DNA from: a virus
IMG/VR virus record: IMGVR_UViG_3300048014_000013
Coordinates: 1-31,780 of that record
Reading direction: 5' to 3' (one strand)
Length of the DNA: 31,780 nt
The stretch's first letter is position 1; every line of letters begins with the position of its first letter. The position numbers and the translations under genes were made by a program. The notes beneath the pieces are model-generated. The model worked only from the letters and a program-made list of their open reading frames with translations. It had not been told where the DNA came from and made no database searches. Below are positions 1 through 31,780 of this stretch, piece after piece.

Positions 1-894
1 TAGAGGATTGGAGGCCAGCCCCGCCGCATACATAGCGCCCTGCGCGAAAACCATCCAATTGTTCAGAGCATAGTCCAAAACAGCTACAGCGTCTTCCCCT
101 ACAAATTTACCGAACGTTTTCAGTTGAGCAGCTTCTTTCGTTGTCAGAGGTTTCTGGAACTGCCCGGCAATCACCTTCATCTTGGCCTTCCACACAAAAG
201 GCAGTTGCGTAGGCGTAACCCCGGTACTGTGTTGCAAGCTACCCCCCGCCATTACTTCTGACAGCGTTTGCTTCACTATCTGCTTCTTCGGCAAACTTTT
301 CATGGCTTCTCCTGTTTTTCCCTCTTTACTTTTTCCCGCTTTACTTTTTCCCTCTGGCTTTTCGCTACTCGTCTTTACGATTTCCTCCACCACAACGTTT
401 GTGATGACCGCGAGCTTTAGCTCGCTGGTATTGTTCTTCTCAGGTTTCTTCTCAGGATTCTTCTCAGGTATAGGTTGAGACATTTTGAGGAGATGGATTT
501 GCCCTTTTTGTCCAGTTGGATGTTCCTGTAATGTCCAAGTGCAGTTCTCAAACTCAGACAAAACAACAACCAGTTTAGCGTAGTCAAGACGATACCATTT
601 CGTGCGGTCGTATGCACTTTTGTTATACCTGCCAGTAACTACAACGCCCTGTCTTTCTAGTTCTTTTAGAGCACGGTAGATCGTCTTCTGACCGAATCCC
701 CTAATCTGCCCTTCCCATTCTTTGGCAGTGTTATAACACCAAGCGTGACCCTCCCTTTGCTTGGGACTGCTGCTTGTCCAGAAGTGAATCTGCTGTATAA
801 GCATGGCCGCGCACATGCCAAAAGCTTCTATCAGAGTCACATTTACAACAATGTTGCGGGTTCCAACTACCAAAGCAGACGAACAGTTTTTCAT
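1..894 (-). CDS. Winged-helix phage replication protein (partial, 3' end beyond window)
   Basis: This open frame of 298 codons starts at ATG 894 behind GGAG and has no stop before the left edge. Residues about 30-105 follow the pattern of a widespread phage/plasmid replication-initiation winged helix: a HFW motif, then W-C-Y-N-T-A-x-E-W, then QKTIYRALKELERQGVV as the recognition region, and DRTKWYRLDY at its end. A lysine-, proline- and glutamate-rich linker with repeated PEKN/PEKK and GKSK units follows (about 140-200), then a second globular part. By family analogy it would bind the origin and recruit helicase. The start codon overlaps an in-frame continuation of the preceding gene (TAATG). 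Role inferred; fold fairly confident. Confidence 0.8.
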   Translation of the reverse strand, partial: MKNCSSALVVGTRNIVVNVTLIEAFGMCAAMLIQQIHFWTSSSPKQREGHAWCYNTAKEWEGQIRGFGQKTIYRALKELERQGVVVTGRYNKSAYDRTKWYRLDYAKLVVVLSEFENCTWTLQEHPTGQKGQIHLLKMSQPIPEKNPEKKPEKNNTSELKLAVITNVVVEEIVKTSSEKPEGKSKAGKSKEGKTGEAMKSLPKKQIVKQTLSEVMAGGSLQHSTGVTPTQLPFVWKAKMKVIAGQFQKPLTTKEAAQLKTFGKFVGEDAVAVLDYALNNWMVFAQGAMYAAGLASNPL

Positions 895-928
895 TAAGTC
901 TCCGTAGGCATATCTGTAACAGGGTAAA

Positions 929-952
929 GCCCCACCCCTGAAAGAGTGAGGC
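929..952 (-). other. Hairpin upstream of the replication gene
   Basis: GCCTCACTC pairs with GGGTGGGGC (with G-U pairs) around a 6-nt loop, followed on the minus strand by only TTTACCC. It lies between the 969-1748 gene and the replication gene. It may be a weak terminator or a leader structure; the U-tract is too short to call a terminator firmly. Confidence 0.4.
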
Positions 953-968
953 CGGTTCGAGCTATGTA

Positions 969-1748
969 CTAGTCTTCTTGCAGGGTTGCGGTTTCAGAGC
1001 GTCCCACAGACTTAGGCTTATTGCTTTTGAGTTTATCAGCCCCTGCCGAACCTGAAGATATTGGCCCTGCTTCGCCCATAGCGGCCACCGCCTTGGCGTA
1101 GGAACTTAATTTCTGCCACTCTTCAATGTTGGCCCTGAGATCATCCATAGGCAACTTTGCCGCCATATCTCGGGGTTCGATAACGTTGAGAGTGGGCATC
1201 GAGCGTAAGACATCTAACAACTTTAGAACGGCCACGAACGGCAGGATTATCCGGCTGTAGAAAAACTTGCCTTCTTCAGTACGGGAGAAATACTTAGCCC
1301 CAAGTTCTTTCAACTTAGCCTCGTCAAACCCAGCAACATTGATCTCCGGGTAAAACTTGACCTTGAATTCATTGTTGGTGAGACGCCGAATGCAGATCAT
1401 ACAGTCAGCGCTCAAAGCAATCACCAGATACGAACGCCAGGTGCTGAGGCCGTCGATAAGAGAACCCAACGTATACGTCTCGGACTTTATTCGCACAGCG
1501 GTAGGCAAGTCCGACTTCTCTACTAGAGGCCCATTAGGCTCGTCGTCAGCGGTATCGGTGTCGGTTACCCGGTGCGCGGGTTCTACACCGTTGTTCTTGA
1601 ACAGTTGTTTGATCGTTGCGACCATCATACCGCGCCGCATTCCGGTAAGCTCTGCACAATTATCCAGACCGATTTCGAGGCCCTGCTTTTGCAGGAACCT
1701 TTGCAGGGTCTGAGGGTCCAGACCGGTGGGAATTTTCAAAGCTGCCAT
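969..1748 (-). CDS. Unknown phage protein, 259 aa
   Basis: I do not recognise this protein. It starts at ATG 1748 behind GGAG (spacing 5) and ends with TAG. The N-terminal 50 residues look helical (PTGLDPQTLQRFLQKQ, then LTGMRRGMMVATIKQLF), a possible small helical domain. Residues about 60-75 are acidic and linker-like, the middle is mixed alpha/beta, and the last 30 residues are polar and low complexity. It follows two other unknown genes from promoter 2333-2362 and precedes the replication gene, which suggests a role in replication or recombination. That is context only. Confidence 0.7.
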   Translation of the reverse strand: MAALKIPTGLDPQTLQRFLQKQGLEIGLDNCAELTGMRRGMMVATIKQLFKNNGVEPAHRVTDTDTADDEPNGPLVEKSDLPTAVRIKSETYTLGSLIDGLSTWRSYLVIALSADCMICIRRLTNNEFKVKFYPEINVAGFDEAKLKELGAKYFSRTEEGKFFYSRIILPFVAVLKLLDVLRSMPTLNVIEPRDMAAKLPMDDLRANIEEWQKLSSYAKAVAAMGEAGPISSGSAGADKLKSNKPKSVGRSETATLQED

Positions 1749-1775
1749 CTCGACTCCATTCGATACAGGATTTTA

Positions 1776-2303
1776 CTACTCTTGCGTGTTCTTAGCGCCG
1801 GTGAGTACCGGAGCCTCAAAGGTCAGTACAGCGTCGTTGATCGGAGTCTTGAACTGGTCGCGGATAAAGCCGTTCAAGTCAAAGACCGAGAGCGTGAAGT
1901 TCTCATCGTTCAAGATACTGGCGATGTACTCTCCAAGCTTAGGCCAGACCTGAAATTTATCCCCGAGAGTTTGTCCTAGGTGCGGGCAACCGGCATTCTC
2001 AAACAACTTGATGGAAAGGATGTTGAACTTCAGGCCACTAACATTTTGGCCGTTGCGGGTATAGGAACCTTGCCCCCGCACCTGAAGCTTGTTCATCTTC
2101 TTGGCTGCAAGCTCTAGATAAGCGCCTTCTGCCAGAAGAACAAACCGACAGATCAGGAAGCCAATATCCGTATGGGGGTTTACTCCATAAGAGAAATTGA
2201 CGCCCAGAATGTCATTACCCCTGAAAGCGATCTCATGGTACTCCAGATCGCTGCCTTTGAAGGTAGGGATAATGTCGGGCAAGGAAAAAAGTTGCGTAGA
2301 CAT
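1776..2303 (-). CDS. Unknown early protein, possibly SSB-like, 175 aa
   Basis: The gene starts at ATG 2303 behind AAGGAG (spacing 7) and ends in tandem in-frame stops TAG TAA. Around residues 60-105 the pattern 'L-E-L-A-A-K-K-M-N-K-L-Q-V-R-G-Q-G-S-Y' followed by beta strands is reminiscent of the OB-fold core of single-strand DNA-binding proteins. There is no acidic tail of the usual SSB kind, and the resemblance is weak. It is the first gene after promoter 2333-2362. Single-strand binding is only a guess. Confidence 0.65.
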   Translation of the reverse strand: MSTQLFSLPDIIPTFKGSDLEYHEIAFRGNDILGVNFSYGVNPHTDIGFLICRFVLLAEGAYLELAAKKMNKLQVRGQGSYTRNGQNVSGLKFNILSIKLFENAGCPHLGQTLGDKFQVWPKLGEYIASILNDENFTLSVFDLNGFIRDQFKTPINDAVLTFEAPVLTGAKNTQE

Positions 2304-2332
2304 TTGCGTTCTCCTTTTGAGTGTGAGATTTG

Positions 2333-2362
2333 ATGATACCTTACAAGACTAGATTTCGTCAA
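2333..2362 (-). promoter_or_regulatory. Promoter P1 (TTGACG-18-TATCAT)
   Basis: On the minus strand TTGACG (2362-2357) is followed after 18 bp by TATCAT (2338-2333). It sits 30 bp upstream of the 1776-2303 gene. It shares CTTGACGAAA with the other early promoters in this window. Confidence 0.7.
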
Positions 2363-2382
2363 GACGGTAGAGTTTATTCGTC

Positions 2383-3087
2383 TTAGGCGCTGGTATCGTC
2401 TTGTTCGGTGTCGGATTCGTCTTTGGGTTCGTCAGCAACAGCCTCCGACGACGTACCTTCATTCTTGAACATCGTAGTCAGAGGGTCAGACGGAGTTGGT
2501 TCGCTGTCGTCCAGAGAAACGGGAAAGACGAGATCGAACTCGACAGAATTTTCTTCCGTAATGAAGAAGTCACCCATCTCGTCAATAAGTTCAGCAATAC
2601 CGCACTGCATTTCGATGCCATGTTGAGTGCAGTATGATGTGATCCATTCCGCGACCTTGTTCATGACGTTATGCTGCTGAAATAGCGACAAAAAGACGTA
2701 CTTGTTGGCTTGGCCCTTGAACAACTTGAGACCAACCTTATCCAGAACAACGCCGTCAATGCCCTTGTCTTCAAGCTGGAAAAGTTGCCGGAAGCGCGGA
2801 TTGAAGCCGGAAATGCCCTCGACTTTGACTTTGGTTGCCAGCGACGGAGAATTACAGATAGCCGCGAAGCGTATGTCAAGTTCTCCAACACCCTTGCCAC
2901 CGCTCGCATACTTGTCGAACTCGTAAGAGAGCGAGATAGCCATGACAAGCGCCTTGCCTTCTACATCTTTGGTACCTACTCCGAGGTACCAGCGGTTACT
3001 GCCCTTGAATCGAGGAAGAGTCTTTACCGGAGGAATGATTACCGCACTGGTATTGGTTACGAGATTGCCTGATTTCAATTGCTGCAT
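2383..3087 (-). CDS. Unknown early protein, 234 aa
   Basis: I do not recognise this protein. It starts at ATG 3087, seven bases after an AAGGAG that lies in the loop of a small hairpin, and ends TAA. Residues 20-190 look like a folded beta-rich domain with helices (RFKGSNRWYLGVGTKDVEGK near the start). The last 45 residues are strongly acidic and low complexity (DDSEPTPSDP ... DESDTEQDDTSA), a tail type often seen on phage single-strand binding or nucleic-acid-mimic proteins. It has its own promoter (3121-3149) and lies between the AAA+ ATPase and the SSB-like candidate. A role in DNA metabolism is inferred from position. Confidence 0.7.
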   Translation of the reverse strand: MQQLKSGNLVTNTSAVIIPPVKTLPRFKGSNRWYLGVGTKDVEGKALVMAISLSYEFDKYASGGKGVGELDIRFAAICNSPSLATKVKVEGISGFNPRFRQLFQLEDKGIDGVVLDKVGLKLFKGQANKYVFLSLFQQHNVMNKVAEWITSYCTQHGIEMQCGIAELIDEMGDFFITEENSVEFDLVFPVSLDDSEPTPSDPLTTMFKNEGTSSEAVADEPKDESDTEQDDTSA

Positions 3088-3090
3088 TTG

Positions 3091-3104
3091 CCTACTCCTT
3101 TAGG
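3091..3104 (-). promoter_or_regulatory. Ribosome site in a hairpin loop (CCTA-AAGGAG-TAGG)
   Basis: On the minus strand CCTA and TAGG form a 4-bp stem whose loop is exactly AAGGAG. The start codon of the 234-aa gene follows 7 bases after AAGGAG. Three other early leaders in the window have the same layout. Confidence 0.6.
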
Positions 3105-3120
3105 TAGTTGGTACCGTTTT

Positions 3121-3149
3121 AGGTTATAGCCTAATAACGCATTCGTCAA
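3121..3149 (-). promoter_or_regulatory. Promoter P2 (TTGACG with TATAAC or TAACCT)
   Basis: TTGACG at 3149-3144. The -10 is either TATAAC (spacing 15) or TAACCT (spacing 17); the latter fits the other promoters better. It lies about 35 bp upstream of the 234-aa gene. Confidence 0.6.
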
Positions 3150-3158
3150 GATAAATCG

Positions 3159-4331
3159 TCACACCCACTTGTTTTGTTTGATTGCTGAGAGAACAAGAGA
3201 AGTAACATCCGCCGCCGACAGTTGGTAGTCTTTATCAAACGGACTGAACATTGTGTGTATCTTCTTCCAGTGTTCAGCCGGTGGTTGTACTTTCATGATC
3301 GCCTTATAAAAATGAGCGGCAAACTCTTTAGCCTCATGGGTAGTTAGCTTGTTGATGAAAATAGTGGTATCAAACCTGCCGGGGCGATAGAACTCAGGCG
3401 GCATTGATTCCAGATGGTTAGACGTTCCTACCGTGAGAACCCGCGCCCGGTGCTCTTCAAGCCACCAGAGAAGCTGAGCCAACATTCTCTTTGTGGTTCC
3501 TTCCATATCCCCAGAAAACAACTTCTCGCACTCGTCCAACAAAAGTACGCAAGGTCCTTCTGCTTCTACTGACCGAAGGAAGTTAGTCATGTTTCGTTCG
3601 GACTCGCCTATCCATTTCGTAAGTAGACCTGATATATCGAGCCGAAACAGCGGCAAGTTCCACTCACGAGCTATCACCTTGGCGGCGAGACTCTTTCCAG
3701 TGCCGGGGAAACCATACAACATTACTCCCCGAGGACGAAACATTTGGGGAGTATTGGGTCCAAGAAAATAATCTCGGCTCTCAGTAACCCAATCTTTCAA
3801 GTCAGAAGGCATCATGTAGAAGTCATACTCTGTGCTTACCGGTTCCAAACCCAGAGTCGGACCCGCTATCAACTTACGGGTTTCGCCGATGCCCTTGCAA
3901 TCAATTGCACCGGTACGAGCCATCGTAAGCTGACAAATCTCACTGGCAGCTTTCAGGGTGAGGCCCTTCAAGCACTTGACGATGCCATCGACGTGGTTGG
4001 GCAAAGTGATACTTTCTACGTAATCTCGAATGAACTTGTCGGGGGTCGGAAGTATCCCGGCGTTGAAAATCAAACTGTCATGCTTATCCGGGGGATTCAA
4101 GACTACAAGGCAAGTACCGGCCTCCATCATCTTGTGATAGACAGCCGGTGTTGCGTCAGCAGGGTCTGATGTGAAGTAGATGAGAGAGCCGGGAAAAGCA
4201 CCACTTTTGTTGACGGGTATCTTCATCGGCTTTTTACTGGTCCAAAACTTGAGAACAGCTTCAAAGTTCAGGGCGTCGTCATAGTGTACGCCGATGATCG
4301 GGATTGAAGCGTTCACTGCATCAATAAACAT
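3159..4331 (-). CDS. Ycf46-like AAA+ ATPase, 390 aa
   Basis: This is a single AAA+ module. Walker A is GFPGTGKS (residues 207-214), Walker B is VLLLDE (262-267), sensor 1 is TSN (303-305), and the arginine-finger motif is YRPGRFD (315-321). GESERNM (242-248) is the usual element between the Walker motifs. The N-terminal 190 residues, with a 'LKGLTLKAA' helix near 121-129, resemble the N-terminal part of Ycf46-type ATPases. Such enzymes couple ATP hydrolysis to remodelling of protein or nucleic-acid complexes; the substrate is unknown. The gene has its own promoter (4381-4409) and a GGAGG 10 nt before ATG 4331. A 14-bp repeat lies inside it at 3896-3909, read as A-I-D-C. Confidence 0.9.
   Translation of the reverse strand: MFIDAVNASIPIIGVHYDDALNFEAVLKFWTSKKPMKIPVNKSGAFPGSLIYFTSDPADATPAVYHKMMEAGTCLVVLNPPDKHDSLIFNAGILPTPDKFIRDYVESITLPNHVDGIVKCLKGLTLKAASEICQLTMARTGAIDCKGIGETRKLIAGPTLGLEPVSTEYDFYMMPSDLKDWVTESRDYFLGPNTPQMFRPRGVMLYGFPGTGKSLAAKVIAREWNLPLFRLDISGLLTKWIGESERNMTNFLRSVEAEGPCVLLLDECEKLFSGDMEGTTKRMLAQLLWWLEEHRARVLTVGTSNHLESMPPEFYRPGRFDTTIFINKLTTHEAKEFAAHFYKAIMKVQPPAEHWKKIHTMFSPFDKDYQLSAADVTSLVLSAIKQNKWV
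3896..3909. repeat. 14-bp near-palindrome, copy 1
   Basis: TGCAATCAATTGCA on the plus strand: six-base arms TGCAAT/ATTGCA around CA. It lies inside the AAA+ ATPase gene, read on the minus strand as A-I-D-C. Confidence 0.85.
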
Positions 4332-4341
4332 TACTTGTCAT
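4321..4341 (-). CDS. Six-codon leader ORF overlapping the ATPase start
   Basis: ATG 4341 lies 8 nt after the loop-displayed AAGGAG (4355-4350) and encodes MTSNVY before TGA. It overlaps the start codon of the AAA+ gene in another frame. It could couple translation to the ATPase or be fortuitous. Confidence 0.3.
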   Translation of the reverse strand: MTSNVY

Positions 4342-4345
4342 CCTC

Positions 4346-4358
4346 CCCACTCCTTGGG
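4346..4358 (-). promoter_or_regulatory. Ribosome site in a hairpin loop (CCCA-AGGAG-TGGG)
   Basis: On the minus strand CCCA/TGGG form the stem and AGGAG the loop. A second inverted repeat, TCGGA-CATAT-TCCGA (4373-4359), lies directly upstream near the expected transcript start. A separate GGAGG (4346-4342) serves the ATPase ATG. Confidence 0.5.
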
Positions 4359-4380
4359 TCGGAATATGTCCGATATAAAG

Positions 4381-4409
4381 AGCGTATCACCCAGAAGATA
4401 ATTCGTCAA
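4381..4409 (-). promoter_or_regulatory. Promoter P3 (TTGACG-17-TACGCT)
   Basis: TTGACG at 4409-4404 and TACGCT at 4386-4381, spacing 17. The upstream block AAAAATAACTC is shared with P7 and nearly with P5. It drives the AAA+ ATPase and starts 16 bp past the terminator at 4425-4477. Confidence 0.75.
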
Positions 4410-4424
4410 GAGTTATTTTTGTGG

Positions 4425-4477
4425 AAAAGAAGGCCCCCAGACCTGCGGAGCAAAGTCTGAGGGCGATTACTTCTTTT
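4425..4477 (-). terminator. Strong composite terminator
   Basis: On the minus strand AAAAGAAG (4477-4470) pairs perfectly with CTTCTTTT (4432-4425). Inside it GCCCTCAGAC pairs with GTCTGGGGGC over 10 bp (one G-U), with TAATC bulged on one side. The U-rich arm CTTCTTTT gives intrinsic termination, and A/T symmetry would allow it in both directions. It ends the transcript from promoter P4 before the ATPase promoter P3. Confidence 0.8.
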
Positions 4478-4674
4478 GTGTGTTCGCTTTCGGGATCACT
4501 AGTCTTTGAAAACCTAGTGATTATTGGTCTGTGTACTGACTTCATACAGTGCGACCGTCTCCGGTCCTAGTTTCAGGATGGGATTTCTTCCAGAGGTACT
4601 ACTTATACTAAAAAAACTCAAAACAATTATAAGTTAGAAGGGGTGCCAGTCACGCCCTGATTGGCTGGCACTAA

Positions 4675-4731
4675 CTAGCGGAATACTAAGTCTGGCGCAA
4701 ATGCTCGCAACCACGTTGCCGGTGTTCGCAT
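4675..4731 (-). CDS. Small ORF of 18 codons in the candidate RNA
   Basis: ATG 4731 stands 8 nt after GGGAG and encodes an 18-residue basic peptide (MRTPATWLRAFAPDLVFR) ending TAG. It is the first ORF after promoter P4. The good ribosome site argues for translation; the small size leaves it uncertain. Confidence 0.35.
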   Translation of the reverse strand: MRTPATWLRAFAPDLVFR

Positions 4732-4761
4732 TTTTATAGCTCCCTTTCCTAAGATGTTTCG

Positions 4762-4790
4762 ATAGTATCACTCAGAAATCCATTCGTCAA
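4762..4790 (-). promoter_or_regulatory. Promoter P4 (TTGACG-17-TACTAT)
   Basis: TTGACG at 4790-4785 and TACTAT at 4767-4762, exactly 17 bp apart. A 14-bp repeat (4799-4812) lies just upstream of the -35. It overlaps the stop codon of RNase H and faces the gene-free region 4332-4786. Confidence 0.8.
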
Positions 4791-5311
4791 GCATTTTTTG
4801 CAATCAATTGCAAATGTTGTTCTGCTTCTTTGCGGGCAATGGTGGCGTGACGATCACACCAGATATTAGCGCCAGCCCTATCGCCGGAGCCTTTGCCTTG
4901 ATGGCCTTTGACGTGCTTCAGCCATAGCTGACCCCACGATTGATGGATGCGAAGCTGTGTGTTCTTAGCAAAGTCTCGTGCTGTTTTCGTGCCTTGATGG
5001 TTGGCAATCGGGCAATCCGTACCCTTGCTAACATAACCACCAAAACTCTTCATAAGGCCAAGAGCCTGAACTGAGTCACTCTGAGCTACGATGATTACTC
5101 CAGCTTGATGAGGTAAGGCGTCTAGAGACAAAACAATAGCCTCACACAGGGCTATACACTCGGCCTCTACGTTTGTAGCTACTGGCCAGTTTATAGGATG
5201 GTAGCCGTTGAACCACATGGTATTGTTGCGGGACCAGAAAGCATAACCAGCCGCGCCATCCCGCCATGAAGCATCAGAAAAAACTGTAATCAGGTTGGTA
5301 GTCTGACTCAA
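4787..5311 (-). CDS. rnhA: Ribonuclease H, 174 aa
   Basis: RNase HI fold, cleaving the RNA strand of RNA-DNA hybrids, for example primers. The catalytic set is visible: D13 in FSDAS, E51 in TNVEAECIAL, D79 in AQSDSVQAL and D153 in NIWCDRHA, with H137 in VKGHQGKGSGD. Length is close to the usual 150-160 aa plus a short tail. The start is TTG 5311 with AAGGAC six bases upstream; the nearby ATG opens only a two-codon frame. It overlaps the stop of the 59-aa gene. Its C-terminal codons (QLIA) are written by a 14-bp repeat and its stop lies inside promoter P4. Confidence 0.9.
   Translation of the reverse strand: MSQTTNLITVFSDASWRDGAAGYAFWSRNNTMWFNGYHPINWPVATNVEAECIALCEAIVLSLDALPHQAGVIIVAQSDSVQALGLMKSFGGYVSKGTDCPIANHQGTKTARDFAKNTQLRIHQSWGQLWLKHVKGHQGKGSGDRAGANIWCDRHATIARKEAEQHLQLIAKNA
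4799..4812. repeat. 14-bp near-palindrome, copy 2
   Basis: TGCAATCAATTGCA, perfect arms. It lies in the last codons of RNase H (Q-L-I-A) and 8 bp upstream of the -35 of promoter P4. Confidence 0.85.
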
Positions 5312-5487
5312 TTCATAGTCCTTTTGTCTGTATCGTAAACCATGAAAGACGAGGGACTAAGACTCATCTCCGCAAACATATCTCGAATTACCGCCAGATC
5401 GAGCAACTTCATCTCCGGCTCAGGTACTCCGGGTAGTCCCTCGAACTCACGCTCGATAATAACCATGGCTTGGTAGCGTATTCTCAT
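5308..5487 (-). CDS. Unknown small protein, 59 aa
   Basis: ATG 5487 to TGA 5308; begins MRIRYQAMVIIEREFEGLPG, followed by EPEMKLLDLAVIRDMFAEM. It is not recognised. It looks like a compact acidic alpha/beta protein. AAGGCGG lies just upstream. Its ATG overlaps by four bases (ATGA) the stop of the frame that continues past the amber codon of the upstream gene, and its own TGA overlaps the RNase H TTG. This tight packing argues that it is a real gene. Confidence 0.7.
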   Translation of the reverse strand: MRIRYQAMVIIEREFEGLPGVPEPEMKLLDLAVIRDMFAEMSLSPSSFMVYDTDKRTMN

Positions 5488-5624
5488 CTCACCGCCTTGA
5501 AAATCTTGTGTGCGAAGGGTCTCATAGGAGCGCCTTCTGGGCCTTTGTTATAGGCTTCGATGAAGATCATCTTATAGACCCCATCTTTGTAGGGTTGCCG
5601 CCGCCAGTGGCCGGAGACGATCCA
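5484..5624 (-). pseudogene. In-frame C-terminal continuation after an amber codon (46 aa)
   Basis: Directly after TAG (5627-5625) the same frame stays open for 46 residues, starting WIVSGHWRRQPYKDG and including NKGPEGAPMRP. From memory, a 'VxGHWRxQ-P/WY ... GPE-x-APL' tail closes a widespread family of phage and plasmid proteins. TGT-TAG-TGG is one transition away from Cys-Gln-Trp. The piece ends in an ATGA overlap with the next gene, as a true gene end would. It has no good start of its own (an internal ATG at 5570 lacks a clear ribosome site). It is either readthrough sequence or the tail of a split gene. Confidence 0.6.
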
Positions 5625-6398
5625 CTAACACTGGTACTCTCGGTGTCCGCCCTGAGAAGCCCGTTCCCGTTCGTCTTCCAGTTTACGTAAGGCTATCACA
5701 CGGTAGCTGGGGACAACAGGCTTCTTTTTCTGAGCTTGCATCTTGTGAAGCCACTTAGCAGTCGGAACTGTTTTTATACAAGTCATCTTCTGCGCCATCA
5801 TGTGCATAGCTGCGTAAATCCAGCGCATCTCATGTAGCCGGTCGGTATCGCGCTCGTTTTTATAAGAGCCTACTCCTGCGACAATGAATGCCTTGTGCTC
5901 AAATTCGCGTATACGATCAATAAGGCGAGCGCCTTGCTTGAGAGTGAAGTAAGACCATGCCCCAAACCCGAGTGCTTTAGGATTGTAATTTTTGAAATCC
6001 TGAAAGCACAGAAAGTACACAGTCTCTGGGTCAACTTTTACCCACCCTATAGCTCGCACAAGAGTGTCAATCTTCTCAGCTTCTAGTCTAGGCTTTATAG
6101 CGTCAGGCATCGGCACAATAAAGGATTTCTCGCACCATAGCCAGCCATACTCGGACTGCATCCAAGAGCACTCGAATTCTAGTTCATCGGGTACCGACGA
6201 CCGAGCCGCGTCTACTAGATCACCGAAACTTGCGTTCATGAAGTAGGTTGGGGCGTTGATGGTGTCTGCAAGTATGCCGATGTAGTTGGGTAGAACCTTT
6301 TTGAAACTAGGTTCTCTCCAGAAATCGTTAGCCCCGGCTTTGGCCCACGCCAGCCACTCAGCGCGTACTTTCAAGGCGGTTTTGTGTGATACTTCCAT
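5625..6398 (-). CDS. Phage protein of unknown function, ended by amber codon
   Basis: 257 aa from ATG 6398, which overlaps the TGA of the preceding gene (TGATG). No function is recognised. The sequence is mixed alpha/beta and rich in aromatics (WLAWAKAGANDFW; WMQSEYGWLWCEKSF), with a basic, helical C-terminal part (KMQAQKKKPVVPSYRVIALRK is the last ordered segment). It stops at TAG 5625 just before a conserved-looking tail, so the annotated product may be a truncated form. Full-length product with readthrough would be 304 residues. Confidence 0.75.
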   Translation of the reverse strand: MEVSHKTALKVRAEWLAWAKAGANDFWREPSFKKVLPNYIGILADTINAPTYFMNASFGDLVDAARSSVPDELEFECSWMQSEYGWLWCEKSFIVPMPDAIKPRLEAEKIDTLVRAIGWVKVDPETVYFLCFQDFKNYNPKALGFGAWSYFTLKQGARLIDRIREFEHKAFIVAGVGSYKNERDTDRLHEMRWIYAAMHMMAQKMTCIKTVPTAKWLHKMQAQKKKPVVPSYRVIALRKLEDERERASQGGHREYQC

Positions 6399-6673
6399 CA
6401 CTCACCCCACGTCGTCTTGCTTTGGATTAGGGAGCCTGTTACGCCCGCGCCCATGCGTTTCTGAGCGCCGTTGAATTTCGCGGCCTCATAATGGTTGGTC
6501 GTAAATTCAAGCTCTACCAAGCTGCTGTTTTTGCTGGAGTGAGCTACCTTAGCAACGTAGATCGGGATGTCCTGTTCCGAGCACGATACGCAATCGTTGA
6601 CGTTACCCGGCTTGTTGAATCCTAGAATAAAGAGTTCGCCGCATTTGCGGCACTTACGCTGGGGTATCGGCAT
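6398..6673 (-). CDS. Small zinc-ribbon protein, 91 aa
   Basis: ATG 6673 overlaps the previous stop (TAATG). Two cysteine pairs form a zinc-ribbon: CRKC at residues 8-11 and CVSC at 28-31. The rest is polar. It could bind nucleic acid or another protein; no enzyme motif is visible. It sits in the unit driven by promoter P5. Confidence 0.7.
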   Translation of the reverse strand: MPIPQRKCRKCGELFILGFNKPGNVNDCVSCSEQDIPIYVAKVAHSSKNSSLVELEFTTNHYEAAKFNGAQKRMGAGVTGSLIQSKTTWGE

Positions 6674-6963
6674 TATGCCCTCCGTTTGCTGAGAATCCTG
6701 TCATCGATAGATGCAGTTTGGTTGACGGGGTACTGGCGAGCTACCTTCGGATAAGTTTTGGATTTGAGATTGAACATTTCAGCGCGAAGCGGCATTAAGA
6801 GTTCGTCCGCGAAAGGCCGAAGAGCGCAATGCAACTTGGCGATTTCAGCTTCAGCACGGGCAATTCTTACCTGCAAGCCAGCGGCGTTAGAAAACGCCCA
6901 GCCGTTGATAGCAACCCTGATTGGTTGGAAGATAACCTGTTTTTGACGTTCGGTAAGGTGCAT
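6673..6963 (-). CDS. Unknown protein, 96 aa
   Basis: I start this at ATG 6963 (MHLTERQKQVIFQP), because it lies 7 nt after AAGGAG, whereas the longer frame from 7017 would run through the promoter P5 core. It is a helical, basic protein with a long amphipathic segment (VRIARAEAEIAKLHCALRP). Not recognised; a small DNA-binding or regulatory role is possible. First gene of the P5 unit; its TAA overlaps the next ATG. Confidence 0.7.
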   Translation of the reverse strand: MHLTERQKQVIFQPIRVAINGWAFSNAAGLQVRIARAEAEIAKLHCALRPFADELLMPLRAEMFNLKSKTYPKVARQYPVNQTASIDDRILSKRRA

Positions 6964-6966
6964 TTG

Positions 6967-6980
6967 CCCACTCCTTTGGG
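6967..6980 (-). promoter_or_regulatory. Ribosome site in a hairpin loop (CCCA-AAGGAG-TGGG)
   Basis: Same design as at 3091-3104: a 4-bp stem CCCA/TGGG holds AAGGAG as the loop, 7 nt before ATG 6963. Confidence 0.6.
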
Positions 6981-6995
6981 TTTCGACCTGAAATA

Positions 6996-7024
6996 AGTGT
7001 AAGCCACCTGTAGCCATTCGTCAA
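6996..7024 (-). promoter_or_regulatory. Promoter P5 (TTGACG-17-TACACT)
   Basis: TTGACG at 7024-7019, TACACT at 7001-6996, spacing 17, with AAAATAACTC upstream as in P3 and P7. The 14-bp repeat at 7034-7047 sits 9 bp upstream of the -35. Drives the genes from 6963 to RNase H. Confidence 0.8.
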
Positions 7025-7218
7025 GAGTTATTTTGCAATTGATTGCACTCGCAGGAATCGTAGAACTTTCCACAGCCTCCTACGCAGAGCCATGCGGAGT
7101 ATGCTGGATCGAGATTACGATCATCGGTAATGGGCAGATGTACAAGGTTCGGTTCTTCTTTGACCAGTACGCGCCCACCCACAGGTCGTACCAAGCTAGA
7201 AACATTCTTATCTTCCAC
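7021..7218 (-). CDS. Small cysteine-containing protein, 65 aa
   Basis: I choose GTG 7218 as start (AGGAG 7 nt upstream); the longer frame from 7233 begins with TTG inside that ribosome site. Residues near 43-55 contain C-x3-C-x6-C-x-C, a possible small zinc site. Its end (ECNQLQNNS) is written through a 14-bp repeat and the upstream block of promoter P5. An alternative frame from a nearby ATG would give 46 aa and looks less protein-like. Confidence 0.55.
   Translation of the reverse strand: MEDKNVSSLVRPVGGRVLVKEEPNLVHLPITDDRNLDPAYSAWLCVGGCGKFYDSCECNQLQNNS
7034..7047. repeat. 14-bp near-palindrome, copy 3
   Basis: TGCAATTGATTGCA, perfect arms; inside the end of the 65-aa gene (C-N-Q-L-Q) and 9 bp upstream of the -35 of P5. 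Confidence 0.85.
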
Positions 7219-7227
7219 ATTACTTCT

Positions 7228-7256
7228 CCTCAAATTCTAGGTTGTCCACTCGTCAA
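7228..7256 (-). promoter_or_regulatory. Promoter-like site P6 (TTGACG with poor -10)
   Basis: TTGACG at 7256-7251 with the shared upstream block AAAATAATTC, and a 14-bp repeat variant 9 bp further upstream. The hexamer 17 bp downstream is TTGAGG, far from consensus. It may be weak, activator-dependent or decayed. Confidence 0.4.
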
Positions 7257-7259
7257 GAA

Positions 7260-7679
7260 TTATTTTGCAACCAATTGCAACTGACGTTTAGCTGTCTTCA
7301 GTATGGCTTCGTTCTCTTTCAGTTGCGCCCGCAAAATCTTTGAGCGTTTGGTTCTACGGGCTACAAAAGAGTGGTAAGCGTCGAAAGGCTTGGCGTGAGC
7401 ATACTTCTTGCGGCCTTCGTTCAAAACAAATCTCTTCATGCCATGCGCCCAGAGCCACACGCCTTTGGGTGTGGTTTTCAAGACTTCAAATTTGTACAAA
7501 TGAAGTGGAGAAGGCTTGGATAGGAGGTAGAAAGCCCAGCTTACCGGTTCGTCTTCTTCAAAGGTATAGTTAGGTGAGTAGCGCCATGGGTCTACTCGAT
7601 ACCAGTAAACCTTTTGGTTAGCTTCTTTGTCCACTGTTTTCACCATCGGCACTGCCTTTACTCCGAGTACGGTTGGCAT
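7260..7679 (-). CDS. Unknown phage protein, 139 aa
   Basis: ATG 7679 with AGAGG upstream, within the end of the HNH gene (about 60-nt overlap, different frame). The pattern VLKTTPKGVWL, then KRFVLNEGRKKYA, then a basic helical end (ARRTKRSKILRAQLKENEA) is one I associate with a common phage protein of unknown function. It is likely a compact beta domain plus a C-terminal coiled coil. The last residues LQLVAK are written by a 14-bp repeat variant. Confidence 0.7.
   Translation of the reverse strand: MPTVLGVKAVPMVKTVDKEANQKVYWYRVDPWRYSPNYTFEEDEPVSWAFYLLSKPSPLHLYKFEVLKTTPKGVWLWAHGMKRFVLNEGRKKYAHAKPFDAYHSFVARRTKRSKILRAQLKENEAILKTAKRQLQLVAK
7266..7279. repeat. 14-bp near-palindrome, copy 4 (one changed base)
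   Basis: TGCAACCAATTGCA: the left arm has C for T. It lies at the end of the 139-aa gene and 9 bp upstream of the P6 -35. Confidence 0.7.
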
Positions 7680-7938
7680 TTAACCTCTTCTTCTGCTCTT
7701 TAGCTCGTTTCATGTTGCAGTAGTAGCAAGCCCCAACTAGATTATCTTCTTCGTTGGAGCCCCCCTCACATACCGGTATGACGTGATCGATAGTCATCTG
7801 TTTCTTGAGGAGAGGATAGAGGGTGCAGTACCTGTTACACCAGTGGCACTGGCCTCCCTGTAGCCTGTGTACTCTTAGCCGTTGCTGGTGCCGCCAGTTA
7901 CTACCAAGGCGTCGGGAAACGGGACAGATATAAGTCAC
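7618..7938 (-). CDS. HNH endonuclease, 106 aa
   Basis: GTG 7938 with AGGAG 7 nt upstream. Complete small HNH domain: CHWC (31-34), catalytic DH (51-52) in TIDHVIPVCEGG, N66 in NL, and CYYC (71-74) with a following N and K. The two cysteine pairs bind structural zinc and the ββα-metal core cleaves DNA. It could be a homing-type nuclease or a packaging-associated HNH protein; lack of a terminase neighbour here favours the former or a replication accessory role. The basic C-terminus overlaps the 139-aa gene. Confidence 0.85.
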   Translation of the reverse strand: MTYICPVSRRLGSNWRHQQRLRVHRLQGGQCHWCNRYCTLYPLLKKQMTIDHVIPVCEGGSNEEDNLVGACYYCNMKRAKEQKKRLNANRTRSKGSADGENSGQRS

Positions 7939-8110
7939 TTTCAGTCTCCTGAGAACGTCGATAGTCTTGAAAACTTGCAGCTTGTTCTTTGTCCAACAGA
8001 CTCTGTTCTTCGTTCATCTCAGACTCCGACAACAAACTAGCTTCTTCCGAAAGTTCTTCGTGCATTGCCTTGCGGGGATCGAACTTCTTTTTACGCGATT
8101 CGAGTGCCAT
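7901..8110 (-). CDS. Small acidic protein, 69 aa
   Basis: ATG 8110 overlaps the previous stop (TAATG). It has a short basic start (MALESRKKKFDPRK) and then a strongly acidic, helical stretch rich in E and S. It ends in TAG followed at once by in-frame TAA. It is not recognised. Small acidic early phage proteins often act as inhibitors or adaptors, but nothing here proves that. Confidence 0.6.
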   Translation of the reverse strand: MALESRKKKFDPRKAMHEELSEEASLLSESEMNEEQSLLDKEQAASFQDYRRSQETESDLYLSRFPTPW

Positions 8111-8484
8111 TAGAACTTACCCCAGAAGAGAGTGCCTACCGGAAGGTAGGGTAGCCAGAACTCGTCAAACTCGCAGTTGCTGGGGGCATCTTTGAAAAGC
8201 GGTGCTATGTCTTCATCTTTGAACCCTGCCAGACCACAACCCACGCGAGTAACCTGAAACCTCAACTTCGGATGCTCCTGAGCGTAGGCAAGGAACTTTA
8301 CTACATGCCTCTCCACTTGTGCGATAGACATAGGAGCCATGTTGTGCCCTTTTGTCGGCAGGGCATAAGCCAGACCAGTAATTCCTTCGCCTACACCCCA
8401 AGCTGCTCCGTACTTCTGGTGTGCTGCACGAGCCGCGCCACCAGCATGAATTCCGCTCAAATTACTGCCGAATACAAAAATCAC
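8110..8484 (-). CDS. A1S_2505-like phage protein, 124 aa
   Basis: GTG 8484 behind AGAGGT. The pattern FVFGSNLSGIHAGGAA, then YALPTKG, then VTRVGCGLAGFKDEDIAPLF matches a widespread phage protein family (known as the A1S_2505 non-structural family). The glycine-rich first strand-loop and the GCGLAG loop recall macro or nucleotide-binding folds, but the activity is not established. It is the first full gene after promoter P7. Confidence 0.8.
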   Translation of the reverse strand: MIFVFGSNLSGIHAGGAARAAHQKYGAAWGVGEGITGLAYALPTKGHNMAPMSIAQVERHVVKFLAYAQEHPKLRFQVTRVGCGLAGFKDEDIAPLFKDAPSNCEFDEFWLPYLPVGTLFWGKF

Positions 8485-8490
8485 TTTGCT

Positions 8491-8517
8491 TTACCTCTTT
8501 TCTTGGGAGTTTGCCAT
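8491..8517 (-). CDS. Eight-codon leader ORF
   Basis: ATG 8517 follows the loop-displayed AAGGAT by 9 nt and encodes MANSQEKR, with its TAA ending 6 nt before the GTG of the 124-aa gene. The ribosome site of that gene lies inside this ORF, so translation could be coupled. Confidence 0.4.
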   Translation of the reverse strand: MANSQEKR

Positions 8518-8522
8518 GATTG

Positions 8523-8536
8523 CCTAATCCTTTAGG
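8523..8536 (-). promoter_or_regulatory. Ribosome site in a hairpin loop (CCTA-AAGGAT-TAGG)
   Basis: Same design as the other three. Directly upstream lies another hairpin, TCGGGA-CATT-TCCCGA (8552-8537), so the leader has two stacked small hairpins. Confidence 0.55.
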
Positions 8537-8556
8537 TCGGGAAATGTCCCGATGAA

Positions 8557-8581
8557 ATAAAAATACGCCCTTTATGGGCGT
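8557..8581 (-). terminator. Terminator embedded in promoter P7
   Basis: On the minus strand ACGCCC-ATAAA-GGGCGT (8581-8565) is a perfect 6-bp stem followed by ATTTTTATTTC, a typical intrinsic terminator. It would end the lysis-region transcript. Its stem fills the P7 spacer and its U-tract supplies the -10. Confidence 0.7.
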
Positions 8582-8588
8582 TCGTCAA
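8560..8588 (-). promoter_or_regulatory. Promoter P7 (TTGACG-17-TATTTT)
   Basis: TTGACG at 8588-8583 and TATTTT at 8565-8560, spacing 17, with AAAAATAACTC upstream. A 14-bp repeat is 21 bp upstream of the -35. It marks the start of the non-structural region. Confidence 0.7.
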
Positions 8589-8609
8589 GAGTTATTTTTG
8601 ATTTATTTT

Positions 8610-8623
8610 TGCAATTGATTGCA
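8610..8623. repeat. 14-bp near-palindrome, copy 5
   Basis: TGCAATTGATTGCA, perfect arms, between the stop of the lysozyme-like gene and promoter P7; non-coding. Confidence 0.85.
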
Positions 8624-8625
8624 AG

Positions 8626-8928
8626 CTAACGGCGGAAGAGAAGCTGCTCGTCATTACGTTTGGCCCATAGAGCCGCGTCTACCCTTCGCCCCCGGTGAGC
8701 AAAAGCAAAGAACGAAGATGCAGCTATCTGGAACTCTCCTGCATTCAGAGCCTTAAGCAGCTTAGAGTCTTCAAAATGAACCCCGTTGCCATGACACGCC
8801 CCCGAAACTATGTCATACAACAGGCTGAGAAGGGCCTCGCGTTGATTACCTTTGAGAGGCACGCGGACACACTTATCTAACAACTTCTCAGCCTGCCGTT
8901 TGTAGGCCCAATCGAGAGTAGCTGTCAT
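8626..8928 (-). CDS. Lysozyme-like (GH24) C-lobe without catalytic part, 100 aa
   Basis: ATG 8928 overlaps the previous stop (TAATG). The order VPLKGNQREALLSL, then SKLLKALNAGEF, AASSFFAF, and a final KRNDEQLLF matches the C-terminal lobe of phage GH24 muramidases (PLTxNQxDALxSF ... LLxxLNxG ... RRxxExxLF). The N-terminal lobe with the catalytic Glu and the GYGHT motif is absent, and the upstream frame does not supply it. It is either a non-catalytic wall-binding/regulatory protein or a degenerate endolysin. It sits next to holin- and spanin-like genes. Confidence 0.7.
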   Translation of the reverse strand: MTATLDWAYKRQAEKLLDKCVRVPLKGNQREALLSLLYDIVSGACHGNGVHFEDSKLLKALNAGEFQIAASSFFAFAHRGRRVDAALWAKRNDEQLLFRR

Positions 8929-9302
8929 TACAAAGTGTCTTCTTTCTGTTGCAAGAACATAGACATGAGATAGTTCACAATCTTGTCGCTTACTACCCCA
9001 TAGAGGCCAGCCGTGGCCGGGGTAAGGGGAAAGTGCTTACCTACATCGAAACCCATGATGACGTAAAGCTGCGGGCTACGCCACCAAATCCAGAACAGAG
9101 TCGTACTTATAAAACTCCGATAAAGGATAGACCCGATGTGATCGTGCATATAGTCCCATGTGTTTTTCCATGGAGTATGGGAAGAGGCCGACATTAGATC
9201 GGCCCGCATCAAGACACTCAGAATCTGGCCCACAACGTACAGGCCCCAGAGCGAAAATTCTTCTCGCCAGTAATTCTGCGCTAGATAGTGAGAAAACGTC
9301 AT
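8928..9302 (-). CDS. Membrane protein, holin candidate, 124 aa
   Basis: ATG 9302 with AGGA upstream. Hydrophobic stretches near residues 17-34 (FSLWGLYVVGQILSVLM), 60-75 (SFISTTLFWIWW) and 96-115 suggest two or three membrane passes. With a spanin-like gene before it and a lysozyme-like gene after it, a holin role is plausible. No family is recognised. Confidence 0.6.
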   Translation of the reverse strand: MTFSHYLAQNYWREEFSLWGLYVVGQILSVLMRADLMSASSHTPWKNTWDYMHDHIGSILYRSFISTTLFWIWWRSPQLYVIMGFDVGKHFPLTPATAGLYGVVSDKIVNYLMSMFLQQKEDTL

Positions 9303-9308
9303 GGGTTC

Positions 9309-10097
9309 CTACTTTGCTGGAGGGATAGACACCATTACTGGGTCTTCTTTCTTAGGCCTATATAAAAGCGCTTCACACCCAATGTACGCGGCCCCACCTG
9401 CTGCTGCACTTACGCTTCCCTTCTCAGCGCGAGAAGTTAGTATTCCGGCCCCCACGCCAGCCGCACCACACACACCATGCTTCAATGCCGACCTAACACG
9501 ATGCCAGAACGTCCCGCCTTTGAGCAATTTGTCTTTGGCGGCAACTTCTTGAGTCAAAGCGAGTTTCTGGTTGGAGAGAGCCGTTATCTGGGTGTTCAAG
9601 TCTACTTGAGTTTTTTGACAAGCTGTAAGGTTGTCGGTAGTGGCATCGCAAGCTAACTCTGAATTGCGTAGTTCTAACGTCGGCACTGTAGTCATAGGTA
9701 TCTTAGTAGAGGGGTCGGTATAGGTGTTGACGCTTGCCGGAGCCGCCTGAACTCTCGCAGCTATCATCGCGTCTATCTTGGCGTAGTCTACCGGCACTAC
9801 TGGCTGTTGTTTAGCAGCGGCGATGAGGGCCAGATTCTGAGCGAGTGTTTTCTGTACTGTAGCCGCATCGTCCTTTGCCACCGAGATCGTCTGGTCATTG
9901 GTTTTCAAAGCGGCCTGCGCCGTCTGATTGATGACGTTGATCTTTTGCTTTTCTGTGGCGTCGGCAACAGCCTTGGCGTGCCAGATAAAGCCACCAGCTA
10001 TGCAGATGCCGATAATGACTACAGCCGCGTAGAAGTGAGGGAGCGTGATCGGAGAATGTGCTGCTGCTGTAGTAGCCGGTGGGGTTGTGTCCGCCAT
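9309..10097 (-). CDS. Membrane-anchored coiled-coil protein, spanin-like, 262 aa
   Basis: I start at ATG 10097 (MADTTPP...), 8 nt after GGAGG; that ribosome site lies inside the longer frame from 10112. It has one membrane segment near residues 22-45 (FYAAVVIIGICIAGGFIW), then a long alanine/glutamine-rich helical region with coiled-coil character, and a small glycine-rich hydrophobic C-terminal part. This is the general plan of an inner-membrane spanin (Rz-like), although longer than usual. TAG is followed in frame by the next ATG. Confidence 0.55.
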   Translation of the reverse strand: MADTTPPATTAAAHSPITLPHFYAAVVIIGICIAGGFIWHAKAVADATEKQKINVINQTAQAALKTNDQTISVAKDDAATVQKTLAQNLALIAAAKQQPVVPVDYAKIDAMIAARVQAAPASVNTYTDPSTKIPMTTVPTLELRNSELACDATTDNLTACQKTQVDLNTQITALSNQKLALTQEVAAKDKLLKGGTFWHRVRSALKHGVCGAAGVGAGILTSRAEKGSVSAAAGGAAYIGCEALLYRPKKEDPVMVSIPPAK

Positions 10098-10130
10098 CTC
10101 AAATCCCTCCATGGGTACGTTCTTTTGCGG

Positions 10131-10748
10131 TTAGTGTGCTGCTGGTAACTGCGGCAGCACTGACATTATGCGAGTGATGAACATAATTAGCGTCAAGATA
10201 CCACCCCCGATGGTGACGAAAGCAACAAGAGCTAGGATCGCTATCCACACACCCCGGAAATTTGCCTCCATTGTGGTAGCTTTTCTGGCTCCGTCTCCGG
10301 CTGTGTTCGTCTTCTCTTCAATACGTTGCATGGTGCTCTGCAAAGTATTCATCTTGGAATTCAGTTCTTCTTGGCCCTTACGAAGATCATTCAAAGCACC
10401 TGACCCCCCATCACCTTGCCCGATGATAGAGAACACCTTCTGTTCTGAGCTATTCATGCGAGACTTCAACTCCGATATTTCATGGCCGAAGGTGTCCATA
10501 ACACCTCCGTGTTTGTGTATATCACTCCTGTTTTGAGCGTGCTTGTTGTCGATGCTCGCCGTAAGTTCAGTGAATCTACTCTCAACCTGATGCCCAAAAG
10601 CCGTGAGCGTCTGAGTCAGGTTCGAGTTCAAGCTTTCAATCGAAGCAAGAAGGGCAGCGTCGGTTTTCGAGGTTCTCGTTACCACTCTTGTCTTCCTTGC
10701 TTGAGGGGTTATGATTTCGGCGATTAATTTTCCACTAGGCTGCGGCAT
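10131..10748 (-). CDS. Coiled-coil protein with C-terminal membrane anchor, 205 aa
   Basis: ATG 10748 with GAGGT 7 nt upstream. A basic N-terminus is followed by about 110 residues of heptad-like helix and a hydrophobic segment near 166-195 (VWIAILALVAFVTIGGGILTL) close to the C-terminus. This resembles phage tail-anchored hemolysin/holin-accessory proteins (XhlA type) in layout, but is much longer. Position between fibre genes and the lysis set supports an envelope role. Confidence 0.55.
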   Translation of the reverse strand: MPQPSGKLIAEIITPQARKTRVVTRTSKTDAALLASIESLNSNLTQTLTAFGHQVESRFTELTASIDNKHAQNRSDIHKHGGVMDTFGHEISELKSRMNSSEQKVFSIIGQGDGGSGALNDLRKGQEELNSKMNTLQSTMQRIEEKTNTAGDGARKATTMEANFRGVWIAILALVAFVTIGGGILTLIMFITRIMSVLPQLPAAH

Positions 10749-10837
10749 AAGACTTACCTCATGTTACCAAAGTTTAGGCGGAATCAGAAACGAATACTTC
10801 AGGACCAGTGCAATCATTCTTAGGCTACAACTTTAGA

Positions 10838-10851
10838 TGCAATTGATTGCA
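10838..10851. repeat. 14-bp near-palindrome, copy 6
   Basis: TGCAATTGATTGCA, perfect arms, just after the stop of the 67-aa gene in the 106-bp gap 10749-10854. A lone half-site TGCAAT is also present nearby at 10819. I see no gene in that gap. Confidence 0.85.
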
Positions 10852-10854
10852 AGC

Positions 10855-11058
10855 TCAACAAAGTATACAGATTACTGTAGCAGCATTAGTATTCGGGGGA
10901 TCGAGTACGTTTTCAATCAAAGACTGCACAACCAAACAAGGGATTGTAACTATGGCGTCTCCTGCATACATTGTGGAGACAAAAGACAGAGGAGAGGAGA
11001 CGCTAGGGGTGTTGCTGTCTAGGCTTTGTACTACGTTGAGGGGGGAGTTAGCTGCCAT
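10855..11058 (-). CDS. Unknown small protein, 67 aa
   Basis: ATG 11058 lies just after the lectin-like gene, behind AAGGAG (spacing about 11). A serine-rich start leads to TMYAGDAIVTIPCLVVQSL, and it ends with ATVICILC. It could be the first strand pair of a beta-sandwich fibre or wall protein cut short, or a small membrane-associated protein. Not recognised. Confidence 0.5.
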   Translation of the reverse strand: MAANSPLNVVQSLDSNTPSVSSPLSFVSTMYAGDAIVTIPCLVVQSLIENVLDPPNTNAATVICILC

Positions 11059-11060
11059 AT

Positions 11061-12074
11061 TTAGGCAATCTCCTTGATGCCTATTTGCAACTGGGACAGA
11101 GCCGCTGAGGTCCAAGGTGCTGAGGTATTAGGGTCGTTATCGTAAGTTGTGATAAATGGCTGGTAGCTCGTGCCCAGAGCGTAGTCTGATGTCTCCACTA
11201 GAGTAGACCCTGACTTCAGAAGACCATGGATCGTTCGAGTACCTGAGTCGTCTTTATAGGCCACTAAGTTGGTTTGTAGAGCAAAGACGGTGTTTACTGC
11301 GGAGGGCGGCGCTCCTACTGCATACAAGTCTACCTGTCCGGGGGTGCTGCTAGACACAAACGAAGAAGGACTTCCAGCAAAAGGAATGCTGTTAGTGCAT
11401 TGCCAGTTAGCTGATGCACCGTTAGGAGTCCACTGAGCGGAGTCACCCGGGCCACTAGCCACTTGGCAAACTACTCTCACATCTCCCAAGAAGGTGTTGT
11501 TAGTAGTTCCCAAGGTATCAACCATGTACACATCATCAATCAGAAAATCCCAAGCGCTCGACGCCCCAAAATCCATAAAAGTGAGGGTGTTGGTCGCGCT
11601 ACCTTGAGTGTTCACGTTCTCCACTTTCATAAAGGTAGAGCCGTTTATCCGTAACTCCAAACTGCCGTTATTCTGGTCTATGGTGATGGCTAGCTCATAG
11701 TAATTCCAGCCCAAGCGGTAGGGAGCCGAGGATGCGGCTAGTTGCTGGCCTCCTCTATAAAACTGTAAGTACCCTCCATTTGACTTTAGAGCCACTTGGA
11801 GACCTGTTGGGTCGTAGAACTGAAGGACGGCTCTGTTTGGATTGTTGCCGAACCAATAGATTGCCACTCCGAAGACTATTGAGGTCTTTGTGGGAAGTGC
11901 CCTATTCATACCGTTGTTGCCGTTCCCATTAGGGTTGCAAAAGTACCCGTAGCCGAAACGAGGGGAAACTCCCCCATAGCTATTACTGAAGAACGCAGGG
12001 GTACCTGAGAATCCATTTAGGGTTACTTGCGAGGTCGTATAAAAGTCAAACCCATCCATAAAGATCAGAGACAT
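11061..12074 (-). CDS. Tail fibre / lectin-like protein, 337 aa
   Basis: ATG 12074; upstream GGAG lies in the end of the preceding gene. Residues 1-190 look like a concanavalin/laminin-G-type jelly roll (MDGFDFY at the start, WNYYELAITIDQNNGSLELR in the core, FLIDDVYMVD near the end). The second half (FLGDVRVVC, DSAQWTPNG, then a PFITTYDNDPNTSAPWT close) is a pattern I associate with phage receptor-binding fibres. It likely binds surface sugars or helps recognise the host. Confidence 0.75.
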   Translation of the reverse strand: MSLIFMDGFDFYTTSQVTLNGFSGTPAFFSNSYGGVSPRFGYGYFCNPNGNGNNGMNRALPTKTSIVFGVAIYWFGNNPNRAVLQFYDPTGLQVALKSNGGYLQFYRGGQQLAASSAPYRLGWNYYELAITIDQNNGSLELRINGSTFMKVENVNTQGSATNTLTFMDFGASSAWDFLIDDVYMVDTLGTTNNTFLGDVRVVCQVASGPGDSAQWTPNGASANWQCTNSIPFAGSPSSFVSSSTPGQVDLYAVGAPPSAVNTVFALQTNLVAYKDDSGTRTIHGLLKSGSTLVETSDYALGTSYQPFITTYDNDPNTSAPWTSAALSQLQIGIKEIA

Positions 12075-12077
12075 AAC

Positions 12078-13082
12078 CTAACTCCTTGTTCCTAAGAAAG
12101 TAACTGACAACCCGGCTGCTGAGGCGTCGGGAGTATCGGGGGCCAAGATACTCACCTTATCGCCCACAGCAAAACTCTCTGCCCCTATGGTGAAGGTAGC
12201 TGTGGTTGACCCGGCAGCAAAATTAGCTGTGCCTACTGTGGTGCCGTTCTTCAATAGACTGACAGTGAGTAGGTTGGTCGTCGCCGTGTCAAGAGTAGCT
12301 ACGGAACCAACTAAGTTAGTCGGCCAAGAGAAAGCCCGCACTACATTCACTTCTGCTAAGGATTGGTTAGCAGTAAACTGACCCCCCACATAGACCGCGA
12401 TGTCGTAGGGGTGTGTCAGCGTTTGCTGGGTGGCACTAAGGACTCCGTTGGTAGAGACTATGGTTGTGCCGTCTACCTCACACAGCCCAAACACTGTGGT
12501 ACTGGCTTTAGGGATGGTGTTAGGCACATTTCTTATGGCCTGCTCTATCGCCTCAAAGCGAGCTACTACCGTGGGGTAGGTCGTCGCGTTAGTGGTGCTG
12601 GTAAGCAAGGCACCTTCGTCTATCGCCGACATAAACACAGACGAAAGCAGGGTAGCTGAGGTAAAGGACGTACCAGACCAGACAATCTCATAAAGAGCGT
12701 CTTGAACAATCGTCTGGATCGTAGGATTGCCAGTATTGTCAGGGGTGATGTAGTACGTTCCTGCACCCTTGCCAGAGAACGCTAGCGTGGCCACTGCTTG
12801 GTTCTGAACTAGAGATACTGTGCTGGGCTTCCAAGCATAGCCCACACCTACAAGGAAATTGGTGCCTGATTCTGTTCCTGAGTAGCTAGTATTTCCGATC
12901 ACAGAAGAACTGAACCCAAAGAGAGCCAGTAGAAGCGTTCCCAGACTAGCAGGACTTCCCGAGCCTTCGATAGAGGTTAGAAGGTTATTGATGGTGGTCT
13001 GGAGAGTCGAATTGTCGTTGTTCATTTTGGCAACGTAATTAGTGTCGCCATTGTCGTAGGTGTTGAGAGTAATTGAACTCAC
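12078..13082 (-). CDS. Tail fibre protein, 334 aa
   Basis: GTG 13082 overlaps the previous stop (GTGA). The N-terminus (NTYDNGDTNYVAKMNNDNSTL) has the look of a phage fibre attachment region. The middle is threonine/serine-rich beta structure, and the last 120 residues form a probable beta-sandwich (HPYDIAVYVGGQFTANQSL ... VGDKVSILAPDTPD). It probably is a receptor-binding or fibre shaft protein. TAG is followed two codons later by the start of the lectin-like gene in the same frame. Confidence 0.7.
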   Translation of the reverse strand: MSSITLNTYDNGDTNYVAKMNNDNSTLQTTINNLLTSIEGSGSPASLGTLLLALFGFSSSVIGNTSYSGTESGTNFLVGVGYAWKPSTVSLVQNQAVATLAFSGKGAGTYYITPDNTGNPTIQTIVQDALYEIVWSGTSFTSATLLSSVFMSAIDEGALLTSTTNATTYPTVVARFEAIEQAIRNVPNTIPKASTTVFGLCEVDGTTIVSTNGVLSATQQTLTHPYDIAVYVGGQFTANQSLAEVNVVRAFSWPTNLVGSVATLDTATTNLLTVSLLKNGTTVGTANFAAGSTTATFTIGAESFAVGDKVSILAPDTPDASAAGLSVTFLGTRS

Positions 13083-13642
13083 GAGTTGATCTCCTGTAAC
13101 TTACCAGCCAAAAATATGCCGGTCGCGCCGAAAGCTGTACTTCCAAAGCCAGGCCCAAGTGTAGCCAGTTCTCCAAGAGTAAGAGGCCGCGCCCGCAACG
13201 ACAAATCTTCAACAGTGCCTATCTCGCCTGTATCGAGATTTACAGGGTATCGAGTGCGAGTGCCGGGTAACTCAATTGAAAATCCGGTGACCTGCCATTG
13301 CCCACTTGAAGTACGGGTAAGAGTTACAGAATTACCGACATCGGCATAGCGAAGCTGCTGGTTATTGGGAGCTATCGGTACCTTGCGGAGAATAGTTCCA
13401 ACAGTGAGGGAATCTGAGAAGTTGTAATGCCGGGTTCCCGGAACCCCAAACAAGTCTTTGATCTGCTGGTCGATTCTGCCTGATGCAGAGGGAATGCCGA
13501 CGTTGACATCACAAGCATAAATCAGGTTCTTGCCATCCCCAACGAGCAAAGCTGGCCGCGTCATAACTTGCCCGTTCAACGTTGTTACTGTTGAGCGTAT
13601 TACTGCGTTCGTGAGGTCGGTAAGTGTTCCGCTGTATCCCAT
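13079..13642 (-). CDS. Minor tail protein, 187 aa
   Basis: ATG 13642 overlaps the hub gene stop (TAATG). It has no recognised motif. It is beta-rich and lies between the hub-like gene and the fibres, so a tail-tip or fibre-connector role is inferred from position alone. Confidence 0.6.
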   Translation of the reverse strand: MGYSGTLTDLTNAVIRSTVTTLNGQVMTRPALLVGDGKNLIYACDVNVGIPSASGRIDQQIKDLFGVPGTRHYNFSDSLTVGTILRKVPIAPNNQQLRYADVGNSVTLTRTSSGQWQVTGFSIELPGTRTRYPVNLDTGEIGTVEDLSLRARPLTLGELATLGPGFGSTAFGATGIFLAGKLQEINS

Positions 13643-15117
13643 TAGATCGTGAACCCCGAAACGTCTAAGGTGTTATCGCGCTGAGACATAATGCCCCGCG
13701 TAAAATCTAGGACATACATTTGGGAACCGTCAGGTAACTGAATTATATCACCTTTTTCCACACTTCTGTCTTCAACAATTGTGAGGTTTTGCGTGTTGGC
13801 GGCAGCGGCCTGATATATGAGTTCCCGCGTGCATACAGCCTGAGCATGGGCCTCGTTCATAATGAAGTCGCACTCTTCTGTTACGGGATTGTCTGCCCAT
13901 GCCAGCGCCGTACTGCTGTAGGCTTCTGAGGTGTTACGAGCGTGCACGTAAGAGTAAGGTACGCCCCAAATCTCATAGTCACCCGTTCCCATAGCTGCCA
14001 TGATGGTGAAGATAGCGATGTCACAAGCAGCTTCAATTCTCTTGCCCAAAGGGATCGTAGTTCCCGGAGCCGTAGTTACTCCATCGGGGTAGCTTGCAGC
14101 TATTAGCTTGGTGAGAAAAGCTGCTGCAAGTACAACGTAAGTCCAGCCCAATGTGATGATAGTGAGTCGCCCGATAGCCGGAGTCTGCTGGTCCCACAAT
14201 TCCAAAAAACAAGGCAGGAATACAGTACCTCCGATACGGAACTGATTCACGCTAGTTTTGGGACGCAAGTAAGTCTGCGTTGCACACTGCGAACCATCAG
14301 CGGAAAACGCAAGGTGCTTCCAGAATACTGGAGTAAAAAATCCCGCCGTGAGCGTAGTCTCAGCCAACTTACGAGCTTGCTGCTCTGCAATAGTCAAATT
14401 AGGGTCAAGCCATTGCAGAATATACCTAGTAGTTGGGGGACGACTGCGAGTAGCCCCAAACTTGACGAGTCGAGTATTATCCAGAACATGATCTGGCAAT
14501 CGATTGCTAAGGTCTTTGCTAACGCCTTTGAGCCGCCCAATAGCATCTATAACCGGAGTCTGACCCAGAGGGAGAAAGAGCGTGCCCATCATCTCCCACG
14601 CGCTTAGATTAGCAAGCTGTGTGTTTGTGTGGGAGGTCGTAATGGCGCTGACTGGGATGAGCAAATCTTGGGCTACCAAGCCCACTTGATTGGCTACGTC
14701 TGTAATTATCGTGCTGATATTGGTGCTCTGCGGGTACTGATTTGTAACGTACTTTGTGAGTTTCCAGATGTCTTGTGTCTCCCGCGACCGCGCCGTAATC
14801 GTTAGAGAGTTCTTACCAAACGATTTGGTGATGCTAGTTATCGTCTCGATAACCATAATTGACAGGTTTTTGCCGTCTTCCATTGTTGAAACGATTTGCT
14901 GCGAAGAGGGCATAGCAGCACCGTCAAACTCGTTATTGTAGTCAAGGGTAATAGTTAGGGTTGCTGAAGTCTGCTTGCCGCCAGACACCCAAGGCGAGAT
15001 GTCGATGCTGTCTTTAGGAATGCCGTTTTGAACATCTTCTATAGACGCAGTGGGGTGGTACCAGACTTGGGTATTGCCTTTGGTGTCTAGCGGACTGGCG
15101 GACCAACGACTATCCAT
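13642..15117 (-). CDS. Tail hub / tail-tip protein, 491 aa
   Basis: I place the start at ATG 15117 (MDSRWSASPLD), which overlaps the previous TAA (TAATG), rather than at upstream codons in the same frame. Early beta-rich domains (SATLTITLDYNN; SIMVIETI; KNSLTITARSRE) followed by a region about 360-440 and a final DRSVEKGDIIQLPDGSQMY segment fit a phage tail-hub (gp27/gpD-like) architecture. Order after tape measure and distal-tail genes supports this. Not matched to a specific family. Confidence 0.65.
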   Translation of the reverse strand: MDSRWSASPLDTKGNTQVWYHPTASIEDVQNGIPKDSIDISPWVSGGKQTSATLTITLDYNNEFDGAAMPSSQQIVSTMEDGKNLSIMVIETITSITKSFGKNSLTITARSRETQDIWKLTKYVTNQYPQSTNISTIITDVANQVGLVAQDLLIPVSAITTSHTNTQLANLSAWEMMGTLFLPLGQTPVIDAIGRLKGVSKDLSNRLPDHVLDNTRLVKFGATRSRPPTTRYILQWLDPNLTIAEQQARKLAETTLTAGFFTPVFWKHLAFSADGSQCATQTYLRPKTSVNQFRIGGTVFLPCFLELWDQQTPAIGRLTIITLGWTYVVLAAAFLTKLIAASYPDGVTTAPGTTIPLGKRIEAACDIAIFTIMAAMGTGDYEIWGVPYSYVHARNTSEAYSSTALAWADNPVTEECDFIMNEAHAQAVCTRELIYQAAAANTQNLTIVEDRSVEKGDIIQLPDGSQMYVLDFTRGIMSQRDNTLDVSGFTI

Positions 15118-15728
15118 TACACCTGCACCTTTGAGACCATCTTCCAAAATACCGATACTGGCTTGTCTGTCCAGCCAAAAGGGTTGCCGTCGCCATCTAG
15201 GGAATTAATGAGATCGTTCAAGGCTATTCCCTGAGACTTGAACCCCGCCATAGCGGCCATTACTGGACTTCCGGCATTACCAGTCACAACATCAATCATC
15301 TGCACGTTATAGCCGATAGCGTTGCTGTAGGACGGGTACCACTGCATGTATCCGATAGAGGGATCGACCGGATTCATGAAGCACGCCAGAAGCAACCTAA
15401 GCTGTGTGATGGGCATTGCCAGACCGCCTAGAGATAGCCACCTCTCTTCACAGGTGATGTCTCGGATGTCTCCAGACCACAACTTGCTTGACGACCCCTG
15501 TAGAGACTTGGTGCTGGCATAGGTGGGTGCGATCATCACATCACCATCCATGTTCGTCCACTCATCTGGAGGGTACTCATAATCAAAAGCCCCGAGAGTA
15601 GGGTGAACTATCTTTCCCTGACCGTTGGGATAAGAAACAGCAGGCATTACCAGCGTCGAAGCTGAGGATGTTACCGGTGTGGAAGCAGCGGTTACAGTGA
15701 AACTTGCATTCGACGTGAGTGTAGCCAT
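15117..15728 (-). CDS. Minor (distal) tail protein, 203 aa
   Basis: ATG 15728 has AGGAG four bases upstream; a longer frame would start at TTG inside the 14-bp repeat. It has a serine/threonine-rich start, then GAFDYEYPPDEW and WSGDIRDITCEERW. A tail-tip position between the Ig-like proteins and the hub suggests a distal tail or adaptor role. No family is recognised. Confidence 0.6.
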   Translation of the reverse strand: MATLTSNASFTVTAASTPVTSSASTLVMPAVSYPNGQGKIVHPTLGAFDYEYPPDEWTNMDGDVMIAPTYASTKSLQGSSSKLWSGDIRDITCEERWLSLGGLAMPITQLRLLLACFMNPVDPSIGYMQWYPSYSNAIGYNVQMIDVVTGNAGSPVMAAMAGFKSQGIALNDLINSLDGDGNPFGWTDKPVSVFWKMVSKVQV

Positions 15729-15741
15729 GTAACTCCTGTTC

Positions 15742-15755
15742 TGCAATCAATTGCA
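15742..15755. repeat. 14-bp near-palindrome, copy 7
   Basis: TGCAATCAATTGCA, perfect arms, in the 29-bp gap between two tail genes, just upstream of the ribosome site of the 203-aa gene. Confidence 0.85.
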
Positions 15756-15757
15756 AA

Positions 15758-16900
15758 CTAACTTGTGGGTGCGGTTCCAGCACCTGTTTGGACTGGGTAG
15801 GCAGGAGTAAGCCCAGACACTACATCAGGCACAGTTACCGTGCTTTCTACTGAGCAAGTTCCTGCCGAATCACAAGATACTTTAGCTAAGGCCCGCCCAT
15901 AGTAGTCTGTGAAGCCCTGAGAAACCAAAGAGCCGGTGCCCGCAACCGTGGAATAAATCAAGGCCCCGCCTATTCCCCGGTTTAGGTCGTCGAGTAGCGA
16001 AGTCATTACTTGAATTGTAGCTCCCGCTGCGGGCTTCTGCAATGGTAGGGGGTTGGTGAGACGGTTAGGGTTATCCATCATCTTATAGCCAACAACATAA
16101 GTCTGATTTATTCCACCTACGGCGGGAAGTATCTCGCAGATCATCAACTGATTGTATGTTGGGTACCAGTACATACACACCGCGCCCTGAGTAGAACTCC
16201 ATCTCATACCCGAAGAAGGAGGAACATAAAACGTTTTTAGAACTGATCCAGTGGTGTAGTCAAAGAGAATCAAGACGCCGTTCTGGCATAGAGCGTAAGC
16301 ATGGAGGCCGTCTCCGAGCATAGTAAGGGAGATGAGAGTGTCGGGCATATTCAGGGTGTAGGAGACCACCCCTGTAGCCATGCTGTATATGTTGATACCG
16401 TAACCTATGCTGCTTATGAGAATGCCAGCGCCCTCGTCTATCTGAACAAAGTACCCAAAGTAAGGTATGCCAAAAAAACTAGCGTAGATTCGGGTAGAAT
16501 TAGCGTTTGAAAAGGTTGTGGGGTCTACCGTTTCAAGATAGCCCGAGTTCTGCCAGTTGAAATAACAAATGCCGGTTACGCTCAAAAAAGCATTTACTGC
16601 GGCAAAGAAAATTCCCGGAACAGTCTTAGTGGTGGCTAAGAGATTGCCTACAGTAGCGTCATACTTATACTGCATAATACTAAAGTTAGAAAAGGGTACG
16701 CTGGTGTCGGTTAGGGCGATGTTCAGAATCAGGTAGTCTAAAGAAACTTCTGGTACGATTACTTGGCCATCCGTGGCGTCGAGAGGAGTTACTTCATTGG
16801 TTGGGTCGGGTTGGGGCAAGGTGAACATAGCAAACACACTGCCGCCTGACTGACCAGAAGCATAAGAGAATGGCGCGGTCTGAAAAGCTGGAGTTAGCAT
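15758..16900 (-). CDS. Tail protein, propeller-like with Ig-like C-terminus, 380 aa
   Basis: ATG 16900 overlaps the previous gene by 7 bases. The central part shows repeating short beta units (GYGINIYSMATGVVSYTL; GDGLHAYALCQNGVLILFDY; GSVLKTFYV) like a beta-propeller. The last 70 residues (GTGSLVSQGFTDYYGRALAKVSC) resemble a bacterial Ig-like (Big_1) strand order. Probably displayed on the tail tip. Overlapping neighbours encode the same kind of end domain. Confidence 0.65.
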   Translation of the reverse strand: MLTPAFQTAPFSYASGQSGGSVFAMFTLPQPDPTNEVTPLDATDGQVIVPEVSLDYLILNIALTDTSVPFSNFSIMQYKYDATVGNLLATTKTVPGIFFAAVNAFLSVTGICYFNWQNSGYLETVDPTTFSNANSTRIYASFFGIPYFGYFVQIDEGAGILISSIGYGINIYSMATGVVSYTLNMPDTLISLTMLGDGLHAYALCQNGVLILFDYTTGSVLKTFYVPPSSGMRWSSTQGAVCMYWYPTYNQLMICEILPAVGGINQTYVVGYKMMDNPNRLTNPLPLQKPAAGATIQVMTSLLDDLNRGIGGALIYSTVAGTGSLVSQGFTDYYGRALAKVSCDSAGTCSVESTVTVPDVVSGLTPAYPVQTGAGTAPTS

Positions 16901-17844
16901 GTTACGCTCGCAGTCACGGTAGAGTCGGCAGTATCGCCCACACCGTAAAGAACTTGAACTGTAGCCGTGCCAGTAGCATCCGTAGTGCTCTGACTAGATT
17001 GAATCGTGCCAGACCCCGAAATTGACCAATCTACCAACTGGCCCACGCACAACTCACCTTGCTGGCCTGTTACTTGGCACTTGTAGGTAGCCAGTGTGCC
17101 TTGAGCGCATACTGAGTTTGCAATCAATTGCACAGATGAGATCGCATACGGTACTACGTCAAGAGACCAAACATTTAAGGTGTAGGGTGTGGTCAATCCA
17201 TCACCGTGCAGAGAGACTACAGTACCGAGATCAGGGGCGTAAACTGCTATATCGCCCGCCTCCCCAAGATGGAAAACAGGAGACATAACTTTACTTTCTA
17301 TGTCATAAAAAGTAAAAGTCAAATCCGACCCGTCAACTACCTTGGAAAACATTAGCTCTGTCGCGGTGCGACCAATATAAACGTTGGTTTGTTGGTTTAC
17401 ATACACTAAATCTTTAATGCTTTTACCGTCGCTCATCGACACTACTGCGGTACTAGAAAACTGACCGTAACGAGCGTTGGGAAAGTCAACAAAAACAGGA
17501 GAACCCGGATACGAGTTACCAAACCCGGAGAAAGGGTCTGTGTAGACATAAGCACATAAAGCATAAGGCTCATAATAATAGAACCCACTGTAATTGATGT
17601 AAGTTGCCAGTTGCTGGCTTTGTGTTACCCAAGTCCAGCGGCCTATGCCGTTGTTTCCAAAGAAATTTCTGCCTACGTCCACGCATATCCCATCGAGAGA
17701 CACGAGAGTAAAGGCTCCTTGTAACCAGACAAGCATACCCCAGTAAGGCACCCACATGGCATACGCAGTGTTGCTATCGGTCCCTGAGACCGGAGACGCA
17801 TCACGATTCACCAAGCTGAAAGGCCCTGATAGTTTAGTAATCAT
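16894..17844 (-). CDS. Tail protein with Ig-like (Big_1) C-terminus, 316 aa
   Basis: ATG 17844 overlaps the preceding TGA (ATGA). The N-terminal 220 residues are beta-rich and propeller-like (AMWVPYWGMLVWLQGAFTLV; DIAVYAPDLGTVVSLHGDG). The C-terminal 80 residues, with VDWSISGSGTIQSSQSTTDA followed by GTATVQVLYG, match the Big_1/invasin Ig-like pattern. A likely tail-surface or adhesion protein. A 14-bp repeat encodes its V-Q-L-I-A. Confidence 0.7.
   Translation of the reverse strand: MITKLSGPFSLVNRDASPVSGTDSNTAYAMWVPYWGMLVWLQGAFTLVSLDGICVDVGRNFFGNNGIGRWTWVTQSQQLATYINYSGFYYYEPYALCAYVYTDPFSGFGNSYPGSPVFVDFPNARYGQFSSTAVVSMSDGKSIKDLVYVNQQTNVYIGRTATELMFSKVVDGSDLTFTFYDIESKVMSPVFHLGEAGDIAVYAPDLGTVVSLHGDGLTTPYTLNVWSLDVVPYAISSVQLIANSVCAQGTLATYKCQVTGQQGELCVGQLVDWSISGSGTIQSSQSTTDATGTATVQVLYGVGDTADSTVTASVTC
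17119..17132. repeat. 14-bp near-palindrome, copy 8
   Basis: TGCAATCAATTGCA, perfect arms, inside the 316-aa tail gene; read as V-Q-L-I-A. Confidence 0.85.
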
Positions 17845-18206
17845 GAGTGGTAGGTCACACTTACTGTAAGGTTGCCGTTATAACCACCAGCCTGATAACT
17901 AGCCCATGCGTTGCCCCATGCGTCTGTCATTGAAGATAACGCCGTTATGTTTCCTGACCCTACTGTGATCGCCCAGATAATATTGGCATTGGGTTTGCCT
18001 TGGAACTGAAATATGCCCCCCCCAGAAGCTGTTACTTGCTGAGATATGAGACGGCATACTCCAGCTTGACCAAGGTATTTATTTTGAGCATACCCACTTG
18101 GAAACGCTGGTATGAGCACAGTTGCTCCGTAGACACTTTGGGCTAACCCTGAGTGTCCTTGACCTGCTACCGATACTGCCCCGAGCGCTACCGCACCAGA
18201 TGCCAT
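17841..18206 (-). CDS. Small tail protein with Ig-like pattern, 121 aa
   Basis: ATG 18206. After a leader rich in small residues (MASGAVALGAVSVAGQGHSG) the C-terminal half (IIWAITVGSGNITALSSMTDA, then ASYQAGGYNGNLTVSVTY) repeats the Ig-like pattern seen at the ends of the next two proteins. The stop overlaps the next ATG. Probably a minor tail or decoration protein. Confidence 0.6.
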   Translation of the reverse strand: MASGAVALGAVSVAGQGHSGLAQSVYGATVLIPAFPSGYAQNKYLGQAGVCRLISQQVTASGGGIFQFQGKPNANIIWAITVGSGNITALSSMTDAWGNAWASYQAGGYNGNLTVSVTYHS

Positions 18207-18213
18207 ACTGCCT

Positions 18214-18618
18214 CTATGTTAGGGGAAGGGATACTGTGAAGCCCGTAACGGCTACAATGTCCCCGTTGGTGATGGTTGTAGTCGCCAGATTTAGGTCACA
18301 GCCGGTAGTTCCAACAGAACCATCCATGATTGCTGTGCCTCCATCGGAAGCAAACATGCGGAACCATGAGGCCGTGCCGGTAGCGATGGCGGTGGCCGGT
18401 GCTATGGTGTTGGCCCCTATGACCCCTCCCGAAGCAGGTTGGAATGCAGGACTTCCAAATAAGAAACTAATAAGCTCAGTCTGTGTTGTGATCGCCTGAT
18501 CTGAGTTACTCGGCTGACTACCGTTGTAGACGTTGATAAACCCAGCACTAGCTAGATTGTTGAATGCAGCTAACATTGCCGCCGCTGTTGCCGCCGCCAA
18601 ACTTGGATTATTTGCCAT
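18214..18618 (-). CDS. Minor tail protein, 134 aa
   Basis: ATG 18618 with GGGAG upstream, directly after the tape measure stop. The pattern GFINVYNGSQP, then a GSPAFQPASGG motif, TGTASWFRMF, and GTTGCDLNL is one I know from a common phage tail protein of unknown exact function encoded near the tape measure. It ends TAG. Confidence 0.7.
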   Translation of the reverse strand: MANNPSLAAATAAAMLAAFNNLASAGFINVYNGSQPSNSDQAITTQTELISFLFGSPAFQPASGGVIGANTIAPATAIATGTASWFRMFASDGGTAIMDGSVGTTGCDLNLATTTITNGDIVAVTGFTVSLPLT

Positions 18619-18620
18619 AG

Positions 18621-21600
18621 TTATCTCCCTGCATACGAATCAGCGACGATGCCGCTTACTACGTCTTTCACTGTCCAGTTTGCCATATCCGGGTGAAGCA
18701 TGAGAGTCGGCATACTTGCGCCCGGTGCCGGGGTTGTAGCAGCATGGGAACCGACACCCCCTACCATGCCACCCGCCGCAAACTTAGGCATAGGCACACC
18801 ACCCGGTAGTGCAATTGATTGCACAGGAAGAGTGTCATTGTTTATCATGTTCAGCAACGGAAGCCACTTACGGGTTTGTTTGGCCCGCGTGATGTGCTCG
18901 CCGGGGGATACCAGAATCGGAATGTTGTCTGAGGTATCGTGGCCCCGACCTCCGATAACTCCACCATGAGCAAATCCCAACCCACTGGATATTGCACTGT
19001 CTATTTCCGGTCCAAAGTCTTTTCCTGCGATGTTAGTCAGACCTGAAAGAGCCTTGGAAGCATCGCCTACCGCGTTGCTTTGTGCATAGTCAAAAGGGTC
19101 TAATTCCATGGCGTTAGGATCGCCAGAAGCTCCCCCGGAAGATGGAACTGATGGTGTGGCGTCGGGTAAACCCGACAAAGAATTCAAGTCTACTTGAGGC
19201 AAAGGTCGTCTTCCGGACTGCGCTGCCGGTGCTGCTGCCCCTGTCGCCGGAGAATCTGGAGAATCCGAACCTACTTGGTAGTCTGCGGTGTCGGTGTAGT
19301 CCCCCACAGGACCTTGACTGCGAGCTTGCCTTTTAATAGACGCTAGATTGTTTGGCCCACCGGTAGGGGTGAGTCCCAAAAGTCTGAGGGTTTTGTTGGC
19401 TATCTTGTCTTGTAGAGCCTGTCCAGTTGGGATATTGAAAGACGGTGCAGCGCCCGATCCTGTACCTCCTGAGGAGGTAGCAGCCTTGGTTAGGCCATCT
19501 ACTAGAGTACCGATTTTTGCTCCTGTAGCGCCCCCCAGCGCACCACCAATCTCCGAGGGTAGGGTAGTAGTACCTCCGCCCCCTAGCGCGTTCTGAAGGC
19601 TCTCAGAAGCAGTGTAAGAGGTAGTACCCCCAACACCCACAGTAGAGGCTTTGCTCATACGATCATCGTGACGAGCCAACAGAGCCGCCGTTACTTCAGG
19701 AGTGAGATGAATGGGGTTATTTACTGTGCCTACTGGCTCTTTATCACCCAACCCAAACACTTTGCCCAGCCCGTCGAATATCGAGGTACCCTGTATAGGC
19801 TTGCCGTTCTCGTCTAACTTACTGGTTGAGTCGCTGATGCTGTTGAACAACTTCTTGGTTACGTTCTCAGACAGGCCACCGAGAACAGTCTTTTCCAAGC
19901 TCTTACCGAGTTCGACCAGCGTATTCTGTGCCTGACGGAAGTTCGTAACGAGGTTAGTAAGGGCACCGGATACCGAAGTCTCGAAACTGTCCCTGATCTT
20001 CTGGCCATACGTTTCGATACTATTGCCCAACTGCTCGTACTGATTCTCCAGTTCCTGACCTTGAGTTTTCAGACCCTCTAACTGATTGGCGAAGCTGTCG
20101 GTGTTGCCTCCGGGGTTGAGTTTGAGGAAAGCCAAAGCACTCTCTTCTACTTCACGAACTTTAGCGGCCAGCACGTCAATCTTGCGAGCCACTACATCCT
20201 GTTGCTGAGTGATGAGATCGTTATTGGCCAGCATCTTCTGCTGCTCCGTAAGGCGTCCGTTAGCAGTAGCGCCATTCAGGTTATTGCGCTGGGCCTCTAT
20301 CAGAGCGTTAGACCGGCGTTCTTCTTCGGACGACTGGCGATCCATCTCTTTCAGACGGGCCTGCAAGTAGTCAGCAGCTTTGCCAGATTCGATCAGACGC
20401 TTAGTGCCCTCGTCTATATCAGGAGCAAAAGCCTTTACAGACTTAGCAATTTTCTCCCATTTCTCATCAATGCCTACAAGTTCTCCGAGATAGCCTCCAG
20501 TGTCTTTGGCGACCTGAACATTCAGATCAGCTATCCGCTGATTAGCTGCAAGAATTTCCTTGGCTTGCTCAAGCTCCAAATCTTTGCGCTGAAGAGAAGC
20601 CGTTTCTTGCTCTTCAGTTATGGCAACTTGAGCTTGTGTAGCCGTGATAACCGCAGCATCCCTTTGCTGTCTTGTAAGAGCACCATTCTTTGTAGCGTCT
20701 TCCGCCTGTTTTGCTTTGGCTTTTAGAACGTCGATCTGGGCATCTTCGTTCGATTTGATGATGGCGCGGCGTTTTTCGTAGTACGCCAGTAGACCTATCT
20801 GCCCAGTGTCATAAGATTCTTTAGCGCTATCAAGAACAACTTTGTTGGCGTTTTGGATATGCTTCGCCGACTCTTCCGCACTATTGACTATCGTTTGATC
20901 TGCGTTCTTTACATCTTCTGCATGGCGACTGGCCTGTGCTGCAAAAAGCTCTCTGCCTTCGTCCGCAGCCTTATACTGAGCGTCTCCTACCTTAGCTTTG
21001 AGACGAGTTGCGTCATCTCCCTTAGCTCCACCAAGGTAGTTGAGGTTGAACAACAATTCTTTCAAGTCTTTTTGATCGCCTCTATTGGCGGTTGCGGCCT
21101 CGGCTGCTTTTAGAGCAATACTTGTGAGAACCGTCTGGGGGTCTGCCTCTCCTTTTACAGGCTTGTAGTTGGGGTTGAAGCGTTCTTTGACGGTGTCGCG
21201 GAAAGCGTTGTACGCTTCTTGAAAAGCAGGAGAACGAAGCCCAAATCCATCAGGGCCTACAGAGCCATTAGCGAACGTCTTGGCTCTCTCTGCATCGGCG
21301 TTATCGCTGTCTATCTGGAAATCATTTTTATCTTTGGCGTCCTGCGCCGCTGCTCTTTGTGCCGGGGTAGACGTAGCCGAGGCCAGAATCTTTTTGGCCT
21401 GATTGGTTACGTCGTCTTTTGCAGCGTTGTATCGCTGCTTTGCAATCTCTTTTTCTTCATCTGTACCGTCTTTAGCAGCTTGGAGCGCCCGATCAGCATC
21501 CAACTTTCTTTGTTCTTTGATACGCAAAACTTCGTAAGGATTCTTACCTGCTTCTTGACTGTCTTTGTCTTTTTGTTCCTGCACCATCTGAGCGACTGTC

Positions 21601-23285
21601 TTAGGGAAGGATAGCAGGGTGTTATTGATGATGAGGCTAAGGGTTCCTTTGATGTAGTCGCCGATGAAATACTTGATAGCTTTGCCCGCTCTTTCAGCAA
21701 AAGAAATGATGCCGTCGAACAGAGCGTGAAAATCCTTGTCTAGGGCTTCTACGTCAACGCCAGCTTCTTTCAAACTCCCAGAGATTATACCGAGAGGCCG
21801 GTCGGGTATAGAAAGAAGAGCGTCTTTGAACTCCTTGATCTTGTCAATTAGCACCGTGAAAGGCTGCAATACAAATAGAATTTCACCCCGAAGAGTCTCA
21901 CCCCAAGTAGCATCTTTTACTGAGTCGTGCAACTTTACAGTGAAGGTTCCAATAGCCGTGATGAGGAGAGCAAGAGCTACAAGCACGATACCCCAAGGGT
22001 TACGAGCCATTGCTACAGTAAGACGGTTCATGGCTACAGTAGCCAGATCGGTGGCCGTAGCAAACACCCCTTCTGTAGCAGCAACATACAAAGTTACTTG
22101 GGCGTAAGCAATGAGTTCGGTCGCCAGCCCAACGACTAACTTTATGTTGGCTATGAGCGATTCTCCGAAAGCCGTTTGAAAGAAAGCTGCTGTGCCTGAT
22201 GCTCCAACAAGAGTAACAAATGCCGCAGCAAGCGCACCAATCTCTTTCCAAAAACTAGCAACAATCAAAGCTGCTTCTCTCATCGCGCTTGCAACTGATT
22301 GCACGATTTTACCCAGACGCTGGCCCCCATCACTAGCAGAGTTGGCCTCGTCTGACATAGACGTTAGTTGCTCAAGAAATAAAGAAAGCTCCTGAACAAT
22401 AGCGAGATAAGCCGGGAGAAGCTGCTGGCCTAGAGACGTGCTGAGATTGGTAGAGAGCCGTTCGAGCGAAGTAAGCTGCTTGCCTACGTCACCCATAGCT
22501 TCTGTGTAAGTGCCTGCCCGACGAGTGGCATTCTCCATTACAGCCGCGAGTACAGCCTCAGACTGTTCTCTCTGGGTTAGTTGGGCTGCTGATTTACCAA
22601 GGGTAGCCGCATATTTAGACTCTGCCTGCTCTAGGCGAACATTGATGCCGAGAAAGCGAAGGTCCATCGTACTACGAACTTCAATGGCATGGATGAGGCG
22701 CTGGAAAGTCTGGCTGCTATTTTCCCCAGAAATTAAAGCCAAATCCTGCGCGGCGCGAGCAAGATCAGCAGCTTTTGCCAGATCGATATTAGCTGTGATA
22801 AGAGTAGCGAGGGACTGTCGGGACGCCTGAGCAGTGATGCCCATGCGCTGTACAGCGTTGTCAGCGTTCTTGAGTTCCGCTGCCGTATAACCAGCATTCT
22901 TGCCTACTACACTGAGAACCGTGCCCAGCACTTGAGCGCGGGCCGCGTTGTCTGCCAGTTCTTTGAAAAAGCGAATACTTTCGAGCGCGAGAAAACCCCC
23001 AGCCAAAAACTTTACCGCGCCGGTTAGTCCTTCTACTGAAGTCTTGAGAGTTTCAATTGAACCCGCTTGTGTCTTGAGAGATTCTGCGGACTCTTTGGTA
23101 TTTTTTGTGAGTTCTTTCTGACCATCAGCCATCGTTTTGATGACCTTGCCAGCGTTATTTAGGCTAGAGAAGTCAACGCCCTTTACCGCAGCACTGATGT
23201 CTCGGAAGTCTTTGGCAAGACCCTGCAATTGAGCCTTGGTATCCTGCCCAATGCTAATAAGAATTTTCAGTGAGGGATCGGGCAT
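18621..23285 (-). CDS. Tape measure protein, 1554 aa
   Basis: ATG 23285 behind AGGAG (spacing 6). Long helical, alanine/glutamine-rich protein. Hydrophobic segments near 85-100 and 330-450 (including WGIVLVALALLITAIGTF) and extended coiled-coil regions about 560-1150 are typical of tail length determinants with membrane-active parts. The C-terminal FAHGGVIGGRGHDTSDNIPI with LVSPGEHI is the standard tape measure end. It assembles inside the tail tube with the G/G-T chaperones; its length would predict a long flexible tail. Two 14-bp repeats lie within it. Confidence 0.92.
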   Translation of the reverse strand: MPDPSLKILISIGQDTKAQLQGLAKDFRDISAAVKGVDFSSLNNAGKVIKTMADGQKELTKNTKESAESLKTQAGSIETLKTSVEGLTGAVKFLAGGFLALESIRFFKELADNAARAQVLGTVLSVVGKNAGYTAAELKNADNAVQRMGITAQASRQSLATLITANIDLAKAADLARAAQDLALISGENSSQTFQRLIHAIEVRSTMDLRFLGINVRLEQAESKYAATLGKSAAQLTQREQSEAVLAAVMENATRRAGTYTEAMGDVGKQLTSLERLSTNLSTSLGQQLLPAYLAIVQELSLFLEQLTSMSDEANSASDGGQRLGKIVQSVASAMREAALIVASFWKEIGALAAAFVTLVGASGTAAFFQTAFGESLIANIKLVVGLATELIAYAQVTLYVAATEGVFATATDLATVAMNRLTVAMARNPWGIVLVALALLITAIGTFTVKLHDSVKDATWGETLRGEILFVLQPFTVLIDKIKEFKDALLSIPDRPLGIISGSLKEAGVDVEALDKDFHALFDGIISFAERAGKAIKYFIGDYIKGTLSLIINNTLLSFPKTVAQMVQEQKDKDSQEAGKNPYEVLRIKEQRKLDADRALQAAKDGTDEEKEIAKQRYNAAKDDVTNQAKKILASATSTPAQRAAAQDAKDKNDFQIDSDNADAERAKTFANGSVGPDGFGLRSPAFQEAYNAFRDTVKERFNPNYKPVKGEADPQTVLTSIALKAAEAATANRGDQKDLKELLFNLNYLGGAKGDDATRLKAKVGDAQYKAADEGRELFAAQASRHAEDVKNADQTIVNSAEESAKHIQNANKVVLDSAKESYDTGQIGLLAYYEKRRAIIKSNEDAQIDVLKAKAKQAEDATKNGALTRQQRDAAVITATQAQVAITEEQETASLQRKDLELEQAKEILAANQRIADLNVQVAKDTGGYLGELVGIDEKWEKIAKSVKAFAPDIDEGTKRLIESGKAADYLQARLKEMDRQSSEEERRSNALIEAQRNNLNGATANGRLTEQQKMLANNDLITQQQDVVARKIDVLAAKVREVEESALAFLKLNPGGNTDSFANQLEGLKTQGQELENQYEQLGNSIETYGQKIRDSFETSVSGALTNLVTNFRQAQNTLVELGKSLEKTVLGGLSENVTKKLFNSISDSTSKLDENGKPIQGTSIFDGLGKVFGLGDKEPVGTVNNPIHLTPEVTAALLARHDDRMSKASTVGVGGTTSYTASESLQNALGGGGTTTLPSEIGGALGGATGAKIGTLVDGLTKAATSSGGTGSGAAPSFNIPTGQALQDKIANKTLRLLGLTPTGGPNNLASIKRQARSQGPVGDYTDTADYQVGSDSPDSPATGAAAPAAQSGRRPLPQVDLNSLSGLPDATPSVPSSGGASGDPNAMELDPFDYAQSNAVGDASKALSGLTNIAGKDFGPEIDSAISSGLGFAHGGVIGGRGHDTSDNIPILVSPGEHITRAKQTRKWLPLLNMINNDTLPVQSIALPGGVPMPKFAAGGMVGGVGSHAATTPAPGASMPTLMLHPDMANWTVKDVVSGIVADSYAGR
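18810..18823. repeat. 14-bp near-palindrome, copy 9
   Basis: TGCAATTGATTGCA, and 16 bp symmetric arms when flanking G/C are counted; inside the tape measure gene as V-Q-S-I-A. Confidence 0.85.
22290..22303. repeat. 14-bp near-palindrome, copy 10 (one changed base)
   Basis: TGCAACTGATTGCA: left arm TGCAAC. Inside the tape measure gene, read as V-Q-S-V-A. Confidence 0.7.
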
Positions 23286-23294
23286 TGACTTCTC

Positions 23295-23986
23295 CTAGTA
23301 ATCTTTTCCCCGCAAACCGTCTATGTACTTCTGAAAACTTTTCGGGTCTGAGTTCTGCGACTGCCTTATGGATATGGTGAGGTCGGCCAGTTGTGCCTTG
23401 TGCCGCTTGCCCACCCGCTCCACTAAGTCCTGTAGAAGAGGTATGGTAAAGCGGCGTAGATCACTTAGACGATACCCCTCAGATAGTAGCAGGTCTACCC
23501 CTGCTGTGAGGCTATCTGTGAACTCTCCAATACCACCGTCTTGTTTTCTTTTGCGCTGTCGCTCACGGATAGCTGCCGCAGTTGAGCCATCACCTGTGAT
23601 ACGAGCGACAGGGCCTTTTTTGGGTCCGGTACCGACGCCTTCCAAATCTCTACCAGTGCAATCAATTGCACGGTGACAGACATATTGTGCTGGATGTGGG
23701 CGGCAGCTTCTGCCAGGTCTTCTTCGTCCGCCGCCATCGCAATGATTTTGGCGCAAACATCGGGAGCCGCCAGCAGAACAGGGCCGATGTCCAAGTTCTC
23801 GCCCTTGCTTTCTACCGCTGAAGTATAGAGCTTGATAAACACGTCTTGGTGTTCGGCTACCAGCAACACCATCTCTTCTAGGTTTAGGGGGCGGATGTTC
23901 AAGTGGACGCCGGGGGCTATTTCTACGGAGGCCGTAGATGCTCCGAGCATCTGCACAATACTCACTTTATTCAACTTCGATGCCAT
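23295..23986 (-). CDS. Tail assembly chaperone G-T (made by -1 frameshift), 230 aa
   Basis: Readout begins at ATG 23986 and slips -1 at A-AAA-AAG (23621-23615), the dnaX-type heptamer in the correct phase (CCA AAA AAG in zero frame). After the slip, the frame reads GPVARITGDGS and runs 106 codons to TAG 23295: 124 + 106 residues. The extension is basic and helical, as expected for the T part. This pair, before the tape measure, is the hallmark of long-tailed phages: the minor G-T product binds the tape measure and tube protein during assembly. Confidence 0.88.
23495..23986 (-). CDS. Tail assembly chaperone G, 163 aa
   Basis: ATG 23986 behind GGAGG. Acidic-helical protein with alternating helices, starting MASKLNKVSIVQMLGAST and containing IRPLNLEEMVLLVAEHQDVF. 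Zero-frame product stopping at TAG 23495; the same start yields G-T by frameshift. A 14-bp repeat sits inside (VQLIA). Confidence 0.88.
   Translation of the reverse strand: MASKLNKVSIVQMLGASTASVEIAPGVHLNIRPLNLEEMVLLVAEHQDVFIKLYTSAVESKGENLDIGPVLLAAPDVCAKIIAMAADEEDLAEAAAHIQHNMSVTVQLIALVEIWKASVPDPKKALSLVSQVMAQLRQLSVSDSAKENKTVVLESSQIASQQG
23615..23621 (-). promoter_or_regulatory. -1 frameshift slip site A-AAA-AAG
   Basis: The heptamer is in X-XXY-YYZ phase with the G frame (codons AAA 23620, AAG 23617), 120 nt before the zero-frame stop. I did not identify an obvious downstream pseudoknot. Confidence 0.85.
23657..23670. repeat. 14-bp near-palindrome, copy 11
   Basis: TGCAATCAATTGCA, perfect arms extended to GTGCAAT/ATTGCAC; inside the chaperone gene as V-Q-L-I-A. 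Confidence 0.85.
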
Positions 23987-24009
23987 AATCCCTGTCCTCC
24001 ATGACAGAC

Positions 24010-24049
24010 GAAAAAATAGGTGCTACTGGAGCGACCCAGTAACACCTAT
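24010..24049 (-). terminator. Strong intrinsic terminator after the tail tube gene
   Basis: A 14-bp stem (24049-24036 with 24029-24016; one G-U) around a 6-nt loop is followed by TTTTTT (24016-24011) on the minus strand. It lies between the tail tube stop (24084) and the chaperone ribosome site, so it would lower chaperone and tape measure expression relative to tail tube. Confidence 0.85.
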
Positions 24050-24083
24050 CTTAGCAGCGTCTGAGGAGAGGCGCTACAACTTA

Positions 24084-25106
24084 TTACGAAAGTGACTTAA
24101 TCCGAAAGTATTTCGATCCGGTCGTTTTGGTGCCGTCCGCCAGCAGTTCGCCTTCAAGCATAAACTGCGAGTAGGTGTCGCTGATGAGAGCAAGCTCCTT
24201 GAGAGGATCGACCGAAAACTTGAACACTTCGACGATAACCGGATCGTTATTCTCGACAGTGTTCAGACCCTCGAAACGCAGCCATATGTTCAGCAGAGGC
24301 TGAGTCAGTGCATCGGAAAGCTCCTGCGCGGTGTAGCTGTATGCCGCCGTTACCGCGAAGGTGCTGGTCAGGTCCGTCACGAGAGGACTACCAGTAGCTG
24401 TGATAGTCATGCCAGTGGTGTTGATGTTGACGCTGATGGCCGTGCCGGAAGCCGCCGTAACCGTGGCTACCTTGCCGTTAAGCAAACTGGCGTTAGCTCC
24501 GGTGAAGCCGGTAAGCGCTACAGAATCTCCGATGACTATGGGTGTAGCCCCGGTGTTAGAGAGCGTAATCGCAGTCGTGGCCCCGACAGTAACCGCCGTG
24601 GGTACTACTCCGAGAGTGGCGAACGGAAGAGTCCCATCGTTGATTTCAACCGAACCCGCAGCCAAGTTCACCTTGTAGTCATAAGGAGCCGTTGCTGTGG
24701 TGTAGGGGGTGAGTGCAGTCATGCCCAGCGACAACACCAGACTGGAGATGTTGATGTACTGGAAGCCGGTCACCAGACCCGGATATACGTTCACAGCTTC
24801 TGCCGTGACAGAGCCGGTAGTGATGGCCGTCGATACGCCGCGCAGAGCTTGTGCAAGGTTCTTGGCGATCCAGTTGTCAATCGTCACCGAAATGCTCGGC
24901 TTCGTTTCCGTCTGGAGACGGCTGTCAATGGCACGCTGCCCGTCCTGCGAACCCTTGTGATCCACAACCGTGGTGGCCACGCTGATCTTCAGGTCCGAGA
25001 CGTTGCCGAGAGGCCGCAAGCCGGTGGGGTTACCGTTCGCGTCACGAGAGCCGATCATTACGACACCCTGCCCGCTAAAGTAGTAATTCTGTGCGTCGAA
25101 AGTCAT
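24084..25106 (-). CDS. Major tail (tail tube) protein, 340 aa
   Basis: ATG 25106 with GAGGAG seven bases upstream. The frame of a tail tube subunit is visible: LRPLGNVSDLKISVATTVVDHKGSQDG near the start (as LRPLGNVSDL and HKGSQDG), KPSISVTIDNW, and a closing WLRFEGLN ... VDPLKELALISD part. Residues about 175-245 (IVIGDSVALTGFTGANASLL, then NGKVATVTAASG) look like an inserted Ig/FCCH-type domain, displayed outside the tube. Its position just before the chaperones supports the call. Followed by a strong terminator. Confidence 0.82.
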   Translation of the reverse strand: MTFDAQNYYFSGQGVVMIGSRDANGNPTGLRPLGNVSDLKISVATTVVDHKGSQDGQRAIDSRLQTETKPSISVTIDNWIAKNLAQALRGVSTAITTGSVTAEAVNVYPGLVTGFQYINISSLVLSLGMTALTPYTTATAPYDYKVNLAAGSVEINDGTLPFATLGVVPTAVTVGATTAITLSNTGATPIVIGDSVALTGFTGANASLLNGKVATVTAASGTAISVNINTTGMTITATGSPLVTDLTSTFAVTAAYSYTAQELSDALTQPLLNIWLRFEGLNTVENNDPVIVEVFKFSVDPLKELALISDTYSQFMLEGELLADGTKTTGSKYFRIKSLS

Positions 25107-25158
25107 GGTCTATCTCCTCGTGTTTTTGAATCTAAAGTTTCCCCACCAGCCTACAAGC

Positions 25159-25824
25159 TTATGCCTGAAGCAGGTTGCGGCTCTTCTTGAACCAGAATAG
25201 CAAGATACTTCCGCTGGACGTGCTAGACGACACCTTGATGGCATTCGTCGTACTGCCTCCGGCGAGTGTGGAAGCCGACGCCGTGACATGGCTGTTGCTG
25301 TTTGCTACCGACAAAGCAACCGAGTTAGCTGCTGTGCCCTCTGCTTTGGCCGTGATCGTGACGACGTTGGTGCTGGCCGAAGCATCCAGTGTCAAGTCCT
25401 GAGACTCGATCATATTGGCCAGAGCCGCCGCCGTCAGCGTGTCGCTGGTGCCAACGTAGACTTGACCCGGCGCGTTACCGGAGGTAGGCGTCTGAGGTCC
25501 GACTACAAAAGAGTACACTTTGCCGTTAACTGATACTGCATCGCCCGCAACAACACCCGAGAGAGTAAGCGTACCGGTAGCTTTCAGAGACACAATGCTA
25601 GTGCTGGAGGTAACATCAACCGGATTCGACCCAGCGACAAAGTACAAAGACTTTAGGATGGTGTCCTGCGTGTCGATACCATCAGTCACGGCAATCGCCG
25701 TGTTTGCACCCGCACCCGCCAGCGGCCCGCTAATGGTAAGGCCCTGAAGTTCGAGAAGAATTTTAGGCAGAACCGTATTCAGCCACTGCCCGCCGTAACC
25801 TGTACTGCCAACATACGTCAACAT
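25159..25824 (-). CDS. Tail/head-associated protein with beta domain, 221 aa
   Basis: ATG 25824 behind AGGAG. Residues 80-190 (GTLTLSGVVAGDAVSVNGKV, then YSFV; DTLTAAALANMI; NVVTITAKAEGTAANSVALS; ASTLAGGSTT) follow a beta-domain pattern I often see in phage structural proteins. It lies before the tail tube gene, so a tail adaptor or decoration role is likely. The 77-bp gap upstream (25825-25901) contains a G/C-rich inverted repeat without a U-tract. Confidence 0.65.
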   Translation of the reverse strand: MLTYVGSTGYGGQWLNTVLPKILLELQGLTISGPLAGAGANTAIAVTDGIDTQDTILKSLYFVAGSNPVDVTSSTSIVSLKATGTLTLSGVVAGDAVSVNGKVYSFVVGPQTPTSGNAPGQVYVGTSDTLTAAALANMIESQDLTLDASASTNVVTITAKAEGTAANSVALSVANSNSHVTASASTLAGGSTTNAIKVSSSTSSGSILLFWFKKSRNLLQA

Positions 25825-25901
25825 AATGTATTCTCCTGATCTTAGGGACTGTGTGCAGTGGTGGAACGAGGGGGGTTGATGTTATCTCACCCCTCCTGAT
25901 G

Positions 25902-26267
25902 TTAGACCTCGGACAGCGTTGCGCCTGAATTTCCGGTGACAATCCACGAACCGTTGACAGCAAGCAGCTTGACGAGGTTTCCAACCGCGCCACCAAACGT
26001 CACCGTGTCGTCTGCGCCGTTGATACCGTTCGCCGGAGTCGTGATGGTGTGGGCATGAGCGGACGCCGAGATGATGGTGATCTCCGTACCGTCTTGGTAA
26101 AGCACTCCCTTGGGAGTAGTTGCCGTGGGAAGGGCCAGAGTCATGGCCTGCACGCCGCTACCGTTGAGGATGTACTTGCCACGCGCCAAAGGAATCGCGC
26201 CCGACGCCGAGATGTAGTTCAGCGGCTCTTCGCCATACATACCGAAAATTGCTTTTTCTGCGGCCAT
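25902..26267 (-). CDS. Decoration-like structural protein, 121 aa
   Basis: ATG 26267 behind AGGAG. Beta-rich: ARGKYILNGSGVQAMTLALP, then DGTEITIISASAHAHTI, and KLLAVNGSWIV. This pattern (AMTLALP ... HTITTP ... G-W) occurs in many small phage capsid-decoration or fibre-base domains. Probably trimeric and exposed; assignment inferred from pattern and position. Confidence 0.65.
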   Translation of the reverse strand: MAAEKAIFGMYGEEPLNYISASGAIPLARGKYILNGSGVQAMTLALPTATTPKGVLYQDGTEITIISASAHAHTITTPANGINGADDTVTFGGAVGNLVKLLAVNGSWIVTGNSGATLSEV

Positions 26268-26301
26268 GATCTTATTCTCCTGTGTTCGATTTGAATTCTA
26301 A

Positions 26302-26748
26302 CTACCGGTTTGGCCTGTTTTGGACGGGTACTGACCATCGTTGCGCCCAGAAGATCAGTCCCCCCTTGAGTGCCGCAGGAGCTTCCATCTGGAAGTGGTA
26401 AAAGTGTCCCGTCACACTTCTAGTGCCAAGAATAGCAGTACGCAAACTGTCGAGCAACAGAAAACTTGCGCCCTTAGTATCTGTCCTGATAGGCGCCTCT
26501 CCTCTCTGTAAAAGCATGAGAGTGAAGTGAATCTCCCCAGAAATACCCATCTTTGTCGAGGGTCCAGGGTCAGTAACAGACCTCATGCCGTTGTAGATGA
26601 GGCCCACAGCCGGGAGATTTACCGCCTTGAGGCGATCTGCAAGGTTTTCTTCATCATACACAAAAACGGTCTTAGTCTCAAACTCTGCAATTGATTGCAC
26701 GAGAGTTTGGACTTCCATCATGACCTGAGTTGCCATTGGACTAGACAC
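26302..26748 (-). CDS. Tail terminator-like protein, 148 aa
   Basis: The frame begins at GTG 26748 (AGAGG upstream); ATG 26736 is an alternative. The middle (VGLIYNGMRSVTDPGPST, then GISGEIHFTLML) and the LLLDSLRTAIL helix and HFYHFQMEAP motif fit a known phage tail-completion/terminator pattern. It would cap the tail tube at its head-proximal end. A 14-bp repeat encodes its V-Q-S-I-A. Confidence 0.65.
   Translation of the reverse strand: MSSPMATQVMMEVQTLVQSIAEFETKTVFVYDEENLADRLKAVNLPAVGLIYNGMRSVTDPGPSTKMGISGEIHFTLMLLQRGEAPIRTDTKGASFLLLDSLRTAILGTRSVTGHFYHFQMEAPAALKGGLIFWAQRWSVPVQNRPNR
26686..26699. repeat. 14-bp near-palindrome, copy 12
   Basis: TGCAATTGATTGCA, perfect arms; inside the tail terminator gene. 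Confidence 0.85.
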
Positions 26749-27187
26749 TAAGCGCCTCTTGTATGCGTAAAGCTACCAACTGGAGCATATAGGGTTCGTC
26801 TTCGGGACCGAAGTCAAGAAAGATTCTTTGGCGAGCAGCTTTTGGCGGACTGTACTGAAAGAAGGGGGCGTAAAAAACATCGGTACCAATCTCGCGTTCG
26901 TTGCCAGTGCCACTAAACAGTTGCAAGCTGTGGAACAAGTCGCCTGTGTCATAACCAGTAAGCCCACCCCGGCCATTCAACTCACGTTCTTTAGCTGCCT
27001 GAGACACAATCCATGGCACTCCTTGGGGATCGACGGCATGAATAAAGCGGGTACGAACCCGGTTGAAGATTACTGCCGCTCCTTCGTCGAGAATCTTGTC
27101 TATATTGAAATTTTGGTCAAGATTGTTGGCTATCTTGTCTATGCTTTCAAGACCAACAACTTCTAACTTGAACACGTCACTCGCCAT
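26741..27187 (-). CDS. Tail completion / virion morphogenesis protein, 148 aa
   Basis: ATG 27187. RVRTRFIHAVDPQGVPW, then ELNGRGGLTGYDTGDLFHSL, and REIGTDVFYAPFFQ follow the phage morphogenesis (HK97 gp10/Mu G-like) pattern 'L..TGdL..Si ... GTdv.YA..hQ'. It joins head and tail during assembly. Overlaps the next gene by 8 bases. Confidence 0.75.
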   Translation of the reverse strand: MASDVFKLEVVGLESIDKIANNLDQNFNIDKILDEGAAVIFNRVRTRFIHAVDPQGVPWIVSQAAKERELNGRGGLTGYDTGDLFHSLQLFSGTGNEREIGTDVFYAPFFQYSPPKAARQRIFLDFGPEDEPYMLQLVALRIQEALSV

Positions 27188-27188
27188 A

Positions 27189-28184
27189 CTAGTTCACCGG
27201 TCTAAAGCTAAAGCCTTTGAGACGGAAATAACGCTTGAGAAGAAGCTGTGCGTGATCAGTCAAAGCTTTGTATTGGGGTGTTGCTTGCGCGTTCCGATTG
27301 GTGGACTGGTCGGCGTTCAGGAGGCCGGGAACCTCCGACATAATAGCTTCATAGAGCATCTGGGGTATCTGTTCCGGCTCCATGATTACTTGAGTCCAGT
27401 TAGTCGTTACCGTGGGTTCGATACCGGCTGTCGTGGCTACGATGCAGATGAACACATACACTACGCTCGCCACCGTGAAATAAACAACGTCATTCACGTT
27501 ATAGGCTACCGTAGGATCATAAGTAGTGGGGGTTACCGGAACATACACGATCTCCTGCCAGTAGAGAGAATCGGGAGGATTCCAGCCACTGCTGGGGGGC
27601 GTAGCGATGCACAAGTAGAGAGTGATCGTCTGGGTTACTGGTGTCTGTACCGAACAGACCTGCCCTACTGTGAACTGAAGGTCGTCTGCATAAGGGATCG
27701 GACTACCGCTAAACGAGGGCACTGGAACTAGGGGTAGGGTCGGCGTTGCTACTGAGGGATTGAACCCGGTCGTACAAATCACCTGAACATACTTGTCGGC
27801 GTACATCCGCGAGTCCATCAAGACATAGCCTCGGTCGAAGTCCACCGTGTAGCTGCCTGATGGCGCTGTCTGAGCATCCGAAAGCTGCCAGACGTTACCG
27901 AAGTTGATGGTTATGGCGCTGTCTTGGCGAATCCAGCCGCTCGGTAACTCAAGCCGAAAGAAGCCACCCGGTTGCAAGGCCGAAAACGCATCTGAATCAC
28001 AATAAAACAGGCTGTCTTGTTGTTGCTGTAGAAGATCACCGCCAATTACTCCTTGGATATGGAGTTGAGCGGCGATGATAGCACTCTCCACCACAGCTTC
28101 CGTGCCTTCGAGAGTCGAGTCCAACTGCATACGCAGAATAACATCAGCCGGATTGACAAACAAAGGCATAGAAAGCTGTGGCAT
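27189..28184 (-). CDS. Head-tail connector with inserted modules, 331 aa
   Basis: ATG 28184 behind AAGGAC. The N-terminal helical part (VNPADVILRMQLDSTLEGTE) and closing HAQLLLKRYFRLKG resemble gp6-type connectors, though the protein is about three times their usual length. Residues 160-270 hold two short modules (DDLQFTVGQVCSV...LYLC...GWNPPDSLYW and AYNVNDVVYF...YVFIC...NW) that resemble carbohydrate-binding (CBM5/12-like) folds. The connector role is inferred from position between capsid and tail completion genes. Confidence 0.6.
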   Translation of the reverse strand: MPQLSMPLFVNPADVILRMQLDSTLEGTEAVVESAIIAAQLHIQGVIGGDLLQQQQDSLFYCDSDAFSALQPGGFFRLELPSGWIRQDSAITINFGNVWQLSDAQTAPSGSYTVDFDRGYVLMDSRMYADKYVQVICTTGFNPSVATPTLPLVPVPSFSGSPIPYADDLQFTVGQVCSVQTPVTQTITLYLCIATPPSSGWNPPDSLYWQEIVYVPVTPTTYDPTVAYNVNDVVYFTVASVVYVFICIVATTAGIEPTVTTNWTQVIMEPEQIPQMLYEAIMSEVPGLLNADQSTNRNAQATPQYKALTDHAQLLLKRYFRLKGFSFRPVN

Positions 28185-28198
28185 TAGAATGTCCTTAG

Positions 28199-28624
28199 TT
28201 AGATCGTGGTGTCTTCGCCGGTTTTCTCAACAAGCAAGTCTGCGATTTCGTCATCGTTGCCGATGTCGATACGCTTAGGCTTCTTGTGCTCCTCTCCCAG
28301 AGGAAGAGTGTCCGGCTTATCTAGGTCAAACTTAGAAAGGTCAACCGCGCCGTCTTCATCAAGCTTGAGTTTGGGCCGCGTAGATTCCTTCTCCACCTTG
28401 CGATGCACTTTCCAGATAGGGCGTCCGCTGTCTTCTTCCTGAAGCATCTCTACGGCCTGCTCACGACTCACCTTATAAATGACCCCGGCTTCGTAGAGAG
28501 CGCCCTTCCAGTGGTAGCGCTTGTACAGCGCCAGTTCCAACATCAAGGTGCCTGTACGAGGCCCCGCAAGCACAGCCTTCTTCGCCTGTGCATCCTGTAC
28601 TGCCGGTGAAATTTGCAAAGCCAT
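28199..28624 (-). CDS. Unknown neck-region protein, 141 aa
   Basis: ATG 28624 behind AAAGGAG. Basic N-terminal half (KRYHWKGALYEAGVIYKVSR, then EQAVEMLQEEDSGRP) and a charged, disordered-looking second half rich in K, D and E. Not recognised. Before insertion of the HNH cassette it would have followed the capsid gene directly. Confidence 0.6.
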   Translation of the reverse strand: MALQISPAVQDAQAKKAVLAGPRTGTLMLELALYKRYHWKGALYEAGVIYKVSREQAVEMLQEEDSGRPIWKVHRKVEKESTRPKLKLDEDGAVDLSKFDLDKPDTLPLGEEHKKPKRIDIGNDDEIADLLVEKTGEDTTI

Positions 28625-28667
28625 TTGTCACTCCTTTGAGCAAATAGGTTTGGTTGTTGGATTGATG

Positions 28668-28701
28668 GAAAAGCGGGGCAGCTAGTACAAGCCTACCCCG
28701 C
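28668..28701 (-). terminator. Terminator after the HNH cassette
   Basis: On the minus strand GCGGGGTAG pairs with CTGCCCCGC (9 bp, one G-U) around 11 nt, followed by TTTT. It lies in the 118-bp gap behind the HNH gene. The rest of that gap holds no gene. Confidence 0.65.
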
Positions 28702-28742
28702 CAGAGTTTTAGGGCACCACCCGCAGACGGCACCCATCTTGG

Positions 28743-29498
28743 CTACTGACTCTCTAATGGTAGCAGATTCTTGTTCTTCAATGCAATCTTTTCTTGGCGA
28801 TGAAAAGCAATATGCTCGGAGTGAGTCATCAACTCAAGATTATCGGGATCGTTATTGCCTTTGTCTTCATCTTTATGATGAACAATCTCGTCATCAGCAT
28901 GGTTCTTTCCGGGTCCATGTTTATAGAGAGGCCGACCTAGCTTTTTTTCCATGACTACTATGTGCTCAAGCACATAACCGTCTTCAGCGGCGCGAGGATG
29001 TTCTGGCCTGTAAATACGAACATAGCCTCTTGAGGTAGTCTGATTTGTGCCTTTGAAGTAAGGTGAGTTTTCACCTTCTTGATACTGAGGTTCATGCCCA
29101 GACAAGTACCGCGTGGGGAGTCCCATAACAGACACTCTATCGCCTTTGTTATCTTTTTTGGTTTCCGTAGCCAGAGGAGTGTCTTGCCCGCACCCACAAA
29201 AACACTTGCCATGAAAAATCTTTTTGAGATCGTCTAACTGTGAAGCAATGCTTTTGTTGTAGCTGCCTTTCGTGCGATGAGAATTGGGTACAGTTTTACC
29301 TCGCTTCCAGTGCCCAGTCAGACGCATAACCGGCAAGCCTTGAATTGCTTGATCTACTCCATTTCGGTTTTTGTAGTAAGTGGCTACAGCCGTGGCTCCT
29401 CCACAACCGCAATGGCACATCCCAAAAAAATTGCAATTGATTGCACCACAGATACACTTGTTCTGCGCCTTGTAAATCTGATACTTAGTCATAAGCAT
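28743..29498 (-). CDS. HNH homing-type endonuclease, 251 aa
   Basis: ATG 29498 with GGAGG 7 nt upstream (second ATG two codons later). The N-terminal half has two copies of a zinc-binding module: CxCxC ... GLP-x-x-x-L/Y-x-x-GH (about 28-63 and 99-135). The C-terminal HNH domain shows EHIVVME (H179), IVHHKDEDKGNNDPDNLELM (H207, H208, N220) and HSEHIAFH (229-233). It cuts DNA, probably a homologous phage lacking the insertion. It has its own promoter, a regulated ribosome site and its own terminator, so it is a mobile cassette between capsid and neck genes. Confidence 0.9.
   Translation of the reverse strand: MLMTKYQIYKAQNKCICGAINCNFFGMCHCGCGGATAVATYYKNRNGVDQAIQGLPVMRLTGHWKRGKTVPNSHRTKGSYNKSIASQLDDLKKIFHGKCFCGCGQDTPLATETKKDNKGDRVSVMGLPTRYLSGHEPQYQEGENSPYFKGTNQTTSRGYVRIYRPEHPRAAEDGYVLEHIVVMEKKLGRPLYKHGPGKNHADDEIVHHKDEDKGNNDPDNLELMTHSEHIAFHRQEKIALKNKNLLPLESQ
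29432..29445. repeat. 14-bp near-palindrome, copy 13
   Basis: TGCAATTGATTGCA, perfect arms; inside the HNH gene as A-I-N-C. Confidence 0.85.
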
Positions 29499-29504
29499 AA
29501 AAAT

Positions 29505-29529
29505 ACCTCCAGATTTTTAGTCTGGAGGT
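29505..29529 (-). promoter_or_regulatory. Hairpin sequestering the HNH ribosome site
   Basis: ACCTCCAGA and TCTGGAGGT form a perfect 9-bp stem around CTAAAAA; the 3' arm contains GGAGG, the ribosome site of the HNH gene, followed by ATTTTTATG. The 5' arm begins right after the -10 of P8. It may also act as a terminator for capsid transcripts. Confidence 0.8.
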
Positions 29530-29559
29530 ATTATACCGGCCCAATTAGTTATTTGTCAA
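29530..29559 (-). promoter_or_regulatory. Promoter P8 (TTGACA-18-TATAAT)
   Basis: Both hexamers are perfect sigma70 consensus; spacing is 18. The expected transcript start, near 29523, falls inside the 5' arm of the ribosome-site hairpin. Drives the HNH gene only. Confidence 0.85.
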
Positions 29560-29568
29560 GCCCCGTGT

Positions 29569-30507
29569 TTACCGCGATCCCACCAAGCCTGTGTACTTAA
29601 CAATCGCGTTCACTTCTTCTATGGCGAAAGCCACGCGAGCCGAGAGCACGATGATGAAGCACCGACGCCGGATGTCCTTGGTGTACTCGATCTGGATATT
29701 CCGCTGAACACCGAAGATAAGGTTCATGGGGTCCGTAAAGAGGCCGGTCGTACCAGGCATCAGAGCCACAGGGGTAACCTGCGAGCCGAAGATGTACAGG
29801 GGCAGAGTGCCCTGAATGTTCTGGTCGCCCAGAGCACCCAGACGGCTGGCGTACTGGTCGCGCATCTCGGTCTCGTTGTCCACCGAGACAAAGTGCTTGA
29901 GAGCGGGCCGGTTGCGGAGATAGCGCGTCGGCATCGTCTTCAGAGCCGTCTTCACGGCGTTCTTGTCGAAAGCACCGTTGATGCTCGCCACGTTAGCAGT
30001 TGCCAACTTGATGAACCCGTTTTGCAGGGCCAAAAAGTTGTCGCTGCTGCTCGTGTCGCCAGTGAGAGCAAGCTCTTCCAGATCGAGCGCTGCACGCTCT
30101 GCGATCAGATCGACGATGGTCTGGTGCAGGCCACCTGCGCCGGTCTGAAGCGGAACATTGACGTTGCCGCGCTCGATGTTGTCCTCGATCACGTCGTAGG
30201 AAAGCTGAATCTCAGCCACCACTTCCGACGTGTTCAACTGGACCTGACCGAGATCGGGGCTGGTGCGCTGTGCATCGGAGAGCGCCGTGTACTCGGTACC
30301 AGCGTTCAGGATGCGGCTACCGAAGCCGAGCTTGTTGATCTTCATCTGAGGCGAAGTCATGGCCACCGTGCGGCAGGTAGTCAGAACTGTCGGGGTATCG
30401 ATCAGAGTACGAATAAACTGATCTGTCTGCTGGGGATTGAGACGGCCAGCAGTCTGCAAGTCCGCTAGTGCAAGGTCTGCCTTTTTGATGATGTCGCTGT
30501 TTTCCAT
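29569..30507 (-). CDS. Major capsid protein (HK97-like), 312 aa
   Basis: I start at ATG 30507 (MENSDIIKK), 10 nt after GGAGGG, which lies in the longer frame. The layout matches HK97-type coat proteins: N-terminal helix (IKKADLALADL), a beta-rich E-loop region, long spine helix (VDLIAERAALDLEELALTGD, a typical 'R-A-x-D-L-E-x-x-x-L-x-G-D' signature), a P-domain with YLRNRPALKHFVS, and a closing RRCFIIVLSARVAFAIEE. It builds the icosahedral shell. The 49 bp upstream hold no obvious promoter. Confidence 0.88.
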   Translation of the reverse strand: MENSDIIKKADLALADLQTAGRLNPQQTDQFIRTLIDTPTVLTTCRTVAMTSPQMKINKLGFGSRILNAGTEYTALSDAQRTSPDLGQVQLNTSEVVAEIQLSYDVIEDNIERGNVNVPLQTGAGGLHQTIVDLIAERAALDLEELALTGDTSSSDNFLALQNGFIKLATANVASINGAFDKNAVKTALKTMPTRYLRNRPALKHFVSVDNETEMRDQYASRLGALGDQNIQGTLPLYIFGSQVTPVALMPGTTGLFTDPMNLIFGVQRNIQIEYTKDIRRRCFIIVLSARVAFAIEEVNAIVKYTGLVGSR

Positions 30508-30575
30508 GTTCTGCCTACCCTCCAAGATATATGAATCTGTTTACCACTCCAGCCTAACTGCAAACCTTCAGTCCG

Positions 30576-31780
30576 TTAGCCGCGCCGTGCGCTCTTGCGG
30601 ATGAAAGCCGTATCGAAAGCTCCAGTGCGAAGGTCGCTGTCGGTCTTCTGAACAGGTACTCCACCATTGGCTGGAGTGTCTCCGGGAGCCGGAAGAGCAG
30701 CTACCGTCGAATTCAACTTCTGAGTTACAGTTTCCGACTTCACAACCAGCGCGTCAAGAACTTTCTTATCCTCAGCGCGAGAATCTGCAATCGATTGCAC
30801 GTCAGCTTTGAGAGAGGTAAGTCCCGCAAGAATCGCGTCCAACTTCGGGTCATCCGCCTTCACAACCGGCGTTTCCGTCTTGATAGTGCTGCCGTTGTGC
30901 TTCTTGTGCGTCATGGCCTGCTCGTCGGAAGACATTTTATTCCAGCCGTCCGTCGCCATGCACTCAGGGCAGTCGTCACCCTTAGCCGCCATCGCACCAG
31001 CAACATCGAAGTTACCCGTCTTCTCATTATAAGAAGCGGCCATCCACTTAAGCTTGTCGCCGGTAGAGAGAGTTCCCCACTCAGGTCCATCGGTGTATCC
31101 TTCCGGGGTCTTCGACATCGAATTCGCCAGATCGGTTACGTCAAGCATATCGGCCTTCTTTGCCATGTGGTTGTCTTTGTGAGCGGCTGCTATAACATCT
31201 GCACCCATGCCCTTTGCCTTCATTGCCATGCACTTCGCGCAATCTGCCATGTTGTCACCCTTCTTGGTGCGAGTATTGGTCGAGTCCATCAACCAGTCAA
31301 GCTTATCGTCAGTCCCCATCTTGTCCCAATCGTTCTGAGCCACTCCGGTTGGAGTATTGGTGAGGAGGTTCTTGAGCTTGGTAGTCATCATGGGACTGCT
31401 GATGTCATCCTGCTCGTCACCGTCTGCGGCTTTTTGAGTAAGCTGCTGGCGCAAAGTGATGTCTGCCTTGAAAGCCGCTGTCGGAAGCTGAGACACAAGT
31501 CCGAGAACATACTTTTTGAACCCGTCGCAGAGAGTCCCGATAGACTTGCCAGCCTCATCTTCGTCAGTGGCATTGGTGAGCGCCGAACAAATCTTAGAGA
31601 ATAGAGTGTCAAGAGAACTGTCCACACCCTGATAGAAACTGTTGGCCGATGCAGTAGCTCCGAAGTCAGCATCTTTCATGCCCTCATGTTGAGGCATAAA
31701 GCCCTTCACAGCCACCAACGTCTGGTCAGAGAGGCGAACCCAAGTCGCGCCGTCCAGAGAATCGACACCGGGCTGAGTGT
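30576..31780 (-). CDS. Scaffold/prohead-maturation protein, C-terminal part (5' end beyond window)
   Basis: The frame is open to the right edge, so the start lies outside; codons before TTG 31718 still read as protein (TQPGVDSLDGATW). It sits directly before the capsid gene and its length, charge and helical C-terminus with coiled-coil (LTSLKADVQSIADSRAEDKK) fit a scaffolding region, perhaps fused to an XkdF-like protease upstream. Counted from TTG 31718, residues 122-184 and 204-275 are an internal duplication, each with CxxC ... HxxxH or HxxH (C160, C163, H180, H184; C250, C253, H271, H274). A 14-bp repeat lies within. Confidence 0.6.
   Translation of the reverse strand, partial: TQPGVDSLDGATWVRLSDQTLVAVKGFMPQHEGMKDADFGATASANSFYQGVDSSLDTLFSKICSALTNATDEDEAGKSIGTLCDGFKKYVLGLVSQLPTAAFKADITLRQQLTQKAADGDEQDDISSPMMTTKLKNLLTNTPTGVAQNDWDKMGTDDKLDWLMDSTNTRTKKGDNMADCAKCMAMKAKGMGADVIAAAHKDNHMAKKADMLDVTDLANSMSKTPEGYTDGPEWGTLSTGDKLKWMAASYNEKTGNFDVAGAMAAKGDDCPECMATDGWNKMSSDEQAMTHKKHNGSTIKTETPVVKADDPKLDAILAGLTSLKADVQSIADSRAEDKKVLDALVVKSETVTQKLNSTVAALPAPGDTPANGGVPVQKTDSDLRTGAFDTAFIRKSARRG
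30786..30799. repeat. 14-bp palindrome, copy 14
   Basis: TGCAATCGATTGCA, fully palindromic (centre CG). Inside the scaffold-region gene as V-Q-S-I-A. Confidence 0.85.

Follow-up and report, generated by a model that had tools for sequence, protein, structure and literature searches.

Dispersed palindromes in a group of large tailed phages look like the sites of a genome-wide control system

Cluster A mycobacteriophages such as L5 and Bxb1 carry 20-30 scattered stoperators per genome, few of them at promoters (PMC6550527). The stoperator motif varies between relatives and tracks the regulator, and an autoregulatory site lies upstream of the regulator gene (PMC6550527). The L5 sites are 13-14 bp long, without dyad symmetry and oriented with transcription, and a monomer binds them. 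The authors who described the dispersed 22/21-bp repeats of the T1-like phages Stevie, T1 and TLS likened them to stoperators (PMC4319613, PMC11447400). In Bacillus subtilis, the helix-turn-helix (HTH) protein Noc acts on the whole chromosome through scattered palindromic NBS sites (PMC8429893).

Here we analyse a palindrome, TGCAAT-NN-ATTGCA, that recurs throughout a 31,780-nucleotide stretch of viral DNA (the window; Table 1) and the genomes of its relatives, and of which we found no prior description in the open-access literature. A preliminary description had named the L5 stoperators as the closest precedent, and this likeness holds in part. As in L5 and Bxb1, there are many scattered copies, at promoters and elsewhere, a motif that co-varies with a candidate regulator, and a putative autoregulatory site. 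What does not carry over is the link to lysogeny, the asymmetry and the fixed orientation with transcription: unlike stoperators, the present sites are palindromic, lack strict orientation, are more evenly spaced than chance and are not confined to temperate phages, some carriers being described as virulent; their likely protein is unannotated and belongs to a replication/recombination module. Genome-wide repeated sites in virulent phages are shared with the T1-like phages, whose repeats, however, are asymmetric, mostly intergenic and one-directional, whereas the present sites are palindromic and mostly intragenic. Scattered palindromic sites of 14-16 bp are likewise a feature of ParB-parS and Noc-NBS; Noc is a ParB-family CTPase, whereas in our candidate protein, DLP05_067 (hereafter 067), no ParB domain was detected and the fold match is not significant. 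Judged from sequence, these large tailed phages, whether virulent or temperate, look like a group with an unrecognised genome-wide control system.

Sites in the window and in related phages

Twelve window sites have perfect arms and two (7266 and 22290) have one mismatch, where about none would be expected, and the coordinates given for all 14 in the preliminary description are correct. The centres of the perfect sites are CA in five, TG in six and CG in one. When up to two mismatches are allowed, the window holds 16 matches, whereas 100 dinucleotide shuffles gave 1.4 on average and never more than 5. Two of the 16, at 10317 and 14495, depart from the motif at two bases; they are at chance level and were excluded from the site list. 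This pairing of arm and spacing stands alone, the runner-up 6-mer dyad at any spacing occurring only three times. Over-representation against codon-shuffled genes, a check that had been proposed, was found: seven exact sites lie within genes, whereas synonymous codon shuffling gives 0.15 on average and 2 at most. Between phages DLP5 and DLP3, the arms are 98.7% identical and the flanks 83%. Because of this synonymous-shuffle excess, and because the arms outconserve their flanks, selection appears to act on the DNA and not on the protein, as had been suggested. Chance or codon bias as the origin of the sites is ruled out by the two shuffling nulls and the dyad count. We also rejected an RNA hairpin: within a genome the arms keep one sequence and show no compensatory change, which suggests a DNA site.

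Table 1. Palindromic sites and selected features of the window
Feature	Sequence	Position	Strand	Context
Site 1	TGCAATCAATTGCA	3896..3909		inside AAA-ATPase gene 3159-4331(-)
Site 2	TGCAATCAATTGCA	4799..4812		3' end of RNase H-like gene 4787-5311(-); -35 box 8 bp downstream
Sigma70-type promoter	TTGACG-17-TACTAT	4762..4790	-	immediately downstream of site 2
Site 3	TGCAATTGATTGCA	7034..7047		-35 box 9 bp downstream
Sigma70-type promoter	TTGACG-17-TACACT	6996..7024	-	ahead of gene 6673-7017
Site 4, one mismatch	TGCAACCAATTGCA	7266..7279		3' end of gene 7260-7679(-); TTGACG 9 bp downstream
Site 5	TGCAATTGATTGCA	8610..8623		intergenic; TTGACG 21 bp downstream (promoter 8588-8560, minus strand)
Site 6	TGCAATTGATTGCA	10838..10851		intergenic
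Site 7	TGCAATCAATTGCA	15742..15755		just 5' of start of gene 15117-15746(-)
Site 8	TGCAATCAATTGCA	17119..17132		inside gene 16894-17844(-)
Site 9	TGCAATTGATTGCA	18810..18823		inside probable tape-measure gene 18621-23285(-)
Site 10, one mismatch	TGCAACTGATTGCA	22290..22303		inside probable tape-measure gene 18621-23285(-)
Site 11	TGCAATCAATTGCA	23657..23670		inside gene 23295-23756(-)
Site 12	TGCAATTGATTGCA	26686..26699		inside gene 26302-26748(-)
Site 13	TGCAATTGATTGCA	29432..29445		inside HNH endonuclease gene 28743-29498(-)
Site 14, symmetric centre	TGCAATCGATTGCA	30786..30799		inside gene 30576-31778(-)
Major capsid protein		29569..30525	-	64% identical to Stenotrophomonas phages DLP_3, DLP_5 and Summit; query used to find relatives

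Relatives of the window carry 20-69 copies per genome of 80-120 kb, within and between genes, the same pattern as had been described for the window. Exact and within-one-mismatch counts are 27/35 in DLP5, 39/46 in G002, 47/50 in G012, 30/43 in G003 and 25/33 in V-YDF132, and counts of the genome's own half-site are 47 in L338C and 28 in PaMx31. Site positions are conserved across DLP5, DLP3 and Summit. CA and TG centres are mixed in the window (5:6) and in DLP5 (18:8), but G003 has 29:1. Spacing is more even than chance, with a coefficient of variation of 0.37-0.57 (P <=0.001 in many genomes), and short and long gaps alike are depleted in the pooled distribution, where gaps below 0.1 of the mean make up 0.5% compared to 9.1% expected. 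Noncoding sites are enriched (162/588 against 34 expected), but the majority still lie inside genes. For G005 and G010, the profile search caught GC-rich repeats; orthologous sites are still present there in degenerate form. No recognisable palindrome was found in several loci with 067 (G040, G041, G042, G045 and G046). The preliminary description had held out absence from relatives, or equal frequency in the host chromosome, as arguments against its proposal, and we found neither: all 12 exact sites in two metagenome-assembled genomes of 4-5 Mb fall in one phage-sized contig, and a host chromosomal motif was rejected, since the rest of both bacterial bins lacks it.

Carriers include the temperate DLP5 and DLP3 as well as V-YDF132, described as lytic (PMC9413028), and RcZahn, for which no evidence of lysogeny was reported (PMC8601537). 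Because the motif is present in the latter two, described as virulent, the sites are not tied to lysogeny.

A subset of sites is linked to promoters. A -35 box lies 7-10 bp downstream of 72/723 sites (approximately 10%), where about 3 are expected, compared to 2 at the same distances upstream; the linked promoters are near the sigma70 consensus (TTGACAAA, TATAAT-like), and the sites lie at about -51. Three window sites (4799, 7034 and 7266) are followed on the minus (coding) strand by TTGACG at a distance of 8-9 bp, and two of these have a -10-like hexamer another 17 bp along.

The candidate reader of the sites

The sites are likely read by the core protein 067 (PHROG 17202), encoded outside the window, on the evidence of sequence comparison. 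The 067 gene is present in every complete genome compared, including those without the MerR-like core regulator DLP05_060. A site lies upstream of its start in 22/34 loci against 3.8 expected (P 1e-10), mostly at 60-120 bp, and no other core gene approaches this enrichment.

Some relatives keep the 14-bp frame with its 2-bp centre and differ in the half-site (TCCAAT, GGCAAT, TGCAAC or TGCACT); the predicted cognate sites of the DLP5 protein and its G025 and G043 homologues are, in that order, TGCAATCAATTGCA, TCCAATTAATTGGA and GGCAATCGATTGCC. The motif co-varies with 067, in two switches confined to the predicted recognition helix, whose residues R99, K100, A101 and Y103 are near-invariant in TGCAAT phages: the TCCAAT phage (G025) has R99S and Y103H, and the GGCAAT phage has K100T and A101I. 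In a comparison set of eight other core families, 5/238 comparable cells deviate. Among relatives that are reasonably close, this covariation comprises two independent switches of the half-site, G030 having been left out as too diverged; searches for further TCCAAT or GGCAAT relatives of 067 gave the same contigs or distant members only. A supposed CGCAAT switch without helix change, in L276, was rejected, its whole-contig profile being gtGCAATcgATTGCac.

The AlphaFold model of 067 contains a confident helical domain (pLDDT 91.9), in which helix 86-94, a short turn and helix 98-113 show an HTH-like spacing. A sequence search against the PDB gave weak matches only, with no bearing on DNA binding. 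As neither Foldseek nor Pfam returned a significant match, we infer an HTH protein from the model rather than assign one. The covariation and the evidence for autoregulation fit what was first proposed, a palindromic site of the dimer type for a protein that the phage encodes. Rather than a classical repressor gene, the reader is probably a core protein belonging to the replication/recombination module.

Dispersed operators and competing explanations

Sequence statistics show sites that are spread over the whole genome at even spacing and co-vary with 067, whose own promoter carries one of them. Our main reading, to which we give a probability of about 0.55, is that the palindromes are the dispersed operators of a phage-encoded and probably dimeric HTH protein of the 067 family. 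The protein would bind the palindromes, regulate its own gene, as the site at its promoter suggests, and control initiation at promoter-linked sites, most likely by damping strong promoters of the host RNA polymerase; at intragenic copies it may form a transcription roadblock or a bridging or looping point. The whole phage genome would thereby come under one regulator, much as in a stoperator system, though one with no tie to lysogeny. That most sites are intragenic and evenly spaced is more than promoter control can account for by itself.

The same protein may instead act from its evenly spaced sites mainly to bridge, condense or position the DNA of the phage, in replication or packaging for instance, much as Noc does from its sites on the Bacillus chromosome; promoter effects would then be secondary. 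Even spacing with short and long gaps depleted, the mostly intragenic sites, their presence in phages described as virulent and the place of the 067 gene in a replication/recombination module are all consistent with such a chromosome-organising system, and a Noc-NBS complex was the top-probability Foldseek match of the full-length model, although at non-significant values (0.41, E 2.5). We nevertheless consider it rather unlikely: the domain-only model misses Noc and reaches ParB only at E 8.4, Pfam finds no CTPase/ParB_N domain in 067, and both the autoregulatory site and the constant 7-10 bp between sites and -35 boxes favour transcription control. The strict 7-10 bp spacing, seen only to one side of the -35 box, would also suit an activator that touches RNA polymerase from about -51, the intragenic copies titrating 067 or serving as silent storage; this is improbable, as the linked promoters are already near the sigma70 consensus and the conserved, evenly spaced intragenic copies are left unexplained.

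Little likelihood attaches to the partition centromeres raised in the preliminary description, read by a phage ParB. DLP5 is indeed a plasmid-like prophage encoding ParB-domain proteins (PMC5834331), but ParB_N is patchy, found in just 10/39 relatives and missing from motif carriers of complete size, among them G006 and G009, and the motif occurs in phages described as virulent, which largely refutes ParB/parS as far as ParB is concerned. DLP05_060 is annotated as a transcriptional regulator with an HTH and is present in most relatives, yet we rejected it as a very implausible reader: it is missing from the motif carriers RcZahn, Y1_11, L291, L294, L297 and L311, TGCAAT phages differ in its recognition helix, and its gene has no upstream site in any of 26 loci.

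Returning to the possible chromosome-organising role of 067, we put forward a broader and tentative idea that we hold as possible but doubtful, namely that an uncharacterised core family tiles phage genomes of 80-120 kb with evenly spaced palindromes under lineage-specific self-recognition codes, and so may link the architecture of the genome with its transcription, whether the phage is virulent or temperate. The finding gives a core family without annotation (PHROG 17202) a testable function and a residue-by-residue predicted DNA code, and the cultured carriers DLP5, DLP3, V-YDF132, PaMx31 and L338C offer test beds for the role of scattered sites in virulent phages, a question left from the T1-like phages. 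Dispersed operator systems would then not be a device of lysogeny only.

The palindrome in the window and its relatives

The preliminary description had reported 12 perfect and two one-mismatch copies of the 14-bp palindrome TGCAAT-NN-ATTGCA in the window, far above chance. This was confirmed by a window count, by comparison with other 6-mer dyads at spacings of 0-13 (at most three copies each) and by synonymous shuffling of the window's genes, against which the exact in-gene copies were clearly over-represented (seven observed, mean 0.15 after shuffling). Site 13 falls within an HNH endonuclease gene that is inserted where the capsid block meets the tail block; even a probable mobile gene can thus harbour the motif.

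The window's major capsid protein shares 64% identity with those of Stenotrophomonas phages DLP_3, DLP_5 and Summit, and relatives' whole contigs, retrieved through this protein, bear out the expected recurrence of the motif, with 18-47 exact copies each (G002, 39 in 97.8 kb; G012, 47 in 93.4 kb; G003, 30; G016, 22; G024, 21; G001, 18 in 52 kb) and zero matches to a reversed control pattern. DLP5 carries 27 exact sites (35 allowing at most one mismatch); nearly all site positions are common to DLP5, DLP3 and Summit. In the DLP5-DLP3 comparison, identity is 98.7% in the arms and 83% in the flanks. Equal frequency in the host chromosome, raised earlier as a counter-case, was not seen: in two bacterial genome bins (4-5 Mb, each with a phage-sized contig), 12/12 exact copies lay within that contig. 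Metagenome sample 3300047655 yielded contigs L005 (~52 kb) and L256 (~51 kb), which appear to be the two halves of a single phage closely related to that of the window; L256 encodes DLP05_067 (hereafter 067), whose start is preceded by a site at a distance of 95 bp.

Half-site variants and a candidate reader

Relatives without TGCAAT have a different palindrome in the same 14-bp frame. Judged from sequence, one frame with varied half-sites is the signature expected of a co-evolving phage-encoded DNA-binding protein.

Coordinates of features and carriers of half-site variants
Feature	Location or carrier	Remark
Window	1-31,780	31,780-bp linear IMG/VR fragment; almost all genes on minus strand
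TTGACGA promoters, early genes	2363-8589 (-)	at least six; spacers closely similar (TTGACGAAT...TGATAC)
TTGACGA promoters without site	2363, 3150, 4410	
Sites with promoter-linked TTGAC layout	4799, 7034, 7266	
HNH endonuclease gene	28743-29498 (-)	
Site 13	29432-29445	
067 gene, DLP5	L155:47761-48564	PHROG 17202, annotated unknown function
Palindrome TCCAATNNATTGGA	G025, G023, G027	
Palindrome TGCACTTAAGTGCA	G021, G032	
Palindrome GGCAATNNATTGCC	G043	69 sites (profile)
Palindrome TGCAACNNGTTGCA	Rhizobium phage L338C	47 exact
Palindrome TGCAARCGYTTGCA	Pseudomonas phage PaMx31	28 exact
Site, GTGATCTTACGATCAC-like	G030	

A core-protein short list was drawn from the relatives' gene content. The MerR-like DLP05_060 was eliminated as reader because several motif carriers lack it; 067 remains. 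A separate block of PPDK, tyrosine-phosphatase and the unknown gene DLP05_142, found in DLP5 (L155, L156) and conserved in most relatives, is missing as a whole from G032, L338C and PaMx31.

AlphaFold2 gave 067 a confident helical domain (pLDDT 82.7 full length, 91.9 domain) in which a short turn separates helix 86-94 from helix 98-113, an HTH-like arrangement; 067 has no Pfam match and no significant Foldseek match, so we infer a putative HTH protein from this model alone. Across 42 TGCAAT-type sequences, the putative recognition helix is nearly invariant at its six conserved positions (2/252 cells deviate). In the TCCAAT phage, 067 carries R99S and Y103H (2/31 conserved positions changed elsewhere), and in the GGCAAT phage K100T and A101I (0/31 elsewhere). 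Among nine core families compared, only 067 had two invariant columns broken in each switched phage, solely at R99, K100, A101 and Y103; the other eight showed 5 deviations in 238 cells. This apparent covariation of half-site and recognition helix is strong but not decisive, because it comes from two switched lineages. Homologues of 067 in bacterial contigs of Azospirillum sp. RU38E (L325) and Reyranella (L327, L328) suggest prophages or phage-plasmids in Alphaproteobacteria.

Promoters, proposed autoregulation and spacing

In 22 of 34 loci, against 3.8 expected (P ~1e-10), a cognate site falls between -200 and +50 relative to the start of the 067 ORF, mostly 60-120 bp upstream. None of nine other core genes is enriched to a similar degree; an SSB-like gene comes next (8 vs 3.2 expected). 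Double or half-overlapping sites upstream of 067 in L298, L302, L294 and L311 suggest, from their arrangement, cooperative autoregulation at some promoters.

On the coding strand, 72 of 723 sites are followed by a TTGAC that begins 7-10 bp downstream (~3 expected from base frequency), against only 2 of 723 with one at the same distance upstream. A -10-like hexamer usually lies 16-18 bp beyond the TTGAC, an arrangement also found at the G002 067 promoter and at window sites 4799, 7034 and 7266. This distance puts the predicted centre of a promoter-linked site near -51. Three window promoters have no site; site-linked and site-free promoters therefore coexist there.

Sites are enriched outside genes (162/588 vs 34 expected), yet the majority are intragenic. 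Placement is more regular than uniform in most genomes (gap coefficient of variation 0.37-0.57, P <=0.001): among 366 pooled gaps from ten genomes, those below one-tenth of the mean made up 0.5% rather than the expected 9.1%, and those above twice the mean 3.3% rather than 13.4%. In G003 (L105-L109) the centre reads CA on the coding strand in 29/30 exact copies, a strong orientation bias that marks a possible functional asymmetry; DLP5 and G012 show it less strongly, and the window does not show it.

Comparison with known systems and proposed function

The closest precedent named in the preliminary description, the stoperators of mycobacteriophage L5, holds in part: like that system (PMC6550527), the palindromes are scattered, with a promoter subset, a co-varying motif and a putative autoregulatory site, but they lack two defining features, asymmetry with orientation and the tie to lysogeny. 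The repeats of T1-like virulent phages are asymmetric and intergenic, with a role left open by their authors (PMC4319613, PMC11447400). We found no prior description of the palindrome in the open-access literature, the scope of our search.

We favour a global operator system in which 067 would control initiation at promoter-linked sites and its own gene, while evenly spaced intragenic sites would act as roadblocks or in bridging; we infer its binding, dimerisation and direction of regulation. The main rival, a genome-organising function, may coexist with this operator system. DLP5 and DLP3 are temperate, DLP5 being a plasmid-like prophage (PMC5834331, PMC7326821), and TGCAAT-type sites also occur in Rhodobacter phage RcZahn, virulent in its authors' view (PMC8601537), in Vibrio phage V-YDF132, described as lytic (PMC9413028; 33 sites), and in Vibrio phage PG28 (33). 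Shared by temperate phages and phages described as virulent or lytic, the site system is more than a lysogeny device.

Follow-up and report, generated by a model that had tools for sequence, protein, structure and literature searches.

In a viral DNA of 31,780 nucleotides, an HNH endonuclease gene lies behind the major capsid gene, and the −10 box of a promoter in front of it forms the base of a hairpin that covers its Shine-Dalgarno (SD) sequence. We consider it likely that the HNH gene was inserted after the capsid gene, that the hairpin silences RNA reading through from the capsid gene, and that RNA from the gene's own sigma70-type promoter is the one translated. The window, meaning the whole stretch analysed, corresponds to positions 1-31,780 of the IMG/VR record IMGVR_UViG_3300048014_000013. 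All elements of the locus are on the minus strand and are listed below.

29569-30525, minus: major capsid protein gene, upstream neighbour of the HNH gene (phrog_1623, E=6e-94)
29559-29554, minus: −35 hexamer TTGACA, 6/6 match
29535-29530, minus: −10 hexamer TATAAT, 6/6 match, 18-nt spacer from the −35 hexamer
29521-29532, minus: 5' arm of the hairpin (AATACCTCCAGA), from a perfect 12-nt inverted repeat and the fold
29522-29524, minus: predicted transcription start, best A29523, inferred from spacing, 7 nt past the −10 hexamer
29502-29513, minus: 3' arm of the hairpin (TCTGGAGGTATT), containing the SD, from the inverted repeat and the fold
29510-29506, minus: SD sequence GGAGG, 7 nt ahead of the ATG at 29498
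29498-29532, minus: alternative reading of the hairpin as an intrinsic terminator (stem, then TTTTT), d-score 13.3, TTTTTATG tail
28743-29498, minus: HNH endonuclease ORF, 251 aa, start ATG 29498-29496, HNH_3 domain at residues 179-229
28673-28701, minus: terminator-like hairpin downstream of HNH (GCGGGGTAG-11-CTGCCCCGC, then TTTT), GC-rich, d-score −1.6
28199-28624, minus: next gene after HNH; in L049, the closest relative, its homologue is directly 3' of the capsid gene

HNH gene and its capsid neighbour

The product of the HNH ORF matches Pfam HNH_3 (PF13392, E=4e-10) and the PHROG HNH endonucleases, and the conserved HNH residues are present. The ORF encodes an HNH enzyme, HNH and GIY-YIG being homing-type endonuclease classes, with putative homing activity. 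A search of PDB sequences with the protein returned no matches. Its structure model was confident only for about residues 150-245, and the best structural match in the PDB was I-HmuI (1u3e_M, E=0.039, probability 0.98), a weak match made with a low-confidence model. Genome and plasmid searches returned distant HNH matches only. Among 45 relatives of the protein on viral contigs, the best had 49% identity over ~90 residues. Almost none of these 45 genes carries a strong SD hairpin, which is therefore no common trait of the family. On the N-terminal side of the HNH domain, residues ~15-65 and 95-135 hold two CxCGCG-type motifs, each followed by G-x-P-x-x-x-L-x-GH. They are possibly tandem zinc-binding DNA-recognition units, in a part of the protein where the structure model has low confidence.

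The first-pass annotation had named the upstream gene as capsid, which agrees with its PHROG match and with its 69% nucleotide identity to the gene annotated as major capsid in Stenotrophomonas phage Summit. Concatenated capsid and HNH queries found no annotated phage having both in one place. Exact searches of IMG/VR retrieved neither the window hairpin nor its promoter-plus-hairpin form, so the window leader is without a close copy there. Rfam reported no intron and no riboswitch at the locus, and a group I intron remnant, which we had considered, was set aside.

Promoter and hairpin in the HNH leader

The leader reads ...cTTGACAaataactaattgggccggTATAATACCTCCAGACTAAAAATCTGGAGGTATTTTTATG... 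on the minus strand and contains both promoter and stem. TTGACA-18-TATAAT, the promoter named in the first-pass annotation, scores 12/12 against the sigma70-type consensus (29559-29530) and is the sole perfect match within the window. By number, promoter-like matches are not enriched in the window (13 found, 13.0 expected), and the argument for this promoter therefore rests on its perfect score and its position. The promoter is not of the T4 late type (TATAAATA): TATAAT is accompanied by a perfect TTGACA at 18 nt.

The hairpin (29532-29502) has a perfect 12-bp stem and a 7-nt loop. An earlier description of a perfect 9-bp hairpin burying GGAGG was correct about the burial, which the fold reproduces, but nine pairs is an undercount. 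The −10 box had also been placed next to the 5' arm. It does not abut the arm but overlaps it by 3 nt, its last three bases (AAT) being the base of the arm.

This is the only perfect stem of at least 12 bp in the 31.8-kb window. Stems of that length were missing from all 60 Markov-simulated windows matched to the real one in dinucleotide composition, in which stems of at least 9 bp occurred about once per window. The folding z-score of the leader is −3.9 to −4.3. Within 539 distinct SD-bearing genes from the window and related loci, only in the HNH gene does a perfect stem of more than 8 bp enclose the SD.

Predicted accessibility of the ribosome site

We computed SD accessibility for RNAs with different starts, including 29640-29533, which retain the full 5' arm, and 29529-29520. 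RNAs with the full arm, like those reading through from upstream, were predicted to form a stable hairpin that sequesters the ribosome site, with all SD bases paired and a cost of 14-16 kcal/mol for opening GGAGG. The predicted cost is 5.2-5.5 kcal/mol for starts at 29524-29520, and the SD/anti-SD duplex has a predicted energy of about −10.6 kcal/mol. The masking switch falls, in these predictions, between starts 29527 and 29524; for starts at or upstream of 29527 the SD would stay masked.

Since the promoter overlaps the hairpin, its own RNA is predicted to lack most of the 5' arm, the start being placed by spacing. A start at A29523 keeps 3 of the 12 arm bases. The proposal that a start 6-8 nt past the −10 box would remove most of the arm and leave GGAGG free thus holds for the arm and only partly for GGAGG: the SD of the short RNA is predicted to retain weak pairing with downstream sequence, with a mean P(unpaired) of ~0.48.

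Position of the HNH gene among capsid relatives

No HNH match was found around the capsid relatives in 82 loci. In L049 the capsid stop is at 3442 and the match to the window's next gene begins at 3543. Relative to these genomes, the HNH gene is present in the window as an insertion. A strong intrinsic terminator lies no more than 115 nt past the capsid stop for 32/57 distinct relatives versus 0/263 random positions, and is missing in 25/57. In the window, the terminator-like hairpin lies 41 nt past the HNH stop and 48 nt before the next ATG, and it is probably the original capsid terminator. The relatives often have a terminator after the capsid gene and the window has a terminator-like hairpin after HNH, so the simplest reading of the gene order is an apparent insertion of the HNH gene plus leader downstream of the capsid stop and upstream of the capsid terminator.

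Recurrence of the leader behind other capsid genes

We searched IMG/VR three times by leader pattern alone, ignoring gene content. Search (i) used TATAATN-CCTCC...GGAGG...ATG and returned 33 distinct leaders, in which the −10 box and the CCTCC/GGAGG pairing are imposed by the pattern. The stem extends through AAT/ATT and the free N in five of them, the window included. Two of the other four, L339 and L345, precede HNH nucleases. L339 encodes an HNH+NUMOD3 protein (phrog_655 homing endonuclease) directly behind a phrog_1357 major capsid gene, and L345 an HNH_3 protein directly behind a phrog_1328 major capsid gene; neither capsid gene has meaningful BLAST similarity to the window capsid protein. 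In both, TATAAT overlaps the stem that buries the SD, and the −35 boxes are weak. The arms of the window, L339 and L345 differ (ACCTCCAGA, GCCTCCGTA and CCCTCCTGTAG) with matching changes in the opposite arm, which argues that it is the pairing with the SD that is maintained. In L373 and L374, relatives of L345, the gene order is capsid, terminator, next gene, and in L345 it is capsid, leader, HNH, terminator, homologous next gene. By this order, L345 shows the same insertion into the gap between capsid stop and terminator, in another lineage.

Search (ii) asked for an SD hairpin before ATG and did not require a promoter. It recovered L301, L297 and L270, all with the T4-type late promoter motif at the stem base. 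L301 is a GIY-YIG-type homing endonuclease (PHROG: homing endonuclease) whose gene immediately follows that of a phrog_138 major head protein, and L270 and L297 are behind tail sheath genes. Search (iii), with a T4-late pattern, gave further GIY-YIG/NUMOD3 and HNH nucleases and the T4-type lysozyme gene e (L348), a positive control. By Pfam, homing-type nucleases were encoded by 7/27 ORFs at perfect stems of at least 9 bp and by 0/23 of those tested at shorter stems (Fisher p=0.011). The recovery of the capsid-adjacent L339, L345 and L301 by searches blind to gene content supports the idea that the nuclease is uncoupled from capsid transcription.

A related arrangement is found in the cultured Vibrio phage 1.232.O (MG592596), where an HNH gene follows the capsid gene and TATTAT adjoins a hairpin over GGAGG. 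The predicted release in this leader is just ~3 kcal/mol, which makes it a weaker case. In the same phage (L377; 2353-2623, 2814-3299), a group I intron (RF00028) lies within the 3' portion of the capsid gene, and the HNH gene comes after exon 2. The annotated capsid CDS ends at the intron, and the HNH gene has its own −10 box and SD hairpin.

Similar leaders were also seen ahead of other genes. In L257, TTGACA-17-TAGAAT overlaps a 10-bp SD-burying hairpin before a serine recombinase with a Resolvase domain (1537-2275), an instance of this leader logic in front of another kind of mobile enzyme. SD hairpins overlapped by TATAAT are found ahead of a tyrosine integrase (L323, 8081-8964) and a SnoaL-like protein (L319, 2-600), so this leader type is not restricted to homing nucleases.

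Proposed mechanism and alternative explanations

We propose that a free-standing homing-type HNH gene, together with its leader, became inserted behind the capsid stop codon and ahead of the terminator of the capsid gene. Its promoter is of the host sigma70 type, and the −10 box is the base of the 12-bp hairpin that buries the nuclease SD. Capsid read-through RNA would carry both arms, leaving the SD masked and the nuclease not made. RNA started near 29523 would lack 9 of the 12 bases of the 5' arm, form neither the SD mask nor the terminator, and be translated. The expected outcome is a low nuclease output set by the promoter, probably early and independent of late capsid transcription. The first-pass annotation had suggested this uncoupling of the nuclease from the capsid gene, with read-through RNA silent and own-promoter RNA translated, and the anatomy of the locus, the folding energies and, independently, the comparison with other leaders all support it at the level of sequence.

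The hairpin also has the form of an intrinsic terminator, a stable stem with a direct U-tract, and the A-U rich base of the stem leaves its efficiency uncertain. It could be mainly the terminator of the capsid gene, with the nuclease captured right after it and the SD masking a by-product. Its d-score of 13.3 falls in the range spanned by terminators that follow capsid genes in the relatives, its position equals theirs, and scores above 0 occur in only 2/1112 overlapping window tiles. We nevertheless find this account unlikely. It leaves the overlapping promoter unexplained, a separate GC-rich terminator-like hairpin sits after HNH, and the relatives' terminators are G/C-rich and not built around CCTCC/GGAGG. 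The parallel leaders score weakly as terminators (L345 1.0, L339 −7.2) and still keep SD burial and the −10 overlap, so the common feature is SD masking, not termination. The pure terminator reading was set aside. In the window, masking and termination may both act: part of the capsid read-through RNA may be stopped at the hairpin as well as silenced, and a start at 29523 would escape both.

The inverted repeat could instead be an operator site in the DNA, bound by a dimeric repressor that is either the nuclease or a phage regulator. The repeat and the −10 box overlap, I-TevI represses its own late promoter (PMC2988022), and promoter-hairpin overlaps are also present ahead of the integrase in L323 and a Rha-type regulator in L329. 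However, the arm sequence complements the SD, and unrelated nucleases keep the SD pairing despite different flanking arm sequence. An operator would be compatible with RNA masking and does not exclude it. As the sole function of the repeat we judged it improbable and set it aside. Least credible of all is an unselected, accidental promoter and hairpin, with the nuclease made from capsid read-through. The lack of overall enrichment of promoter-like matches would fit an accident, but the length of the stem (in 0/60 simulated windows), its occurrence at 1/539 genes and the independent recurrences speak against one. Silencing of capsid read-through by SD masking, with translation from the inner promoter, remains our preferred explanation.

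Comparison with known systems

RNA structures sequester the ribosome-binding sites of I-TevI, I-TevII, I-TevIII, T4 segB and Aeh1 mobE, and the promoters of these genes are placed so that their own RNA is too short to form the structure (PMC2988022). Gene e was added to the hairpin-masked set (PMC3014915). The reason for the hairpin control is debated, with toxicity, splicing and limiting dose as candidates (PMC2988022).

In I-TevI, as in I-TevII and I-TevIII, the read-through RNA folds over the ribosome site and the RNA from the overlapping promoter does not, as proposed here. These genes are intron-encoded and mostly GIY-YIG, whereas the window locus is without an intron. I-TevI has a late promoter, its early RNA being silent and its late RNA active. 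The first-pass annotation describes this precedent correctly. With a host-type promoter that would act early and capsid read-through that would be late, the timing in the window is probably the reverse of that in T4. Aeh1 mobE is a closer precedent. It is a free-standing HNH homing endonuclease gene with a hairpin-sequestered ribosome site and a promoter whose RNA lacks part of the hairpin (Gibb and Edgell 2007, 2009, as reviewed in PMC2988022), and it sits within an essential phage transcription unit. It differs in belonging to a T4-type phage, with a T4-type late promoter and a ribonucleotide reductase gene as context, in contrast to the host-type sigma70 consensus, capsid neighbour and non-T4 phage of the window. 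T4 segB, which is free-standing, and the late lysozyme gene e share the hairpin-masked ribosome site and overlapping late promoter, and differ from the window in promoter class and gene context. The IS10 transposase gene is subject to fold-back inhibition of read-through RNA, by which a mobile element shields its nuclease gene from outside transcription. The pairing there is supplied by the transposon end, and the protein is unrelated.

The hairpin logic is already known from I-TevI, segB and mobE; the differences here are the host-type promoter, with its probably reversed timing, the occurrence in non-T4 phages and the recurrence behind capsid genes. Our literature search, within a collection of open-access papers, found no post-capsid or sigma70 versions of the hairpin leader. 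It was in T4-type phages that this control of homing endonucleases was established. Its occurrence with a host sigma70 consensus in a non-T4 phage, and again with unrelated nucleases next to capsid genes of other families, points to one selective reason, insulation of the nuclease from a transcript that is among the strongest of the phage. A broader reading, which we put forward tentatively and hold at somewhat below even chances, is that homing nucleases settled more than once in the interval from the major capsid stop to its terminator, each gaining a hairpin leader with a host-type promoter inside, where the hairpin silences and perhaps terminates capsid RNA and the inner promoter escapes both. 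If true, the leader would be an insulator module that arose convergently, dictated by how strong the capsid transcript is and timed in the opposite way to T4. The leader provides a simple DNA signature for locating such nuclease genes, and Vibrio phage 1.232.O is a cultured system for testing the related, weaker arrangement.

Other features of the window

A 14-bp palindrome, TGCAATYRATTGCA, has 15 copies in the window with at most 2 mismatches (12 exact), versus 0.42 expected.

Window, palindrome copies: 3896, 4799, 7034, 7266, 8610, 10838, 14495, 15742
Window, remaining copies: 17119, 18810, 22290, 23657, 26686, 29432, 30786

One copy falls inside the HNH ORF. The capsid-relative loci, 395 kb in all, contain 35 exact copies versus about 0.006 expected, often directly ahead of an SD or past the capsid terminator. 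The palindrome is a possible dispersed operator, partition or similar site. At 4433-4464 (minus), a terminator-like hairpin of 12 pairs consists of GCCCTCAGACTTTGCTCCGCAGGTCTGGGGGC followed by CTTCTTTT, and it is possibly the other strong site of the terminator tile scan.
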